Part shown: positions 1-64,000 of the stretch, piece by piece
Numbering within the stretch: the first letter of the stretch is position 1
How the letters are laid out: every line of letters starts with the position of its first letter
Source of the DNA: Aquiflexum balticum DSM 16537
Lineage (GTDB): Bacteria > Bacteroidota > Bacteroidia > Cytophagales > Cyclobacteriaceae
Reading direction: 5' to 3'
DNA: 64,000 nucleotides
NCBI RefSeq assembly: GCF_900176595.1
Contig: NZ_LT838813.1
Span: 3,986,001 to 4,050,000, forward strand
Translations under genes and position numbers: made by a program
Notes under the pieces: generated by a model
What the model was told of the DNA's origin: nothing
Seen by the model: only the letters and a program-made list of their open reading frames with translations
Database searches by the model: none

Positions 1-2
1 TT

Positions 3-125
3 TTTTTTTATGTATTGGCACAAAAGGGAAATTTTGTGAAAGCCGTTTTTTCTGACAAAACACTATCAGTAATCCTATGGATTTTCTTTGGCCTATTTGT
101 TCTGGATGTTATTGGTAATATTTAA
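3..125 (+). CDS. C-terminal end of a membrane protein (partial)
   Basis: An open frame enters from the left edge and ends with TAA at 123-125. The readable 40 residues include a hydrophobic segment, WIFFGLFVLDVIGN, close to the stop, so this is probably the last transmembrane helix of an inner-membrane protein whose start lies outside the window. Nothing identifies the family. About 300 bases with no recognisable gene follow before the next start. The call is an inference from hydrophobicity and an uninterrupted frame only. Confidence 0.4.
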   Translation, partial: FFYVLAQKGNFVKAVFSDKTLSVILWIFFGLFVLDVIGNI

Positions 126-421
126 AACAACATTTGAAAAATGGTTTGCATCGGAGACATTATTCAATGCTTTTTTGCTTTGGATGGTAAATAAGCCAGC
201 AATCAGATAGTAGGGTAGATTTTATGAAACCAAGTGAATAGGTTACGGTAAAATCCATTTGGGTGAATTGGAAATAAGGCTAAAAGGGGCTATGTTTAAA
301 TAATTGAAATTCCAAAAGCCATATGGCAATTCCTTCTCTGAATTTAAATTTTAGCTATATTATTTGAACCTGTACTTGCTGATTTATAGAAAAATTAAAG
401 CCATAATCATTTAAAAACCCT

Positions 422-1324
422 ATGACCAAAAAACGCATATTCTTCACCGGCGGATCAGGAAAGGCAGGAAAACATGTAATCCCATACTTACTCGACCAAG
501 GACATCGGGTGATGAATGTGGACTTGACACCATTGCATTATCCGGGAGTTGACAACCTGACCGCAGATATCACCGATTCCGGACAGATGTTCAATGCGAT
601 GAGTTCCTATGCAGCTTTGGATGAGTTGGAAGGAGGGAAGGGCATACCCAAGTTTGATGCAGTAGTCCATTTTGCTGCCGTGCCCAGGATTCTGATCAAA
701 CCTGACAATGAGACTTTTCGGGTCAATGCCATAGGCACTTACAATGTAATTGAAGCGGCCGTCAAGCTTGGCATCAAGAAAATCATCATCGCTTCCTCTG
801 AAACTACTTATGGGGTTTGTTTTTCGGATGGCCAAACTGATCCACATTCACTGCCCTTGGAAGAAGACTATGATGTGGATCCCATGGACAGCTACGGTTT
901 ATCCAAGGTGGTCAACGAACAAACAGCCCGAAGTTTTCAACGCAGGTCAGGCTTTGATATCTATGCCCTTCGCATTGGCAATGTGATAGAACCCCATGAA
1001 TATGCTGAATTGTTTCCTCATTATTTCAAACATCCCGAAGTCCGCCGCAGGAATGCTTTCTGTTATATTGATGCCCGTGACCTGGGACAGATCGTGGACC
1101 TGTGCCTGCAAAAAGATGATTTGGGTTTTCAGATTTTCAATGCCGGAAATGACCACAATGGTGCGATTATTCCAAGCAAAGAATTGGCTGAAAGGTTTTT
1201 TCCGGGTGTGCCGCTCACCAAGGAATTGGGTGAACATGAAGCCTTGTTCTCAAACCGTAAAATACGGGAAGTCCTGGGTTTTAAAGAAGAGCATAATTGG
1301 AGGAAATATGTGAAAGGGGAGTAG
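422..1324 (+). CDS. NAD-dependent epimerase/dehydratase (extended SDR)
   Basis: Cytosolic nucleotide-sugar or related epimerase/dehydratase of the extended short-chain dehydrogenase family. The N-terminal Rossmann glycine motif TGGSGKAG (residues 9-16) binds NAD(P), VVHFAAVP (81-88) is the usual second strand signature, and the catalytic pair YGLSK gives Tyr158 and Lys162, with Ser/Thr candidates in ASSETTYG (124-131). Length of 300 residues is normal. The substrate cannot be read from sequence. It stands alone on the plus strand, 145 bases ahead of an oxidoreductase gene; no operon partner that would suggest a sugar pathway is visible. Confidence 0.9.
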   Translation: MTKKRIFFTGGSGKAGKHVIPYLLDQGHRVMNVDLTPLHYPGVDNLTADITDSGQMFNAMSSYAALDELEGGKGIPKFDAVVHFAAVPRILIKPDNETFRVNAIGTYNVIEAAVKLGIKKIIIASSETTYGVCFSDGQTDPHSLPLEEDYDVDPMDSYGLSKVVNEQTARSFQRRSGFDIYALRIGNVIEPHEYAELFPHYFKHPEVRRRNAFCYIDARDLGQIVDLCLQKDDLGFQIFNAGNDHNGAIIPSKELAERFFPGVPLTKELGEHEALFSNRKIREVLGFKEEHNWRKYVKGE

Positions 1325-1469
1325 TAGTGGATTTTGGGAATTAATCAGTTATATTTTCCGTAAACTTTGATTCAACTTCTGAGAATAAATTAATTCAGCA
1401 TAAATTATAGCCTTAATTTCGCCTGCGATAGCATTTAATTATCTTACATTTCAAAATTTTGAAAAACAT

Positions 1470-2807
1470 ATGAAAAATATAGCAAGAAGAGAATTTTTCA
1501 AAAAAAGCGGTTTGGTGGTTTTGGGTTTAGGCATGGCCCCAACTTTAATTGCCCAAGCCCGCAAGAATGGACGGCTCAGAACTGCCCATATAGGACTTGG
1601 CGGAATGGGAATGGCTGACTTGGATGCTATCTCCTCACATGCGCTTGTCGATGTGGTGGCCCTATGTGATGTGGACAGCTCGGCATTGGCGAAAGCCAAA
1701 GCGCTCCATCCCAACGCTAAAATTTATGTGGACTACAGGACGATGCTGAATGAGTTAAAAAACGACATCGATGCGGTAATCGTTTCCACACCGGATCATA
1801 CCCATGCCCCCGCATCTTTGATGGCTATGAAGTTGGATAAACAGGTTTATTGTCAAAAACCTTTGACCCATCATGTTTCAGAGGCAAGGGCCATGAAAAA
1901 AATGGCAGAGAAAAAAAATCTGATCACCCAAATGGGAATTCAGGTTCACTCCTTTTACGATTATAAACTGGCAACACTGCTGATTCAATCCGGAATCATT
2001 GGTAAAGTGCATACGGTAAGGGCCTGGTCTCCAAAAAATTGGGGTTACGACGGCCCTGCCCCAACGGGTAGTGATCCTGTGCCATCAAACCTGGATTGGA
2101 ATCTATGGCAGGGAACTGCTGCCGAACGTCCCTATAAGGAAGGCTATTACCATCCTGGCAACTGGAGAAAAATCATGGATTACGGATGCGGAACACTCGG
2201 CGATATGGGAGTACATATCTTTGATACCCCATACAATGCCCTGGAACTGGATGTTCCCATGACAATAGTCAATGAGTGCCGTCAACCTACCGGCTTTGGA
2301 TTTCCGGAAAACAATACCGTGACCTATGAATTTCCTGGTACAAAATACACAGCAGATACGCTCAAATGGGTATGGTATGATGGTGAAGGTGCTCCTGCTT
2401 CACATACTGATTTAGCTCTTCCCAATGGAGATGCACTTCCTGACCAAGGTGCCATGTTTATGGGGGAAAAAGGACGATTGCTCTTGCCTCACTTCCAACA
2501 ACTCCCAAGGCTTATTGTTGACGGACAATACCAAAAGATGGATATTGAATCTTTTAATTTGGGAGCACCCGTAAAGGATTACGATTCAGAGAGCAAAAAA
2601 CATTACCATCAGTTTGTGGATGCCTGTTTGGGTAAAGATGAATGCAGCGCTCCTTTTTCTTATTCGGCCAGGCTTACCGAAACGATTCTATTAGGGGTAA
2701 TTGCGGGTCGTTTCCCAAACCAAACCCTTCATTGGGACAGCAAAAAAGCCAAATTTGCCGAAAAGGGAGCCAATCAGTTTCTTGATGGAAAATATCGGAA
2801 ATTTTGA
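1470..2807 (+). CDS. Gfo/Idh/MocA family oxidoreductase with TAT signal
   Basis: NAD(P)-dependent sugar or inositol-type dehydrogenase of the Gfo/Idh/MocA family, probably exported. The N-terminus ARREFFKKSG followed by a hydrophobic stretch (residues 5-30) is a twin-arginine signal with the RR pair at 6-7. The Rossmann motif GLGGMGMAD lies at 42-50. The family EKP motif appears as CQKP (128-131), keeping the catalytic lysine while Glu is replaced by Gln. GTLGDMGVHIFD carries the usual substrate-site Asp/His pair. Length of 445 residues fits periplasmic Bacteroidota members. A terminator hairpin follows, so it is probably monocistronic. Confidence 0.9.
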   Translation: MKNIARREFFKKSGLVVLGLGMAPTLIAQARKNGRLRTAHIGLGGMGMADLDAISSHALVDVVALCDVDSSALAKAKALHPNAKIYVDYRTMLNELKNDIDAVIVSTPDHTHAPASLMAMKLDKQVYCQKPLTHHVSEARAMKKMAEKKNLITQMGIQVHSFYDYKLATLLIQSGIIGKVHTVRAWSPKNWGYDGPAPTGSDPVPSNLDWNLWQGTAAERPYKEGYYHPGNWRKIMDYGCGTLGDMGVHIFDTPYNALELDVPMTIVNECRQPTGFGFPENNTVTYEFPGTKYTADTLKWVWYDGEGAPASHTDLALPNGDALPDQGAMFMGEKGRLLLPHFQQLPRLIVDGQYQKMDIESFNLGAPVKDYDSESKKHYHQFVDACLGKDECSAPFSYSARLTETILLGVIAGRFPNQTLHWDSKKAKFAEKGANQFLDGKYRKF

Positions 2808-2892
2808 GTAAAACCTGAATTTCACAACATTTATTATGTAGGGAATCCGAATAGTTTGGTAATTGTAGGTAGCCAAATGCTGATCTAATATT

Positions 2893-2923
2893 AGTCCTTG
2901 GAATTTATTTCAAGGACTTTTTA
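2893..2923 (+). terminator. Rho-independent terminator
   Basis: Hairpin with stem AGTCCTTG / CAAGGACT followed by a T-rich tail. It lies about 85 bases beyond the oxidoreductase stop and ahead of the sigma-factor gene. Confidence 0.75.
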
Positions 2924-3002
2924 TTAATAATTTTTTCATTATTTCCATTCAATTTGTAAGAATCATCTAGCATTTTGGTACTAATGCAATAAAGAACCGA
3001 AA

Positions 3003-3509
3003 GTGACAAGAACCAGACAGCATATAATATTTGAAACTTGGTTAATGCAGTACAGGGCCTTGGTCTTTAAAATTGTAAGAGCTTACGCGAGTTCTTTGGA
3101 AGATCAGGATGACCTTTTTCAGGAGATCTGCATCCAAATTTGGAATTCAGTAAATTCTTTTAAGGAAGAGTCTAGTCCTGTTACTTGGATTTATAGAATT
3201 TCTTTAAACACTGCCATCAAATGGGGGAGAAATACTGAGCGGCATCGTCATGAACCTTTGGAGAATGTTCAACATGTATTGCAGGAAAACTATGTCCCTA
3301 TGGATCCTAGATTGGATTGGCTTTATGCAAAGATTCACCAATTGGATGATATAGACCGTTCTTTGACCTTGCTGCTATTAGATGACTTCAGTTATAAGGA
3401 AATGTCCAATATCCTGGGAATTTCGGAATCTTATGTTGGGGTGAAGATTAACCGGATCAAAAAACTGCTTATCTCAAAACTAAACACATACAACGATCAT
3501 GAAATTTGA
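3003..3509 (+). CDS. ECF-type RNA polymerase sigma factor
   Basis: Sigma-70 family sigma factor that would direct RNA polymerase to a small regulon. Region 2 contains DQDDLFQEICIQIW (about residues 34-47), the core-binding and -10 recognition segment. Region 4 is a helix-turn-helix near FSYKEMSNILGISESYVGVKI (about 129-149). The predicted start is GTG at 3003; a later ATG exists but would remove the start of region 2. It overlaps the following gene by 11 bases, so the two are co-transcribed and probably translationally coupled. The overlap with a membrane protein suggests the neighbour controls it. Confidence 0.88.
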   Translation: MTRTRQHIIFETWLMQYRALVFKIVRAYASSLEDQDDLFQEICIQIWNSVNSFKEESSPVTWIYRISLNTAIKWGRNTERHRHEPLENVQHVLQENYVPMDPRLDWLYAKIHQLDDIDRSLTLLLLDDFSYKEMSNILGISESYVGVKINRIKKLLISKLNTYNDHEI

Positions 3510-4068
3510 AGAAATGAAAAAAATATGGGATGCACAAAACAATGAAATGCTATTTGGCATCAATGAAAAAACTATGAACAATCTGATACAGTCAAATAAA
3601 AATAAGGGTCAACGAATCACCAATACTAGCGAACTATTGTGGATCGTGGTCAATATCCTTGCGGGAAGCTTCGTTCTTGTAATGAATCTGGTAAAAGGAA
3701 ATGAAAATGTCTTTATGTACCTCTTAGCCGCTTGGATGCTCGGTACTTCCTTCATAGTTTCAGCAAGTAGGGTAAAAAGAATCAGTTCAAATAAGAAGTA
3801 TGATCGGAGTATGTTAGGAGATCTGGAACATGCCATTTCTTTGGCAGGTTATCAAATCTGGTTTTCAATCCTTGGGCGCTGGAATGTCCTCCCAGTTGGA
3901 CTATTGGTTATACTTGGACTTTGGGACAGCGGCAGATCAATTTGGGTACTCATTGCAGTTATGATATTTTTTATCCTATCGAATTATGCTTCAGGTTGGG
4001 AACATAGGATTTATTTGAAAAGGAAAAAAGAACTTGAAAATCTGAAAAACAAACTAGAGAATTTCTGA
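3499..4068 (+). CDS. Membrane protein coupled to the ECF sigma factor
   Basis: 189-residue membrane protein. A charged N-terminal segment (about residues 1-45) begins with FEEMKKIWDAQNNEM and is followed by four hydrophobic segments around 48-65, 71-86, 120-140 and 145-160, with a lysine-rich cytoplasmic tail. This architecture is common downstream of ECF sigma genes in Bacteroidota. The start overlaps the sigma gene by 11 bases. A role as an anti-sigma-like partner is an inference from position; no zinc-binding anti-sigma motif (HxxxCxxC) is present, so the function stays open. Confidence 0.75.
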   Translation: MKFEEMKKIWDAQNNEMLFGINEKTMNNLIQSNKNKGQRITNTSELLWIVVNILAGSFVLVMNLVKGNENVFMYLLAAWMLGTSFIVSASRVKRISSNKKYDRSMLGDLEHAISLAGYQIWFSILGRWNVLPVGLLVILGLWDSGRSIWVLIAVMIFFILSNYASGWEHRIYLKRKKELENLKNKLENF

Positions 4069-4545
4069 AAAAAATCCCTTAATTCCACTAATTAGGAGGC
4101 TGTAATCTAAGCGCTGTCTAAAACTTTGAATTTTAGTTAAAAGTTATAAGATTGGATAATATGAAAGATCAAGAGAGTGTACCGGACTCAGTTTGCTCCC
4201 CAGTTGTTCCAATAAATATTGTTGTTGGATTCACAATTTACTATTCAAAAAGAATCAGATAGCCCCCAATCGTTTTGGTTCAGTTATCAACTGCACAAAA
4301 GATAAATTGAACTTTTCCGGAATGTTTGGCTTTTGGACTTTGTATATCTTATCAAGCTTTGGATTGGAGGATGTAATAGCAGATTAAATCCGGAATTGGG
4401 AATAACAATTAACGGGATTGATGATTTTTTTAAGCAGTCAAAAAACAATTGGCTTAGTGGAAATTGAAATATTAAACTTTACTTTTTCGTGATTTTTTTG
4501 TGATATCTCTTGGGCAATTTTGACCTAAACAAAATCAATTCTCTT
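4069..4545 (+). other. 477-base stretch with no convincing gene
   Basis: AT-rich sequence between the sigma/membrane pair and a lipoprotein gene. A short frame beginning at 4193 has no homology that I recognise and no ribosome-binding context, so it is not called. The 3' part probably holds the promoter for the lipoprotein at 4546. Confidence 0.5.
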
Positions 4546-4989
4546 ATGAAAAAAGTAATTGTATTTCTTGCTGTTGTCATCTTTGCAGCTTGTTCTGATG
4601 ACACAGATCCAATGATCATCGATTCTGCATTACCAAACGGTAACCTTACCGTACAGCGTTCCGGTACTTTTATAGACCAAAACGGTGCAGGAAGCACAGG
4701 TACGGCCACTATTGGTACCGATACTCAAGGAACAGTTTTTTTGGCGTTCAACAATGCTTTCCGGACAGCCTTGGCAACGGGAACTGTGACGGTTTATCTC
4801 TCTACCTCGGATACTTTTACCCCAGATCCGGGAAATGGCAATCCAAATTTATTGTTGGTTGGTCCTGTTAGAAATGCAGGAGAAAATTTCTTCAGAATAC
4901 CATCGGGAACTGATTTAGGGAAGTATTCACACGTCATACTTTGGTGCGGATCAGTGGGCATTCCATTTGGAAATGCAAGGCTGCAATAA
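4546..4989 (+). CDS. DM13-like lipoprotein, paralogue 1
   Basis: Exported lipoprotein. Starting at the internal ATG at 4546 gives MKKVIVFLAVVIFAACSDD, a classic lipoprotein signal with the lipobox Cys at residue 17; an upstream TTG start would spoil it. The mature part has GTF..QNGAGSTGTATI, a GTVTVYLST strand and the ending HVILWCGSVGIPFGNARL, which matches the pattern of DM13 domains (a proposed redox or electron-transfer domain with a conserved Cys in IWC and a final FGxAxL). It is clearly paralogous to the gene at 6577. The DM13 assignment is from memory of the pattern. Confidence 0.7.
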   Translation: MKKVIVFLAVVIFAACSDDTDPMIIDSALPNGNLTVQRSGTFIDQNGAGSTGTATIGTDTQGTVFLAFNNAFRTALATGTVTVYLSTSDTFTPDPGNGNPNLLLVGPVRNAGENFFRIPSGTDLGKYSHVILWCGSVGIPFGNARLQ

Positions 4990-5036
4990 TTTCCCATCAG
5001 TATCCCTGAGTAATTGGGACGCTTAAATCTCGAGAT

Positions 5037-5906
5037 ATGAAAAATCTAAAATTCTTTCAGATTTTGGCATTGGTGTTTGTGGTGCAGGAAGCCAGTGGTC
5101 AGAGTGGATGGACAAAAACAAAAGGGGAAGGCTTTTTCCAAACCTCATTTTATACTTTCAATTCCAAGGATTACTTCACTCTTGATGGAGAAAGGCTTGT
5201 GACCAATAGGTTTCACCAGCAAAGCATCGTCTTTTATGGAGAATATGGGGTGACTGACAAATTCACCATCATTGCAAATTTGCCTTTACAGAACTTCAAT
5301 GGATTTGAAACTACCGAAACTGTATCAGGACTCGGTGACCTGAGACTCGAATTCAAACATTCCTTATTGAAGAAATATTTCCCCTTAGCGATCAGTGTTG
5401 CTCCTGAAATTCCGACAGGGAAGGCCAATAATTTTGCCAACAGTACTGTCAATGACTTTGAAAGAATCAATCTTCCAAGTGGGGACGGTGAATTCAATGT
5501 CTGGACTACATTGGCCACTTCGTTTGCCTTGGGAGATTTTCCTTTTTATGGTTCCTTGTTTGGATCGTACAATTACAGGACACAATATGATGGCATTTCA
5601 TTCAGCGATCAGGTTGCTGTTGGGGTGGAATTGGGTTATAAAATTGCAGATAAAGTCTGGTTCAACGTCCGGATGAATGGATTGACCTCAGTTGATGAAA
5701 TTACCGAAGTGACAGATTTTGTAAGAGGGGATGGCACTGAATACACAAGTTACACTTTGGGCCTCAGCGCTCCGGTCTACAAAGAATTTCATCTGAGTCT
5801 TACCTATCGCAATTTCAATGACTTCTTGTTTGATAGAAAGAATATCTACTCAGGTGGAGTTTTTGGTATCGGAATCTTTTATAACCTCAAACCCCCAACA
5901 AAATGA
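5037..5906 (+). CDS. Outer-membrane beta-barrel-like exported protein
   Basis: 289-residue protein with a cleavable signal peptide (about residues 1-21, ending ASG-Q). The rest consists of alternating aromatic and polar strands, for example GEGFFQTSFYTFNSKDYFT, LGDLRLEFKHSLL and a final GVFGIGIFYNLK, as expected for an outer-membrane beta barrel. It resembles Bacteroidota proteins annotated as transporters of the phenol/alkane channel type, but the substrate cannot be assigned. Its stop overlaps the start of the Crp/Fnr gene by four bases (ATGA), and DM13-like lipoproteins lie on both sides, so all four genes probably form one transcription unit. Confidence 0.65.
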   Translation: MKNLKFFQILALVFVVQEASGQSGWTKTKGEGFFQTSFYTFNSKDYFTLDGERLVTNRFHQQSIVFYGEYGVTDKFTIIANLPLQNFNGFETTETVSGLGDLRLEFKHSLLKKYFPLAISVAPEIPTGKANNFANSTVNDFERINLPSGDGEFNVWTTLATSFALGDFPFYGSLFGSYNYRTQYDGISFSDQVAVGVELGYKIADKVWFNVRMNGLTSVDEITEVTDFVRGDGTEYTSYTLGLSAPVYKEFHLSLTYRNFNDFLFDRKNIYSGGVFGIGIFYNLKPPTK

Positions 5907-6565
5907 ATCACATCAATAAATTATCCGATTACTCTTCAGGGAAAAGGATCTTCCCTGTCGGATTGATGTTTCTGCCATTCAAGAAACTGGGGAAATTCCA
6001 AACAGTGTACCGACAGGGAGAATTGGCAAATAAGCTTTTCATGGTGAAAAACGGTGCAGTGAAGCTGTGTGAATTGACTGGATCCGGTGAACAAATAATC
6101 CATGCCATCAAAACTGAAGGAGAGATTTTTGGAGAATGGGATGCCCTATTTCATCCTGAAGCATATTCCAGTAATTCTGCTATCACACTATCTAATGATA
6201 CCGAAATCCATTTTATCCAACTCTCTGAAATCCATTTTGACACTACCGCAAATTCCATTGCAGGTCTTTCAACCCTGGTTTTAGAGGATTTTAAAAAATT
6301 GAATCTCAGACACAAAAGGCTCTTAAACACAGATGCCGCTTATCGCATCAAAGAAACACTCCTGAATCTTGCCCAAAAAGCAGGTCAGAAATTTGGAGAT
6401 GAAACTTTGCTAAAAATATGGCTGTCCCATGAAGATCTTGCAAAACTCGCTGATACAAGCAGGCAAACAGTGACAGCTGTCATGAATGAACTTAAAAACA
6501 AAAATAAAATCACTTATTCAAGAGACAGGATTTTATTCAGAAGCCTTGTCAATTTCCACAGTTAA
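5903..6565 (+). CDS. Crp/Fnr family transcriptional regulator
   Basis: 220-residue regulator with an N-terminal cyclic-nucleotide-binding-like jelly roll (about residues 20-130, with YRQGELANKLFMVKNGAVKL and GEIFGEWDALF) and a C-terminal winged helix (HEDLAKLADTSRQTVTAVMNEL, about 175-197). There is no cysteine cluster for an Fnr-type iron-sulfur centre, so the signal is unknown. The start overlaps the upstream barrel gene by four bases. Placement between two DM13-like lipoprotein genes suggests it regulates this small envelope cluster. Confidence 0.88.
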   Translation: MNHINKLSDYSSGKRIFPVGLMFLPFKKLGKFQTVYRQGELANKLFMVKNGAVKLCELTGSGEQIIHAIKTEGEIFGEWDALFHPEAYSSNSAITLSNDTEIHFIQLSEIHFDTTANSIAGLSTLVLEDFKKLNLRHKRLLNTDAAYRIKETLLNLAQKAGQKFGDETLLKIWLSHEDLAKLADTSRQTVTAVMNELKNKNKITYSRDRILFRSLVNFHS

Positions 6566-6576
6566 ACCAATTCAAC

Positions 6577-7017
6577 ATGAAAAAATTAAGCCTTATTTTA
6601 TTGATGATGTCGTTCTTCCTGCTGTCATGTGATAATGTGTCAGACGAAATTCCGATGGAAGACCAAGTGATGGTTACAGGACCGCTTCAAGTACTCAAGA
6701 GCGGTACCTTATCAAACCAGAGCGGAGCGGGGACAAGAGGAACCGCCCAACTTGTAAAAGATCAGGCAGGGAAATATTTTATCTCCCTGAGTGAAAATTT
6801 TACTACCAAGTTTTCAACAGGTACAGTCACGGTCTACCTATCCACCTCCGCTTCGTTGAGATTAAATGAAAGTGGAAGTTTTCAGCTGTTGGGATTGGCA
6901 AATATGCCTGGTGCGCATTTCTATGAACTTCAGGGCAATCTGGACAATAAGTTTACACACGTTATCATTTGGTGCGGAGCTGCTGCCATTCCTTTTGGAA
7001 ATGCCCAATTGGAATAA
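6577..7017 (+). CDS. DM13-like lipoprotein, paralogue 2
   Basis: 146-residue lipoprotein with signal MKKLSLILLMMSFFLLSC and the lipid-attachment Cys at residue 18. The mature domain runs parallel to the product at 4546: QVLKSGTLSNQSGAGTRGTA, TGTVTVYLSTSASL and HVIIWCGAAAIPFGNAQL. The conserved IWC cysteine and FGNAxL ending support a DM13-like fold, proposed in other organisms to act in electron transfer. The gene follows the Crp/Fnr regulator by 11 bases and is followed by a terminator. Confidence 0.72.
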   Translation: MKKLSLILLMMSFFLLSCDNVSDEIPMEDQVMVTGPLQVLKSGTLSNQSGAGTRGTAQLVKDQAGKYFISLSENFTTKFSTGTVTVYLSTSASLRLNESGSFQLLGLANMPGAHFYELQGNLDNKFTHVIIWCGAAAIPFGNAQLE

Positions 7018-7048
7018 CATTTTGTTTGGTCTATTTATTTTATAAAAC

Positions 7049-7078
7049 GGGGGATGAGGATTCATTCCCTTTTTTTTA
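7049..7078 (+). terminator. Rho-independent terminator
   Basis: Stem GGGATGA / TCATTCCC followed by eight T residues, closing the 4.5-7.0 kb plus-strand cluster. Confidence 0.8.
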
Positions 7079-7237
7079 TGTTTCAGTAAAGATTTGAAGA
7101 AGATGCACTTCATTATGGTCAAATCAACCAGAACAAGAGATAGCCATTAGACCCGGTTGCTATTGAATCTGCCAATCCTTTAAATTCTTGAGCCAGTCAA
7201 AATTGATAAAACTGAATAAGGGATAAATAAATTACAG

Positions 7238-8704
7238 TTAATTGGACCTCATCGGATCAAGTTCAAAAACGAATTCAGTAAAGGTGGAAGAATCAGAGAA
7301 GACCTGAATGTTTGAATCGTGGACCTCGAGAATTTTTTTGACTATTGCCAAACCCAGACCGGAGCCTTCTATTCCTTTCTTATCCCTGTCCACCATGTAA
7401 TACCTTTCAAAGAGGGAACCCAAATCTTTTTGTGGTATTCCCGAACCGGTATTTTTGATACTCACACAGACTTTGTAGGTAGTGTTGCAATAAAATGCCC
7501 TGAGGGTTATCTTTCCGTTTTCGGGAGCATATTTGACAGCGTTATCAATCAGGTTTTGGATTACCCTATCCAATAAATAAAGGTCTGCTTTCACTATGGG
7601 AAGGGAAGGGGAAATATCTGCGACAAGGTCTATTTTTTTGGCCTTTGCCAAAAGTTCAAATTTCAGGCAGGCGTCAAAAAGCAATTCCTGGATTCTAAAA
7701 GGTTCCAATTTTAAATGCATCTGCCCGGATTCCAGTTTGGACAGCTCAAACAAATCCGCCACCAGTTTGGTGAGCCTATCTGAGGAGTCAGAGATAATTT
7801 TCAGGTATTGCTCTCTTTCGGATTTGGAGATCTGATCACCCTTGATCATCATTGTTTCTACATAGCCGTTGATTACAGCCAAAGGATTGCGGAGATCATG
7901 GGAGACATTTGCAATCAATTCCCGTCGTAGACTGTCTACTTTTTTGAGTTCCTCCATATTATGGAGGATATTGTCTGCCATTTGGTTGAAAGTGGAGGCA
8001 AGCAATGAAAGTTCAGAATTGGTCTTCATTTCCGGGATTCTTACCTGAAGGTCTCCGTCTTTAAATTTGCTTACGGTTTTGACTATTTCCCGGAGATTCC
8101 TTGTCAAAAATGCTGTCAGCAGCAGGGAAATGATCAGGGAAATAACCATCGTGATCAAGAAAGAATTCAAGGTCAATTTGAGCCAATAGCTTCCCAATAA
8201 ACCAGCTGCCACCTCTTCAAATTTTTCGCTGGCCAAGGTAATGTAGACGTACCCCAAAAGTTTGCCATCTTCAATAACCTCCGTGGCAGAAAAAATGGTT
8301 TGATAGCCATTTGACCTTGGGTCATCTCCGAGAATAAAGCGGGATCCACCCGATTCAATAAATTCCTTTACGGGTTTGACATCTACCCTTTTTAGCTTCA
8401 CCTTCGAGTCCAAAACCACAAAGGAAAGTATTTCCCCTTCAGGATCCAGAAGAAAAACCTCAATACTTGGATTGACAGCCATCATGGAATGCATGATTAC
8501 ACCCAAAGCATCCTCGTTGACTTCACCGTTTTTGAATGGAGGAGCTTCTTTGACCAAATAATCAGCAACCGTAGCGTTCAGTTTTTGTGTGGTTTCCAGA
8601 AAATAGTTTTTGGATGCAATGGTGGTGATCATGATGTAAGCAAAGCCCACTACCATCATCACAAGTGTGAAAACCAAAGAAATTCTCCAAAATAGACTTT
8701 TCAT
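7238..8704 (-). CDS. HAMP-domain sensor histidine kinase
   Basis: 488-residue inner-membrane sensor kinase. Two transmembrane helices (about residues 7-29 and 176-200) flank a periplasmic sensor domain of about 145 residues, followed by a HAMP linker, a HisKA dimerisation helix with the phospho-accepting His269 in ELIANVSHDLRNP, and a HATPase domain with N box QNLIDNAVKYAPENG and glycine boxes GSGIP and GSGLGLAIVKK. It lies 29 bases downstream of its cognate response regulator and shares its strand, so the pair is one operon. The stimulus is unknown. Confidence 0.95.
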   Translation of the reverse strand: MKSLFWRISLVFTLVMMVVGFAYIMITTIASKNYFLETTQKLNATVADYLVKEAPPFKNGEVNEDALGVIMHSMMAVNPSIEVFLLDPEGEILSFVVLDSKVKLKRVDVKPVKEFIESGGSRFILGDDPRSNGYQTIFSATEVIEDGKLLGYVYITLASEKFEEVAAGLLGSYWLKLTLNSFLITMVISLIISLLLTAFLTRNLREIVKTVSKFKDGDLQVRIPEMKTNSELSLLASTFNQMADNILHNMEELKKVDSLRRELIANVSHDLRNPLAVINGYVETMMIKGDQISKSEREQYLKIISDSSDRLTKLVADLFELSKLESGQMHLKLEPFRIQELLFDACLKFELLAKAKKIDLVADISPSLPIVKADLYLLDRVIQNLIDNAVKYAPENGKITLRAFYCNTTYKVCVSIKNTGSGIPQKDLGSLFERYYMVDRDKKGIEGSGLGLAIVKKILEVHDSNIQVFSDSSTFTEFVFELDPMRSN

Positions 8705-8733
8705 ATCATCATATATTTATAGTCAAGGGCATA

Positions 8734-9432
8734 TTACCATTCGTCATTGAAGCGGTAGCCAATGCCCCAGGTCGTCAGGATAAAGGTTGGATTGTTGGCA
8801 TCAATCTCGATTTTTGATCTCAGTCGGTTGATATGGGCATTGACAGTGTGCTCATAGCCACTGAAATCATAGCCCCAGATCAGTTCCAAAAGCTCAGACC
8901 TACTGTAACTTCTGCCAGGACTTTTGGCCAAAAGCGTAAGCAGGTCAAACTCTTTTGGAGTCAGGTCAATTCTTTTTTGGTTGAGCAGGACTTTTCTTCT
9001 TTTTTCATCGATTTCCAGATTTTCAAACCGCACAGCTTCCTCATTTCTGTTGTTCAAAAGAACAAATTGGTCTTGCCTTCTCATGATGGCTTTTACTCTG
9101 GCTATAAATTCCCTGATTTTGAAGGGTTTGGTGATGTAATCATCAGCACCGGATTCCAGCCCCATCACTTTATCGATTTCTTCGGATTTGGCTGTAATCA
9201 TTAGTATAGGAGTAAAATTATCCAAGGCCCTGAGTTTTTGACAGATGCTCAACCCGTCCATTTCAGGAAGCATGATATCCAAAATGATCAGGTCAAAAAG
9301 ACCCGTAGAGGCATAATCATAGCCCATCCTGCCATTATTGGAGACTTGGATCTGATAGCCAAGGTCTTTGAGGTGAATCTGAATCAGTTGGCTGATATTT
9401 GGGTCATCTTCGACTACTAGTACCTTTTTCAT
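8734..9432 (-). CDS. OmpR/PhoB-family response regulator
   Basis: 232-residue two-component regulator. The receiver domain has the acidic pocket EDD (8-10), phospho-acceptor Asp52 in LILDIMLPEMDG and Lys102 in YITKPF. The C-terminal winged helix (about 135-230) shows the OmpR-type features LTPKEFDLLTLLAKSPG and VNAHINRLRSKIE. It is first in an operon with the HAMP sensor kinase. Target genes cannot be read from sequence. Confidence 0.95.
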   Translation of the reverse strand: MKKVLVVEDDPNISQLIQIHLKDLGYQIQVSNNGRMGYDYASTGLFDLIILDIMLPEMDGLSICQKLRALDNFTPILMITAKSEEIDKVMGLESGADDYITKPFKIREFIARVKAIMRRQDQFVLLNNRNEEAVRFENLEIDEKRRKVLLNQKRIDLTPKEFDLLTLLAKSPGRSYSRSELLELIWGYDFSGYEHTVNAHINRLRSKIEIDANNPTFILTTWGIGYRFNDEW

Positions 9433-9733
9433 ATTGTGTATGTTGTAAATACGGATAAAAGTAAACCGAAATATTCACGAAAGTATCACGGAATCTTCTT
9501 GAGATTTTTTCCAATAAAAAAAACATGTCTGATATTCGAATAAGAACAAAGGAAAGCTGAACCTAAAGAAAACGAGGGGAGCTAATATTTTTATTTGGAG
9601 GAGTGTATACCTGATCAGCTATACTTTTTCAAGAAATAGAGGAATATCTTTTTGAAGATCAAAGAACCCTATGGATGATGTTTATAAATTTTGCGCATTT
9701 ATGAAAAATTTGGTCTTTTGGGCACTAAAAACA

Positions 9734-9762
9734 AAAAGCCCAAGTGGTAGCATTAGGCTTTC
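9734..9762 (-). terminator. Terminator behind the first tRNA-like tail
   Basis: Read on the minus strand, AAGCC and GGGCTT-type arms flank a 14-base loop and are followed by TTTTTG. It sits directly downstream, on the minus strand, of the tRNA-like 3' tail at about 9767-9785. Confidence 0.55.
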
Positions 9763-9890
9763 GTTATGCAGAGAGTGGGGGATTAGATTCGCCGCGGCAA
9801 AACGCTTTGACACGTACGACAGTTCATTCAGAAGGATGGATAAGTTTCAAAAGTTTTGCGGGTTTTGGAACCGATGTTTGGGAAAGAACC

Positions 9891-9921
9891 AAAAAAAAAG
9901 TCCAAACCTTATGATTTGGAC
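9891..9921 (-). terminator. Minus-strand terminator in the tandem repeat
   Basis: GTCCAAA and TTTGGAC arms with nine A residues on the left, so on the minus strand a seven-base stem is followed by a run of T. It is three bases downstream of the tRNA-like tail of the second unit. Confidence 0.7.
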
Positions 9922-10050
9922 CTGATGCAGAGAGTGGGGGATTCGATTCGCCGCGGCGAAACGCTTTGACATGTACGACAGTTCATTCAGAAGGATTGAT
10001 AAGTTTTAAAAGTTTTGCGGGTTTTGGAACCGTTGTTTGGGAAAGAACAA

Positions 10051-10079
10051 AAAAAAAGTCCAAACCTTACGATCTGGAC
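10051..10079 (-). terminator. Minus-strand terminator behind the third tRNA-like tail
   Basis: Same hairpin as in the neighbouring unit with one arm mismatch, followed on the minus strand by a T run. It immediately follows the tRNA-like tail at 10084-10108. Confidence 0.65.
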
Positions 10080-10083
10080 CTGA

Positions 10084-10108
10084 TGCAGAGAGTGGGGGAT
10101 TCGAACCC
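10084..10108 (-). other. tRNA 3'-end remnant (T-loop and acceptor tail)
   Basis: On the minus strand this reads GGGTTCGAATCCCCC then ACTCTCTGCA: a T-loop TTCGAAT with flanking G and C runs and an acceptor 3' half. Upstream of the GGG the T-stem pairing fails and no anticodon arm or 5' acceptor half can be found, so this is only a tail. Such tails are typical att-type scars where an element integrated into a tRNA gene. The tRNA identity is uncertain. Confidence 0.6.
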
Positions 10109-10265
10109 TAGTCACAACTGTCTAATTTCCAATTAATTACATTATTGTATTTTTGCCTACGCCACGATTGACGCTTTGGGAATGAACCTGCTTTTCAGTT
10201 ATAATATTAAATTTAGTGATTAATTTCTATTTATTGAAATTTGGAATCCCCTTTTCCCATTCTTT

Positions 10266-11240
10266 CTATAATTCAATTTCATTTGAAATAGTGACAACTC
10301 CCACATACCTCCCAGTATCCTCTTTCGCCCAGATTTCACATCCTAGCAACAACCCGTTAAAAGAATCACATATTGAAATTTTCTTCTCAGGGCAGATTCC
10401 AGGATTTTTCTGAACCTGTTTCAGGAGTGATAGGTATTTCTTCTTCAGAAGATTTAGTTTTTCGATTACTCTAGCAATTGATTCCTTGCGGTTAAGTTTG
10501 AAATGGATTTCATACAACAAAACCAGATTATGGAAATCACCTGAACATTCCTCTTTACTGAATGATGCAAGGTCATTGGATAGGCAGATTATCAAAAGTA
10601 GGGTTTTTCTTAATTGTTTTAATTCGGGGGAATAGAGCGTTCCCAGATCTATTTTATTGCTTTGGATATGGGTTAAGAAATGAATGGCTATTTCCGCTCC
10701 AGAACTGTGCTTCAGTTTTTTCAGATATTCATTTGGTAGGGGAGGGTTGTTTGCAAAAAGGTTTTCTGATTCCCAGATTCCTGCTTTGATAAAATTCCTT
10801 ACCAAATTTCGAAAATTTTTTCCTGCCAACGCAATCGAAGATAGGTTATGATTACAATGTATCAGTGAGATCTCAGAAAATATCATTCCCCAGACAATAC
10901 CTTGACCATTGTTGGTTCCTTGCTCAAAATCCGAAAGCAAATTCTTCCAAAAATCAATCTTTCCTTTACCATGAAACCTATCAGCCCTGTCATCTGCCAA
11001 AAAAAGAACCAATATCAATTTACTTATAGGAAGCAGTTCCTTAAGGTTAGCATTTGGATATAACCTAGAAGTGAATTTGTTGAGATGTTGGTTTTTTGAA
11101 ATTATTTTTTCCTCTTCATTCTCAAATAAATTGAGTTCCTCCGCCCATTTGTTGACTTCAAAATCCACAATTTTATAATAAGGGTTGAGGACTTTAAATT
11201 CAGTTTGATTTGTGATAGTAGGTTTATTTATTGTTTCCAT
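10266..11240 (-). CDS. Class I terpene synthase
   Basis: Predicted metal-dependent terpene cyclase acting on an isoprenyl diphosphate in the cytosol. All three signature sites are visible: aspartate-rich DDRAD (residues 83-87, DDxxD type), the NSE/DTE triad NDLASFSKE (222-230) and the C-terminal RY pair (311-312). Length of 324 residues matches bacterial sesquiterpene/diterpene cyclases. The start at 11240 gives a short N-terminus before the helical core. No prenyltransferase, P450 or methyltransferase neighbour is present, so the product cannot be guessed. It is divergent from the 11.6 kb genes. Confidence 0.85.
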   Translation of the reverse strand: METINKPTITNQTEFKVLNPYYKIVDFEVNKWAEELNLFENEEEKIISKNQHLNKFTSRLYPNANLKELLPISKLILVLFLADDRADRFHGKGKIDFWKNLLSDFEQGTNNGQGIVWGMIFSEISLIHCNHNLSSIALAGKNFRNLVRNFIKAGIWESENLFANNPPLPNEYLKKLKHSSGAEIAIHFLTHIQSNKIDLGTLYSPELKQLRKTLLLIICLSNDLASFSKEECSGDFHNLVLLYEIHFKLNRKESIARVIEKLNLLKKKYLSLLKQVQKNPGICPEKKISICDSFNGLLLGCEIWAKEDTGRYVGVVTISNEIEL

Positions 11241-11572
11241 TCGGCATTACATTGTTTAGGGTTAAATCAAATTTTAATTGAGAGAAATATGCAATAGACC
11301 AAAATATTTAAAAGTGGATATGTACCTTAAAAATCCAAAAGGACTAATCCCTTAATAATTAAACCTAATTCCAATAGGTATTTTATCCAAAAGTAAAGAG
11401 GTGATAATTGTTGTATTTACTGAATTAACTTACAGAAAATCAAATTTGGTAAATTCCTTAAAAAAGCGTTTGGCTGGTTTTATAGCAGGAATCAATTTTT
11501 TTAATTTTGAGCTACCCAGTCCCGGAAAAGATCCTAGTTATGTATTAAAACGAAGAATTGTTTATGCAGGCA
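11241..11572. other. 332-base divergent intergenic region
   Basis: AT-rich spacer between the minus-strand terpene synthase and the plus-strand gene at 11573. It presumably carries promoters for both directions. I see no convincing gene in it. Confidence 0.5.
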
Positions 11573-12163
11573 ATGACCAAAAAACAGCTTGAAGTCCTTT
11601 ATTCACATACCGGTAAGTTTTATTGGAGGTTTGATTCTTACGAAAGGAGCAGCTTCAATTTTGTGCTTGAGAATTGGTCTTCTTATCCTGTAATTGAAGG
11701 TGATCCTGTGATTTCTCTCAGTCTTTCCTTTACACCGAACCAAAATGAAAATGTTGGCCCCAAGCTTTTACTAAAGGAGATTGAAGGGATTACCCAAAAT
11801 ATTTATCTTAATTCTGATATTAATTGGTTTGAAAGAGAATCTCCCGAACATTTCAAAAGTTATTGGGATTTTGATTATTGGTTGTTTTTACAGGAAAGGA
11901 TCAAGTCATCAATGAGGTACAGGGTAGCAACTATGATAGATTATGCGCTGTGTACTCCCCAGAAGCTTTTGTCTTTGGGTATCCCTTCCAGTAAACCCAG
12001 GGTTACCTTAGGACAATTAGTGAAATTAGCTTCATTTAGTACAAAGAAAGAATTATTGAGTGTCCGTGCCTGTGGGGATAAGTCAGTCGATGCATTCTAT
12101 GATGTTTTTTCAGAAGCCGGTTTAATGCTAGACCAAAATTTATACATGAATGGAAACAGTTGA
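11573..12163 (+). CDS. Protein with RNA polymerase alpha-CTD-like domain
   Basis: Function unknown. The N-terminal two thirds resemble no family I know. The last 55 residues, with PRVTLGQLVKLASFSTKKEL, then SVRACGDKSVDAF and EAGL, follow the helix pattern of the C-terminal domain of RpoA (TLGELV...ELL..RN.G.KSL.EI...L...GL), a DNA- and regulator-contact module. I prefer the ATG at 11573; a TTG at 11558 and ATG at 11564 are alternatives. The stop overlaps the next gene by 14 bases, so the two are coupled. A role in transcription is inference only. Confidence 0.6.
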   Translation: MTKKQLEVLYSHTGKFYWRFDSYERSSFNFVLENWSSYPVIEGDPVISLSLSFTPNQNENVGPKLLLKEIEGITQNIYLNSDINWFERESPEHFKSYWDFDYWLFLQERIKSSMRYRVATMIDYALCTPQKLLSLGIPSSKPRVTLGQLVKLASFSTKKELLSVRACGDKSVDAFYDVFSEAGLMLDQNLYMNGNS

Positions 12164-12704
12164 TTTCAATGCCTTTGTTATTGAAAGGTATAGGAAAACA
12201 AAATTCAAATACATTAAATCTCAAGAGGGAGAATTCTTTTTTTCTCCTATTTGTAAATACAATATTTTAAATCAAGAGATGATTTCTTTCCAACCGAAGG
12301 AGGATACTAAGATTCTTCCAAAAATGTCTTTTTTGAGGATTCTTGCTACTGCAAAAGAGTTTCCATATACCTACCTTGACAAAGTTTTTCTAATAAATCC
12401 TATTGGCGGTTTGGAAAAACATTGGTTGCGACCGTTTAATGAATTTCTAGAAGATGGTAGAGAAAGTATAGGTTTTGAAGTTATGGTATATTTTGAAAGG
12501 CTTGTTCTTTTAAGCCCGTTTTTTCAATTTATTTCCAAGTTTGAAGATCTTAAGTTTTATCAAGCAGTATATATGATCCGTAAGACAGACCTGCCAATGT
12601 TTGAAAAGGTAACAGGATGCTTTAGCAGAGTGGTTATGGAGGCATTAAACCAGATGGGGATTTTTCTTATAGGGCAGGATAAACCTCATCCATCGATGAT
12701 TTGA
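12150..12704 (+). CDS. Protein of unknown function, coupled to the alpha-CTD-like gene
   Basis: 184 residues with no recognised domain. The composition is aromatic-rich and soluble, with no signal peptide or transmembrane helix. It starts inside the last codons of the preceding gene (14-base overlap), which indicates translational coupling and a joint function. Its 3' end overlaps the convergent Crp-like gene by 38 bases. Confidence 0.65.
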   Translation: METVDFNAFVIERYRKTKFKYIKSQEGEFFFSPICKYNILNQEMISFQPKEDTKILPKMSFLRILATAKEFPYTYLDKVFLINPIGGLEKHWLRPFNEFLEDGRESIGFEVMVYFERLVLLSPFFQFISKFEDLKFYQAVYMIRKTDLPMFEKVTGCFSRVVMEALNQMGIFLIGQDKPHPSMI

Positions 12705-13269
12705 TTTTGGAAATGGTAGAAACAGAGCATTTAAGCATGTAGCCCAGGTCTTTATTGGAAAAATGGTTCATCTCGTGTGGAAAATGCTTTCTCATTTTTT
12801 TCAATGCGGTTTCTCGAGGAAGGTTAAATGCTTCATGCCACAAAACAGCATCCATTAAAATCTGCCTGTTTATATAAGATGCCAATTCTGCTACTTCAGG
12901 GATTTTTTTAAGCAGCATCTTTTCTGCTTCGTCATGGAGCTCAAATGCAGAAACATAACTCAGCGCTTTTAGGTAAAAATCTGATTTTTCATTATTGAAA
13001 TAGGAGGCTAAATCTGATGCGATTTTTCCCGGGCCAAATATCCTTACCCTATAGTCTCTTCCTTTTTCAGATGGGATCATTTTAGCAATATGACCTCTGT
13101 AAACATATCTTGCATAATGTTCTATCTCGCCTGGTTTTTTGATAATTTCCCCCTTTGAATATTGTTTGACCTGAAGATAAGGGGCTAGTTGCTCATAGGT
13201 TTTCTCATTGACCCGAAGTAAATGGTCAAATTCTTTTTTTAGTAAAACTGTCCGCAAAATCTTCTTCAT
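12667..13269 (-). CDS. Crp/Fnr-like regulator
   Basis: 200-residue regulator with a cyclic-nucleotide-binding-like N-terminal half (YSKGEIIKKPGEIEHYARYVYRGHI at about 37-61) and a C-terminal helix-turn-helix at FSNKDLGYMLKCSVSTISKIK (about 172-192). The arginine/serine phosphate-binding cassette of true Crp is not evident, so the ligand is unknown. It is transcribed convergently with the 12150 gene and overlaps it. Confidence 0.75.
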   Translation of the reverse strand: MKKILRTVLLKKEFDHLLRVNEKTYEQLAPYLQVKQYSKGEIIKKPGEIEHYARYVYRGHIAKMIPSEKGRDYRVRIFGPGKIASDLASYFNNEKSDFYLKALSYVSAFELHDEAEKMLLKKIPEVAELASYINRQILMDAVLWHEAFNLPRETALKKMRKHFPHEMNHFSNKDLGYMLKCSVSTISKIKSSMDEVYPAL

Positions 13270-13493
13270 ATTTTATCATTTTAAAAATGAAATTTTCTAA
13301 AAGTTGAAATCCTTTCTAGACAAACATAACAATTTCAATGTTTCATGACAAAAATTACGATTTACGATGAACAGGTATTTCCCAAATTCGTTTTTCAAAA
13401 ATTGATTTAGGAAAATTTTGAAAAGTATTCAATGACATTTTTTCAGTCGAATTTCCACTTTGTTAAATTCAAGGAAAATAAAGCAGGAATTAG

Positions 13494-13952
13494 ATGTTAA
13501 AAATGCTTTCCCATAACAAAAACTTGATGATGGAGTCCAAACTGGTAATTGAACAGACCGCTGTTTTTATTCTTGTAATGATTTGGACCTACACAGGAAT
13601 GGAGAAATTACTGGACTGGAAAAGAAGCTGGAATGCTTTTCACAATCAGACTTTCCCCAAAGAACTGGCTGATATCATCAGCTACGCGGTACCTATATCG
13701 GAAATCCTTTTGGCCCTTTTGCTGGCATTTGCATTGACGAGGTGGTGGGGGCTGATAGGTTCACTGTTATTGTTGACAGTATTCAATACCTATGTGGGCC
13801 TCATTTGGTGGGGAGCATTTCCAAGGGTGCCCTGCAACTGTGCCGGGTTTCTGGAAAGTATGGGATGGGCAGAACATTTTTGGTTCAATGCTGCGCTGAC
13901 CCTATCGATTGTATTCGTCTTATGGATAAATAAAAAAAAATATAAATCCTAA
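13494..13952 (+). CDS. MauE/DoxX-type redox-associated membrane protein
   Basis: 152-residue protein with four predicted transmembrane helices (about 20-37, 63-82, 87-105 and 124-146). The motif VPCNCAG between helices 3 and 4 supplies a CxC-type cysteine pair typical of MauE-like proteins, which in methylamine dehydrogenase systems support disulfide formation in exported proteins. The ATG at 13494 follows an AGGA-type ribosome site. It lies near a DUF6520 gene and a TlpA-SusC-SusD cluster on the other strand, the usual neighbourhood of this family in Bacteroidota. Confidence 0.8.
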   Translation: MLKMLSHNKNLMMESKLVIEQTAVFILVMIWTYTGMEKLLDWKRSWNAFHNQTFPKELADIISYAVPISEILLALLLAFALTRWWGLIGSLLLLTVFNTYVGLIWWGAFPRVPCNCAGFLESMGWAEHFWFNAALTLSIVFVLWINKKKYKS

Positions 13953-14107
13953 TCCAAATACCTGACAGGTAGTTTGGCGGTGATTTCAAAATCTTGTGCC
14001 GCATCTCTCAGAAGCTTGGGGTGAGAGACAAGCTGAACCCGGCGGTGCGAGGGGCTGACCGTCCCTGATGGTGGATTCCTTCCAATCGGTCGATCATGTT
14101 CCCACAA
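13949..14107 (-). other. Coding-like stretch without start codon, probable dispersed repeat
   Basis: Minus-strand frame open for about 51 codons and ending with TAG at 13949, with a non-random peptide including NPPSGTVSPSHRRVQ, SHPKLLRDAAQDFE and ITAKLPVRYLD. No ATG, GTG or TTG start is well placed. It is more GC-rich than its surroundings. I read it as a fragment of a dispersed intergenic repeat or a decayed gene. Confidence 0.35.
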
Positions 14108-14150
14108 TTCAAATTATGAGTTTGGGGATAGTCAAAATAATGTTCAACCC

Positions 14151-14173
14151 ATCAGGCAGTTTTGCTGCCTGAT
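14151..14173. other. Perfect 9-bp hairpin in the DUF6520 leader
   Basis: ATCAGGCAG and CTGCCTGAT arms around a TTTTG loop, ending 15 bases before the ATG at 14189. There is no T run, so it is more likely a 5'-leader structure than a terminator. Confidence 0.55.
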
Positions 14174-14188
14174 ACAAATTACTATACG

Positions 14189-14455
14189 ATGAAAAAGTTA
14201 ATGAAAATGTTGCCTATCCTTGGATTGGTGCTGGCAGCTGCGTTTGCGTTTGCGTTTTCCCAACCTGCACCGCAGGGTTTGATCCAGTTTGGAAATGATA
14301 ACGGTACCTATGTTCCGTTGACAGGACTTACAGAGGGTTCAGATTATGATTGTGAGAATGATCCGCGACCTTGTGTGGTGACTTTTTCCAACAACAATCC
14401 CCAAACAGGGCAGATGACAGTGGTAAAACCTGGAATTTGGCAAGACCTGCGATAG
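14189..14455 (+). CDS. DUF6520-like small exported protein
   Basis: 88-residue protein. Starting at ATG 14189 yields a clean signal peptide (MKKLMKMLPILGLVLAAAFA and on to about residue 25); the longer frame start at 14162 would place nine polar residues in front. The mature part has two cysteines (DYDCENDPRPC) and is small, as in DUF6520 proteins that accompany SusC/SusD and TlpA-like genes. The role is unknown; surface or periplasmic redox-linked function is a guess from context. Confidence 0.6.
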   Translation: MKKLMKMLPILGLVLAAAFAFAFSQPAPQGLIQFGNDNGTYVPLTGLTEGSDYDCENDPRPCVVTFSNNNPQTGQMTVVKPGIWQDLR

Positions 14456-14475
14456 TTTATTGGACTGGTAACTTT

Positions 14476-14506
14476 AAAAGCCTGGAAATGATCCAGGCTT
14501 TTTTTG
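14476..14506. terminator. Bidirectional terminator
   Basis: Stem AAAGCCTGG / CCAGGCTTT with seven T residues on the right and A residues on the left. It separates the DUF6520 gene from the convergent SusD gene and can serve both. Confidence 0.85.
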
Positions 14507-14508
14507 AT

Positions 14509-15861
14509 TTATCTTGGGTTTTGCTGGATCCCGGAAAGGTTTATTTCATCAGGGGGTATTGGTAAAGAATATTTTAAACTATTCGGTTCTAAAGTCAATG
14601 TCTGGCCATTGACAACCCTTGTTAATACCGTACTGAATTGCGGTTCCTGATTCAGTCTTTTTAGATCGGACCATCTCACTCCCCTGAAAACCAGTTGCTT
14701 TCTTCTTTCCGAAAGGATAAATGGCAGTAAATCAGCATCTGATAGATTTTCTCCAGGAAGTTCAGAGCCACTTATATACCGTTTTTGTAGTAGAGTTTTC
14801 ATTGTTGCCTTTGCTTCTATGAACATTCCCAACCTTGCTTCTGATTCTGCATTGATCAGTAGCACTTCATCAAGAGATAATCCTGAAAACATCCTTACGT
14901 TTCCTACATAGCTTCCCCTAAAACCAAAATTGTTATTTGGACGGCTTCTGAAAAAAAGATTTTTTCTCAGATCATTCTCAGAATAGGATGAGATTAGATC
15001 GTTGTCGATAAATATATTTGCATTAAGTGTAATAGCATATACATCCATAACAGCATAAAAAATCATTTCGCTGTTAAAATTGTTGAAAGGTCTAAGCGGA
15101 ACTGGATTGATGGTGTTGTAATCCATCAATTCAAAATTGCCTTGAAGGACCTCTCTTCCGTGTTCCAAAGATTTCCCATAATCTCCCAATACAAGATAGA
15201 TTTTGGACAACAAGGCATGGGCAGCAAATTTTGTCGGAAATGTTTTTGCCACTGAAGTTACAGAAAGCAGGTTTTTTGCCTTTTCCAGGTCTGAAATCAT
15301 ACTGACGTAGTTATCCTGAAGAGTAGGACGGATCACTGGTTGTTCAATTTCAGGTGTGAGCCTCATAGGAAGCCCTAAAGCTGATTCAGCATTACCTTGG
15401 ACATATGACGGTGCAAAAACCTGAACAAGATGAAATAATGCAAAAGCCCTATGAAATAGAGCACTTCCAACTAAGGAATTGTATTCTTCCACAGGAATAT
15501 TGTCTTTTAGCAGATCCGCCTGTTTGATGATTACATTGGCATAGAATATCTGGGAATAGGGTCTGTTCCAGTCAGATGATGACCTGCCTTCAAAGATATC
15601 ATCCGCCCATTGGTAGGAATTTCTTTCTTCAGGTGAATTGAAGCTATTGAGGGCTTCATCTGTTGTAAAATAATCTCCGGCCGAAACTTCGCCAAGTGTT
15701 GGGGTCATGTTGAATACCTGGCCGGAATTGTTTAAAAGGGTTCGGAGATCTTCTGCAGTCTCGGGTACCAATATGGCGGCATTGGGTCTCTCTTCTAAAA
15801 ATTCTGCACAGGAAAAGGCAATAAGTGCTAGCATGAGAATTGTAAATTTTGTTGTTTTCAT
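14509..15861 (-). CDS. SusD/RagB-like nutrient-binding lipoprotein
   Basis: 450-residue outer-membrane lipoprotein that would cap a SusC-type TonB-dependent transporter. The lipobox Cys is residue 18 (ALIAFSC), followed by EFLEERP near the N-terminus. TPR-like helices (SLVGSALFHRAFALFHLVQVF and KFAAHALLSKIYLVLGDYGKSLEHGREVL segments) and the C-terminal SERRKQLVFRGVRWSDLKRLN are diagnostic for SusD. It is last of the minus-strand TlpA-SusC-SusD series but is separated from SusC by 230 bases, unusually far. The substrate is unknown. Confidence 0.92.
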   Translation of the reverse strand: MKTTKFTILMLALIAFSCAEFLEERPNAAILVPETAEDLRTLLNNSGQVFNMTPTLGEVSAGDYFTTDEALNSFNSPEERNSYQWADDIFEGRSSSDWNRPYSQIFYANVIIKQADLLKDNIPVEEYNSLVGSALFHRAFALFHLVQVFAPSYVQGNAESALGLPMRLTPEIEQPVIRPTLQDNYVSMISDLEKAKNLLSVTSVAKTFPTKFAAHALLSKIYLVLGDYGKSLEHGREVLQGNFELMDYNTINPVPLRPFNNFNSEMIFYAVMDVYAITLNANIFIDNDLISSYSENDLRKNLFFRSRPNNNFGFRGSYVGNVRMFSGLSLDEVLLINAESEARLGMFIEAKATMKTLLQKRYISGSELPGENLSDADLLPFILSERRKQLVFRGVRWSDLKRLNQEPQFSTVLTRVVNGQTLTLEPNSLKYSLPIPPDEINLSGIQQNPR

Positions 15862-16091
15862 GGCTTTGATGTTTTGTTAAGGTCAAATTTTAATTGCCTT
15901 TCCGGACCGGAAACCACCCTAGGTGGAGTAAGGAGGCTCCGGCCGGTCAGGCTGCGGCCTTTCATCCGCTGTCCCATTCAAGGGGTCTACTGCCGTGTAA
16001 CCATGTCACCTTTTGTGTCATAAGCTACATTTGGGTTTATCAACGTTAACTACTATGAAGAAAGCTTCGGCAGACTGTTTGAGGACTGGGA
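15862..16091. other. Long SusC-SusD spacer with a coding-like insert
   Basis: 230 bases between SusC and SusD, where spacing is normally a few tens of bases. It is GC-rich at its SusD-proximal side, and the plus strand is open from TTG at 15894 to TAA at 16049 (51 codons, including APAGQAAAFHPLSHSRG). The peptide looks non-random but I recognise no family. A dispersed repeat inserted in the spacer is the simplest reading. Confidence 0.4.
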
Positions 16092-19000
16092 TCAGAATTC
16101 GACCCTTAGTCCAAGAGTCAGTGTAGTCAATGGTCTGACTGTCCTAAAGTCAGGGTCAAGCGGATCTTTGGAGGCTTTCCAGATGATACCGAGATTATTT
16201 GCATAGGTGAAAATTTCAGCAGTTTTGAAAAAGGAATCCTTTGGGGATAGTGTGTACGAAACCCTAAGATCCTGCCACCTGATATGGTCTCCCTTCTCTA
16301 CCAAAACCTCTGAAAAAAGGTAAAAAGTATCCCTGTTGGGGTTGTTGCTTTCAGGCATGGAAGGCACAGTGGTAGTCAGCTCATCACCGGGATTCTGCCA
16401 TCTCAGACCAAAATCTTCATGGCCTCCTTCTGCCCTCAGTACCCTTTCATAATTGATTGAATTCCTTCTGTAATAATATCCAAGTCGGTAAGCGATATTA
16501 AAGGATAGTGACCAACCCTTCCATATGAAATCATTCCTCAATGCTCCAAAATGAACAGGCCTTGCAGAACCGTGAAATGTCAGGGATTCAGGTGTAGCTT
16601 CTGTAAGAATAGCACCATAGTCCGTACTTGGATCACCGTTCAGCAAACCGATCGGATTACCGTTTTCAGGATCAAGTCCTAAGAAAGGCAAGCTGTATAT
16701 GGCAAACAAGGGCCTGCCTTCCAATGGCACGGGAAGGGTATTGACTGTCCCGGCCCCATCCCTCAGGTAGGATTGGATGGGTGCATTGATCAGATACTCG
16801 GTAATTTTTTCATTGACATTAGAATGAAACCACACATTGGTCATCTTGAGGGTTTTTCCAAGGGTTGCCCTGTGGGTCAGGGAAAGGTCAAAGCCTTTAG
16901 TGAGCGTAGATGCGGTATTCCCTCTATATTGGGTAATACCTGAAGAAGGTGGATAGGGGATATTGCCCAACAGGTCTGTTCCGTTTTTGATATAGCCTTC
17001 CAGTGTCAATGCCAAAGTCCCCTTTCTGTTTTCCAGATCAAGTCCAAGATTTATGATAGCTATTTTTTCCCAACGCAGGTTGGGGTTTGGCGGATTGGAG
17101 ATCTGGGAATAAGGAAATCCGGTGAATGGGTTGGTGGTGACCACAAATGCAGTGGTCAGGGCGGTGACTGACCTGTCTATGTTCCCATTGAAGCCATAGG
17201 TTGTCCTTAGCCTCATGAATGGAAGGAAGTCCATTCCATAAAAACCCTCCTCACTGATTATCCAAGATGCACCGGTGGACCAGAGTGGAACACCTTTCTG
17301 GTTGGTGCTGACTCCTACAAGGTTGGATGCATCTCTTCTGAAACTTCCTGACAGAATGTATTTTGATTTGTAGGTATAAGAGCCGTTTGCAAAAACGGAA
17401 ACAAACCTGTCTGCAAACCTGCCATTGCCATCCACAAAGGGTATCTGCCTTAGAAAAAAGCTGCTGTAAAACTGTGGCAAAAGGCTGACATAATCGACAG
17501 GGGCCCCGATTTCAGTCCTGACGTTATAGCCATAAGCCCTTCTCGATCTGGATACCGAGGATAGGCTTTTTATCTCTCCACCTCCCAAAAATGAAATGCT
17601 GTGGTCTGTTCCAAAGGTTTTGTCATAATTGAGCTGTCCTCGGACGTTGTGACTGGAAGAAGCTGCGGTACCCGAATCGAGGATCCCTCCAATGGGAACT
17701 GGCCTAAACAGAGTACCGTCCTGTCCAATCTGGGTAAACCTGTTGATCATGTCTCTGGCATAGTAACTCTCAGGCGAAAAGTCCTGGGAAGTCCGCGTCG
17801 TGTTTTCCCAATATTGGTAAAGCATAGAGGCTCGCAGCCCTTCTGCGATCTTATATGAAATTCTGGTATTGAGTCTGAGGTCATTCTGACGTTGGGTCAT
17901 GGGTGAGCGTCCGATTTCCTCGAGAGGATTCAACCTCCAGTCCAACAGCCCCTGCGCTGCTGCGTCTTCGATGAAACTATTTCTGTACCCGTGGGTCACT
18001 GGGATAGGGTTTCCTTGATTGTCCGCAAACCTTGCATAAGGATACATAGGAGTTGTCCCATAAAGATTGAGGTTCTGGGGATCTTCTGTTCCAGTGGATT
18101 GCGAATTTGTCACCCAATAAGCTGCTATTTCCATTTCAAGTCTATCATTCATCAGGTTCCACTGCTGTCCGAGGTTCAGGCTGAACCTTGAGTTACGGTT
18201 GTCTACAAGTCTGAGTTTGTTGTCATCCCAACCCAGACCCAGATGGTGTGAAGTATTTTTACCTCCTCCCCTGATATTGAGCGCATATTGCTGGAGGACG
18301 GAATTTTGGTAATAGTGATTGCGGAAATCATTTCTGAGATCCGCTCTCCCAAAAGCTGCCAAAATATTGTCAACCTCTGCCTGAGACAGCAAGCCATCCC
18401 TCTGGGCAATCAGTGTTTCCACAGCAGGCGTAAGCGGAGTTTGGGTAAAACTTTCTTCCTGACCTATGTAAAAACCCCTTTCGAACAATTCCCTTTCCAC
18501 ACCGATGAAGTCTTCTGAGGACATCCTTGGCAGGTAGAATGGATCATACAGCTGCTCCACTGTTGTATTTGCCATCAGTGTAACCTGTGTGGGTGCTCCT
18601 GTTCTTCCTTTTTTGGTGGTGATGACGATCACCCCGTTACCTGCCCTTGCTCCCCAGATAGATGCAGCTGCCGCATCACGTAGGACAGTGATGGATTCGA
18701 CATCGTTGGGGTTGATATTTTCAATTGGGCCGTCATAGGGGAAATTGTCCACGATGATCAGTGGGCTGGCACTTGCAAAAACGGTGTTTCTACCCCTGAT
18801 GCTGATGTCTCCGCTGCGTCCCTGCTGGTTGCGGTTGAAGATTAGTCCGGGAGTGATGTCTTCCAGCCGCTCAAGGATGCCAGTGCTGATCCTTCTATTA
18901 ACCAACTCTTCATTGACCTGCACAAATGAACCTGTTGCTCTTTCTTTTGGAAGATTTTCAAAACCTGTGGAAAACACCTCCACCTCATTGAGGCCGATGT

Positions 19001-19304
19001 CTTCGGGTTCCAATAGGATAGGTTCTGAAAATGATTGGATTTCCTGGTCAAAGGAAATTTCCAAAGTCCTGTATCCGATAAACCTGATCTGGATCATGCT
19101 TTCGCCAGACGGTAGGGTAATGCTGAAATTACCCTCTGCATCTGTCAGGGCAAACCTTTCGCTGTCCATGCCCTTAACCAATGCCCCCGGCAGTGGAGAC
19201 CGGGATTTGGCATCGAGTACCGTTCCTGTGACAGGAACTCTGGACTGAGCCTGCAGCAAGAGTAGCTTCAGGCAGAAAATGGTAGTGAGTAATGTTTTTT
19301 TCAT
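16092..19304 (-). CDS. SusC/RagA-type TonB-dependent transporter
   Basis: 1070-residue outer-membrane transporter. A signal peptide (about 1-19) precedes a carboxypeptidase-regulatory-like domain (VTGTVLDAKSRSPLPGALVKG, about 25-45), a plug domain with GDISIRGRNTVFASASPLIIVDN-type sequence, and a 22-strand barrel ending in LTTLTLGLRVEF with a terminal Phe as required for BAM recognition. It forms the import channel with the SusD-like lipoprotein downstream. The TlpA-like gene lies 26 bases upstream. Confidence 0.95.
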   Translation of the reverse strand: MKKTLLTTIFCLKLLLLQAQSRVPVTGTVLDAKSRSPLPGALVKGMDSERFALTDAEGNFSITLPSGESMIQIRFIGYRTLEISFDQEIQSFSEPILLEPEDIGLNEVEVFSTGFENLPKERATGSFVQVNEELVNRRISTGILERLEDITPGLIFNRNQQGRSGDISIRGRNTVFASASPLIIVDNFPYDGPIENINPNDVESITVLRDAAAASIWGARAGNGVIVITTKKGRTGAPTQVTLMANTTVEQLYDPFYLPRMSSEDFIGVERELFERGFYIGQEESFTQTPLTPAVETLIAQRDGLLSQAEVDNILAAFGRADLRNDFRNHYYQNSVLQQYALNIRGGGKNTSHHLGLGWDDNKLRLVDNRNSRFSLNLGQQWNLMNDRLEMEIAAYWVTNSQSTGTEDPQNLNLYGTTPMYPYARFADNQGNPIPVTHGYRNSFIEDAAAQGLLDWRLNPLEEIGRSPMTQRQNDLRLNTRISYKIAEGLRASMLYQYWENTTRTSQDFSPESYYARDMINRFTQIGQDGTLFRPVPIGGILDSGTAASSSHNVRGQLNYDKTFGTDHSISFLGGGEIKSLSSVSRSRRAYGYNVRTEIGAPVDYVSLLPQFYSSFFLRQIPFVDGNGRFADRFVSVFANGSYTYKSKYILSGSFRRDASNLVGVSTNQKGVPLWSTGASWIISEEGFYGMDFLPFMRLRTTYGFNGNIDRSVTALTTAFVVTTNPFTGFPYSQISNPPNPNLRWEKIAIINLGLDLENRKGTLALTLEGYIKNGTDLLGNIPYPPSSGITQYRGNTASTLTKGFDLSLTHRATLGKTLKMTNVWFHSNVNEKITEYLINAPIQSYLRDGAGTVNTLPVPLEGRPLFAIYSLPFLGLDPENGNPIGLLNGDPSTDYGAILTEATPESLTFHGSARPVHFGALRNDFIWKGWSLSFNIAYRLGYYYRRNSINYERVLRAEGGHEDFGLRWQNPGDELTTTVPSMPESNNPNRDTFYLFSEVLVEKGDHIRWQDLRVSYTLSPKDSFFKTAEIFTYANNLGIIWKASKDPLDPDFRTVRPLTTLTLGLRVEF

Positions 19305-19330
19305 GGTATTACTGGGGTTTATAGTGAAAG

Positions 19331-21052
19331 TTATTTATCCCTGATGACAAGTACTTCGATCGGCATCCGGGACCTGACCATGTCCAAGCCATAAGTCCTG
19401 AGTGATGCAGCCACTTCATCTGGGTCGGTCATGTTTGCATCAAGTTCCAAGGTGACAGGTACTGAAATACCGGTGGCATCCACCACAGGATAGGCTGAAT
19501 CATGCATGAAATACATATTGAGGTAACCGACAAGGCCATTGAGCATGATATTCTGGATGATCCCGCCCTGACCTGTGAATTCGAACCTGAGCGCCTGATC
19601 CGATTTTGCTTCAAATCCTCCTTTTGGGTCTGTAAGGATGATTTTCCACACTTCCATTTCTCTGGTTTCTACTTCAAATATGTATTGGGGAAAGAACCTT
19701 TTCAGGTCCTCCTGCATGTAAGTGTACCGTGCAGGTTCATGCTGTTGCGGATACAGCAGCTCATAGCAGTAAGCATTGGATTTGAGCCATTCTTCATAAA
19801 GCTCCCCGGAGTGATGTGGTCCGGGAATGATCAGTTCCGGTTCCCTGACATCCAGAATCAGACGGCTTCCGCCGAAGTACTTTTTATTGTCTCCCTCCCC
19901 GAAGGCAGTCAGACAGAGGGTAGCCAAGCTTTGGTTGACTGTTAGGATTCTACCAATTCCTGCTTCAGACGGCTCCTCGAGTACATATTCTGTGGAAAGC
20001 CGATCAATAAAAGATGTCAGGGCTGATTGATGTAAAATCGGTTTCTTTCCATACTGTTCGTTACGGGTCAGAAATAATTCCGCTTTATTTAACCTCAGGT
20101 TGTTGTCTTGTTTGACTTTCAAGGAAATGTCTCCTTCAGCAAGCAGTTTGTCGATGTTTTCCCCATTCACTGAAGATCCAACTGTAATAGCTGCCACCTT
20201 CCCATCAGGTGCGATCCATACATAGTGGGGCAGGCTTTGGTGGGGGAAAATCTCTGCCAATGAACTATTGGCTGCGACAAAATCCATTGAAAGTTCCCAT
20301 CCTTTCTTTGCCTTCAGTTTTTCAAGATATGGTACTATTTTTTCTTTGGGTTCATAGGTCACTGCCACCAAGGCAAGTCTGTCCTTGTAGGTCTTTAGGA
20401 GCTCATTGTTTTTGGGAAAGGAGGCGACACATCCGGCACACCATGTGGCCCAGAAATCCAGGATTACGAGTTTGCCCCTATATTTTGCGAGGTCAAGCCT
20501 TCCTGATTCACTATAAAGTGCATGCTCCAAAACCGGATAGTCGAATTTATCCCCAACTGAAAGCGGCAAAATAGCCCCCACCGGAGTGGCAGGGGTTTGG
20601 GTGAAGGCAACTTTTGGGGCTAATAGGAGGAAGAGAGAGATAAGAAGCGGTCTGATAGAGCCAAGAGACAAGAAGCAAGAACCAAGATGGGAGAAGCGAG
20701 ATCCGAGAAGCGAGATCCGAGATTTTAAAAGATATAAGGACCAAGAGGGTGGGGTGGAAGAATGAGACTTAGTTTCCTGCCTATGGGATGGTGGAAAGTG
20801 GTTGGGGAAGGCTTCTTTTATATTGATCATAAGGTGGGAGAGTTTTAGGAGTTTGGTTAGGAGGCATGGGTAGCGGCTGCCTATGTAAGCGACGGCTTTG
20901 AGACCTTGGGCCCCCTGCCCCCTGAAGGGGGTTGAGGCCTTGTGATTATTTGAGGGGGTTGGTACCCCCTGCCCCCTGAAGGGGGTATTTTTTTGATGGC
21001 TTCGGTATAGGCATAGGAGTGCCAGGAAGCAGTTTTTGATGAATAGCTTCAT
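19331..21052 (-). CDS. TlpA-like thioredoxin protein with repeat-derived N-terminus
   Basis: Periplasmic TlpA/AhpC-TSA family disulfide reductase or oxidase. The active site is WATWCAGC (Cys205 and Cys208 in the longest frame), preceded by KYRGKLVILDF; about 350 further residues have no family I know. The probable secretion signal is IRPLLISLFLLLAPKVAFTQ (about 133-152). Everything before it is odd: two copies of TPFRGQG come from an intergenic CCCCCTGCCCCCTGAAGGGG repeat, and SRISLLGSRFSHLG comes from a CGAGATCCGAGAAG-type low-complexity tract. The true start is therefore uncertain; ATG 20830 is a shorter choice. It is first in the TlpA-SusC-SusD series. Confidence 0.75.
   Translation of the reverse strand: MKLFIKNCFLALLCLYRSHQKNTPFRGQGVPTPSNNHKASTPFRGQGAQGLKAVAYIGSRYPCLLTKLLKLSHLMINIKEAFPNHFPPSHRQETKSHSSTPPSWSLYLLKSRISLLGSRFSHLGSCFLSLGSIRPLLISLFLLLAPKVAFTQTPATPVGAILPLSVGDKFDYPVLEHALYSESGRLDLAKYRGKLVILDFWATWCAGCVASFPKNNELLKTYKDRLALVAVTYEPKEKIVPYLEKLKAKKGWELSMDFVAANSSLAEIFPHQSLPHYVWIAPDGKVAAITVGSSVNGENIDKLLAEGDISLKVKQDNNLRLNKAELFLTRNEQYGKKPILHQSALTSFIDRLSTEYVLEEPSEAGIGRILTVNQSLATLCLTAFGEGDNKKYFGGSRLILDVREPELIIPGPHHSGELYEEWLKSNAYCYELLYPQQHEPARYTYMQEDLKRFFPQYIFEVETREMEVWKIILTDPKGGFEAKSDQALRFEFTGQGGIIQNIMLNGLVGYLNMYFMHDSAYPVVDATGISVPVTLELDANMTDPDEVAASLRTYGLDMVRSRMPIEVLVIRDK
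20636..20740. repeat. Low-complexity CGAGATCCGAGAAG / ACCAAG tract
   Basis: Degenerate short repeats (agacaagaagcaagaac, gagaagcgagatccgag twice) overlapping the region just upstream of the TlpA-like signal peptide, in frame with it. Similar tracts recur at 21100-21135 and 21204-21235. Confidence 0.7.
20911..20986. repeat. Two 22-bp copies of a palindromic intergenic repeat
   Basis: The string CCCCCTGCCCCCTGAAGGGG plus GT occurs at 20911-20932 and 20965-20986. The CCCCTGAAGGGG core is a hairpin. This looks like a dispersed Bacteroidota intergenic repeat now translated as TPFRGQG twice in the TlpA-like frame. Confidence 0.7.
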
Positions 21053-21504
21053 TGGTGAAATTTTAGATATGTGGAAATTCAGCCCTTGTAGGCGGGAAAT
21101 AGTACAAAGTACGAAGTACTAAGTACCAAGACTTACCATTGCGGCTGGATCAAAAGATTAGATTCGACTTGGAATGCGCCCTGCTAGCAAAGGAATTGCA
21201 AGTCTTGAATCTTGTTTCTTGATTCTTGTTTCTAATAAAGAAGGGTGGACTGCCGGCCTGAAAAGGGTATCTTGGTCTACATATGGGTAAATATGCCGGC
21301 CAATCCTGGGAAAATAGGTTCTAAATAGGGTTTTTTGGTTTTCTTTCGAAAATGATGTCGAAGATGGTTGCGGAACTATGGATGTATATTTGTTCAGATT
21401 GAATTGGATTTTGGTATTCAAGACCTATCCTATATTTTTCCAAACTGGAAGAGTTTGAATTTGAAATAGTTGTTAGGATCCTTTGCTCCATAATTTATTT
21501 TAAA
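21053..21504. other. 452-base spacer with short repeats, no gene
   Basis: Contains tracts of tandem-like words (acaaagtacgaagtactaag near 21100-21125; cttgaatcttgtttcttg near 21204-21225). A minus-strand frame through it has no recognisable content. It marks the left edge of the AT-rich island. Confidence 0.5.
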
Positions 21505-21711
21505 TTAATGATTCAAATTTGAGTCCATTAACAAATGACTTAAAAGACAATACACTTTTTTTAAATGTTCTTTTAATTCGGGGTTACAATCTTGAATTTC
21601 GATTTCACTTAAAACTCCCAAAATACTCCTTTGATATGATAAGAGTTCTTCATATCCAGTCAAAGGAATATGAATATGTATTTTCTCATTTTCTTTATCA
21701 AAGACTATCAT
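21505..21711 (-). CDS. Small protein of unknown function
   Basis: 68 residues starting at ATG 21711, mostly helical and acidic, with no signal or membrane segment. It is divergent from a small helix-turn-helix gene across about 116 bases, an arrangement common for regulator-target pairs. No family is recognised. Confidence 0.45.
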   Translation of the reverse strand: MIVFDKENEKIHIHIPLTGYEELLSYQRSILGVLSEIEIQDCNPELKEHLKKVYCLLSHLLMDSNLNH

Positions 21712-21827
21712 TATTTAAGACTTTCTGTAAATATATTAAGTAATTCTTAACATTACAAATAAATTTATTCTATAATTCTGAAAATGTTTATCGATTGTCT
21801 ATCTTTATTGAAAGAATTACTGAACAA

Positions 21828-22046
21828 ATGACCAGATTAGGAGAGTTTTTTGCTAAAAAATCTATTAATAAATCCGATGTTGCCAGAAAAACAGGCCTAA
21901 GTAAACCAAGGTTAACTGAATTAACTAACAATCCTCAGACGAAACTTAGAGCTGATGAATTGTATCTAATAGCACTTGCAATTGATGTAGATCCCGGAGA
22001 ATTATTGGAATATGTATGTCAAGGATTAAAATTAAAAAAAACCTAA
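21828..22046 (+). CDS. Small XRE-type helix-turn-helix protein
   Basis: 72-residue DNA-binding protein consisting of one HTH: INKSDVARKTGLSKPRLTEL followed by TKLRADELYLIALAIDVDPGEL, the Cro/C1 pattern. I chose ATG 21828; a TTG at 21795 would add 11 residues. It probably regulates its own promoter and the divergent 21505 gene, or belongs to a restriction- or toxin-type locus at this island edge. Confidence 0.75.
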   Translation: MTRLGEFFAKKSINKSDVARKTGLSKPRLTELTNNPQTKLRADELYLIALAIDVDPGELLEYVCQGLKLKKT

Positions 22047-22395
22047 CTTTTTACTTTTTCCATTAATTTAAAAGGATTGTGTCGAAACTTAGATATAATT
22101 TATCTATTGGTTCTTCAAACTCGAACCTAAATCCTTGCAGCCAAAGACTTCCCTTTTTCCTAAAGTCTTTGATTGCAAGTACCAAAAACTCGGGATTCCG
22201 AGCTTTTATTTAATTTATAGAGGTAAAAATGCCCTGATTAGGGTGTTTTTGTTAGGGGGGATTTGGTAGGTTTAGGATGTGGCTTTGATGAGTTTCAACG
22301 ATTATAATGCATCACAAATTAACCCAAAAGGATTGTTCCAACATTAATCGATTATTTAATACCCCTATAGCAAATTAAAAGATCAAAAACAAAAA
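22047..22395. other. 349-base structured spacer
   Basis: Holds three hairpins: AAAGACTT / AAGTCTTT at about 22143-22171 with GCA/TGC ends extending it, CTCGG / CCGAG at 22189-22202 followed by CTTTTATTT (terminator-like, serving the HTH gene), and an imperfect AAAAATGCCC-type hairpin at 22225-22250. No gene is seen. Confidence 0.5.
22225..22250. repeat. Module-edge hairpin, divergent copy
   Basis: AAAAATGCCCT and AGGGTGTTTTT arms. It resembles the AATACCGTG...GGTATT hairpins at 24258, 28859, 32415 and 37566 and, like them, precedes a cargo gene. It is followed by a GGTAGGTTTA word also found after the 24258 copy. Confidence 0.45.
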
Positions 22396-24081
22396 ATGAT
22401 GAAAACTATAATTCGTTTAGAATTTGAACACGTTTTTCCAGATGAAAAAGAAAAGAATGTACTTGAATATTTAAAACAGATATCACCCTTCACACTTTTG
22501 AACATTATAGGATATTCAAATATTAATCCCCAACCAAACTATGATGATTTCAACTCTAATTTTGATGTTCGTAAAGATATTATTGGTAGAGTCAATAAGT
22601 ATATTTATGAAAATGATATTATTGATAAACCAAGACTAGTGTCAAGAGAAGCAAGTTTGAGACTAGCAGAAATCATTTTATCCAACCGAAAAATACTGAT
22701 TGAAGAAAATCAAAATTCTGATATAGATACAGATGAAATTAATTTACTAAAATCATTCTTAATTATAAATAAAGAAGTCAATTCAAAACAAAAAATACCT
22801 GAAACAGAAGATAATTTTGAAAAACTAGTTGACCTTTCAATTTTAATGTCATTTTCAACTTCAGATTTAGGGGTTTTTGAAGACAATGACCTTGAGTTTG
22901 GCAAATTAGTATATGCCACAATTATAAGGTTTGAATACCTTATAGAATTTCTAAAGTCAAATGAGGTGTACAATTACCTAGAAACTGATTTATCTACTTA
23001 TTTCTCCCAAAAGAATTCTGAGAGAGTTTTATATCAGATGAAATACCTTTTTGCGAAATTGCTTGAGATAAAGGTCAATAAAGGTTTCAAATTTCAAGTT
23101 AATGATGATGAATCATTGGTTTTTTTAAATTCATTGTCATCAGATGAAATTGTTGAGGATGAAGATTTTACAAATTTAAGGAATCACCCGATCTATAAGT
23201 TAGATGAAAACACATTTTCAGTAATTGATTTCTTTTTTGTTGTTGACAAATTCACTAGAAGTGTGAAATTCATACTAAAAAATTCTTTTAATAGGCGTCA
23301 TAATTTACCGGCTAAAGACAGAACTTTTTTTGAATTTTTCAACACGAATTTTTCAGAGAATTTCTTAATGAAAAAAATTTTAGACAAAATTTTCAACAAA
23401 TCTTATTTTGTAAAAAAAGTAGTTCTAGAAACGGTTGACAATGAACCAGATTATTATATTCGCCATGGCAAGAAAGTATTTTTGTTTGAGAAAAAAGACG
23501 TCTTGATAGCAAAGAGCATTAGAAATTCCGGTGATATTGAAAAAATAAATGGAGTTTTGAAATCAAAATTTTTAGAAGTAAACAATAGGCCTATTGGTGT
23601 TGGACAACTTATTACATCAATAAGTCAAATAGTTGAAAATGATTTTAAATTTGATGACTTTGTAAACAAACATAAGAATATCACGGTATACCCTATCTTA
23701 CTCATAAACGACAGAATTTTTGAAATACTTGGCGTAAACCATAGGTTAAATCAATGGTATTTAGACCTAATAAAAGAGAAGCTTGGAGATAAATACAACC
23801 CAAATTTTATAAAATCATTAACAGTAATAGATATCGATACATTAATTTATTTGACCCCTCATTTGGAAGATAAAGACTCTAATTTTAAGGAGATTATTGA
23901 TGGGCATTTAAGAAAAATGAATGTTAGGAAAAAAGTAAATCATTTAAGTATTGAAAAAGGAAAATCAATAGCTATTAAGAATTTAGAATATCAAATTTCA
24001 CCAATCAGTAGTAGAAAAATAAATTATAAATTTCCAGTTAAATTGCTTGTTGAGAAATTTAAGGAAGTTATAACTGAATAA
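22396..24081 (+). CDS. Unknown 561-aa protein with PD-(D/E)XK-like motif
   Basis: I do not recognise a family. The protein is soluble, very lysine- and asparagine-rich, and stands alone between two structured spacers. Near residues 350-370 the sequence PDYYIRHGKKVFLFEKKD has the spacing PD, then 12 residues, then ExK, as in PD-(D/E)XK nucleases, with hydrophobic strands around it. The helical C-terminal part (ITSISQIVENDF onward) follows. Position at the head of an island of defence-type genes makes a nuclease effector plausible, but this is inference from one motif. Confidence 0.55.
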   Translation: MMKTIIRLEFEHVFPDEKEKNVLEYLKQISPFTLLNIIGYSNINPQPNYDDFNSNFDVRKDIIGRVNKYIYENDIIDKPRLVSREASLRLAEIILSNRKILIEENQNSDIDTDEINLLKSFLIINKEVNSKQKIPETEDNFEKLVDLSILMSFSTSDLGVFEDNDLEFGKLVYATIIRFEYLIEFLKSNEVYNYLETDLSTYFSQKNSERVLYQMKYLFAKLLEIKVNKGFKFQVNDDESLVFLNSLSSDEIVEDEDFTNLRNHPIYKLDENTFSVIDFFFVVDKFTRSVKFILKNSFNRRHNLPAKDRTFFEFFNTNFSENFLMKKILDKIFNKSYFVKKVVLETVDNEPDYYIRHGKKVFLFEKKDVLIAKSIRNSGDIEKINGVLKSKFLEVNNRPIGVGQLITSISQIVENDFKFDDFVNKHKNITVYPILLINDRIFEILGVNHRLNQWYLDLIKEKLGDKYNPNFIKSLTVIDIDTLIYLTPHLEDKDSNFKEIIDGHLRKMNVRKKVNHLSIEKGKSIAIKNLEYQISPISSRKINYKFPVKLLVEKFKEVITE

Positions 24082-24217
24082 ATGACTGTTAGCAACAACT
24101 AGTTTTCCGTGCTTTAAAATCCCCCTTAAAGGCTGTATTTCTAGAAAATTCCGGCATATTGCCCCCATTAGTATCAGTAATGACAGGAAAGTTGCTTAAA
24201 TCGTGGATTAATTTGTG

Positions 24218-24243
24218 GAAAAGCCTCTTGGATGGGGCTTTTC
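24218..24243 (+). terminator. Terminator downstream of the 561-aa gene
   Basis: GAAAAGCC / GGCTTTTC stem, 10-base loop, then TG. It lies 137 bases after the stop at 24081. Confidence 0.55.
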
Positions 24244-24257
24244 TGTTAAATTGAGGT

Positions 24258-24283
24258 AAAAATACCGTGAAGGGGGTATTTTT
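24258..24283. repeat. Module-edge hairpin AATACC / GGTATT
   Basis: AAAAATACC and GGTATTTTT arms around GTGAAGGG. The same hairpin, always reading AATACCGTG on the plus strand, recurs at 28859, 32415 and 37566. It precedes the TIR gene by about 150 bases. Confidence 0.6.
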
Positions 24284-24434
24284 GTTTGAGAGGTAATGGG
24301 TAGGTTTAAGGACCTGTGATTTAGAAAAATTAACAATTAATTGGAAGTATGGCGAAATGGTGGCTTTCATTTAACAAGGATTGGTAATCGCAGGCTTTTG
24401 TAATCAATTTCACCAATTACATTTTACTGAAATT

Positions 24435-25484
24435 ATGAAAAGTAAAGAAAAAGCAGATTTCATGGATCAATTTTTAGAAGGACTTATGGATGCCAGTTAC
24501 CCAAGTTCTTTAGCCAATATTTTGGAGCTTGAACAATATCCAAGTAAAGAGAATGCGGATAAATTTAGGTTACTAGAATACGAATTAGAGAAGCATGCCT
24601 TAGTTGAACTTGTAAATGGGCGGGATAACTCTACAATAAATGGTCAGTGTGAATATATAATTAGTGGTAAAGGATTGGATTTTGTGATGAGTGGAAAATC
24701 TACGTTAGAATTATTTGAAAATGATGAAATTGATTTAAAAATGGAAAACCCAAAAATTCAACTTGATAATCTTACTCAACGAGCTGAGGAGTACCTTATT
24801 TTAACGATGGCAGAACCATTAAAATCAAAAGTTAATAAAAGAGAAAATATCAATTCATTTCTTAATTGGTATTATGAATCTCGGAATATTTTTCGGGATT
24901 ATATTGATGAAAATGACCACGACTTTAAAGAATTTACATCTTTCGATTTATCGGGAAATGGAACTTCTTTAGCTTCTAATTTTTCAAGAATGTATCCTCT
25001 TTTTAATGTTTTAAAAGGAAAGATATTAAACGGTCAATTTTCAAAAGAACAAGAAAAATTAAGAAAAATGAATAATAAAGGATTTGTTATCCATGGGCAT
25101 AATGAAAAATATAAATTTGAAGTAGCTCGTATTATCGAAAAGAAATTAAATAAGGAAGCAATTATTTTGCATGAACAGGCAAATAAAGGCAAAACTGTCA
25201 TAGAAAAATTTGAATCCAACTCAGAGGTTGATTTTGCTGTTGCTCTTTGGACAGCAGATGACCAAGGAAAATCATCAAAGGACAAAGAATTTCAATTGAG
25301 AGCTCGTCAGAATGTTATTTTTGAAACGGGTTACTTTATTGGAAAACTAGGCCGTGATAGGGTAATCGTGCTTTATGAAGATGGTGTTGAAAAACCATCA
25401 GATTATGATGGGGTAATTTATATTTCACTAAGTGGAAATTGGTGGTATAATCTAATTTTGGAGATAGAGAGCATTTATAAATAG
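24435..25484 (+). CDS. TIR-like (PF10137 type) nucleotide-binding protein
   Basis: 349-residue protein likely to act as an abortive NAD-consuming effector. The C-terminal 150 residues (KGFVIHGHNEKYKFEVARII, then KTVIEKFE, DFAVALWTADD, QNVIFETGYFIGKLGR, VIVLYEDGVEKPSD) match the TIR-like domain found in CBASS Cap12 and Pycsar effectors; the Glu in KTVIEKFE is the candidate catalytic residue. The N-terminal 200 residues are helical and unassigned and may sense the trigger. ATG 24435 is preferred to the TTG at 24381. No CD-NTase or Pycsar cyclase gene is adjacent. The neighbour 146 bases downstream is a four-helix membrane protein. Confidence 0.8.
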   Translation: MKSKEKADFMDQFLEGLMDASYPSSLANILELEQYPSKENADKFRLLEYELEKHALVELVNGRDNSTINGQCEYIISGKGLDFVMSGKSTLELFENDEIDLKMENPKIQLDNLTQRAEEYLILTMAEPLKSKVNKRENINSFLNWYYESRNIFRDYIDENDHDFKEFTSFDLSGNGTSLASNFSRMYPLFNVLKGKILNGQFSKEQEKLRKMNNKGFVIHGHNEKYKFEVARIIEKKLNKEAIILHEQANKGKTVIEKFESNSEVDFAVALWTADDQGKSSKDKEFQLRARQNVIFETGYFIGKLGRDRVIVLYEDGVEKPSDYDGVIYISLSGNWWYNLILEIESIYK

Positions 25485-25630
25485 ATTATTGACTGGGAGA
25501 AATTTAATATTTAATTCTTCAATCCTGACTAATTAACTCAAACCTAAGTTGCCAAAAAACCTTCCAAATTTGAATATATTATAAAGGCAAAAAAGTATTT
25601 TAAAAGAGATCAACAAGAAAATTTTAAGAA

Positions 25631-26233
25631 ATGGAATTTAACCCAAATGAAATAAATCCTTTGGAAAAAGAGGAGGACAAAAAAATGGAAGAAGGCTCCA
25701 AAGACTTAGCCAGTTTTATTGATGAAAATAGTAAATTGATTTCTGTGTTGGGGGTTTTTACAGCTTTGACTGTTTTTTCTTTTAACCTTCAGATAAAATT
25801 TGTTGGAAATCTTCTTTCATTTGTTTTTTTGACTTTAGTGATATTGGTATGGGTTGAAATTTGGTCTCGGTTCCCTAAAAAATCTTCATCTTGGAGATTA
25901 AATCTATTTGAAAATATTTTGAGTTATTCAATTTTGTTGATTGTTTTCTATTGGATAATTTTTTACAGGGATATTTGGGAAGCTATTTTAGTTTATGTTT
26001 TATGGATTTTAATAATGTCAGTAACAGGCCATTTGATTTCATACTTTAAACTTTTTCAGAGAATTTTGGGCTTAAAAGTTTCGAAATATAAAATAGTTCG
26101 AATATTTATAGGTCTAATAATTATTCTTCCAGTATTCTTTTTATCATTTAAATTAGCTGGAATAATTGCAGATCCATTAAACAATTTGATAAATAATGTT
26201 CATCTTGAAATTCAAAATTTGATTAGCGATTAA
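25631..26233 (+). CDS. Membrane protein of unknown function
   Basis: 200 residues: an acidic N-terminal segment (NPNEINPLEKEEDKKMEE), then hydrophobic segments at about 38-55, 57-75, 93-111, 114-134 and 155-175. No family is recognised. It follows the TIR gene on the same strand with a 146-base gap, so it could be a partner or an independent module. Confidence 0.6.
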   Translation: MEFNPNEINPLEKEEDKKMEEGSKDLASFIDENSKLISVLGVFTALTVFSFNLQIKFVGNLLSFVFLTLVILVWVEIWSRFPKKSSSWRLNLFENILSYSILLIVFYWIIFYRDIWEAILVYVLWILIMSVTGHLISYFKLFQRILGLKVSKYKIVRIFIGLIIILPVFFLSFKLAGIIADPLNNLINNVHLEIQNLISD

Positions 26234-26406
26234 AAATTTGGAAGGTTTAAAATTTACAGAAATGAGAATAAATTTAATTCTTATTTCATCTATAAAAAAA
26301 TATGAAAATTCCTCATCTTGGGTGAAGAATGGCTTGTGTGAAAGAGGAGTTTGAAGTAGAATGGTTTTATTTTTTTTCGAAAATAGGGAATTAAATAATA
26401 GCCTTG

Positions 26407-26865
26407 CTAGGATAAGTCCAATATTGCCTTCGCCAAAAACGAAAAAGAGTTAATAATTTTTGTTCTCCTGGTAAATTTGGTGTATTTAGTTCCATCTAGA
26501 TTTTTAAGAATTTTAATTGACCACTTTTCAAATTCCCCATTTCGAAAAGTGAAATCAATTTCATGGGCCAATTTATTCCTTAAATTATTTAATTCATGTA
26601 AAGGCATGTAAATGAATTCATGTTTTTCTTTGTCAAAAAACATTGTTGTTTCAATGGCTTTAACTTTAGAATGGAAAGAAAACGTATCACAGTTTTGAAA
26701 TCTTTTTCTGTTTAATGCAATGAAAAGTACTTTATCAATAAGGATGTGGCCTCGTAATAAAATTAATTCAAGGTCAGATTTTGATTGAAGATCCCCCCAA
26801 ACTGCCCATTCGACCAAAAAATCGGAATCATCTTTCATTTCATTCACCTTTTTATCAAGTTTCAT
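26407..26865 (-). CDS. HEPN-like protein
   Basis: 152-residue helical protein with the motif LNNLRNKLAHEID (about residues 89-101), which contains R-x4-H in the arrangement of HEPN ribonucleases and HEPN-like abortive-infection proteins. The start ATG at 26865 is 11 bases after the stop of the DUF5131 gene, so it is the third gene of a TcmP-DUF5131-HEPN operon. The second TcmP-DUF5131 copy at 35.6 kb lacks it. RNase activity is inferred from the motif and not proven by it. Confidence 0.6.
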   Translation of the reverse strand: MKLDKKVNEMKDDSDFLVEWAVWGDLQSKSDLELILLRGHILIDKVLFIALNRKRFQNCDTFSFHSKVKAIETTMFFDKEKHEFIYMPLHELNNLRNKLAHEIDFTFRNGEFEKWSIKILKNLDGTKYTKFTRRTKIINSFSFLAKAILDLS

Positions 26866-26876
26866 TATACTTGCCT

Positions 26877-27593
26877 TTACAATTCCACTTCCGGCATTTC
26901 ATCATAAGTTTTCCCATTGAGTTCCCTTCCGGCTTTTTTCTTATTTTTTCCTCCCCATTGCTTGAAGAAAAATGCCACATTGGATTGCTGGCATTGCTCC
27001 TGTATATCCAATACCCATTCCGGATCCATAGGTCGGGGTTTGTGTCCGCTTTCTCCACCCACTATCACCCAGTCGATTCCGATAAGCTTGAGGTTTGACA
27101 AAGGCCCTATTAGAGGTTCGCAGGACAAGAACTTCACACGGGCCCCACACTGCCTCAAGAAATCAATCCTTTCAGTCACTTTTTCGTCTTCCACAGATAC
27201 ACCCATCCAGATATTATGTGGCCAAATCAATTGGTCGCTGATTTCTGCCAGTCTATCTGCCCGCTTGGTCAGTACCTGGAACACATGCTGACCATTGTCC
27301 CGCATCACCTGAAAAACTCTCTGGATAAATTCCAGTGGCACATCTTTATGGAAAAGGTCGGACATTGAGTTTACAAATACTACCTTGGATTTTTTCCAGG
27401 TGTATGGGATACCTAAGGCATCCTCATGGATCCTTACTTTCTTAAATCCATGCTTGTATTTGTCCACCCCCATTGCTTTGAGTCTTTTGGACATGACTTC
27501 TGCGTAGCAGAATTTACAGCCCGGAGAGATTTTGGTACATCCTGTCACCGGGTTCCATGTCAGTTCAGTCCATTCAATTGAGGTTTGTGCCAT
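26877..27593 (-). CDS. Three-Cys-motif protein, DUF5131 (Gp37/Gp68), copy 1
   Basis: 238 residues. The N-terminal [20 protein letters not shown] has cysteines spaced C-x6-C-x2-C, the three-Cys motif of DUF5131 proteins, which resemble a radical SAM cluster site. Further family signatures are [29 protein letters not shown] and GGESG. Members pair with TcmP, as here. The reaction is not established. Nearly identical to the protein at 35583; differences are few (for example KHGFKKVRI for KDGFKKVKT) and the C-terminus ends EVEL. Confidence 0.88.
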
Positions 27594-27711
27594 GATGCTT
27601 GATTTTTAAGTGATTTTTAGAATGTCTTTTTTGAGAATTACGTTTTCTTCCAATAGTAAAACTAGTCTCATTGAAATTTTTGCCAAATGTATTGGCACCT
27701 GTTGTCCCAAA

Positions 27712-28812
27712 TTATTTTTTGACTGAAAAGATAACCAACTTTTGATTCTTGATTGCAGAATCATAGCTAATCAATGGGTTATTCCCTTCATAATCGATTA
27801 GGTTTTCTTTTTTCATTCGAATTATTTCTTCCCTCGCATGCGAACCTATATGGCCCTTTGAAAGGGTGTAATCAATAACCGATTTGTTATCTGTAATTTT
27901 TTTTGATAAAATATTATCTCTTAAATCCCTTTGGAAAGATTGGATTTTGGTCAATTTCGGTTGGTCAAAGATACCTAATTGAGCTTTAGACAAATCATCT
28001 TCAATATCAAAGTTGGCCTCACCATTCAGACCGCTTTTTTTCCAGACTATTTCCAAAAACTTGTTTACGGCCAATTGGTGTGAAGCACCAAAAACCAATC
28101 CATAAATACCTGATCTCTTTTTTATGGAGAAAGGATATAACTGTAAATTTGAATTTGACGGGAGCTTGTTTTTAATTGCCCCAATTAGGTTTCTGTGAAT
28201 AAACTGATAGGGGTTTTTCTTCAAATCCTCTATGTCAAAATCAATAGACTGTTTGAATTCAGGTGTTTCGTCAAATCTTTTGAAATATGATGTAGAAACA
28301 AAGAATAGAAAGTCCGTCCTTTTTGATTTTTCAAGTTTGTTAATTGTATCCAACTTCAAAAATTTAACCCCGTTTTGGTCTAAAAATACACGAGAGGGAT
28401 GTTTTATGATATCAGAATAATACTTTTCAAAAGCTTTTTCAAATTCCAGGTTTGAATATTCTATTTCAACAAATGACTTTAATATTGGCTTCTCTTTAAT
28501 AAAGCAATTACATGCATTTTGAAGTTCTATGAATTTAGGTTTTTTGTATTCATTAAGCTTTAGATAAATTTTTGTCCTTTTTTGAAGAATTATTTCTGCG
28601 TGGTCAAGAATTTTTTTCAAAATCCTGATTGGGCTACCTTCAATACCGTTTTTGTCATATCCCTTTCCGGCAAAAAAACCGATTATACAAACCGTACCAA
28701 ATCCCGACATCACAAAAGTTGGAAGCCAAGCTTGGGTATAATCCTCAAAAATTTCAAGTTTTGTGATCGTTCCTTGATCAAAAGGTTTTTCATGCAAATC
28801 CTTAATTCCCAT
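27712..28812 (-). CDS. tcmP: Three-Cys-motif partner protein TcmP, copy 1
   Basis: 366-residue partner of DUF5131 proteins. The N-terminal third has IIGFFAGKGYD and GIEGSP; the family motif is D-x-F-A-G-x-G, reminiscent of methyltransferase motif I. Here residue 45 is Gly, where the second copy (36419) has Asp, from a single GAT to GGT change. FLDQNGVKFL is another family-like segment. The C-terminal 250 residues are almost identical to copy 2, while differences cluster between residues 45 and 110. It is first in the operon, 118 bases before DUF5131. The loss of Asp45 may inactivate this copy. Confidence 0.85.
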   Translation of the reverse strand: MGIKDLHEKPFDQGTITKLEIFEDYTQAWLPTFVMSGFGTVCIIGFFAGKGYDKNGIEGSPIRILKKILDHAEIILQKRTKIYLKLNEYKKPKFIELQNACNCFIKEKPILKSFVEIEYSNLEFEKAFEKYYSDIIKHPSRVFLDQNGVKFLKLDTINKLEKSKRTDFLFFVSTSYFKRFDETPEFKQSIDFDIEDLKKNPYQFIHRNLIGAIKNKLPSNSNLQLYPFSIKKRSGIYGLVFGASHQLAVNKFLEIVWKKSGLNGEANFDIEDDLSKAQLGIFDQPKLTKIQSFQRDLRDNILSKKITDNKSVIDYTLSKGHIGSHAREEIIRMKKENLIDYEGNNPLISYDSAIKNQKLVIFSVKK

Positions 28813-28858
28813 AAGCTTATTTTTTAATTTATAAAGAACGTACTTTTTAAAACATTAG

Positions 28859-28882
28859 AAAATACCGTGTTTGGGGTATTTT
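28859..28882. repeat. Module-edge hairpin AATACC / GGTATT
   Basis: AAAATACC and GGTATTTT arms, 46 bases upstream of the TcmP copy 1 start. The identical structure sits at 37566 upstream of copy 2. Confidence 0.6.
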
Positions 28883-29089
28883 TCATTAAATACGGGGCAA
28901 AATCAACTGATTGAAGGAAGGAAAGTGAAATATTGATTCTAATTGAAGGTGTTTGGATGTAATTGGGTTGTGATAAGTTTTCCAGAAACATCCAAGTTTC
29001 CATGATGGAAGGAGCAGGAGAGGAGTAATTCTATTGAATGATATTTTGGATATGCTAAGACTCCATCAGGAATAAAACCTTAATATAGG

Positions 29090-29170
29090 GGAGGAATATT
29101 ATCAAAATGCCAAGAATGCTAAATCAAAAAAACAGTTCCTATTTTAAAAATCAATTGATATATTCCTTCC
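29090..29170 (+). promoter_or_regulatory. Conserved leader of the boundary gene, copy A
   Basis: About 80 bases ending at the ATG at 29171 (CCAAGAATGCTAAATC, then CAATTGATATATT) recur before the other two 5' copies at 37799-37878 and 46850-46937. Conservation across broken genes suggests a promoter, leader RNA or recombination arm. Confidence 0.55.
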
Positions 29171-29281
29171 ATGGACAGCGCAGCACTTAGGGAATTAGTA
29201 AGGGATTATCAACTTGGTTTGCGGGATGACATCGAAGTGCTGGAATCCTATTTCAATCATGTGTGGTATTTTATGGAATAA
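29171..29281 (+). pseudogene. Boundary gene, 5' fragment, copy A
   Basis: Start of a small unknown protein (MDSAALRELVRDYQLG, then LRDDIEVLESYFNHVWYF), interrupted after codon 34 by foreign sequence that supplies an early TAA. The missing part, with a second copy of the last 58 bases, resumes at 30857 beyond a split HipA module. The whole family protein would be about 110 residues; I do not recognise it. Confidence 0.75.
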
Positions 29282-29283
29282 AT

Positions 29284-29309
29284 AAAGTTGGTGATATTTC
29301 ACCGACTTT
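29284..29309 (-). terminator. Terminator of the split HipA module
   Basis: AAAGTTGGTGA / TCACCGACTTT, an 11-bp stem with one wobble and loop TATT. On the minus strand it is followed by ATTTATT. It lies 29 bases past the HipA N-domain gene stop and just inside the junction with the boundary gene. Confidence 0.7.
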
Positions 29310-29337
29310 ACTTCTTAATCATATAGTAATCTTTTTA

Positions 29338-29763
29338 TTAAAGGCTAGTTTCTAATTCATAAGGATTTGAAATTGTTCGCTTTCCAAATCGCTCCAAAAG
29401 TTTCACATCATTAGTTACTTCTATGTTTTCTTTTTTCAAAATTTCCTTCACTTTTGGTTGTTTCAATCCAGGAATCCTTATTTTGAAAAAAGGCCATAAT
29501 TCCTGACTACAGTAAACTTTTTCAACATCTGGAAAACCTACTATAAGATTGAGATCCTCAGAATTTGACTTAAAATCATGTGCATACTTGAAGCACCATT
29601 TGTTATTCGAATAAGTCAGCTCACCCACTTTTATATTTTCTAAATGAAGATAAAATATCTTTTCTGACTCTTTATAAGTTGGATTACTTGAGATGTAATG
29701 GGATCGCCGTTGATCATCTTCTTTATCAAACCATTGCCAAAATTTGTTAAACTTATTTTTCAT
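29338..29763 (-). CDS. HipA N-terminal-domain protein (HipS-like)
   Basis: 141 residues starting at ATG 29763, one base after the kinase stop (TAAGATG), so translation is coupled. The region VGELTYSNNKWCFKYAHDF, then VGFPDVEKVYCS and LWPFFKIRIPGLKQP, matches the N-terminal subdomain of HipA toxins, which exists as a separate HipS in HipBST systems. It lacks catalytic residues and may restrain or complete the kinase. A longer start at 29805 would overlap the kinase by 41 bases. Confidence 0.75.
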   Translation of the reverse strand: MKNKFNKFWQWFDKEDDQRRSHYISSNPTYKESEKIFYLHLENIKVGELTYSNNKWCFKYAHDFKSNSEDLNLIVGFPDVEKVYCSQELWPFFKIRIPGLKQPKVKEILKKENIEVTNDVKLLERFGKRTISNPYELETSL

Positions 29764-29764
29764 C

Positions 29765-30763
29765 TTAGATATTCCTAATTTTTTCAAATCTTTTATGAAG
29801 CACAATTTCTATTAATTCTTTTCTGTTTTTAGAAAAATAAATAAAAATATCTTCATTTAACATTTTGATTACTTGATCCTCCATTTCGGAAGTACTTAAA
29901 GAAACGACAATTTTTTGGAATTCGTTGTTATATCTTTTAATGAAATCAACCAATTCAAAATGATTTGCTTCTTTATTCTCGTCAATACTTACTCTTGGTT
30001 TAGAACCATTGATATATTTTTCAATTTTTTTTCCATTAATGGCCTTGTAGTTTCCCAGATGCTTTTCAATGTTTTTTTCACTGAAATTCCATAAAAGTCC
30101 TCTAGCTGAATCATATATCGGAGCAAAGGTAATGATTTTATTAGTGTTTCTCACATTCTGAATTACCCCCCAATTATAGAAATGCCTATCGTTATTTCCA
30201 ACGATCGCATCAAACACCAACATTTTCACAAACTCAACCATCAACATTTCAAAGTCATTTGGAAAGACATTCCTTAAAGCATCCTTAATGAATTCAAATG
30301 TGAAAACTGATCTAGCCTCTCCTTTGTTATTGGCAATTCTTTCACCTTCTATTGTATCCCCAAAAAACTCACTGCAAATCTCCGCTCCATGTACAAGCTT
30401 TTCCTCTCTGGGATTTAAAAAATATTTGCTTAAAAAACGGATTTGGCCATTTGCAATCACTAAATCTGTCTCGTTCATTTTTAGACCCAATGTTTGACCA
30501 ATCTTATTAATGGCAAATTCAATTATGGATTCATGTGGATACCATTTTTCTGCTGTTTTTGCAATATATGGGATCCATGATTTTTTATTTCCCTTTTTGA
30601 TTTTGGAATCTTTGGTAAATTTGTAAAGTTTAATAAACTGCTTTGGGGCATCCCCGTCTAAAGGATAATCCAAAACATAGTAGTTTTTCTCTTTTAATTT
30701 GGGGATTTTGGATTCCTTTAATATAACTCCGGAATATTCTATGGACTTTTCTTTTCTCAACAT
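29765..30763 (-). CDS. HipA-family kinase lacking the N-subdomain (HipT/CtkA-like)
   Basis: 332-residue serine/threonine kinase of the HipA toxin family. Catalytic loop NNDRHFYNWG (190-199) and metal-binding APIYDSARG (214-222) are intact; the ATP-side RSVFTF segment lies near 151-156. The N-terminal HipA subdomain is encoded by the next gene. HipT inhibits translation by phosphorylating tRNA synthetases in studied cases. Here the order is kinase first, N-domain second, the reverse of E. coli hipBST, and no HipB-type HTH gene is adjacent. Confidence 0.8.
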   Translation of the reverse strand: MLRKEKSIEYSGVILKESKIPKLKEKNYYVLDYPLDGDAPKQFIKLYKFTKDSKIKKGNKKSWIPYIAKTAEKWYPHESIIEFAINKIGQTLGLKMNETDLVIANGQIRFLSKYFLNPREEKLVHGAEICSEFFGDTIEGERIANNKGEARSVFTFEFIKDALRNVFPNDFEMLMVEFVKMLVFDAIVGNNDRHFYNWGVIQNVRNTNKIITFAPIYDSARGLLWNFSEKNIEKHLGNYKAINGKKIEKYINGSKPRVSIDENKEANHFELVDFIKRYNNEFQKIVVSLSTSEMEDQVIKMLNEDIFIYFSKNRKELIEIVLHKRFEKIRNI

Positions 30764-30856
30764 AGGTTAACAAAACTAAAATTATCCAATACAAAAATAG
30801 CTGGATTTAAGATCAAAATCATTTTTTGTAATAAAATGATGCATTTAGAGATATTT

Positions 30857-31152
30857 GGTATGGTTTGCGGGATGATATCGAAGTGCTGGAATCCTATTTC
30901 AATCATGTGTGGTATTTTATAGATGGAGATGGATATGAGCTTTCACTATTGTATGGCAAGGGAAAATATGCCATCTTATACCATCACCGGAGGTTGAGGC
31001 AGGTTGCCATTAATTTTCTGAGCGAATCCAATCCACTCAGGGACCTTACGCTTTTTGTCAGTGGCTTGGAGGGACGGTTTGGGATATCTGTTGAGGAATT
31101 TCTTCCTAGGATACTGGCGGAGTTTGCATTGGTGGAGGGGAGGGATAATTGA
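30857..31152 (+). pseudogene. Boundary gene, 3' fragment, copy A'
   Basis: Starts with a 58-base near-duplicate (one difference) of the end of copy A and then continues the frame: IDGDGYELSLLYGKGKYA, YHHRRLRQ, ESNPLRDLTLFVSG, FLPRILAEFALVE, ending with TGA after the TAA-free frame. It has no proper start. Together copies A and A' rebuild one gene split by the HipA module. Confidence 0.75.
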
Positions 31153-31201
31153 AGGGCTAGGTGCTTTAAAGAAACTGTTTGTATAGTCTGGAGCTCAAAA
31201 G

Positions 31202-31225
31202 GTTGACAATTATTCTGTTGTCAAC
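31202..31225. terminator. Hairpin terminator between copy A' and DUF2235
   Basis: GTTGACAA / TTGTCAAC around an eight-base loop, with T-rich flank on both sides. It can end transcription of the minus-strand DUF2235 gene. Confidence 0.65.
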
Positions 31226-31261
31226 TTTAATGACAATAGATATTTTGTCTTGATTATTATT

Positions 31262-32365
31262 TTACTCATTTTTATTCCCTTTTTGATAATAAACTATTTC
31301 TTTATCGAATTCAATATTTGATAGACACTTGAGATTTTCAGGTTTATAGCTCTTATCAATCTTCTTTTTGATCGCAACAGAATGATGAATAAGGCTTCCT
31401 ATTGAGATTTCTCTAGATTGTGGACAAAAAAACTTAAATATTCCTTTATAAGAATTATGGATTTGTTGTAAATGGTCCGGTGGCTGAAATTTTCCACCTA
31501 TACCAAAAACGTATTTATCTACTTTTTTCTTATCTAGTCTAAGACCTAAACCTGAAGCCTCTCCAAGCATCCAGACTAATGATATTTTTGAAAGTCCCTC
31601 TTCAGGATAAGAACCTCCAATATCAGAATGAACCCCCGCGAAATAAACCTCCTTTAGGTCTTTATGAGTATTCGGATTAACTTTTTGAAATCTAAATTTT
31701 TTTCTCTTTTCGTCAATAGCAACTGCATGTCTAACAGATTTAATATATTTTAAATCATAAGTATATGGAAGGTTGGATTTTGAGAAAAAAACATTGCCTA
31801 CGGACGATACTGTATCCCATAATCCCATAAATGCAATTTTACCTTCTCCTCTAGAAAAGGAGCTTTTTATTCGAGCAACAATTTTTACATGGCCTGAAAT
31901 CCTATTTCTCCCTACTAAACCATTTTCAATATCCCTTTTTAATTCCTTATTAATATAGTTTTCATAAAGGTTATAAAGTTGCTCCATATGTGCTGTATTG
32001 CCTTTTTGAAGAATGCCAAACATTCTAATAATTCCAGCAACAACTCTAACAGTATAAGCCCCTCTGCTAAAGCCGAAAAAGTATATCTTGTCTTCATCAT
32101 TATAATTTTCCATGATGAATTTGTATGCATCGAGAACGTTATTCTTTAAAGAATAACCAGAAACCATAGCCTTGAACTTAAACCATTCTTTACTTCTCTC
32201 ATTATCCACCCATAAAGGAGTGGTGGTACCTAATCCTGGCGAGTAGTAACACAGTTGTTGAGACGATTTTTCTAAGCACGCAAACAAATGGACTATATTA
32301 GAATTCTCATTCACCGTTACTTTATTACCGGTACCATCACAGCAAACGACAATGTTTCTTGACAT
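31262..32365 (-). CDS. DUF2235 alpha/beta hydrolase (Tle1-like)
   Basis: 367-residue predicted lipase/esterase. The nucleophile motif GFSRGA places Ser100, CCDGTGN lies at 8-14, GLWDTVSSVG and HSDIGGSY supply the usual acid and oxyanion elements. DUF2235 domains occur in type VI phospholipase effectors of the Tle1 group and as free-standing genes in defence islands. No secretion gene is near, so an intracellular membrane-damaging toxin is a possible role. It lies alone on the minus strand with a module-edge hairpin upstream. Confidence 0.8.
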   Translation of the reverse strand: MSRNIVVCCDGTGNKVTVNENSNIVHLFACLEKSSQQLCYYSPGLGTTTPLWVDNERSKEWFKFKAMVSGYSLKNNVLDAYKFIMENYNDEDKIYFFGFSRGAYTVRVVAGIIRMFGILQKGNTAHMEQLYNLYENYINKELKRDIENGLVGRNRISGHVKIVARIKSSFSRGEGKIAFMGLWDTVSSVGNVFFSKSNLPYTYDLKYIKSVRHAVAIDEKRKKFRFQKVNPNTHKDLKEVYFAGVHSDIGGSYPEEGLSKISLVWMLGEASGLGLRLDKKKVDKYVFGIGGKFQPPDHLQQIHNSYKGIFKFFCPQSREISIGSLIHHSVAIKKKIDKSYKPENLKCLSNIEFDKEIVYYQKGNKNE

Positions 32366-32414
32366 AAAAAAGAGTTTAATGGAAGTATTACAATTAAAGA
32401 AAAGAATCGAGATA

Positions 32415-32442
32415 AAAAAATACCGTGAATAAGGTATTTTTT
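32415..32442. repeat. Module-edge hairpin AATACC / GGTATT
   Basis: AAAAAATACC and GGTATTTTTT arms around GTGAATAA, 50 bases upstream of the minus-strand DUF2235 start. Same orientation of the core on the plus strand as the other copies. Confidence 0.6.
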
Positions 32443-32526
32443 AATATCTGCTTCATATAGAAACTTAAAGGCGAAGAATATGGTATGGAGAGTGTACCCC
32501 CTTCTGGGTGAAGAATAGCTTTGGCT

Positions 32527-32549
32527 AGGAGTAGATTGCATCTACTCCT
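32527..32549. terminator. Strong hairpin
   Basis: AGGAGTAGAT / ATCTACTCCT, a 10-bp perfect stem with loop TGC, followed by TTCTAT. No gene ends nearby on the plus strand; it may be a leftover terminator. Confidence 0.5.
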
Positions 32550-32691
32550 TTCTATCATTGGAATTTATAATTACACATCAGGTCAGGGCTAGATAAAACT
32601 TAAGGTGAGGGGTATAAAGTTGTACTTCTATGCTTTGTATGTTTCCTAGGTTGTTTTATTATCTACAAATTTTGATTCACTGTATTCTGTA

Positions 32692-32768
32692 ATCGGTAAT
32701 TACAAGTGCACCATTTTCTGTAAATAAGAATGTGCCATATTTGGCAACAATGATGAACCACCAGTAAT
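32692..32768 (+). repeat. Left copy of a direct repeat flanking the DUF6035-like gene
   Basis: Begins CGGTAATTACAAGTGCACCA and matches 34858-34930 (CGGTTATTACAAATACACCA) imperfectly over about 75 bases, including TGTAAATAAGAATG against GGTAAATAATAATG. The pair brackets the gene at 33078. Confidence 0.6.
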
Positions 32769-32770
32769 TT

Positions 32771-32790
32771 CTTTGGGGCATGCCCCAAAG
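32771..32790. other. Perfect 20-bp palindrome
   Basis: CTTTGGGGCATGCCCCAAAG reads identically on both strands. It lies just beyond the left direct repeat. It could be a cruciform or dimeric protein site, or a resolution site of a lost element. Confidence 0.6.
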
Positions 32791-33077
32791 GGATTTTGGA
32801 CTATTTTTCTGATCTTCTAAATCATCTAGCATTTCATGAGTGAATATTGAAAAACTCTAATTGGTATTTTTGGAATTCCTGAATGGAGGTATTTAATGTG
32901 AATTAACAGGAGGAAAACATTTGCTAGGACTTTATCTAAATTGGTTGAAAAATTATCAACAAACTCAGATCTGATTTTTCCCGACAACCATTGTCATTTT
33001 AGCGAATTTTTCTGTTGAATTGAAAGCTAAAATTTTCCTTTGTACCTATATTCACAGAAATACAATCAATCATCCCA

Positions 33078-34826
33078 ATGAGATATAATAAAATCAACAT
33101 AGTAAGGGTAAAAGAGAGTAAAACCATCATTGATGTAAAGGAGCAATTTAAAGAGAGAAAAGATTTTTTTTCTTTTAGAGAGAAAGCGTATGAAGAAAAG
33201 TTGGAATTTGAATGTTTGCAGTGTGGACAGAAAATTTCCATTTCCAAAAGCAGTAGAAACAACCTGTACTTTAAACATAATCCCAATACCACAGCTTGCC
33301 TTCTTAAGGATTCACGGTTTTCTGAAAGTGATTGGGAAATTTACAAAAAGATAGTTTACTCCAAAGAAAGCGATCGTCACAAATTTTTAAAGGAAGCAAT
33401 AGGGAATAAACTTCAAAGAGTCGCAGGAATCGATCTTAATAAGCTTTGGATTGATGACCGATATCTAATTATTGACGGTGAAAAGAGAAGACCCGATGTT
33501 TATTGTGAATTCCGAGATAGGAAAATTGTCTTCGAAATCCAGCTTTCTGATCTTTCACCAAGGTACATGATTGAAAGAAATTCTTTTTATGAAAAACATG
33601 GAATATACCTAATATGGATTCTTGATAATTTCAATTACTTAAATCAAAGTAACAGCCATTTAAACATTAAATACCTATCAGGCCACCAAAACTTTTTTGT
33701 TTTCAATGAATCATCATCTGAATTTAAGTTGGATTGTAGATTTAAGAAAAATTATATTTTCGAAAAGAAAGAAGTCCGCTGTAAATGGCAAACTGCTACT
33801 ATAGGATTGGAATCTTTGATTTTTGAAGAAAATCACAAGGAAGTATACTATTACCATTATGAAAACGGTAAAAAAAGTAAAGATGAATATCTGAAACGAC
33901 TCAATGCCAAAAAGCAAAAAAGTATTGTAGAATCAAAAATGATTCAAGAAAAGGCATGGAAAATTTCCCGTGTTGAAGAATTTATTAAGAATCTGAAATT
34001 TTACTACAAACATAGAATCGCTGATTATAGCCATTTTCGCGCTTATTTGGAAAATAGTGAAAAAGGCGAATTACAAATCATCAATGAAAGAATTGGATAT
34101 GAAAAAAGTCCAAATAAACTTTTTTTATTTTTAGAAACTACCAAGAATAAGAATTACCAATTTCTAAGTTTTATTTTAGATGTAATCCAGATAAAAATGG
34201 ATATAAACCTCAAAAATGACAAAGGGAAAACTATTTTTGAAATTATTGTTTCTGATTTGGAGTTTTCTTTAGAGCAATTGTTGAGTATGGTAAAGTCACT
34301 TTTGCATAGAGGTTATATTTTACAGGAATCTGATTTTAAAGCTTGGACTGAGCGTGGGTTTGAACAAAAAGATTCTGGCTGGTATTATTTGTTTGAAAAA
34401 TTCACAGGTGGACAACATTTGGATGTTATAGAAAAAGTTTTCGAAATGAGACATGGAAATGTAGTTCTCATGATAGAGTCTGTTAAAAGGAATATATTTA
34501 TTCATTCTAATTATGGTTCTCCTTCCGAAATTAGGAATTGGGTGGCGTTTGCAAACAATGCTATAGAATATTATGCTGAATATTGGGAATTTATAGAGTT
34601 AGCATTTCAACATTATGGTAATTGGGAGGAGATTGTTAATTCTGACCTTTTGAACAAGCAATCTTTAAATAATAAAATGGAAAGGTATCAAAAGAACAAA
34701 CCAAAAATTGCTGTGGAGTTTGTGGAAGTTTTTTTCGAACTCTATGAGGAGGTTTACAATACTTCTCCAGATCTAAAGAATTCGCATAGTTACTACCTTA
34801 TTGATTGGGGATTTTATAGTGAGTAG
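33078..34826 (+). CDS. CoiA/DUF6035-like protein
   Basis: 582 residues. The N-terminal part has a cysteine-containing segment (ECLQCGQKISISKSS) followed by FKHNPNTTACLL. Then RRPDVYCEFRDRKIVFEIQLS gives a D...E-x-Q nuclease-like core as in CoiA-type and DUF6035 proteins. The C-terminal half is helical with no assignment. CoiA-like proteins act in DNA uptake in Firmicutes, but the Bacteroidota forms are often island cargo. The gene stands alone and is bracketed by 75-base direct repeats, so it is a discrete module. Confidence 0.65.
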   Translation: MRYNKINIVRVKESKTIIDVKEQFKERKDFFSFREKAYEEKLEFECLQCGQKISISKSSRNNLYFKHNPNTTACLLKDSRFSESDWEIYKKIVYSKESDRHKFLKEAIGNKLQRVAGIDLNKLWIDDRYLIIDGEKRRPDVYCEFRDRKIVFEIQLSDLSPRYMIERNSFYEKHGIYLIWILDNFNYLNQSNSHLNIKYLSGHQNFFVFNESSSEFKLDCRFKKNYIFEKKEVRCKWQTATIGLESLIFEENHKEVYYYHYENGKKSKDEYLKRLNAKKQKSIVESKMIQEKAWKISRVEEFIKNLKFYYKHRIADYSHFRAYLENSEKGELQIINERIGYEKSPNKLFLFLETTKNKNYQFLSFILDVIQIKMDINLKNDKGKTIFEIIVSDLEFSLEQLLSMVKSLLHRGYILQESDFKAWTERGFEQKDSGWYYLFEKFTGGQHLDVIEKVFEMRHGNVVLMIESVKRNIFIHSNYGSPSEIRNWVAFANNAIEYYAEYWEFIELAFQHYGNWEEIVNSDLLNKQSLNNKMERYQKNKPKIAVEFVEVFFELYEEVYNTSPDLKNSHSYYLIDWGFYSE

Positions 34827-34857
34827 ATTTTATATCATTATCAATTAGGGATTTTTA

Positions 34858-34930
34858 TCGGTTATTACAAATACACCAATTCGGTAAATAATAATGACCC
34901 AAATTTGGCTATGTACCACTAATATTTGGA
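34858..34930 (+). repeat. Right copy of the direct repeat
   Basis: Partner of 32692-32768 in the same orientation, starting 32 bases after the stop of the DUF6035-like gene. Confidence 0.6.
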
Positions 34931-35072
34931 TAATAAGGATTGATTAGTGCCACATTCCGACCATGTTCACTGCGCCACTTTTAAAGATCAGCTTTAATAT
35001 TTAGCAATTAATCTTTTGTTAAATATTTTGACAATTTCTTTATTGCCAAGTAAACAAATGTTTTAATAATTA

Positions 35073-35510
35073 TTAAGTCTTTTTAGGCCTAAGTCTATGT
35101 TCCAATTGCCAAATCAGGAATAAAGTCACAAATTCTATCAAAATCATCCCTAAAACGGCAAATTTTAGATCCAACTCAAAAAATAAGGCTATCAAACTTG
35201 GTAAATACACTGCTGGCATTGTCCAAAAGCTTCCTGCCATGCTGCATATATGAAGAAGATTAGGATCACTGCCCGTCTCTTCACCCTTTGAAAATTTTGT
35301 TTCCAAAATCAGATAAACGGTAGAATTCACAAGCCAGAAAGGAGCTGTAATTGCAAAACAAAGAACCAATAACTTTATGGTTTCCAATTCGAATACAATT
35401 CCAGGATCATATATAAATAGGAATAGTATACCTGGTGCTACAGATGCAAAAAATATAAGAATTAAAGTCATGAAAGATACAGGCGTGATTTTACTTATGT
35501 CTAAGCTCAT
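35073..35510 (-). CDS. Membrane protein of unknown function
   Basis: 145 residues with four hydrophobic segments (about 12-33, 45-70, 90-112 and 117-137). No family is recognised. It lies 72 bases downstream of the second DUF5131 gene on the same strand, in the place that the HEPN-like gene holds in copy 1, so it may have been captured as an alternative third gene. Confidence 0.6.
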   Translation of the reverse strand: MSLDISKITPVSFMTLILIFFASVAPGILFLFIYDPGIVFELETIKLLVLCFAITAPFWLVNSTVYLILETKFSKGEETGSDPNLLHICSMAGSFWTMPAVYLPSLIALFFELDLKFAVLGMILIEFVTLFLIWQLEHRLRPKKT

Positions 35511-35582
35511 TTGGTGTTTTTTGAATTTTCAAAAAGAATCTGGTTTCTATTGGGTAAGATTGGGGACAACATTGAAGTAAAT

Positions 35583-36311
35583 TTATACATGTCTTTGAAG
35601 CTCAATCTCCGGCATTTCATCATAAGTTTTCCCATTGAGTTCCCTTCCGGCTTTTTTCTTATTTTTTCCTCCCCATTGCTTGAAGAAAAATGCCACATTG
35701 GATTGCTGGCATTGCTCCTGTATATCCAATACCCATTCCGGATCCATGGGCCGGGGTTTGTGTCCGCTTTCTCCACCCACTATCACCCAGTCGATGCCGA
35801 TAAGGTTGAGGTTTGACAAAGGCCCTATTAGAGGTTCGCAGGACAAGAACTTCACACGGGCCCCGCACTGTCTCAAGAAATCAATCCTTTCGGTCACTTT
35901 TTCGTCTTCCACAGATACACCCATCCAGATATTATGTGGCCAAATCAATTGGTCGCTGATTTCCGCCAATCTATCTGCTCGCTTGGTCAATACCTGAAAC
36001 ACATGTTGACCATTGTCCCTCATCACCTGAAAGACTCTCTGGATAAATTCCAAGGGCACGTCCTTATGGAAGAGATCGGACATAGAGTTTACAAATACCA
36101 CCTTGGATTTCTTCCATGTGTATGGAATACCCAAGGCATCCTCATGTGTCTTTACTTTCTTAAATCCATCCTTGTATTTGTCCACCCCCATTGCTTTGAG
36201 CCTTTTGGACATGACTTCTGCATAGCAGAATTTACATCCCGGTGAGATTTTGGTACATCCAGTCACTGGATTCCAAGTTAGTTCGGTCCATTCAATTGAG
36301 GTTTGTGCCAT
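35583..36311 (-). CDS. Three-Cys-motif protein, DUF5131 (Gp37/Gp68), copy 2
   Basis: 242 residues, nearly identical to the product at 26877. It keeps [17 protein letters not shown] with the C-x6-C-x2-C cysteines and all other family signatures. Sequence identity at the DNA level ends near the ccggcatttc word inside the last codons, so the C-terminus differs (EIELQRHV). It follows TcmP copy 2 by 107 bases. It belongs to a 2.4-kb duplication of 26890-29275. Confidence 0.88.
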
Positions 36312-36418
36312 AATGCTTGATTTTTAGAATGTCTTTTTTGAGAATTACGTTTTCTTCCAATAGTAAAACTAGTCTCTTTCAACCATTAGCCAATTGTTTT
36401 GGCACCTGTTGTCCCAAA

Positions 36419-37519
36419 TTATTTTTTGACTGAAAAGATAACCAACTTTTGATTCTTGATTGCAGAATCATAGCTAATCAATGGGTTATTCCCTTCATAA
36501 TCGATTAGGTTTTCTTTTTTCATTCGAATTATTTCTTCCCTCGCATGCGAACCTATATGGCCCTTTGAAAGGGTGTAATCAATAACCGATTTGTTATCTG
36601 TAATTTTTTTTGATAAAATATTATCTCTTAAATCCCTTTGGAAAGATTGGATTTTGGTCAATTTCGGTTGGTCAAAGATACCTAATTGAGCTTTAGACAA
36701 ATCATCTTCAATATCAAAGTTGGCCTCACCATTCAGACCGCTTTTTTTCCAGACTATTTCCAAAAACTTGTTTACGGCCAATTGGTGTGAAGCACCAAAA
36801 ACCAATCCATAAATACCTGATCTCTTTTTTATAGAGAAAGGATATAACTGTAAATTTGAATTTGACGGGAGCTTGTTTTTAATTGCCCCAATTAGGTTTC
36901 TGTGAATAAACTGATAGGGGTTTTTCTTCAAATCCTCTATGTCAAAATCAATAGACTGTTTGAATTCAGGTGTTTCGTCAAATCTTTTGAAATATGATGT
37001 AGAAACAAAGAATAGAAAGTCCGTCCTTTTTGATTTTTCAAGTTTGTTAATTGTATCCAACTTCAAAAATTTAACCCCGTTTTGGTCTAAAAATACAAGA
37101 GAGGGATGTTTTATGATATCAGAATAATACTTTTCAAAAGCTTTTTCAAATTCCAGATTTGAATACTCTATTTCAACAAATAACTTAAGTATTGGTTGCT
37201 CCTCAATAAAGCTACTACATGCATTTTGAAGTTCTATGAATTTAGGTTTTTTGAATTCATTAAGCTTTAGATAAATTTTTGTCCTTTTTTGAAGAATAAT
37301 ATCTGTATGGTCAAGAATCTTTTTCAAAATCCGGATGGGGCTACCTTCTATACCGTTTATGTCATATCCCTTTCCGGCAAAAAAATCGATTATACAAACC
37401 GTACCAAATCCCGACATCACAAAAGTTGGAAGCCAAGCTTGGGTATAATCCTCAAAAATTTCAAGTTTTGTGATCGTTCCTTGATCAAAAGGTTTTTCAT
37501 GCAAATCCTTAATTCCCAT
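36419..37519 (-). CDS. tcmP: Three-Cys-motif partner protein TcmP, copy 2
   Basis: 366 residues. It has the intact family motif IIDFFAGKGYD with Asp45, GIEGSP and FLDQNGVKFL. Compared with copy 1 the C-terminal part is virtually unchanged, while residues 45-110 carry most substitutions (for example DHTDIIL for DHAEIIL, SSFIEEQ for NCFIKEK). This copy looks functional. It leads the TcmP-DUF5131 operon and is preceded by the module-edge hairpin at 37566. Confidence 0.87.
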   Translation of the reverse strand: MGIKDLHEKPFDQGTITKLEIFEDYTQAWLPTFVMSGFGTVCIIDFFAGKGYDINGIEGSPIRILKKILDHTDIILQKRTKIYLKLNEFKKPKFIELQNACSSFIEEQPILKLFVEIEYSNLEFEKAFEKYYSDIIKHPSLVFLDQNGVKFLKLDTINKLEKSKRTDFLFFVSTSYFKRFDETPEFKQSIDFDIEDLKKNPYQFIHRNLIGAIKNKLPSNSNLQLYPFSIKKRSGIYGLVFGASHQLAVNKFLEIVWKKSGLNGEANFDIEDDLSKAQLGIFDQPKLTKIQSFQRDLRDNILSKKITDNKSVIDYTLSKGHIGSHAREEIIRMKKENLIDYEGNNPLISYDSAIKNQKLVIFSVKK

Positions 37520-37565
37520 AAGCTTATTTTTTAATTTATAAAGAACGTACTTTTTAAAACATTAG

Positions 37566-37589
37566 AAAATACCGTGTTTGGGGTATTTT
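37566..37589. repeat. Module-edge hairpin AATACC / GGTATT
   Basis: Duplicate of the hairpin at 28859 and equally 46-47 bases upstream of a tcmP start. Confidence 0.6.
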
Positions 37590-37798
37590 TCATTAAATAT
37601 GGGGCAAAATCAACTGATTGAAGGAAGGAAAGTTAAATATTGATTCTAATTGAAGGTGTATGGAAGTAATTGGGTTGTTATAAGTTTTCCAGAAACATCC
37701 TAGTTTCCATGATGGAAAGAGTAGGAGAGGGGTGATTCCATAAAATGATATTTTGGATATGCTTTGACTCCATCAGAAAGGAAAACTTACCCTAGGGG

Positions 37799-37878
37799 AG
37801 GATTACTGTCCAAAATACCAAGAATGCTAAATCAAAAAATCAGTTCTTATTTTAAAAACCAATTGATATATTTCTTCC
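37799..37878 (+). promoter_or_regulatory. Conserved leader of the boundary gene, copy B
   Basis: Ends at ATG 37879 and matches the leaders at 29090 and 46850 (CCAAGAATGCTAAATC and CAATTGATATATTTCTTCC). Confidence 0.55.
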
Positions 37879-38115
37879 ATGGACAACGCTACACTTAGGA
37901 AATTAGTAAGGGATTATCAACTTGGGCTAAGGGATGATATAGTAGTGCTGGAATCCCATTTCAGTCATGTTTGGTATTTTATCGATGCAGACGGATATGA
38001 ACTAACTCTTTTGTATGGCAAGGGAAAATATGCCATCTTATACCATCACCGGAAGCTGGGGCAGGTGGCCATTGACTTTCTTTGCGAATCCAAAACTTGT
38101 TATTCAAATTTGTAG
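37879..38115 (+). pseudogene. Boundary gene, 5' fragment, copy B
   Basis: Longest 5' copy: MDNATLRKLVRDYQLG, WYFIDADGYELTLLYGKG, YHHRKLGQVAIDFL, and then the frame runs into unrelated sequence near 38097 (ESKTCYSNL). The 3' overlap with the 38100 gene on the other strand marks the junction. The continuation appears at 38942 beyond a DUF6169 module, with about 155 bases repeated on both sides but roughly 15 percent different. Confidence 0.7.
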
Positions 38116-38603
38116 GATTCAAATTCTTCCATATTTGACTTGGCGAAATCTTTCAAATCATTCAAATATGGGTTGTTTTTTAAAGTAACAATTGATATGT
38201 AAGTTGTTATGGAATAATTTTCCCCATCATTTACAAGTTTAAAATCCAGTTTTTCAAACCTCTCTAATGAACTTTTGTCATACCATTTATCAAATAAAAT
38301 CTTTCTATAAAGTTCACGTTGATCTTGGCTGTCACAGATAAATATAATTGAATTTCTAACATCTTGATCGAAAAGTTCTTCAAGAAAATTAATAAGGGTT
38401 TGGCAAATTTTTGGATCAAAACCGTTTTGGTCTTTATTTCTTTTTTCTTTGGGGACAAGTGGGAAAAATGAGAAATCAAATAAAAAATCCCCATAAGGAG
38501 GAACAAACGATGATTTTTCTAGGATAATAATATAGGGTACTCCTTTGTCTGTATCAAATGAGTACCCTTTTTTAATTTGGTGTAAATTATATTGGTTTGA
38601 CAA
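38100..38603 (-). CDS. DUF6169-like protein
   Basis: 167 residues with YSFDTDKGVPYIIIL, GDFLFDFSFFP, a NSIIFICDSQDQRELYRKILFDKWY segment and a soluble alpha/beta pattern, which fits the DUF6169 family from memory. It uses a TTG start at 38603, inside the 3' end of a 53-codon gene upstream, so the two are coupled as small partner plus larger protein, a layout frequent in toxin-antitoxin modules. Function unknown. The module is wedged between two pieces of the boundary gene. Confidence 0.65.
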   Translation of the reverse strand: MSNQYNLHQIKKGYSFDTDKGVPYIIILEKSSFVPPYGDFLFDFSFFPLVPKEKRNKDQNGFDPKICQTLINFLEELFDQDVRNSIIFICDSQDQRELYRKILFDKWYDKSSLERFEKLDFKLVNDGENYSITTYISIVTLKNNPYLNDLKDFAKSNMEEFESYKFE

Positions 38604-38748
38604 ATTTAATCTTTCTATTTTCCTCGAGTTCTTTTAAATCTTTTCCCTCACGAATATAAGAAATGATTGCATTTTTATCTTCGACCTTTTTTTGAATGTA
38701 ATCGAAAATTTTAGCGTTCTTTTCGGTTTTTACGATTACTTTTTCCAT
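38587..38748 (-). CDS. 53-aa partner of the DUF6169 gene
   Basis: Short gene from ATG 38748 to TAA 38587, reading MEKVIVKTEKNAKIFDYIQK, later AIISYIREGKD and ending KFVKPI. It is lysine/glutamate-rich and helical after a short strand, as in many small antitoxin-like proteins. It overlaps the DUF6169 start by 17 bases. The gene is too short for usual length cut-offs. The antitoxin role is inference. Confidence 0.6.
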   Translation of the reverse strand: MEKVIVKTEKNAKIFDYIQKKVEDKNAIISYIREGKDLKELEENRKIKFVKPI

Positions 38749-38941
38749 TTGATTTTACGATTTGTTTGATGAATCAATTGACAGAAATTACAAATTTCAT
38801 ATCAATTTAAATTAATCATGTAGGGGATTATGCTTTCCAACAATACAAATATACTATATAATTTTTTGCTATATAAAAATTTCTAATCTTTTTACAAAGG
38901 AATTAGTAGTTGTTTGTAATTCTCATTGTCAATTAGTTAAG

Positions 38942-39221
38942 TGATATTGAAGTGCTGGAATCCTATTTCAATCATGTGTGGTATTTTATCGATGGTGATG
39001 GATATGAACTAACCCTAATGTATGGCAAGGGAATATATGCTATCTTATACCATCACCGGAGGCTGAGGCAGCTTGCCATAGATTTTCTGTCCGAGTCCAA
39101 TCCACTCAGGGACCTTACGCTTTTTGTCAGTGGCTTGGAGGGGCGGTTCGGGATCTTTGTTGAAGAATTTCTTCCTAGGATCCTGGCGGAGTTTGCATTG
39201 GTGGAGAGGAGGGATAATTGA
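38942..39221 (+). pseudogene. Boundary gene, 3' fragment, copy B'
   Basis: Enters the frame at DIEVLESYFNHVWYFIDGDG and continues to the end (ESNPLRDLTLFVSG, EEFLPRILAEFALVE, stop TGA at 39219). It has no leader and no start codon. It is closer to copy A/A' than to copy B, which argues that B and B' did not arise by simple splitting of one gene. Confidence 0.7.
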
Positions 39222-39280
39222 GGCTGAATTGATAGGTTCAAGGATAAACCGGACTTCTTTTGTTATTATTAGAGTTAATA

Positions 39281-39297
39281 GTCTGGTTTTTCCGGAC
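39281..39297 (+). promoter_or_regulatory. Shared hairpin upstream of the Crp-like gene
   Basis: GTCTGG / CCGGAC around TTTTT, within AATAGTCTGGTTTTTCC. The same word occurs at 45927-45952 before the methionine aminopeptidase gene, at a similar distance from the start. Confidence 0.5.
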
Positions 39298-39364
39298 AGA
39301 TATATAAATTGGCAAACACTATAACTAAACTGTGCTAAACTGAAAAACTGTAGTCGATTAAAAA

Positions 39365-39946
39365 ATGAATACTGAAAAAATCTTAAATCAAATTGGGGAG
39401 ATTTATTTACCATTAAATCATGAATGTCAGCAAGAATTAATTGCTTATTCAAAAGTTAATACATTCAAAAGAGGAGAGGTTGTAGTTCGTGAAGGACAAT
39501 TTTCTAAAAAAGCATATTTGATTGTAGAAGGTTGTTCGAGAGCCTATTACTTGAAAGACGGAAAAGATATTACGGACTGGTTTACTTTCGAAAATCAGTT
39601 CATGGCTCCTATTGTTAGCTTTTTTAGTGACAAACCAAGTCCCCATTATGTTGAATTTGTTGAAGACTCAACAGTTCTTGAGTTTTCGAAGGATATTATG
39701 GACAAACTGACAAGTAAACACCATGAATTTGAACGTTTTATAAGCAAAGTGGTAACTGAAACGATGTTAGGACTTTGTGAAAGATTGTACACTATACAGT
39801 TTAATAAGGCAGATGAAAGGTATAATCACCTATTAAGTATTTATCCTAATATCACAAACCGAGTTCCCCTAACCCATATTGCTTCATATTTAGGAATTAC
39901 ACTTGAAACTTTGAGTAGAATAAGAAATCCTAAAAACCGCCTTTGA
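39365..39946 (+). CDS. Crp/Fnr family transcriptional regulator
   Basis: 193 residues: cyclic-nucleotide-binding-like domain (FKRGEVVVREGQFSKKAYLIVEG, about 33-56) and a C-terminal helix-turn-helix VPLTHIASYLGITLETLSRIR (about 167-187). No iron-sulfur cysteines. It resembles the regulator at 51212. Two genes, for a small membrane protein and a flavodoxin-fold oxidoreductase, follow on the same strand and are its likely targets. Confidence 0.88.
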   Translation: MNTEKILNQIGEIYLPLNHECQQELIAYSKVNTFKRGEVVVREGQFSKKAYLIVEGCSRAYYLKDGKDITDWFTFENQFMAPIVSFFSDKPSPHYVEFVEDSTVLEFSKDIMDKLTSKHHEFERFISKVVTETMLGLCERLYTIQFNKADERYNHLLSIYPNITNRVPLTHIASYLGITLETLSRIRNPKNRL

Positions 39947-40002
39947 TCTAGATCAAATAATAACGCTTCCATTTAGTAGATTTTTGTAAAAAAAATTAAA
40001 AG

Positions 40003-40341
40003 ATGGAAGAAAAAAACAGTCAACTAAAATCAATTTTTGGAAAGTGGTGGGAATCTGTTAGGAATTGGTTTTACCCAACTTGGTTACTTTACGAGCTTTC
40101 AATTCGCTTTTATGATTACGCAATAGCTGTCCATAATTATTTGATAGGTCGCCAAAATTATTTTGCTTCCTATATAGGGGAAGTTGGTTGTCAAATTTCA
40201 GCTATTTTTTTTGGTGTAGCCACATTCATAATATGCACAGCCTTTTTAACGTTGCCGGCTAGTTTTCTTCTATATACATTCTTCAGAACCAAAAATTTAA
40301 CCACCAATCATTTTGAGGATCAAATCAAAAAATATTTCTAA
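40003..40341 (+). CDS. Small membrane protein
   Basis: 112 residues with two tryptophan-rich N-terminal helices (GKWWESVRNWFYPTWLLYEL) and a transmembrane pair around 62-95. No family is recognised. It ends five bases before the flavodoxin-type gene starts, so they share a transcript. Confidence 0.65.
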   Translation: MEEKNSQLKSIFGKWWESVRNWFYPTWLLYELSIRFYDYAIAVHNYLIGRQNYFASYIGEVGCQISAIFFGVATFIICTAFLTLPASFLLYTFFRTKNLTTNHFEDQIKKYF

Positions 40342-40345
40342 GAAG

Positions 40346-40924
40346 ATGAAAAAAATATTGATTATAAATGGACATCCCGACAAAGAAAGTTTCAGTTTTG
40401 CACTTTCAGCGTCATATCAAAAAGGGGCCGAAAAATCAAATGCCGTAATTGAAGTAATTAATATCAGGGAATTGGATTTCAATCCTAATCTTCAATTTGG
40501 TTATCGAAAGCGAACAGAATTGGAACCTGACTTATTATATGCCCAAGCTAGATTAAAATGGGCAGATCATATAGTTTGGATATACCCAGTATGGTGGAGC
40601 TCTGTACCTGCAATTATGAAAGGGTTCTTGGATCGAGTTTTACTTCCTGGATTTGCTTTCAACAAAAGAGAAAATTCGTTGTTTAGCGACGGATATTTTA
40701 AAGGAAAAACCGCAAGGATAATTTGTACATTAGACCAGCCTGCCTGGTATTACAAGTGGGTTTATGGAAACCCAAGCCATAATGCTATTAAGAAAGGGAC
40801 ATTGAATTTTATTGGAGTAAACAAAGTGCGAATCACAACCATTGGCCCCATAAGACTTTCCAAAGATGAAGTTAGAGCAAATTGGTTAAAAAAAATTGAA
40901 AAACTAGGTCTAACAAATAAATGA
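40346..40924 (+). CDS. NAD(P)H:quinone oxidoreductase, flavodoxin fold
   Basis: 192-residue cytosolic flavoprotein of the MdaB/YabF/KefF type. KKILIINGHPDKESFSFAL (2-20) is the FMN/FAD phosphate loop, HIVWIYPVWWSSVPAIMKGFLDRVL the conserved middle, and GRT-equivalent residues KTARIICTLDQPAWYY follow. The ATG at 40346 is chosen over 40313 because the fold begins at once with the beta strand. It probably detoxifies quinones with the neighbouring regulator as control. Confidence 0.85.
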   Translation: MKKILIINGHPDKESFSFALSASYQKGAEKSNAVIEVINIRELDFNPNLQFGYRKRTELEPDLLYAQARLKWADHIVWIYPVWWSSVPAIMKGFLDRVLLPGFAFNKRENSLFSDGYFKGKTARIICTLDQPAWYYKWVYGNPSHNAIKKGTLNFIGVNKVRITTIGPIRLSKDEVRANWLKKIEKLGLTNK

Positions 40925-40982
40925 ACCATTGATTACTTGTAAGGGATGCTTTCAAAATTATTGAAAGAGAATAGGATTTCTA

Positions 40983-41618
40983 TTGATCATAGATTTTATT
41001 TGGTTATTGCCATTTCTGATTGTTGTCGGTTCGGGTAAAACAACAGGGGGTGAAAAAATGGCATGGATACTTGCTGTAATTTCCATCTCTCTTGGTCGCA
41101 TGGAGCGTTTATATCCTACTTGCTTCAGTAAAAAAGAAATACTAGACATGGAATCAACAGATTTATTAAAGGAATATTTGTCAAAGCAAAGCAAGGTGTT
41201 TACCACCTCACTCGGGTTGACATTGGGACAACTGGAAGAGGGGATCTATTCCAGTCATAAGTTCTCAGTTGAGGAGATTGGTTTTGATTTTGAATTGTTC
41301 ACCGAACCTGAGAGCCTGTATGAATTTATTGAAAATTATAAGTTGGAAAGTTTGGGTAAAATTGATGAAATGGGTTACCGGGACATTTGGATCAGGTATC
41401 TCAATAGGGAAGCTGAAATGGAAGTTACCCAATCAGAACTACAGGAAGCACCCTTGACTTTCAGATTATATAAAGGGAAAACAATGATTTATTCAAAGGT
41501 TTTACATTTTTATGATGAGGTAAACAGACACCTGACTTTGTCGGAAGATTTCTTTGACTATTTCCTGCATAATGAAAAAAAGTTGAATGTGGCGGTGGAG
41601 AATATGTATAGGTATTAA
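40983..41618 (+). CDS. Unknown protein, start uncertain
   Basis: The frame opens at a TTG (40983) and gives 211 residues. The first 50 (LLPFLIVVGSGKTTGG and on) are unlike the acidic, soluble remainder, which starts to look like a normal protein at MESTDLLKEYLSKQSK (41148). The N-terminal part may be read-through of unrelated sequence, so 41100 or 41148 may be the actual start. No family is recognised. Confidence 0.45.
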   Translation: MIIDFIWLLPFLIVVGSGKTTGGEKMAWILAVISISLGRMERLYPTCFSKKEILDMESTDLLKEYLSKQSKVFTTSLGLTLGQLEEGIYSSHKFSVEEIGFDFELFTEPESLYEFIENYKLESLGKIDEMGYRDIWIRYLNREAEMEVTQSELQEAPLTFRLYKGKTMIYSKVLHFYDEVNRHLTLSEDFFDYFLHNEKKLNVAVENMYRY

Positions 41619-41863
41619 TGTGGGAAAAGATAACGATGAACAAAAGATTCGAAACGCATACTGCTGCCAATACCAGATGTTTTCCAAGCAAAACCCTGCT
41701 TACAGTAAGTATAAAATATAACTTAAAATGATCATAACCAAATCAGAAAGACGGGACATTGACCTTGAAAAGATCATTGCATTATAAGGCAAACAAATGC
41801 AGTGCTTCTGATAATGGACTTTGGCTCATGTAACTCATTAACTGTAGCCGCAAAAAACAATTC

Positions 41864-42556
41864 CTATTTCAATCCCATCAGTTCCTCTACCAACTTCCAG
41901 ACCATCGTACAGGGATTATGGTTGGCGTAATCTTGTTGCCCTATAAGGTTTTCGGTCAGATTTTTGGCATTGCGGATGGCATTATCCTGGTTGCCGTAAG
42001 TTTTAAGTAAGTCATACATTTCTTCACTGTTTTTCTGATATCGATAATGCTCCCCTATATGGGGCCTCAGGTTACCTTCTATGAGTTGCTGGTAATCAGT
42101 TCTATTGATTCCATTGTTATAGAAATGAAAATGCAGGAGATACCAAAGTTCAAAAGCCTCGTTGCTCCATGCACATCCTATTTCAGGACTTGAATTGCTA
42201 CATCGTTGTATGGCACTGTTAAAATCCTGGGCGGAGAAGCTATCCTTATCAAAAACCACCCACAACCTGTCGATGGGTCGGCTGTTTTCCTTTTCGTAGG
42301 AGAGTTTCAGCCGCAGGGCTTCATCCACCAATGACTGAGTGTTCCTTCCAGTCCCTTCAATATCTATCTGATAGAAGGTTAATACCCCTTTAGGCAAATC
42401 TTCCTTTAAACCCTTGAAATAATTCGGTTCGGTCTTTTCACCCTCACAGACGATAAGGTAGAATTGACGTTTGGTTCTAAAGTCTCTCTTTCTCTTTTCC
42501 TCTTCTCTGGCAAATCGCTTCAGGTGTTCATTGGGGATTTTTATCTTCCTTGCCAT
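41864..42556 (-). CDS. rloB: RloB-family (Toprim-like) defence protein
   Basis: 230 residues. FYLIVCEGEKTEPNYFKGL (about 33-51) is the Toprim-type acidic start, DRLWVVFDKDSFS (about 95-107) the DxD element and CAWSNEAFELWYLLHF the family signature. RloB/AbiLii proteins work with an AAA ATPase (RloA/AbiLi) in abortive phage defence. The start overlaps rloA by 16 bases, so the two are translationally coupled. Confidence 0.88.
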   Translation of the reverse strand: MARKIKIPNEHLKRFAREEEKRKRDFRTKRQFYLIVCEGEKTEPNYFKGLKEDLPKGVLTFYQIDIEGTGRNTQSLVDEALRLKLSYEKENSRPIDRLWVVFDKDSFSAQDFNSAIQRCSNSSPEIGCAWSNEAFELWYLLHFHFYNNGINRTDYQQLIEGNLRPHIGEHYRYQKNSEEMYDLLKTYGNQDNAIRNAKNLTENLIGQQDYANHNPCTMVWKLVEELMGLK

Positions 42557-43833
42557 TCCCTGTCGGATTTTGAAAGGTTACCAATAAACGGAATGGCCCC
42601 ATATCGGCCCTCGATATAGTCTTTTTCAAAGGATCTGTCCTTACGGATTGTTTTCCCTTCTTCTTTATATTCTACCAAGGAATAGATGCCGGAAGCCCCG
42701 AATTTGTCTTTTTCTACAAAATAGATCTGATCTCTCCGGTAATTGCCATAATTCAACAAGTTGGTATCATGGGTCGCAAAAATCAACTGGGCATTTTTAG
42801 GGTTGAATTCTCTGGAATTGAACAGTTTCGTAATCGCAAGTGTTAGAATGGGATGCAGGTTCGCATCAAGTTCATCCACTACCAATAACCCACCGTCATT
42901 CAAAACATCGAACACAGGCCCGGAGATATTAAACAACTTATTGGTTCCTGAAGATTCCTGACTGCGCATGTCAAATTCAACTTGGCCAGCTACCATATCT
43001 TTTGAATCATACTTCCTGTGAATGGTCTTGATATCTATACGGAATGCTCCCTCCAAGTCGGTTACCAATTGTTTTACCAGTGTTTCTGGCATATCACCAG
43101 GAAGTTCTTTGGGGTCGAATGGTTTTTTGGAAATAGAGATATCCTCAAATCCCAAATCCAGTTTTTTATAGAAATCCAAAAGGGTATTTCTGGTTTGGCT
43201 GTTTTCCAGCATCTCAAAAGTCACCCCTTTGTAACCTTCATGCTTTAAGCCTGAAATGGCAATGAAGTTGTTGAACCATTTCATGATCATTTTGGAAATC
43301 CTGCCATTGAACTGGTCGGCCACTGCCAGAAACAGTGCGTTGTCCCTGGTGCGTTCTTCCAAATCCTTTCCTTCAGGAAATCCTTTCATTACCTCAATAC
43401 CCTCATTTTCCCGAAGGAACAAGGGTTTTTCGGACTGTTTTTTAGCTTCAAACAACCATTCAGAATGGATCCTATGATCATCCACTTCAAACCCGTAGCG
43501 ATATCTAATGCCATCAATCAGAAATACAGCTTCAAAGTATGATGGGGAGTGTTCGGTCGCTGTATTTAATAGGAAGGGAACAATATCCAACTCATCAGCT
43601 GATGATTGCTCAAAGGACTGTAGCACTAATCGTCTCATGGTGGACATGGCTTTGATCAGGTTGCTTTTGCCACTGGCATTTGCACCATAAACTACCGCCC
43701 CACGCAGTAAATCGAAGCGTTCTGTGGAAATGATATTGGTATCAACATGCTCCTTGATGGAGGTGGCTATCAAGCTGAGCGTTGTTTTTGACTTGAAGGA
43801 CAAGTAGTTCCCTACTGAAAACTCTATTAGCAT
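42541..43833 (-). CDS. rloA: RloA-family AAA ATPase (AbiLi type)
   Basis: 430 residues, SMC/RecF-like ATPase. Walker A GANASGKSN (50-58), Walker B GGLLVVDELDANLHP and the H-loop ATHD are clear. FSVGNYLSFKSKTTLSL at the N-terminus is typical of the AAA_15/AAA_21 class. Together with RloB it forms an OLD-like two-component defence system. The pair starts just right of a 21-base scrap of the boundary gene. Confidence 0.9.
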   Translation of the reverse strand: MLIEFSVGNYLSFKSKTTLSLIATSIKEHVDTNIISTERFDLLRGAVVYGANASGKSNLIKAMSTMRRLVLQSFEQSSADELDIVPFLLNTATEHSPSYFEAVFLIDGIRYRYGFEVDDHRIHSEWLFEAKKQSEKPLFLRENEGIEVMKGFPEGKDLEERTRDNALFLAVADQFNGRISKMIMKWFNNFIAISGLKHEGYKGVTFEMLENSQTRNTLLDFYKKLDLGFEDISISKKPFDPKELPGDMPETLVKQLVTDLEGAFRIDIKTIHRKYDSKDMVAGQVEFDMRSQESSGTNKLFNISGPVFDVLNDGGLLVVDELDANLHPILTLAITKLFNSREFNPKNAQLIFATHDTNLLNYGNYRRDQIYFVEKDKFGASGIYSLVEYKEEGKTIRKDRSFEKDYIEGRYGAIPFIGNLSKSDREWQGR

Positions 43834-44179
43834 TTTGACTATGTTATGAGAAATATTCTCAAATATAGTTAAATTACTCTATATTATGAGTTAGTAATGA
43901 GGAAATTTCTCATTATTCCAGAGTTTTGTGTGAGATGATATCGAAGTGCTATTTATTTTGAATAAAATTCGGAATTTGATTATTGATTTCGGATACAATT
44001 TATTTATCCTTAGTCTCAAACCAGGTATTTATTCCAATTATTCCATTAGGATATTTTTTTTCTAAAATTTGAGAGCATCTGTTTTTCTAGTGATTCCAAA
44101 ATGGGAAAATTGGATTTGATATTTTTACCTTAGTAAGTCTGGGATTTCTCTCCACTACTCACTCCAATCAAAATAAAGA
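43834..44179. other. 346-base spacer with a boundary-gene scrap
   Basis: AT-rich; contains the rloA promoter region and the short match to the boundary gene at 43931-43951. No gene is seen. Confidence 0.5.
43931..43951 (+). pseudogene. Boundary gene, short scrap
   Basis: AGATGATATCGAAGTGCT is the same word as in copies A and A' (codons for DDIEVL). Matching stops after 18-20 bases on the right and at once on the left. The scrap is between the rloAB and CoiA-like modules. Confidence 0.5.
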
Positions 44180-44998
44180 ATGAGATACGCAATAGTCAAT
44201 GGTACAAAAACTGAGGCAACCAAAGGTCTCAAAGGAATATGTCCAAGTTGTAGGTCAGAATTGATTGCAAAATGTGGTGAACGAAAAATAAACCATTGGG
44301 CGCATATTGGAGTTCGATCCTGTGATCCTTGGTGGGAACCAGAAACTGAATGGCATCGAACTTGGAAAAGCAATTATCCTGTTGAATGGCAAGAAGTCTT
44401 TTTGACTGATGAAGAAACAGATGAAAAGCATATTGCCGATATCCGAACTTCGCATAATCTTGTGGTTGAGTTTCAACATTCTTATTTAGATAAAGCGGAA
44501 CGAACTTCACGAGAAAGGTTTTATAAAAATATGGTTTGGATAGTAGATGGTACACGCTTAAAAAGAGACTATCCCCGTTTTCTTAAAGGGAGGGAGAATT
44601 TCCGTAATACCAATATGAGAGGCATTTTTAAAGTTGATTTAATTGAAGAGGTCTTTCCTGAAAATTGGCTTACCAGTTCCGTTCCTGTCATTTTTGATTT
44701 TAAAGTACTGGGCACAATTGACAATATAAACGATTTTCGAAATCTACTATATTGTTTGATTCCTGTTCGAATAGGTAGATATGCAATACTTGCCGAAATA
44801 CCGCGTAAGGCTTTTATTAATGCTTCAATTGACGGAAGTTGGTCATTAAGAGTTCAGGAATTCATTGAGAATTTAACACAACCAAAACCAGAACGACAGA
44901 ATCAAATACCAGAACCCCAAGTTCAAGTAAGGAAGAATGAACCTTCACATTATTTTGACCCACGGAAAAATAAATTTATAAAAAAAAGACGCTTATAA
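44180..44998 (+). CDS. CoiA-like nuclease-family protein
   Basis: 272 residues. CPSCRSELIAKCGERKINHWAH (about 21-42) is the zinc-like cysteine/histidine segment, WHRTWK near 54-59, HIADIRTSHNLVVEFQHS supplies the D...E-x-Q endonuclease-like core, and RERFYKNMVWIVDG follows, all as in CoiA-family proteins. CoiA supports recombination of incoming DNA in Gram-positive bacteria; here no competence genes are near, so a stand-alone role in the island is likelier. Confidence 0.8.
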   Translation: MRYAIVNGTKTEATKGLKGICPSCRSELIAKCGERKINHWAHIGVRSCDPWWEPETEWHRTWKSNYPVEWQEVFLTDEETDEKHIADIRTSHNLVVEFQHSYLDKAERTSRERFYKNMVWIVDGTRLKRDYPRFLKGRENFRNTNMRGIFKVDLIEEVFPENWLTSSVPVIFDFKVLGTIDNINDFRNLLYCLIPVRIGRYAILAEIPRKAFINASIDGSWSLRVQEFIENLTQPKPERQNQIPEPQVQVRKNEPSHYFDPRKNKFIKKRRL

Positions 44999-45193
44999 CT
45001 GTTTGGACAAAATGTCTAAGCCAATCTATCTTTCCTAGATGTTCGTGGGTTTACTCATGGAAAGAATGGAGTCCAGTTTCCCAATGGGGCATGACCTATT
45101 GGGAAACTTCAAAAAGTAGACGAATGGTCGGGAGAGAGTAGGAGGGAGATAGCGATTTGAGTGGTCAAGATAGGTATAGTCTATATCTTTGAT

Positions 45194-45529
45194 TTAGTGG
45201 ATTTTTAGCTTTAATGAATAGTATGTATTCCAATCTTCTTCCCCAAGAAGCCTTTGATTTTTATGGACAAAATTTTGTCCTTCTTTATTTATAATAGGGG
45301 TTGAAATTGTACCTGATAGCAATTCAATATTGTCTTGGAGCAATTTGTAATCTGAATCAAAAACCGCGGCATATTTTGGTAAGGATTCTAAGAAATCTTC
45401 CAGATGATTGACTCTAAATGAATCCGTAATTTCAAATTTAAAATTTGTTGAAATGGATTGATCTGTGTTTTTATCTTTTGCGCAACCAATCAATGCTGCA
45501 ACAAGAATTAAGCATGTAAAATATTTCAT
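45194..45529 (-). CDS. Small lipoprotein
   Basis: 111 residues with signal MKYFTCLILVAALIGCAKD; the lipobox Cys is residue 16. The mature part is soluble, alternating polar residues, and unassigned. It is alone on the minus strand. Confidence 0.65.
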   Translation of the reverse strand: MKYFTCLILVAALIGCAKDKNTDQSISTNFKFEITDSFRVNHLEDFLESLPKYAAVFDSDYKLLQDNIELLSGTISTPIINKEGQNFVHKNQRLLGEEDWNTYYSLKLKIH

Positions 45530-45610
45530 GTGTTTATAATAATATTTTTATTGGTCACATGCCCGCCTGTCGGAACAGGGAATCTTCGCATGTTTTACAA
45601 CCATCTCTAG

Positions 45611-45630
45611 GCATGAGGAGAACCTCATGC
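45611..45630. other. 8-bp hairpin
   Basis: GCATGAGG / CCTCATGC around AGAA, in the GC-richer stretch after the lipoprotein promoter. No T run. Function unclear. Confidence 0.4.
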
Positions 45631-45937
45631 TCGATTTCATGTTCAAATTTATGGAATGGAAAATTCAGGCTTGTTAAGTTTTGTTAGAGAGAAATACCTA
45701 ACTCTTAATTTTTCTATAATGATTAATCTTGCAGGAGCAGAAAATCTACTTGGGGAGCTTTTAGTGGACGACAAGGGATTTTCGCTTTACTTTTTTGCCT
45801 TCGAATCATCAGGCTTTACAGGAAATATAAATTGGTACGGATTTGGCAAAAAGTACCAAGTAGTTGGCATCTTTTGTTTTAGGTGGAATTGCTAGGTTTG
45901 AGGAACCTAACTTATTTGTTTATGTTTAAGTAAATAG

Positions 45938-45952
45938 TCTGGTTTTTCCAGA
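45938..45952 (+). promoter_or_regulatory. Shared hairpin upstream of map-like gene
   Basis: TCTGG / CCAGA around TTTTT, embedded in AATAGTCTGGTTTTTCC as at 39281. It ends 55 bases before the ATG. Confidence 0.5.
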
Positions 45953-46007
45953 TAAATAGAATAGCGGTCAGGTATAAAAACATACTACATAAGAATAAAT
46001 AAGCGAT

Positions 46008-46772
46008 ATGTCAATAACAAAAGAAAGTGAATTAGTAGCCATGAAAAAAATAAGTGACGTTGTGGCCTTCACCTTAAAGGAAATGATAAAATTTGCTGAA
46101 CCAGGCATGACCACTAAAAAACTGGATGATTATGGAGCAGATATTTTAAAAAGCTATGGAGCAAAATCTGCACCTTACGAAACATACAATTTTCCAGGTT
46201 GGACATGTATAAGTGTAGATAATGAATTTTGTCATGGTATCCCATCTAGTAAAAGAATATTAAAAGAAGGTGATTTAGTAAATATAGATGTGTCAGCAGA
46301 ACTTGAAGGATATTGGTCTGACAATGGTGGCTCATTTGTTCTTGGAGAGGATATTAAGCAACATCAAAAGTTAGTTGACGCATCTAAAGAAATATTGCAA
46401 AAGGCAATTAATAATATTAAAGGGGGAGTAAAAATAGCTGACATAGGCCATCTTATGGAAACCGAAGCTAAAAAGAGAGGGTATAAAGTGGTTAAAAATT
46501 TGGGAGGGCACGGAATCGGAAGAAGTTTACACGAGCAACCGGACGAGTTACTAAACTATAAAAACAGACTTGACCATAGACGGTTTAAAAAGAACTCTGT
46601 TGTGGCAATTGAGACTTTCATTTCAACTTTATCCTCATACACAGTTGAACTTAATGACGGCTGGACAATGGTTGGTAACAAAGGTGGCTTTATGGCACAG
46701 CACGAGCATACAATTGTCATTACGGACGGACAGCCGATTATCCTAACAGAGAACAATGAGATTTTTAACTGA
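46008..46772 (+). CDS. map: Type I methionine aminopeptidase
   Basis: 254-residue cytosolic metalloprotease that trims the initiator Met. All metal ligands are present: Asp94, Asp105, His168, Glu202 and Glu233, and the substrate histidine is in FCHGIP (76). The length and lack of an N-terminal zinc extension fit type Ia. Its presence in an accessory island, apart from secY/infA, suggests a second copy beside a housekeeping map; that is inference. It is preceded by a hairpin shared with the 39365 gene. Confidence 0.9.
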   Translation: MSITKESELVAMKKISDVVAFTLKEMIKFAEPGMTTKKLDDYGADILKSYGAKSAPYETYNFPGWTCISVDNEFCHGIPSSKRILKEGDLVNIDVSAELEGYWSDNGGSFVLGEDIKQHQKLVDASKEILQKAINNIKGGVKIADIGHLMETEAKKRGYKVVKNLGGHGIGRSLHEQPDELLNYKNRLDHRRFKKNSVVAIETFISTLSSYTVELNDGWTMVGNKGGFMAQHEHTIVITDGQPIILTENNEIFN

Positions 46773-46849
46773 AAAGGGCAAAAGAATAAAACCAATCCGT
46801 TAATGATGCATATGCAATCCCATTAGGTTCTTTAAAAGTAGTTTATTGT

Positions 46850-46937
46850 CTAGGGAAGGGTTATTATTAAAAATGTCAAGAAATGCTATATAAAAAAAAC
46901 AGTTCTTATCTTAAAAATCAATTGATATATTTCTCCT
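46850..46937 (+). promoter_or_regulatory. Conserved leader of the boundary gene, copy C
   Basis: Matches the leaders of copies A and B (GAAATGCTATATAAA in place of GAATGCTAAATCAAA; TTAAAAATCAATTGATATAT identical to copy A). It ends at ATG 46938. Confidence 0.55.
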
Positions 46938-47126
46938 ATGGACAGCGCAGCACTTAGGGAATTAGTAAGGGATTATCAACTTGGTTTGCGGGATGACATT
47001 AAAGAGCTCGAAGCCTACTTCCTCCATAAATGGTATTTTATAGATGGTGATGGATATGAACTTACCCAATTAAAATTCAATAAATTCCAAGAACATATTG
47101 AGTCGGACAACTTTTTTCCTTGCTGA
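46938..47126 (+). pseudogene. Boundary gene, 5' fragment, copy C
   Basis: MDSAALRELVRDYQLG as in copy A, then diverged KELEAYFLHKWYFIDGDGYELTQ, after which the frame enters unrelated sequence (KFNKFQEHIE) near 47073. The 3' half is absent. This is the rightmost trace and may mark the right end of the island. Confidence 0.65.
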
Positions 47127-47441
47127 TATGAAAATTATGGACTTTTTATAATCATATATATTATTTCCTTTGATCAAAAAGGAAAGTTGGTTGAATAGGT
47201 ATTTTTAAAAAAGGAGATGGAGCGAAAAATTAGATAAAATCGTTTGTAGCTTGATTTTCAAATCAAGCTATTTAAATCATATTTAAAGGTATAAACTATC
47301 TTAAATTGTAAATGAAAATCCAATAATGAAAAATAAATGCAATTAATCTTTATCAACATTAATTGATGTTTTCGGGTAACCAGAATGAGAAAGACCAGCA
47401 ATATTTTCAAATAATCACCCAATAACTACTACAATCCTTTC
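47127..47441. other. 315-base spacer with a hairpin
   Basis: AT-rich. A perfect 10-bp hairpin, TAGCTTGATT / AATCAAGCTA with loop TTCA, lies at 47247-47270 and is followed by TTTAAAT (terminator-like). No gene is seen. Confidence 0.5.
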
Positions 47442-47862
47442 ATGGTAAATTCCCCAAACTGGCTTAGAATCATATTGATTGATGATGACATTGTTCTAAA
47501 CCTGATAAATAAAAAGATACTCCACATAATTGGATTTAAAGGAGAAGTATTAGATTTTAATAATGGATTACAAGCCATTAGCCGCATTCACAAAGAAATC
47601 CAGTTTATTTTGAATTATATCAAAATCCAAGTTTAATAATTTTGACTTAGAAATGCCTGTATTAAATGGGTGGGGATTTCTGAAAAGTTTTGAATGCTTA
47701 GATTCCCATGTGAAAAATCATTATAAAATTATAGTATCGAGAAGTTCAACAGATTCAAAGGATATTAAAAATGCTTTGGAGTTTGAATCAGTTAAGAAAT
47801 ATATCCCAAAACCATTAATGCATTTTTGGATTTTTTATGTCGATTTGGGTTGGAGGAATTGA
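47442..47862 (+). pseudogene. Frameshifted single-domain response regulator
   Basis: Two frames together make a receiver domain: WLRIILIDDDIVLNLINKKIL (first frame, acidic pocket DDD) and DLEMPVLNGWGFLKSF plus YIPKPL (second frame, after 47641), the phospho-acceptor Asp and conserved Lys-Pro region. The first frame ends with TAA at about 47634; the second is displaced by one base. A disabled Bacteroidota-type receiver protein is the best reading. Confidence 0.7.
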
Positions 47863-47933
47863 ATAATGCAACTGAGCGGTAAAGAAACTGAAAGAAAATC
47901 ATATTTTTGCATTCAATCAAAAATCACACAACA

Positions 47934-48110
47934 ATGAAAAGTCTTATTGATAAAATAAATGCTGAGTTTGAATCCTTCAAAGCAGATGCTGAATTGCAAT
48001 CGGAAAAAGGCAACAAAGCCGCAGGTACAAGAGCTCGCAAAGCTACTTTGGAACTTACCAAAATGATGAAAGAGTTCCGTAAGGAATCTTTGGAAGCTTC
48101 AAAAAAGTAA
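47934..48110 (+). CDS. Hc1-like mini-histone
   Basis: 58 residues, starting at ATG 47934: MKSLIDKINAEFESFKADAEL, then KAAGTRARKATLELTKMMKEFR. The lysine/arginine-rich helical sequence with a KAAGTRARKA core matches the Hc1/histone H1-like family that coats DNA in Bacteroidota and Chlamydiae. It is followed by a terminator. Usually a core chromosomal gene, so the island may end before it. Confidence 0.8.
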   Translation: MKSLIDKINAEFESFKADAELQSEKGNKAAGTRARKATLELTKMMKEFRKESLEASKK

Positions 48111-48127
48111 TCTTTTAGACAACTAAG

Positions 48128-48152
48128 CTCCCCAATAGGGGAGTTTTCTTTT
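48128..48152 (+). terminator. Rho-independent terminator
   Basis: CTCCCC / GGGGAG with loop AATA followed by TTTTCTTTTTC, 18 bases after the mini-histone stop. Confidence 0.85.
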
Positions 48153-48160
48153 TCTTATCA

Positions 48161-48237
48161 ATGACAGAATTGGAGTGAAGATACCTCTGAACTGAAAATG
48201 CATTTAAGACTAAAAAGACCTTGCCTTGTCACCTCGA
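48161..48237 (+). repeat. Left copy of an 80-base repeat around the insertion sequence
   Basis: Runs from CAATGACAGAAT to CTTGCCTTGTCACCTCGA and matches 49962-50041 imperfectly. The last part belongs to a common palindromic intergenic repeat (ACCTCGACGGCAGGAGAGGT in the right copy). Confidence 0.55.
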
Positions 48238-48240
48238 TCC

Positions 48241-48262
48241 CCCCGATAGCTCCTAAAATCCG
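48241..48262 (+). repeat. Left terminal inverted repeat of the IS
   Basis: 22 bases, CCCCGATAGCTCCTAAAATC plus CG, exact reverse complement of 49866-49887. Confidence 0.85.
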
Positions 48263-48476
48263 TAAGTGACCTAATGACATTCAATTCTGTAAACCAAACC
48301 GTGTTGTTTTGAAAAATTGAGTAAAATCAAGGCTTTTGTTTTCTCTTGTTTCCGAAGTTTGTTTGTTTTTGCTGACTTGATTTACAGAATTATTGAAATT
48401 TTGAAAAGTAAAGACAGTTTTATCCAATACTTATTTTAGAGGAATGAGCCATTTTTTTTCGCAAATGTTTTTTTTA

Positions 48477-49769
48477 TCAGGTATATACAAAAGCTGGATT
48501 ATATACTTTTAGCTTCATTTGTCTGCTTTGTTTTATCCATTTTGCAGGAAGAATTATAAATCGAAAAATAAATTTTTTAATTCGGTCGGTGGGTTTTATA
48601 CTTTTGCATTTAGTTGAAAAATAGTTAATCACATTATTGTATAGGTTTCTGCAAATTGCTGAAAAATAGAGGAATACTGAGTTTTTGTTTAACGAAGAAA
48701 AAGGGAGGCATTGCCAACCAAAATCATTTTTTAAGATGTCAAACTGTCTTTCCATGTTGCCCCGCTTGGCGTAAAAATTAGCGACTTCCAAATCAGTCAT
48801 ATCAAAATTATTGGTCAATATTGCACGGTAATCATAGGCATCCTGTGTGATTATGTTCATTTGGCCATCATTTCTTAACCTGCGTTTTACCAAAAGGCGA
48901 TACGGCTTGGGAGTAGCTTTATATTCTCTGGCTTGTTGTGAAAAAGGAGTGATCAAGATTGAACCTACTTGTAATTCCCCAAATTCATCTTTGGCTGTTG
49001 TCCAATCCTGAACCTGTGTAAAATGTTTTTCCACGTAACTGTTTCTACAACCTACATAGAAAAACTCAGATTTTTCATTCAACAACTCAATGACTTCATA
49101 TTGATAAGATGCTGCATCTGCTCTGAAATGTGAAACTTTTGGAGTTTTAACTTTTTCCAAAGCTCCAAACATGCGTTGTAAAGTATCAATTTGGAATGAC
49201 TTAGCATCGGAATTACCATTTCTATTCTCGATGTAAAAGATATGTTCTTCGTTTATTGTACACACACCGGGTTGATAACCATAATCCCTTTTATAAGTCA
49301 TTTTACTATCGCTTTTTTCATTAAAAATGATAGTATTATCGTAGTCAAGCGTCAATTCCTGAGAATTTAATACCCCAAGTTTTGACAGTATTGCCATGTT
49401 TAGTTTACATAATTCTTCATTACTATTAAATTCATGCTCAACTGAACCTCTCTTAGTTTTACAAATCTGATTTTCAGTGGCTAACTCAGACAGGCGCTTC
49501 AGTAAAGTATCAGGACTAGGTAATTTTATATAAGGATTGTTTTCAAAATGCGGCCTTAAATTGGTGTGTATATCTTCAATGCAGTCCCCACCACAATAAT
49601 AAATTGACAGGAAAGAATAAAATAAATCTTTCCATGAATAACGAGAATTGGGGTTTAATTTAGGTAAAGAATCAGATAGGATATCACTAATATTCAGCTT
49701 GTTAAGGTGTTCAAAAACGAAATTCATCCCTCCAAATGCTGATATTGAATTTGATTTTACTACTTTCAT
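48477..49769 (-). CDS. IS1380-type transposase
   Basis: 430-residue DDE transposase. LTLDYDNTIIFNEKSDSKM holds the first acidic residue, SHFRADAASYQYEV the second, and YAKRGNMERQFDILKNDFGW the YxxRxxxExxF...D-type third motif of IS4/IS1380 enzymes. The reading frame is intact from ATG 49769. It lies wholly inside the inverted repeats. Confidence 0.92.
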   Translation of the reverse strand: MKVVKSNSISAFGGMNFVFEHLNKLNISDILSDSLPKLNPNSRYSWKDLFYSFLSIYYCGGDCIEDIHTNLRPHFENNPYIKLPSPDTLLKRLSELATENQICKTKRGSVEHEFNSNEELCKLNMAILSKLGVLNSQELTLDYDNTIIFNEKSDSKMTYKRDYGYQPGVCTINEEHIFYIENRNGNSDAKSFQIDTLQRMFGALEKVKTPKVSHFRADAASYQYEVIELLNEKSEFFYVGCRNSYVEKHFTQVQDWTTAKDEFGELQVGSILITPFSQQAREYKATPKPYRLLVKRRLRNDGQMNIITQDAYDYRAILTNNFDMTDLEVANFYAKRGNMERQFDILKNDFGWQCLPFSSLNKNSVFLYFSAICRNLYNNVINYFSTKCKSIKPTDRIKKFIFRFIILPAKWIKQSRQMKLKVYNPAFVYT

Positions 49770-49865
49770 TCATCGATTGTTTGTGCAACACCAAATTAGG
49801 TGAAATAATCGAAACCGCAAAGCCTTAGCAATTAAGGTTTTGCGGTATTTTTAAACATCTGTATG

Positions 49866-49887
49866 CGGATTTTAGGAGCTATCGGGG
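49866..49887 (-). repeat. Right terminal inverted repeat of the IS
   Basis: Exact reverse complement of the left repeat at 48241-48262, 97 bases upstream of the transposase start. Confidence 0.85.
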
Positions 49888-49961
49888 CTATCGTGGATAG
49901 AGGTCTATAACCCGTCTAGTTGTCATTCTACCTTCTATAAATGCCAATTTTCTCCACTACC

Positions 49962-50041
49962 AATGACAGATTTTGAAATTGCTGGTTTAGAACTAAAAAT
50001 AGCATTTAAATCAAGAAAAAACTTTGCCTTGTCACCTCGAC
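49962..50041 (+). repeat. Right copy of the 80-base repeat
   Basis: CAATGACAGATT to CTTTGCCTTGTCACCTCGA, then CGGCAGGAGAGGT forming a hairpin with ACCTC. Direct repeat of 48161-48237. The 49905-50202 stretch holds no gene. Confidence 0.55.
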
Positions 50042-50202
50042 GGCAGGAGAGGTCTGCATCCTGCCTCAATGTCATCACCCTTTGTGTTAATACTAATTAT
50101 TATCACTACCAATGACAAAAGAACCAGAGTGAATCAAACTCCTATAAAAAATCTCTCGAATTTTTTCATTTATTAAAATATGGATATCCTCAATTATACA
50201 GG

Positions 50203-50793
50203 TCAATGATATTTAACCAGCTCACTCAACATTAAATACTGGAGTAGCATAATAGTTTTACCGTCACAAATTTCCCCGGTGCCAATCATGGCATAAGCTT
50301 CTGAAAGGGGAATTTCCAACACCTCAATGTTTTCCTGTTCCTCTTTGACCCCACCTCCATCGGATATTTTCATTTCTTCTGTATATTCAGCTACGAAAAA
50401 ATGCAGGATTTCTGTCACTGAACCAGGGGACATATAGGCCTTAAATACCTTTTGAACTGATTTGACCTGATAACCTGTTTCTTCCTCCGTCTCTTTTCTG
50501 ATGCAGTCTTCCGGGTTGGCCCTGTCCAGTAATCCGGCGCAGGCTTCGATCAGCATGCCTGTTTGGTTACCGTTAAGATAGGTAGGCACACGGAATTGCC
50601 TAGTGAGGATAACCGTCTTTTTTGATATGTTGTAAAGAAGTATGGTAGCTCCATTGCCTCGGTCATAAGCCTCTCTGGTATGGGTTTCCCACCTGCCATT
50701 ACACAATTGGTAATCAAAAGTTACCTTTTCCAAACGGTACCAATTATCAGAAAGCAGCTCTTTCTTTAGGTTTTTTACTCGTTTATTCTGCAT
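50203..50793 (-). CDS. nudK: NudK-like NUDIX hydrolase (GDP-mannose pyrophosphatase type)
   Basis: 196-residue NUDIX hydrolase. The Nudix box runs from [20 protein letters not shown] to GY (about residues 87-108), matching G-x5-E-x7-xE-x2-EE-x-[22 protein letters not shown] and [19 protein letters not shown] are features of the NudK/ADP-sugar pyrophosphatase branch. It would split GDP-mannose or similar nucleotide sugars. The start overlaps the DUF4406 gene by 11 bases. Confidence 0.85.
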
Positions 50794-51139
50794 CAGAAAT
50801 ATCTTTGATGTGATAATATACTTTTAGACCTCTTGCTTTTGCTATTTCAACATCTTTATCCGCCCCCTTTGATTCACCGGGAATTCTCAGTACGGCATCA
50901 CATTTTTCGAGTAGCCGATGTGCTACAGGATATTGGATCTCGTCCCATACAGCATCACCCGGCTTTTGAGATCCGGCAAGATGAAGCAAGGGCAAAGCAA
51001 CCCATTCTCCAATGATTGGAACATGCCCTTTTCTGAAAATAGGCAGTGACATGGCTTCAAGTTTGACAAGGTTTTCTTTGATGAGAATAGGATCATCATT
51101 GGTGCCACTTCGATATGGCCCCGCAATTAGGATTAGCAT
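50783..51139 (-). CDS. DUF4406 protein (deoxyribosyltransferase-like)
   Basis: 118 residues: [51 protein letters not shown] and YYHI follow the DUF4406/nucleoside 2-deoxyribosyltransferase-like Rossmann pattern (AGPYR start, GESxGAD active-site segment). Its 3' end overlaps nudK by 11 bases, indicating a common nucleotide-related role. The substrate is not known. Confidence 0.8.
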
Positions 51140-51211
51140 AGTGTTTTTTTCAAATTAATGCCTTCTTCAGCTTTAAAAAAATAAGATATATTAAGAAAAG
51201 GATTTCATTCT

Positions 51212-51787
51212 TCAATCCTTCTTTGCCCTGATTGCACTTAGAAACTCCGGGGTGATGCCCAAATAGGAGGCAATCTGTTTTAGTGGAACGGCATTGGCGA
51301 TGTGAGGGTATTTTTTGATAAATCGCTCATACCGTTCCAAAGCAGGCAAGGAAAGGTTTTGAATTGTTCTTAACTGCTCCCGGCAATAGGCATTCTGCAT
51401 CAGGATTCTAAAAAACCTGTTGAACTCTGGTATTTCATCATACAGTTTGTCAAGATTTTCCTTGGACAATTTTAAAACACTCGATGGTGCCACCACCTGA
51501 ATATTCACCATTGAAGGAACAACATTTAAGAAACAATGCATATCGGTGATCCACCAATCTTTCACAGCAAACATCACTGTAGAATCTTTTCCCTCCTGAT
51601 TGATATGGAAAGCCCTGAGTATACCTGAGTTGACAAAATAGATATGCTTGCAGGATTCTCCCTGACTTAGAAGAAACTCCTTTTTGTGCAAATTCCCTTC
51701 CTCCAACAGACTTAGAAAATACTCCTTTTCCATAGGTGATAATGAGATGTATTGACAGATATTGGAAAGTATAAGATCAGATTTCAA
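51212..51787 (-). CDS. Crp/Fnr family transcriptional regulator
   Basis: 191 residues: cyclic-nucleotide-binding-like domain (KEFLLSQGESCKHIYFVNSGIL, about 36-57) and HTH VPLKQIASYLGITPEFLSAIR (about 167-187), closely similar in design to the 39365 product. It follows a flavin-barrel gene by 73 bases and precedes DUF4406 by 72 bases on the same strand. Confidence 0.88.
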   Translation of the reverse strand: MKSDLILSNICQYISLSPMEKEYFLSLLEEGNLHKKEFLLSQGESCKHIYFVNSGILRAFHINQEGKDSTVMFAVKDWWITDMHCFLNVVPSMVNIQVVAPSSVLKLSKENLDKLYDEIPEFNRFFRILMQNAYCREQLRTIQNLSLPALERYERFIKKYPHIANAVPLKQIASYLGITPEFLSAIRAKKD

Positions 51788-51860
51788 AACAGAGTCATTT
51801 GGTTAAACAGGTTGTTCAATAAAGTAAACCATTAAGCTTTGGAATTGATTATCAATATTC

Positions 51861-52322
51861 TCAATCAATAGGTTTCACTTTATAAGTTTTCATGGCACTT
51901 TCAATTTGGGATTGTTCAGTCTTATCCGGATATAAAAAATAGCTGGGAGCCATTATCTTATCTACCCTTATTACAGTTATCTCTATGATGGATTTGATTG
52001 GAAAATTATCCGTAAACAAATCAGTCAAGAGTTTTGCTTTATTTCCAAATCCGGGATCCTTTTTTTCAATGACCCTAGCTGTTCCTTTTAATTTGAATCC
52101 TTTCTGAATAAATACATCAATAAAGCTTACACAGACATTTGGGTTTTCCCTGATATTTTTGATACTGAGCGGAGATGCAATGTTTGCAATAAGTAAGGAA
52201 TGCTCACCATCATAGGTAAATACTTCCTTTGGCGAAACATTTGGCTCATTCAACTCATTAACCGTAGCCAGCCAGCACAAGACGCTTTTGTCTATATATT
52301 TTTTTACATCACTATTGATCAT
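51861..52322 (-). CDS. Pyridoxamine 5'-phosphate oxidase-like flavin protein
   Basis: 153 residues from ATG 52322 (a TTG at 52346 would add eight). The split-barrel FMN-binding fold is shown by LCWLATVNELNEPNVSPKEVF, HSLLIANIASPLSIKNIRENP, VCVSFIDVFIQKGFKLKGTARV and the C-terminal KIMAPSYFL. Family members bind FMN or F420 and reduce small molecules. It leads a likely operon with the Crp-like regulator. Confidence 0.83.
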   Translation of the reverse strand: MINSDVKKYIDKSVLCWLATVNELNEPNVSPKEVFTYDGEHSLLIANIASPLSIKNIRENPNVCVSFIDVFIQKGFKLKGTARVIEKKDPGFGNKAKLLTDLFTDNFPIKSIIEITVIRVDKIMAPSYFLYPDKTEQSQIESAMKTYKVKPID

Positions 52323-52446
52323 GCCCTCTCTGTTATCCTGTCTCAATTAACTGTAAGGAATACATGGCTTTACTTTTTTAAATACCACTGTATGATTTTT
52401 ACTCCGGTAAAGTTTCCCCAGGTTCCATCAATTCCAGTCCACCACC

Positions 52447-53160
52447 TTATTTTTCTTTGACGGCACAAAAGGTGGCAAAGCACATGTTTTTATGTAATAT
52501 CTCAACGTAGGCAAAACCTGCCTCTTTCAGTTTTTTTTGCTGAAATTCATAGCTTCTCGGGCTATCTTCTTCTACAATGTAGGCAAACACTTCTTTTTGA
52601 TAGGCTTCTCCATTGAGATTTTTCAAATAGTCGGCATACCTTTCCCACATGAGTTTATTCAATGGTTTGAGTGTCTGCACAACGAGGTCTGAAATAAGCA
52701 AAACTCCTCCGGGCTTTAACAGCGTAAACAACTTCTTGAATACTGCTTTCCATTCAGACTCATCACGCAAATGATGGAGAACAGCCCCGGCAGTTATGAT
52801 GTCAAAACTTTCTGCATTATCAGGAAAATCTCTTATATCAGTGTGAGAGATAGTAACTTCACCATTTGTAGAATTTGTTACCCGTTCATATGCTTTGTCC
52901 AGCATGGGTTGGCTTAAATCTATCAGGGTACAATTCAGGTTGGGAATCTTTTCCAATATTTTGAGGGTGTAGTTACCTGCACCACAGCCTATATCCAAAA
53001 TATCCCGTGCTCCATGGCAAAGGTATTTTGCCGCATCCGATAATATTTCCAATGATGCCACTGCATCCACGGTGGCTGTCTGTCCTTTTTGAAGATTACT
53101 GAACCTTTCCACATCTTTGTCGAAACGTGTCCTGATTTCTTTAACTGTTGATTTTTTCAT
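52447..53160 (-). CDS. Class I SAM-dependent methyltransferase
   Basis: 237 residues. Motif I DILDIGCGAGNYTLKIL (about 80-96), the acidic residue after strand 2 in CTLIDLS, AGAVLHHLRDESEW and LLKPGGVLLISDLV are standard. The substrate is unknown. It is the last of three minus-strand genes (two methyltransferases around a small beta protein). Confidence 0.88.
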   Translation of the reverse strand: MKKSTVKEIRTRFDKDVERFSNLQKGQTATVDAVASLEILSDAAKYLCHGARDILDIGCGAGNYTLKILEKIPNLNCTLIDLSQPMLDKAYERVTNSTNGEVTISHTDIRDFPDNAESFDIITAGAVLHHLRDESEWKAVFKKLFTLLKPGGVLLISDLVVQTLKPLNKLMWERYADYLKNLNGEAYQKEVFAYIVEEDSPRSYEFQQKKLKEAGFAYVEILHKNMCFATFCAVKEK

Positions 53161-53173
53161 GGTTTATGGAATA

Positions 53174-53518
53174 TTACTGTAGTATGATTTCTTCTATTTC
53201 TGAGATTCCATTGGATTGATCCCCGTTGGTCCATTGCCAGACCTCCTTCAGTCTAAGTGTTCCATTTTCTGAAAAATAAGGGGTCGATTTACATTTGCCT
53301 GTCCGGATCTCTCCCTGCTTGTTGATATGCTGATAAACCATGTCGATGTTTCCATTATTCTCCACCTTACCTAATAAAAATCCTTTTTCAATTTCACCCC
53401 CACTATAATATCCATCTATAATCCTGCCTTCCTGCTGGTAATGAAAGATGGTGGAGGAGGATGATTCTCCATTTTCGGTGTTCTCTATAGCTCTAAATTT
53501 TTTATTGTGATAATTCAT
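53174..53518 (-). CDS. Small beta-rich protein
   Basis: 114 residues with repeated strand segments (TIFHYQQEGRIIDGYYSGGEIEKG, GNIDMVYQHINKQGEIRTGKC). Homologues in Bacteroidota are often labelled n-acetylglutamate synthase without evidence; I would not assign that activity, because no GNAT fold motif is visible. It lies directly after a methyltransferase gene, no gap. Confidence 0.7.
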   Translation of the reverse strand: MNYHNKKFRAIENTENGESSSSTIFHYQQEGRIIDGYYSGGEIEKGFLLGKVENNGNIDMVYQHINKQGEIRTGKCKSTPYFSENGTLRLKEVWQWTNGDQSNGISEIEEIILQ

Positions 53519-54205
53519 TCATCTGGATTTTTTTAGTGTAAAAATTATACTGGAAGGTAATTCAGCTTCAGCACTTTTTGGCTCTCTTAAATTAATCATT
53601 GTATATCCCGTCTTTTGAAATAAATACATCCAATCCTCCAAAGTACGAAAATACCATCTATGGGGCATTTTAAAGTTTCCAGGCAGTCCTTTCCATGAAT
53701 CATTGACCCACTCACTTTTATATGTCTGTCCGTTTTTGTGAAAAGTGAATGGATGCAGGGTTTGTATGAATATATACCCATCATTTACCAATAATTCATC
53801 AATTTTTATCAATAACCTTTCAGTCATCGATTTCTCATAGAGACAAAAATTGAATATAATTCCTTCAAAAGGAGCTCCATTGATTTTGGTCCCGATTATA
53901 ATATCTTCAAAGCTTAAACATTGATAGTTTGATGATTTTCCTTTTTCCGATGCTTCTAAAATCAACCTCTCCGAACCATCTACCCCAAAGGTCTCAATTC
54001 CCTTTGTAGACAAAGCCCGGCATAACCAACCTTCTCCACATCCTAAGTCCAGGATATTTTTCAACTTGAAACCAAGAACATGGTTTATAATAGCAGGATT
54101 AGTAATTTCTCTGGAAGGTATCTTTTGTTCCTTTAACACTTTGATCCATTCCTCAGCATTAATGTCCCATGAATTACTGATTGATGTAGTTTTTTCCGAT
54201 GGCAT
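53519..54205 (-). CDS. Class I SAM-dependent methyltransferase
   Basis: 228 residues: NILDLGCGEGWLCRAL (about 54-69) is motif I, ETFGVDGSERLI holds the ribose-binding Asp, and DELLVNDGYIFIQTLHPFTF the post-motif strand. It starts the three-gene minus-strand run. The substrate is unknown. Confidence 0.87.
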   Translation of the reverse strand: MPSEKTTSISNSWDINAEEWIKVLKEQKIPSREITNPAIINHVLGFKLKNILDLGCGEGWLCRALSTKGIETFGVDGSERLILEASEKGKSSNYQCLSFEDIIIGTKINGAPFEGIIFNFCLYEKSMTERLLIKIDELLVNDGYIFIQTLHPFTFHKNGQTYKSEWVNDSWKGLPGNFKMPHRWYFRTLEDWMYLFQKTGYTMINLREPKSAEAELPSSIIFTLKKSR

Positions 54206-54227
54206 ACAAATAAATTAAACTATTTTA

Positions 54228-54660
54228 TACATTTCATGGCAGTGAACATGATCAGTTTTACATCTTCTGGGACTCCAGCCACACTTCCTGTTCCCAACAG
54301 CAGGACACCGACTACTCTGTTTGCCTTATTCAAAACCATGACCTTGGACTGCTCCACAAATTCTATTTTGTCCTTTTCCCATCCTTCCAGCAAAACACTG
54401 TAAGCCTGTCTTGAGAAAGCAATTTATGGACATAAAGAAAGGCTGACTTTGCACCGATAGGTCAGTTGGATTTTAGCAACTTGGGATAAGGAATTGATGT
54501 TTGAAGTATTTATAACATTTCATGTTTTTTGAGAAATTGTTTATGGTACCATCCCAGGAAGTGAACAATCAAGACCAAGAGGAAAAGGAATAATTAGGTG
54601 AGAGGGTTATGTAGGAAGCTATTTGCCGGCCCAGCTGTCCTCTGCCTAACTTGTGGCATA
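54228..54660 (-). pseudogene. Decayed radC copy with its upstream region
   Basis: Minus-strand remnant of the gene at 58499-58966. Shared words include AGCAGTGAACATGATCAG-type sequence at 54235-54255, GTTCCCAACAGCAG, AATTCTATTTTGTCCTTTTC, TGATGTTTGAAG, AACATTTCATGTTTT, ATTGTTTATGGTACC, GACCAAGAGGAAAAGGAATA and CTAACTTGTG. The catalytic HNHPSG part is missing and frameshifts occur. This matches a partial duplication of the mobile element's left part. Confidence 0.8.
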
Positions 54661-54853
54661 ATAGAAAAAATGTTTGGGAAATTTTTATAAATTAAGTAAT
54701 TCTATTCAAACCTTCCATGACAAATTTTTATTCAGCTCAAAAGGAAATATTTTAGAGAATAGTTATTCCGTATTATAATTATTGTTTTGATTTATCTTTA
54801 TCTGTAAAACCGAATTCAGAATGAACTTTGATAAAAGACCAAACCAAAAATAA
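54661..54853. other. Promoter region of the AraC gene
   Basis: AT-rich sequence without a gene between the radC remnant and the AraC start. Confidence 0.4.
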
Positions 54854-55780
54854 ATGGGTAAATATGATAAATTAATTCCGACACTGGATATCAATAGTTT
54901 TCAACAGCTTCATTTTTCCGATTTTTCTAATAATTACTCACTTGATTCTATAATCCAAGAAGATTTTATTATACAGAGGCTAGAGGAAACTATGAATACT
55001 ATAAAATTGCCGATTCCTCCACACAGGAAAACAGTGTATGATTTAGTCCTTGTTACCCATGGAGAAGCTTTGAGAACATCTGGCCTGAATAATTATACGC
55101 TGAAAAAGCAACAGATTTTTTTTATGCCTGCCAATCAGATAACCTCTACTCCTTTTATAAGTAAGGATATAAAGGGATACTATTTCCATTTCAGTTTGGG
55201 GTTTGTGGAAAGTCTACAGTTATTTTTGGATAAATTAACGCTTTTCAAAACAGACCGACCCCCACTTTTATCACTTGATAAAAATGCTGCTGATTCCATC
55301 AATCAAAAGCTGGCAGGCCTGGAGTCGGTTTATTTAGGAAAGGTCAAAAATAAAACAGAACTGATTGCCCTTAAATTGATGGAATTACTATTCGAAATTG
55401 AGACCTATTTGCCTGATCAGGCAGAAGAAATAAAGCTGTCCACATCGGAAAAAATCACTGGTAGGTTCAAACAATTGGTTAATGAAAAAATCAGATCTTT
55501 TAAAAAAGTAAGCGATTATGCTGATTTTTTGAATATTACCCCCAATCATTTAAATAAATGTGTTAAATCAGTAACAGGCAAATCTTCTCATTACTGGATA
55601 CAGGAAATGTTATTGCTTGAAAGCAAAACCCTGCTCAATCGACATGATCTGTCAATTGCTGATATTTCTTTCGAACTGAATTTTGAAGATGTAAGCTATT
55701 TTAGCCGGTTTTTTAAGGCCAATACAGGCATTTCCCCCTCAGCGTATAGAAAAAAAGTAACTGAATCCCTTTCTGCTTAA
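54854..55780 (+). CDS. AraC family transcriptional regulator
   Basis: 308 residues: cupin-like N-terminal sensing domain (IPPHRKTVYDLVLVTHGEAL, KKQQIFFMPANQI) and two C-terminal helix-turn-helices, VSDYADFLNITPNHLNKCVKS and LSIADISFELNFEDVSYFSRFFKANTG, ending PSAYRK. It heads a plus-strand series that ends with an orphan NqrB homologue and probably activates it. Confidence 0.92.
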   Translation: MGKYDKLIPTLDINSFQQLHFSDFSNNYSLDSIIQEDFIIQRLEETMNTIKLPIPPHRKTVYDLVLVTHGEALRTSGLNNYTLKKQQIFFMPANQITSTPFISKDIKGYYFHFSLGFVESLQLFLDKLTLFKTDRPPLLSLDKNAADSINQKLAGLESVYLGKVKNKTELIALKLMELLFEIETYLPDQAEEIKLSTSEKITGRFKQLVNEKIRSFKKVSDYADFLNITPNHLNKCVKSVTGKSSHYWIQEMLLLESKTLLNRHDLSIADISFELNFEDVSYFSRFFKANTGISPSAYRKKVTESLSA

Positions 55781-55885
55781 ATTTTCTGATCGGGTTATTT
55801 TTGATTGATAATCACAAAAATGTGCTTGATTTTTACCATTTTTTTGACCCTATCAACTTTAGTTTTGCATAAAAATAACAATTAT

Positions 55886-56560
55886 ATGCGAAACATTATT
55901 TCACTTCTCTTTCTGTTTGCTGTTGGTTGTTCCATGGAGGCTTTTGCCCAAGACCCAGGTACAGGAAGACCTCCTATGAGTCCACCGATTCAGCCGGAGT
56001 TTCAGATTGGCATTAATAAGCTTCTTTTTCAAAACATTCTAATCAAGCCTTTGGATAAAGGTCACAGGTTCGATTTTTTCAACATCACCTATTTCGACTC
56101 ACATTTTAATGAGGAAGACAAGCCATTCAATGAAGGGCTTATTCAATCATATGTGGCTTACAATTTCGTAAAAGGAGTAGGTATTGGAGTAGGAGGGACT
56201 TATAACTCTTTTACCGGAGTTTCCCCTAACCTCGTAGGACAATTTGTCAACGCAGGCCGAAGCCACCTGATCGTTTTTTTTGTTGCAGCCCATTTGAAAT
56301 CCACACCTTCTTATGAGGCATTTACCCAGATCCAATTTCGCCCGGCTTTGTCTGAAAATATAAGACTGTTTACCCAGTTGATGGCATTGACCAATTGGAC
56401 CAGACTTGAAGTCCATAGCCGAAGCTTTCAGCAGTTCAGGCTTGGACTGGATGTGAAAAACTACCAGTTTGGCTTTGGTGCCGATTTCGATCAATATGGC
56501 CCTATCCGTCAGTCAAAAACAAATTTGGGACTCTTTATCAGGACTGAAATCTTTAATTAA
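55886..56560 (+). CDS. Exported beta-rich protein
   Basis: 224 residues from ATG 55886, giving the signal MRNIISLLFLFAVGCSMEAFA with cleavage after AFA-Q. The mature part is proline-rich at first (PGTGRPPMSPPIQPEFQ) and then strand-rich, ending GLFIRTEIF; an outer-membrane barrel or periplasmic protein. The longer start at 55805 places 27 hydrophobic residues before this signal and is less likely. Confidence 0.65.
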   Translation: MRNIISLLFLFAVGCSMEAFAQDPGTGRPPMSPPIQPEFQIGINKLLFQNILIKPLDKGHRFDFFNITYFDSHFNEEDKPFNEGLIQSYVAYNFVKGVGIGVGGTYNSFTGVSPNLVGQFVNAGRSHLIVFFVAAHLKSTPSYEAFTQIQFRPALSENIRLFTQLMALTNWTRLEVHSRSFQQFRLGLDVKNYQFGFGADFDQYGPIRQSKTNLGLFIRTEIFN

Positions 56561-56567
56561 AAGAAGG

Positions 56568-56933
56568 ATGAAATTTAACATTCGTACCAAAGCCATTGCC
56601 AAAGCCATTTGTGTTTTGGCTGTAGGTATTACTCTATTGACCAAAATACTCCAAGTCTCTGAGGTGCTTTCCCAAATGGAGGCCATTGGACTTCAGGAGA
56701 TGCTTCCTCTTCTTATCGGATTGGAAGCCACAGCTTTGATTTTATACATCTTCCCAAGGACTGCAAGGGTTGGTTTTTTCTTATTGGTTGCCTATTACGG
56801 AGGGGCGATAGCGGTCAATTTACATCAACCCTCGCAAGCTGTTCCGGCTATAGTATTTATGGTTATTATATGGGTAACAACCTTTATCCAGATGCCTGAA
56901 ATATTTGGCTACAGCGAAAGTTTAACGAATTAA
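56568..56933 (+). CDS. DoxX-like membrane protein
   Basis: 121 residues from ATG 56568, behind a good AAGGA ribosome site. Four transmembrane helices (about 10-27, 42-60, 66-83 and 94-112) with the DoxX-family pattern of quinone-oxidase-associated proteins. It lies 7 bases after the exported-protein gene and 6 before DUF2798. Confidence 0.7.
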   Translation: MKFNIRTKAIAKAICVLAVGITLLTKILQVSEVLSQMEAIGLQEMLPLLIGLEATALILYIFPRTARVGFFLLVAYYGGAIAVNLHQPSQAVPAIVFMVIIWVTTFIQMPEIFGYSESLTN

Positions 56934-56939
56934 GGTGCA

Positions 56940-57167
56940 ATGAAATTTAAACCTGAACAAGCTCATATGCTTTTCATCTTCTCGGTGTCCATTATGATGA
57001 CAGCGGTGATGTCATTTGCAATTCTACTTTTGAGGATAGGCTTGAAAGAAGACTTTTTCGTTATTTGGATCAGTGATTTTATTGTCGGGTGTATTTTCTC
57101 TTTACCGGCTGGGTTCATTCTTGTTCCTTTGATCAAAAAATGGATAGATAAAAGGACAGCGAGATAA
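56940..57167 (+). CDS. DUF2798 membrane protein
   Basis: 75 residues with two transmembrane helices, LFIFSVSIMMTAVMSFAILLL and FIVGCIFSLPAGFILVPLIKK, the typical DUF2798 composition. Function unknown. Co-transcribed with the DoxX-like gene. Confidence 0.75.
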   Translation: MKFKPEQAHMLFIFSVSIMMTAVMSFAILLLRIGLKEDFFVIWISDFIVGCIFSLPAGFILVPLIKKWIDKRTAR

Positions 57168-57197
57168 ATATGTAATCAGTTTAAATCTTATTTATTT

Positions 57198-58421
57198 ATG
57201 AAGATAGTAAGTAAAAATCTGTCTAAAATCCGGCCATATGTCGAAAAAGGAGGGAAATATGAGAAATGGTTCTACCTATTTAATATGATAGATACTATTC
57301 TGATGGTTCCAAACCACACTACCTCTGTGAAAGGAGTTCAGGTAAGTGATGCAATTGACCTCAAAAGATATATGATTACGGTCGTGGTATCCTTGATTCC
57401 GGTTTTAATTTTTGGGATTTGGAATTCGGGCCACCAACATTACTTAGCCATTGGTGAATCAGTTACTTTTTATTATAAAATAGTACTAGGACTAGAATTG
57501 GTTATCCCAATAATTATTGTTGCATATAGTGTGGGAGGTGTAGTGGAGGTAACTTTTGCCTTGGTAAGAAAACATCCGGTTAATGAGGGCTTTTTGGTAA
57601 CAGGGATGTTGATTCCACTAATCCTACCGGTAACCGTCCCTTTATGGCAGGTAGGACTTGCCACGGCATTTGCTTTGGTAATTGCCAAAGAAGTTTTTGG
57701 TGGTACAGGTATGAATATCCTGAATGTAGCCATGACCGCAAGGGCATTCCTTTATTTTTCCTACCCTTCACAGCTTTCCGGGGAAATCTGGACTTACATT
57801 CCTGATCCGTCGAAATTGGTGGATGGTTATTCCGGGGCCACTGCATTGGCGATTGCCCAGGAAACTGTTTCAATGCATGGATCAGGGATTTCAATTATTG
57901 AAAATTTATCCAAAGCTGGCCTCTGGAGTGGTGAAAACCTATTTTCATTCTGGAACATGTTTGTTGGGGCCATTCCCGGTTCTATAGCAGAAACATCAAC
58001 CCTCGCCTGTCTTTTAGGAGCTGCAATCTTGATATTCACTGGGGTGGGAAGTTATAAAATCATTTTAAGCGTTTTTTCCGGAGCATTGGTGATGGGGTAT
58101 TTCTTTAATTTTTTGGCTTATTTGGGAATTCAGTCTGCTTATTTTGAACTTCCATCTACCTATCATCTGGTGATGGGAGGATTGGCCTTTGCCGCAGTAT
58201 ACATGGCGACAGATCCTGTTACAGCCTCCCAGACTGAAGGAGGGAAATGGATTTATGGATTTTTGATTGGGGTATTGACCATCGTCATCAGGGCTGTCAA
58301 CCCAGCTTATCCAGAGGGAGTAATGCTGGCAGTTTTGTTTATGAATGTGTTTGCCCCCCTGATCGATTATTATATTGTTAAGCAAAATAAGAATAGAAGA
58401 TTGAAGAGGGCTTTACGATAG
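57198..58421 (+). CDS. Orphan NqrB/RnfD-family protein
   Basis: 407-residue membrane flavoprotein of the NqrB/RnfD family. Many transmembrane helices; the flavin attachment motif GYSGATAL (210-217) provides Thr215, to which FMN is covalently bound by ApbE in Na+-NQR. TSVKGVQVSDAIDLKRYM at the N-terminus and MATDPVTASQTEGGKWIYG near the end are NqrB-like. No other nqr or rnf gene and no apbE is nearby, so it may be a second, free-standing NqrB used by a different electron-transfer chain. Confidence 0.85.
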   Translation: MKIVSKNLSKIRPYVEKGGKYEKWFYLFNMIDTILMVPNHTTSVKGVQVSDAIDLKRYMITVVVSLIPVLIFGIWNSGHQHYLAIGESVTFYYKIVLGLELVIPIIIVAYSVGGVVEVTFALVRKHPVNEGFLVTGMLIPLILPVTVPLWQVGLATAFALVIAKEVFGGTGMNILNVAMTARAFLYFSYPSQLSGEIWTYIPDPSKLVDGYSGATALAIAQETVSMHGSGISIIENLSKAGLWSGENLFSFWNMFVGAIPGSIAETSTLACLLGAAILIFTGVGSYKIILSVFSGALVMGYFFNFLAYLGIQSAYFELPSTYHLVMGGLAFAAVYMATDPVTASQTEGGKWIYGFLIGVLTIVIRAVNPAYPEGVMLAVLFMNVFAPLIDYYIVKQNKNRRLKRALR

Positions 58422-58492
58422 TCCAAAAAAAGTGAAAACTAAAGAGAAAGCCCCAAAATAAACTTCTCAATGACCATTTATCCATAAAAAAA

Positions 58493-58512
58493 AAGGGCCT
58501 AAAGCAGCCCTT
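58493..58512 (-). terminator. Terminator overlapping the radC stop
   Basis: AGGGC / GCCCT arms that include the last codons and TAG of the RadC-like gene; on the minus strand T residues follow. Confidence 0.75.
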
Positions 58513-58966
58513 CATCCGCAAAGGAAAAAAATCCTTCTTGGGTTACGATAATGTGGTCAAGTAATGGCAGATCGAGAATTTCTCCGGCTTCTTTGACTTT
58601 TTGGGTCAGTAATTTGTCTTGTTTAGAAGGCATCAGATTTCCCGAAGGATGGTTGTGGCTGATGACGATTCCGGAAGCATTACATTTTATAGCAGTGAAC
58701 ATGATCAGTTTCACATCAATTGTAACACCTGCCACACTTCCTGTTCCCAACAGCAGCACACCGATTACCTTGTTGGCCCTGTTCAGGACCATGACTTTGA
58801 ACTGTTCGACAAATTCTATTTTGTCCTTGTCCCAACCTTCCAGCAATATACTGTATGCCTGACGGGAGCATGCAATTTTTGGACAGGCTGATAATTTGAC
58901 TTTGGGATGATAGGACAGTTGGATTTCGGCAACCTGGGACGATAAACTGATGTTTGAAGTTTCCAT
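58499..58966 (-). CDS. radC: RadC-family JAB-domain protein
   Basis: 155 residues, MPN/JAB-fold metalloprotein. SHNHPSGNLMPSKQD (103-117) has the JAMM pattern H-x-H-x10-D, the HNHPSG at 104-109 being the RadC signature. It lacks the helix-hairpin-helix of chromosomal RadC, as usual in plasmid and ICE copies. It lies next to the mob genes and belongs to the mobilisable element. A broken duplicate is at 54.2 kb. Confidence 0.9.
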   Translation of the reverse strand: METSNISLSSQVAEIQLSYHPKVKLSACPKIACSRQAYSILLEGWDKDKIEFVEQFKVMVLNRANKVIGVLLLGTGSVAGVTIDVKLIMFTAIKCNASGIVISHNHPSGNLMPSKQDKLLTQKVKEAGEILDLPLLDHIIVTQEGFFSFADEGLL

Positions 58967-59438
58967 AACATTTCATGTTTTAGTGAGAAATTGTTTATGG
59001 TACCCTCCCAGGATGTGGGCAATAAAGACCAAGAGGAAAAGGAATAAATGGCTATGCGAGGGCAGGCGAGGGGGTTATGCCGGAAGCTCTTGGTCGCCCC
59101 TGCAGCCCACATCCTAACTTGTGCCATGAATCAATTGAATTAAAAACATTATGGTTATCGGCTTCTTTGCTAATAACCCAAAATTCTTCTACAAACAGGA
59201 CGGAAGACCGATGTATCGGACATTTCAGTTTCCTATCGAGATTTATACCGAATTACCTTTTTACTGAAATCATTGCATACTTTCATAAAGAACAGTGGGT
59301 TTTCATTATTACCAGCAAAAGCAATCAGCTAATTTTAATAAGGCGAAAATGTCATCTTCGGCGGAGTAATTTTGCTAACTGCTAACTGCGACTGCCTACT
59401 GAAAAACTTCAACCTCCAACTCCCAACTTCCAACTTCC
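58967..59438. other. 472-base spacer with direct-repeat tracts
   Basis: The left half is the region upstream of radC and is matched by 54480-54660. The right end has short tandem words (gctaactgctaactgc; caactcccaacttccaac). A minus-strand frame starting MAQVRMWAAGATKSFRHNPL could be a small gene, since its start is kept in the 54.2-kb copy, but the evidence is weak. Confidence 0.45.
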
Positions 59439-61427
59439 CTACACCTTCCCCTTCACCAAAATCAAATGCTTCAACCCAGGATCATCAGAAAGCCTCTGAA
59501 GCTCCGAATGAATAATGTCCTGTATGTCCTGCTTGATCTGGGAATAATTTTTCTGTACAAGTGAATTGTCTATTTTCCTGATTTCAGGGATGTCCTTATA
59601 CCCCGATTCCTCCGATTTGATTGCCTGATGGTCATTGATGATTTCGCAGTGAAATGCTTTTAGGGTTATCTTACAATCAGGATTGTCAGCCACCAAACCA
59701 ACAAACTCCCCTGAGGAAAGTGAGGCTATTTTTGAGGGTGGAACAGCAGCATCAAGTTGCTTAGATTTGCTGATGGAAGTATCCCCACTGTTGATGGAAA
59801 GGCTCTGCCTGTCCTGCATGATTTTACCGATCCTGTCCGATAGTTGCCGTGCAGAATCCCCTGTCACCTGTCCCGAAATGATATTGCCCACAATCCCCAT
59901 GATGACATCTGCCTGTTCCCTGCCATAGTCTTTTCGCAATTGGCTCAGGTCCTGAATCCCCAATATGGTAGATACTTTGTTGCTTCTTGCTGTGGCGATC
60001 AGGCTGTCAATTCCATTGAGGTAAATGGTCGGAAACTCATCAAAAATCAAACTGGATTTTAGCTTTCCTTTTTGGTTGACCAGTTTCACCAGGCGGTTGA
60101 CATAGAGGGAGAGAACTGCGCCATAGGTCTGGATTTTCTGTGGATTGTTGCCCATACAGACGATCTTTGGTTCATCGGGATTGTTGATGTCAAGGGTAAA
60201 ATCATTGCCCGAAAGCACATAGTATAACTGCGGGGAAGAGAGCCTGGCCATGGAGATTTTGGCTGAGGCAATCTGTCCTTCCAACTGTTCCATCACATCA
60301 TTGAGATAGGCATTGACAAAGGGGTTGATCAGCACATCGATTTCCTTTTCCAGTCTAAGCAAAGTGAAAAGATGATCGTATTCTGCCTGCATCAGTTCAA
60401 TGACATGGGGCAAGGTGCAGTACTCCCCATCCTTGTATTTTCTCAGAAACCAGATCACGGCTGTCAAAAAATTGATGGGTGATTCGACAAAGAAATCCCC
60501 CTGTTTTTTGATCCATTCCCGATTGAGTCCCATCAGAATTGTCCTGGCGGATTCCGCTGCATCTGTGATGTCGGTCATGGATTCAGGGACCAATGGATTG
60601 CAGCGGTGGGTCCTTGACAGCGCATCAAAATTGATCACAAAGAACTTTGGGGAGACCTGATAGCTGCCCTTGTTTTTCAGCCAACAGTTGTAAACGATCC
60701 TGGACAGGTCATCAAATTTGAAGTCGTACACAAACATGGAAAAGCCCTTTTCTATATGCTGGGTGATGGCATGGCGGATCACAAAATAACTCTTTCCAGC
60801 CCCTGGTGTTCCTAATACCAACAATGCCCGGAATGGGTTGATGATATTGATCCAACTGTTTTTTTGCTTTCCCTTCAGGTAGTATTTGGAGGGGAGGTTA
60901 ACGGAAAATTCATTGCACAGCTTCCTTTCTTCCTGGGGAAAAGTTTCATTGTCACGGTTGAAAATATCCCCTTCCAGCCTTTGTCTGATGATCTTGGAGA
61001 GAACCGTCCCACCTGACAATATCATTAGAAATCCTAAACCTGTGGTACCTATATAAAGGATGCCAAGACTTTCTTCATCCAGTGATAAATCGAAAAAAAA
61101 ATGACTCAAAAAGTAGATCAGCAATCCCGGTATGATCAAGAAAATGGCATGTTTGTAGGTTGATTTTTCATCTTTTCTTCCTTTGGCACCCAACAAAGAA
61201 ATCAACAACATCCCCAGGGCAATCAACTTTGAAAAATTGAAATTCCTATACAAACCTGTCCCGACAACATTACCCAAAAGGTTGTCCGAGAACGGGGATA
61301 CCAATCCCCAAAGGGCAAATGTCCCATAACAATAATAATAGAAATGGAGTGCCAATACTGCTATCCCCATCATTCTGGTCATATCCAAAATCTTCCTCAA
61401 AGCCTGTTCGTTCTCTCCTGTATGCAT
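59439..61427 (-). CDS. mobC: TraG/VirD4-like coupling protein (MobC)
   Basis: 662-residue conjugative coupling ATPase. Two N-terminal transmembrane pairs (about 24-80 and 92-140), Walker A GTPGAGKS (206-213), VYDFKFDD after it, and Walker B SSLIFDEFPT; the RQLSDRIGK segment is also typical. In Bacteroides elements MobC brings the MobA/MobB-DNA complex to a helper's transfer channel. It is 20 bases downstream of the relaxase gene in one minus-strand operon. Confidence 0.9.
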   Translation of the reverse strand: MHTGENEQALRKILDMTRMMGIAVLALHFYYYCYGTFALWGLVSPFSDNLLGNVVGTGLYRNFNFSKLIALGMLLISLLGAKGRKDEKSTYKHAIFLIIPGLLIYFLSHFFFDLSLDEESLGILYIGTTGLGFLMILSGGTVLSKIIRQRLEGDIFNRDNETFPQEERKLCNEFSVNLPSKYYLKGKQKNSWINIINPFRALLVLGTPGAGKSYFVIRHAITQHIEKGFSMFVYDFKFDDLSRIVYNCWLKNKGSYQVSPKFFVINFDALSRTHRCNPLVPESMTDITDAAESARTILMGLNREWIKKQGDFFVESPINFLTAVIWFLRKYKDGEYCTLPHVIELMQAEYDHLFTLLRLEKEIDVLINPFVNAYLNDVMEQLEGQIASAKISMARLSSPQLYYVLSGNDFTLDINNPDEPKIVCMGNNPQKIQTYGAVLSLYVNRLVKLVNQKGKLKSSLIFDEFPTIYLNGIDSLIATARSNKVSTILGIQDLSQLRKDYGREQADVIMGIVGNIISGQVTGDSARQLSDRIGKIMQDRQSLSINSGDTSISKSKQLDAAVPPSKIASLSSGEFVGLVADNPDCKITLKAFHCEIINDHQAIKSEESGYKDIPEIRKIDNSLVQKNYSQIKQDIQDIIHSELQRLSDDPGLKHLILVKGKV

Positions 61428-61446
61428 GTCGTTCTATTTTGTTTTT

Positions 61447-62736
61447 TTAAGGTTTTTTGATCCCTTTCTTCTTCTTTTTCTTCCGCTTTTTCCAATCAAA
61501 TGGAACATAGCTGTAACTGCTTTCAGGCCCCATCAATGTTTCCAATAACCCTGATTCACTACCATCTGATCTGGTCATATTTAGTGGTAATTCATCAGCA
61601 TTTTTTTCATTTTGTGACTTGCTTGGGTTGGAAGTCAGATCATTTTTTTGCTTGTCCACAGTTGCCATGAGGGTAGGGGAGTGACCGACTCCAAGTGCTT
61701 CTTTCAAACCTTTGGCAGCGTATTTTTTACCCAAGGCACTGCCATTAAATACCGTCCGGTTCCTATGGTCGACATAGGTGATTCCAAAGATTCTGCCCTC
61801 TTGGTTTTGTCTGATTACCAAACTAATTCCCTTTTTGTCAAGGGCTTCTTTCAGCTCCGAAAGTCCTTTTATGTCCGTCCTGATAAGGCTCATATCAATG
61901 ACGGATTTAAGATCCTGAGCATGTTTTTGCCGGGCCAACTCATTGCCTACAAACTTGGATTCAATAAATGGCAGGGTGGCCTTAAAGGCAAAAAGACTGG
62001 CTTTGATGGGAACGCCAACCTTGGTCCCATCACTGTCCAAAACCCGGTAATACAATCCCTTGTGTTTGAAAACCCTGGACTCTTCACTGCCCCTGTCAGC
62101 AGTGATGTTGTAACATTTCAGTACTGCATTTAACTCAGGAAGGGAGGTGAATTTGTAGTTGTTCAATACATGCTGCAGCACATTGCCAATTGCTTTTTTG
62201 GTTTCTGATTTCCCATATTCCGCCTGCCTGACATGTATGGGATCCGGGATATATAATTGCCGTTTTTGATCTTCGGCCCTGACCAACCCAAACTGTTTTT
62301 CGATGGATTTTCGGACCGGTTCGGATTTGGTTTTTCCGATATTGTGGAGGGGAATTCTTTTGCCGTCAAGCTGAATATTGGTGGTGACGATATGCAGGTG
62401 GGGATGACCTGCATCATGGTGCTGATAGACCATGTAGGGTTGGTTTCCAAAACCTATCCCATCCATATAGCCCCTTGAAATCTCCTTCAAGGTTTCCGGT
62501 TCCAGCTTTTCATCAGGTGAAAAATTCAGGGAAATATGTACCGCATTCACCTTGGATCGGTCGTTTTGGGAAGCTTGTTTCGAAAGAAACCTGAGGCTAT
62601 TTTCAGGGCTTAACTGCTCTGGTGAAATCGGGAAATTCTCAGCCAAAATCCTGTTGGCCACACCCTCCGCCACCTTGTTTTCATTATAGTGAAAGGGTCT
62701 TCTCAGGGAATTTCCGGACTTTATGACCGCAACCAT
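61447..62736 (-). CDS. mobB: Relaxase (MobB type)
   Basis: 429-residue mobilisation nuclease. VYQHHDAGHPHLHIVTTN (103-120) has the three-histidine metal site H-x-D-x2-H-P-H-x-H; the catalytic Tyr is probably in the first 20 residues (FHYNEN, Tyr17). The C-terminus is lysine-rich (KKRKKKKKKG). It nicks at oriT and binds the 5' end. The start overlaps the mobA gene by 16 bases. Confidence 0.92.
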   Translation of the reverse strand: MVAVIKSGNSLRRPFHYNENKVAEGVANRILAENFPISPEQLSPENSLRFLSKQASQNDRSKVNAVHISLNFSPDEKLEPETLKEISRGYMDGIGFGNQPYMVYQHHDAGHPHLHIVTTNIQLDGKRIPLHNIGKTKSEPVRKSIEKQFGLVRAEDQKRQLYIPDPIHVRQAEYGKSETKKAIGNVLQHVLNNYKFTSLPELNAVLKCYNITADRGSEESRVFKHKGLYYRVLDSDGTKVGVPIKASLFAFKATLPFIESKFVGNELARQKHAQDLKSVIDMSLIRTDIKGLSELKEALDKKGISLVIRQNQEGRIFGITYVDHRNRTVFNGSALGKKYAAKGLKEALGVGHSPTLMATVDKQKNDLTSNPSKSQNEKNADELPLNMTRSDGSESGLLETLMGPESSYSYVPFDWKKRKKKKKKGIKKP

Positions 62737-63110
62737 TTTTCAGCAGTTTGGTGCAGGTAATGTTCTAATACTGTCAGGAATTCCAGCACTTTTTTTTGCT
62801 CCGATTCCAATCCGGGAACCAACTTTTTTGCTTCCGTGGGACCCAATGCATTTAGTTTCCTGACCGTTTGGTTGAAGTTGTTGGCAATGCCATGGATGTC
62901 TTTTTTGAGGGCTGAAAGTTCCCCGATGATATCCTTGAGGGCAGGGTTTTGATATACGCCGATAATAGGTTTGCGGAGCAGCATGGCCCGGGCATAGTCA
63001 CTGATTCTTTGGTGGACGGAGCCTGAAAATGCCCTGTGAATCCTGTCATATTCTGCCGCTGTCAGGCGGATGTGCAGCCATTTATTTCTGTTGCTTTTGT
63101 TATCCTTCAT
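62721..63110 (-). CDS. mobA: Relaxosome protein (MobA type)
   Basis: 129 residues from ATG 63110 (an alternative ATG at 63134 adds eight). NKWLHIRLTAAEYDRIHRAF is the ribbon-helix-helix-like N-terminus that binds oriT, and SDYARAMLLRKPI and ELSALKKDIHGIANNFNQTVRKLN complete the family pattern. It is first in the mobA-mobB-mobC operon. Confidence 0.88.
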   Translation of the reverse strand: MKDNKSNRNKWLHIRLTAAEYDRIHRAFSGSVHQRISDYARAMLLRKPIIGVYQNPALKDIIGELSALKKDIHGIANNFNQTVRKLNALGPTEAKKLVPGLESEQKKVLEFLTVLEHYLHQTAEKWLRS

Positions 63111-63374
63111 CACATTTCTCTCTTCACATTTCAAACATCAGGATTTTCAGGCATCAAGGCCCACGACTCCGGAGTAAGGGCCAAAAACCCGGTTGTGATA
63201 CAACCGTACATCTTGCCGATTTCGGAGGACACAGGAAATCTCCTTTAGCCTGTGATACGAACATAGTCAGAAGCATCCACAATGACCCAACCTGATTAAA
63301 TTCTAAATAGGATGCTTTGAGGCGGTATTGATAGATTTGCGGAAGCTTTATTGTAAACCATAAATACCAAAAAG
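63111..63374. other. Likely oriT/promoter region of the mob operon
   Basis: 264 bases between mobA and a plus-strand gene. In related elements oriT lies here. I did not identify a nic site. The stretch contains GTTGTGATACAACCG-type inverted word near 63192-63206. Confidence 0.35.
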
Positions 63375-63722
63375 ATGAATGCAGCCGATCTCGAAAAAGT
63401 CTATGAAACCTTGTTAAGTGTTCCCGGAATGAACGACCCTGTCAAAGTTGATCTAAAGATCCCCCGGAAAACCGTTTTGCTCCTGACCGAAGTCCTGCGC
63501 AAGGGCATGTCACCCGAAATCCAAAGCAAAGGCTTCGGCATGGCCGACAGCCTTTCCGAAAACACCAAAAATGAACTGAATGCAATTATCGAGGAAAGCT
63601 TGGAAAAAGCAGGTTTGATGGAGTTGAGTGGGAGGTTAAGGGGTTGGGGTGAGGCTTTCTTTCTTTATTTCTTAATAAACTTTGTTATCCAAAATTTAAC
63701 CACCTCTGATTTAACTCAATAA
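63375..63722 (+). CDS. Unknown protein beside the mob cluster
   Basis: 115 residues, mainly helical: MNAADLEKVYETLLSVPGMN, then VDLKIPRKTVLLLTEVLRKG and LNAIIEESLEKAGLMELSGR. A hydrophobic C-terminus follows. Similar small proteins accompany mob operons in Bacteroidota. No family is recognised. Confidence 0.65.
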   Translation: MNAADLEKVYETLLSVPGMNDPVKVDLKIPRKTVLLLTEVLRKGMSPEIQSKGFGMADSLSENTKNELNAIIEESLEKAGLMELSGRLRGWGEAFFLYFLINFVIQNLTTSDLTQ

Positions 63723-63818
63723 AGTTTATCTCGGAACTTGATTTCGATCCTTTTTTGCCCATCCCATCTCCAAAGACTATATTTACTTCAAATAGCCTTT
63801 TGAGAATTACATTATTGT

Positions 63819-64000
63819 ATGCAGATCTTTTATCAACGTTCCGAATTCCTGAAAAAACTGTTTCCAGACATAGATTTACATAACGACGATCAGCTGAAAC
63901 TTGCCATCAAGGAATTTTACAAGCACGGGAAGTTAATCCCTGAAGTGAAAATTTCGGGTGATAGTATTGAAATCAATATCTCTGATGAATTTTTTAAGGA
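63819..64000 (+). CDS. N-terminal part of an unknown protein (partial)
   Basis: Starts with ATG 63819 and runs off the window after 60 codons: MQIFYQRSEFLKKLFPDIDL, LAIKEFYKHGKLIPEVKISG. Soluble; no domain recognised. It could be the start of an integrase or element-borne regulator, but nothing in the visible part proves that. Confidence 0.55.
   Translation, partial: MQIFYQRSEFLKKLFPDIDLHNDDQLKLAIKEFYKHGKLIPEVKISGDSIEINISDEFFK

Follow-up and report, generated by a model that had tools for sequence, protein, structure and literature searches.

To our knowledge, the routes by which hotspots without a recognised integrase gain and lose defence genes are an open question. Defence islands, or hotspots, consist of conserved flanking genes around variable, defence-rich content. 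An island in the water bacterium Aquiflexum balticum DSM 16537, located in the 64,000-nt stretch of DNA analysed here (the window), provides a concrete case: its repeated gene, which we call X, can be traced, a replaced defence-type pair has left scars, and full-length copies of X exist in a sister species. Sequences of more strains would allow the breakpoints to be mapped. It looks as if defence genes were repeatedly swapped in this patch, possibly with help from the repeated X.

Six pieces of one small gene

X is numbered here along 336 nt including the stop codon, corresponding to ~111 aa. As proposed in an earlier note on this DNA, the window contains six pieces of this one small gene, all on the plus strand, starting at 29171, 30861, 37879, 38942, 43934 and 46938; the second and fifth starts, previously placed at 30857 and 43931, are refined here. 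Head copy A (29171–29277) has X nt 1–107, with a clear match to nt 104, and is joined to the 3' side of a HipA-type gene pair; tail copy A' (30861–31152) has nt 45–336. The second head and tail, B (37879–38093) and B' (38942–39221), have nt 1–215 and nt 57–336, respectively. A further head, D (46938–47071), has nt 1–134, of which the initial ~60 nt equal A and the remainder is strongly diverged. Every X copy in the window genome is broken.

The sixth piece, C (43934–44046), is a decayed relic. Its local alignment to X nt 55–168 scores 27.5, compared with 17–19 for non-X matches (reporting threshold 17; 67 kb window and A. lacus, both strands). The 17-nt exact core of C alone has an E of 0.5 genome-wide, no better than chance, and C was missed by the protein search.

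In the 5.99 Mb genome, the protein search gave five matches inside the island, the next having an E of 1.46, and the DNA search gave five inside and the rest at E 0.5 or worse. By both searches X is confined to the island, with no other significant copy in the genome.

Island contents and their turnover relative to Aquiflexum lacus

The cargo between A and A' is a HipA-type two-gene unit on the minus strand (29338–30763; Couple_hipA / HipA_C, PADLOC PDC-M03B / PDC-M03A). Between B and B' lie a DUF6169 gene and a 53-aa ORF, the latter matching no Pfam family (38100–38748, minus strand), and an AbiL-type pair (AbiLii, AbiLi; 41864–43833, minus strand) adjoins relic C. Matches to PDC-M30, PDC-M03, PDC-S35 and AbiL are all found inside the island, and the proposal that X pieces border defence-type modules is supported. 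Relatives of the HipA cargo at E 1e-20 were found in 3 of 194 genomes and those of the DUF6169 cargo at E 1e-8 in 6 of 194, the own genome being included in both counts.

A DUF5131 + TcmP pair is present twice on the minus strand, left of A (26877–28812; PADLOC PDC-M41B/PDC-M30B, PDC-M30A) and left of B (35583–37519). The two form a direct duplication of ~2.4 kb, which the earlier note did not mention. The copies are 90–100% identical in 100-nt steps, with a 434-bp identical run that was reached in 0/5000 shuffles. The copy left of B is a mosaic, evidence of homologous recombination within the island.

Aquiflexum lacus, of the same genus, has three full-length X frames (X1, X2 and X3, at 270179, 272460 and 274044 of contig C22), X1 starting with ATT instead of ATG. 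They lie in a matching ~25 kb island, whose flanks are conserved between the species (22277/47353 in the window, 259410/284999 in A. lacus), with other genes between and beside the copies. Both X2 and X3 are preceded by cargo genes of the same direction. The M24 peptidase gene of the window (46008–46772, plus strand), presumably methionine-aminopeptidase-like, has its A. lacus counterpart between X2 and X3. Left of X1 the DUF5131-TcmP pair is cut to ~190 bp of 3' scars, after which different minus-strand genes extend as far as a palindrome, where the common X-upstream sequence starts. An apparent X fragment at 277744 was rejected, its score of 17 being within noise. Comparison of the matching locus in a relative, as the earlier note had suggested, thus found different gene content beside X; between these two species, each represented by one genome, that content has turned over.

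A second A. lacus locus contains two copies of a distant X (X', 27–28% identity), with a further block of genes between them. These copies adjoin a short-pAgo module, and an 85-nt direct repeat of an upstream gene end is present there. X' follows a TPR gene, and the same TPR gene was traced to the window genome and one other, where it precedes a gene that we take to be MazG-like, not X. The TPR neighbour therefore did not identify X.

Matches to X were found in 2 of 59 relatives, in 1 of 291 genomes of the order (first profile), in 5 of 295 genomes of the family (second profile; two new and convincing, in G449 and G366 with one copy each, and one weak) and in 11 of 395 genomes of the phylum, where only the own genome was convincing. 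When the neighbourhoods of five matches (G449, G366, G006, G566 and G727) were examined, stand-alone X-sized ORFs were present only in G449 and G366. An X array occurs in two genomes only among the relative, order, family and phylum genomes searched.

Versions of X at the module borders

The repeated X sequence on the two sides of the HipA-type pair, described earlier as 58 bases, is about 60 nt long (nt 45–104), with one mismatch between A and A'. At those 60 sites A' differs from lacus X1, X2, X3 and B by 6–9 mismatches. As judged by sequence, A and A' are one X version, so that recombination between versions is not needed there, and it is possible that a single gene was split with a short duplication.

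The situation at the DUF6169 pair is different. The ~155 diverged bases reported around it extend to 159 nt (nt 57–215), with 22 mismatches between B and B', and B' is closer to lacus X1 (13/159 mismatches) than to B, so that B and B' are different X versions. The suggestion that different versions of the gene are involved is supported for B/B' and not supported for A/A'.

A and D have in common a 62-nt identical run, reached in 0/5000 shuffles. A and D each also have a 42–47-nt run in common with lacus X3 at the same place (A 96/5000, D 24/5000), and the A/D run is partly general conservation. Max-chi tests on the X pieces gave best values of 0.0005–0.0015, which lose significance when strictly corrected for the 122 correlated tests; the mosaic signal of B is weak (0.028, switch at nt 18–33). 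For the M24 gene between species, the sum-of-squared-runs test deviates too (34/5000), whereas the longest run does not (1770/5000). It should be added that D, from its sequence, seems to combine two X versions as a chimera, which had also gone unmentioned.

A proposed hotspot with X as a source of homology

We propose, tentatively and with somewhat less than even confidence, that the region of ~22.3–47.35 kb is a defence hotspot in which X copies supply homology and illegitimate joints form at the cargo side. In Aquiflexum, this ~25-kb stretch of the genome would be a place where defence-type genes gather, and inside it X would have multiplied as direct repeats. RecA-type recombination between paralogues could use the homology of the X copies and of the DUF5131-TcmP block, within the chromosome or with DNA arriving from relatives that have a similar island. 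An event that fixes a new module may then have one homologous end (X or the X-upstream region), the other end being illegitimate. Its cargo would come to lie between an X head and an X tail; these differ in origin at B/B' and share one version at A/A'. The homologous end is proposed because of version differences, and these are found at B/B' only. X may be a by-product substrate for such exchange, not necessarily evolved for it.

Joints of the cargo and the case for simple accretion

No clear homology was detected past the cargo/X joints in six flank stretches (15 comparisons, shuffle tests). The lowest value was for the upstream side of C against lacus X3, which 6/300 shuffles reach; the others were reached by 34–282/300. 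The 3' joints of the heads are scattered, at about nt 104–107, 134 and 215. With an 18-nt span that was picked after the data had been seen, the physical joints in X show no significant clustering (3/7, P 0.20), and when the tail and relic starts (nt 45, 57 and 55) are taken with the suggested switch in D (about nt 60), 4/8 joints fall in the span (uniform P 0.029). Cargo borders free of X also exist, at the DUF5131 and TcmP 3' ends, the palindrome and the AbiL 3' side. The palindrome is enriched in the island, and elsewhere 18 of 20 fetched sites adjoin at least one gene start, which chance often gives; as a boundary element it was rejected, a regulatory or terminator role being equally likely.

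These X-free borders, which include the DUF5131 and TcmP 3' scars, and the lack of significant clustering of the physical joints are what ordinary defence-island accretion would lead one to expect, X being just one among several accessory genes that were duplicated and broken by random indels, with no role in exchange. Relic C fits as well, being old, hence breakage and decay are ongoing. Such accretion is a possible but doubtful account of the locus, since X pieces lie repeatedly at cargo borders, B and B' differ in version, and the mosaic block shows homologous recombination to be active in the island.

Possible insertion into X, function of X and selected docking

Cargo may instead have been inserted into X with a short target duplication, by a mobile element or by copying-type break repair. 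Each of the two inserts is a pair of genes on the minus strand, flanked on both sides by repeated X sequence, and the near identity of A and A', set against the 6–9 mismatches of A' to lacus X1–X3 and B, makes such an event possible for the HipA-type pair. It was rejected for B/B', which are different versions (22/159; 13/159 for B' and lacus X1). The two repeats are also unlike in length and position (nt 45–104 and nt 57–215), and no transposase or integrase was found among the scanned insert genes (HipA pair, DUF6169, 53-aa ORF). As an account of the locus we regard target duplication as unlikely.

X evolves as a protein, with dN/dS of 0.07–0.36 over 28 pairs, and on these sequence estimates purifying selection acts among its copies. 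X might accordingly owe its retention and multiplication to a function of its own, such as one of an immunity or antitoxin type as in esaG/tipC, with array recombination as a consequence; the three full-length frames in A. lacus are consistent with this, and arrays of small immunity genes have already been described (PMC9484751). We consider this quite improbable: X matched nothing above cut-off in Pfam, PHROGs, PADLOC or NCBIfam, no toxin partner was recognised beside it, the window genome has only broken copies, and the TPR neighbour of X' precedes the MazG-like gene in two other genomes. X was also rejected as a phage or plasmid gene, since phages, plasmids and viral contigs gave no match.

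The earlier note took X for a homology arm for cargo exchange. That role could not be established, given the non-homologous joints, the X-free borders and an array in only two genomes. The corresponding strong reading would make X a docking gene under selection, with the provision of a homology arm for the exchange of defence modules as its main effect, and would place a recombination-prone spot at ~nt 45–62; it is given little credence here. As far as seen, the X family is multiplied in this genus alone.

An integron-like array, with X as the recombination site ending each cassette, would agree with lacus X2 and X3 following same-direction cargo genes, but was rejected as exceedingly improbable: an IntI integrase above cut-off was found in 0/2 genomes, lacus X1 has no attC-like fold (one copy folded as DNA, z −0.93, no better than shuffles, for which reason X was also rejected as a structured DNA site), selection acts on X at the protein level, and the joints lie at several positions.

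Comparison with known systems

The proposed hotspot, with X as a source of homology, can be compared with four kinds of system. Paralogues of esaG and tipC at T7SS loci recombine through homology blocks, and crossovers within conserved blocks alter their copy number; repeated neighbour genes such as DUF5079 take part in such crossovers too (Garrett et al. 2022, PMC9484751). Recombination of small paralogues in one island thus has precedent. A literature search with limited terms found no report of an X-like docking gene. As in those arrays, X is present in one island as several direct, non-identical copies. The esaG/tipC copies form mosaics; here no shuffle reached the A/D run, but max-chi did not survive strict correction. 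Unlike esaG and tipC, X is not among the known immunity genes and has entire defence modules as neighbours; its copies are spaced from about 1 kb to several kb and are all broken in the window.

In Rhs systems, as discussed in PMC9484751, partial gene copies beside small genes recombine into mosaics; at X, neither an Rhs gene nor any other polymorphic toxin gene was recognised. Homology-facilitated illegitimate recombination (PMC3240628) has one homologous and one illegitimate end. The same pattern of ends is what we infer for the X cargo borders, where the cargo joints are non-homologous.

Like defence hotspots, the island has conserved flanks, content that differs between relatives and several defence-type families inside. 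It differs from them in that a repeated internal gene, X, marks the module borders in addition to the flanks.

Broken copies of X in the island

In the window (bases 3986001-4050000 of a single-contig genome of 5.99 Mb), the small gene X (~111 aa; 336 nt with stop codon) is found as broken copies bordering defence-type modules of a ~25-kb island. All of the pieces described in the earlier note are present at the positions claimed. The HipA-type pair lies between head A (X nt 1-107) and tail A' (nt 45-336), and the DUF6169 cargo between head B (nt 1-215) and tail B' (nt 57-336); head D (nt 1-134) follows an M24 peptidase gene. C (43934-44046) is a decayed remnant covering about nt 55-168, scoring 27.5 in local alignment of the region versus 17-19 for non-X matches above threshold; it was recognised by this alignment alone, and equally decayed relics elsewhere in the genome would escape detection. 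Searching the whole genome with the protein yielded five matches in the island plus one further hit at E 1.46; at the DNA level these five island copies came up again, all remaining matches being at E 0.5 or worse.

X is a gene rather than a site: dN/dS is 0.07-0.36 across 28 pairwise comparisons of copies and pieces other than C, and the strand folding of the one copy tested is no better than that of shuffles (z -0.93). X gave nothing above cut-off in Pfam, PHROGs, PADLOC or NCBIfam and no match among phages, plasmids and viral contigs. A second profile matched 5 of 295 family genomes, namely this one, the sister species A. lacus, two single-copy genomes (E 1.6e-34 and 1.2e-18) and one weak match. 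In the phylum sample 11/395 genomes match, all besides the source genome at E 1.4e-4 or worse and mostly over short stretches within longer frames. Among the genomes searched, X is multiplied in Aquiflexum only.

The defence names used for the island are assigned by similarity. In PADLOC, the AbiL pair matches AbiLi (2.5e-97) and AbiLii (5e-31), and the HipA-type pair PDC-M03A (2e-34) and PDC-M03B (2e-15). PDC-S35 is matched (4e-63) by the gene at 24381, which carries a CAP12/Pycsar-type TIR domain. In the first block copy, TcmP matches PDC-M30A (7e-138) and DUF5131 matches PDC-M41B (6e-130) and PDC-M30B (6e-127). No PADLOC match was obtained for DUF6169. Of 194 order genomes, 3 have HipA-type relatives (E 1e-20) and 6 have DUF6169 relatives (E 1e-8), counts that include the source genome and fit accessory genes.

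A mosaic duplicated block and other elements

The block made up of DUF5131, TcmP and an X head is duplicated in direct orientation (26890-29277 and 35607-37985), and stretches of 100% identity, up to 434 bp long, lie beside others of ~90% (0/5000 shuffles). This pattern shows that, independently of X, the island has undergone homologous exchange or gene conversion. The third gene, after DUF5131, is not the same in the two copies (26407-26865 versus 35073-35510), as if swapped.

A palindrome close to AAATACCGTGTTTAGGGTATTTT has about 29 distinct sites among the matches listed for the genome; the four at 24260, 28860, 32418 and 37567 fall inside a 13.3-kb part of the island. Two of these precede the TcmP starts by 48 bp and one precedes a Tle1-like gene by 53 bp; an operator or terminator role is possible. 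A 44-nt sequence downstream of tail B' (39259-39302) recurs at 80% upstream of the M24 peptidase gene (45915-45958) and may mark an older junction. Just beyond the right edge of the island, a transposase-like ORF (48232-49896), presumably IS1380-like, has 31-nt inverted ends, 90% complementary. Also present in the genome are at least 16 copies of a tyrosine-recombinase-like frame of 280 aa, which score almost alike and lack the IntI-specific stretch (for example C1:973973-996831, 707153-713694 and 4877038-4878646; none in the window among the matches listed), possibly an uncharacterised insertion element.

The matching island in A. lacus

A. lacus is the one other genome of this genus that was found. 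The flanks match between the two species up to 22277 and from 47353 in the window, and up to 259410 and from 284999 in A. lacus, which has three full-length X frames. The sequence upstream of X1, which has ATT where ATG is expected, corresponds to that of both A and B, the homology to the two starting at one same palindrome. D has its counterpart in X3, which lies behind the M24 peptidase gene. The frame of X2 (L013:17377-17796) stays open for 28 codons before the usual start, where the sequence is unrelated; X2 may be a fusion at the start codon. The genes between and beside these copies differ from those in the window. Left of X1, DUF5131 and TcmP are reduced to their 3' ends, which are joined together. 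Next come three minus-strand genes (695, 596 and 82 aa), of which the 596-aa product matches a pAgo-associated REase family at its N-terminus (E 4e-26). The slot left of X1 has thus changed content, and the scars show DUF5131 and TcmP to be its former occupants. Content turnover at this locus was seen in the comparison with this one sister species.

A. lacus also has two copies of a distant X (27-28% identity), 7.36 kb from each other, at C22:380328 and 387687 (L015:7365-15975). Along with X, the end of an upstream TPR gene is repeated (85 nt, 91%), lying ~0.8 kb from X in one case and directly beside it in the second. A short-pAgo module lies beyond the second copy, and nearby genes are presumably relaxase-type. 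The locus resembles the window arrangement, as one further case from the same A. lacus genome. Elsewhere in A. lacus, two ~3-kb stretches ~26 kb apart (L018:7168-10246 and L019:12930-16008), each of four genes with matching protein ends, are likely a segmental duplication.

Versions of X at the heads and tails

The proposal that different versions of X lie on either side of the cargo is supported at B/B' and not supported at A/A'. B and B' differ at 22/159 sites over nt 57-215, compared to 13/159 between B' and A. lacus X1. A post-speciation split of one gene would not be expected to give such differences, so B and B' are different versions. In contrast, A and A' have 1 mismatch over the full 60-nt repeat (nt 45-104), where A' differs from X1, X2, X3 and B by 6-9 and from D by 13; this closeness is masked in the narrower comparison (nt 57-107). 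Such near identity implies one version on both sides and fits either recombination of near-identical copies or the splitting of a single gene accompanied by a short duplication.

Over nt 1-56, D is the same as A; beyond this, 13/51 sites differ. Their identical run of 62 nt was reached in 0/5000 shuffles; part of it reflects general conservation, since A (96/5000) and D (24/5000) each have, in the same place, a run of 42-47 nt in common with A. lacus X3. Max-chi tests with A and D give a concordant switch at nt 60-64 with P 0.0005-0.0015, which, over 122 correlated tests, fails strict correction. The max-chi signal for B as a mosaic is weak (0.028).

Proposed mechanism and known systems

We have established that X is repeated, that different versions flank the DUF6169 cargo, that content has turned over and that the duplicated block is mosaic. 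Entry of cargo by crossover within X, with X as a homology arm, is a candidate step that we infer; the interpretation of the earlier note as a whole is partly supported. Across six flank stretches (15 comparisons), no convincing continuation of X was found past the cargo/X joints, the lowest comparison being C upstream versus A. lacus X3 (6/300 shuffles). Joints on the 3' side of X heads are scattered, and clustering near nt 45-62 is weak (4/8 with the D switch, P 0.029; 3/7 without, P 0.20). In our preferred model, each event would have one homologous and one illegitimate end, the partner being either incoming DNA or a neighbouring copy. dprA is present in both genomes and also in 10 of 14 controls; being so widespread, it says little about competence.

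No report of a docking gene like X was found in our literature search. The closest described case found is that of the tandem esaG and tipC immunity genes, which recombine, as do repeated neighbour genes (PMC9484751). The type of recombination proposed for X, between paralogous copies of one small gene, is thus already known in kind. X differs in being paired with whole defence modules and in that its function is unassigned.
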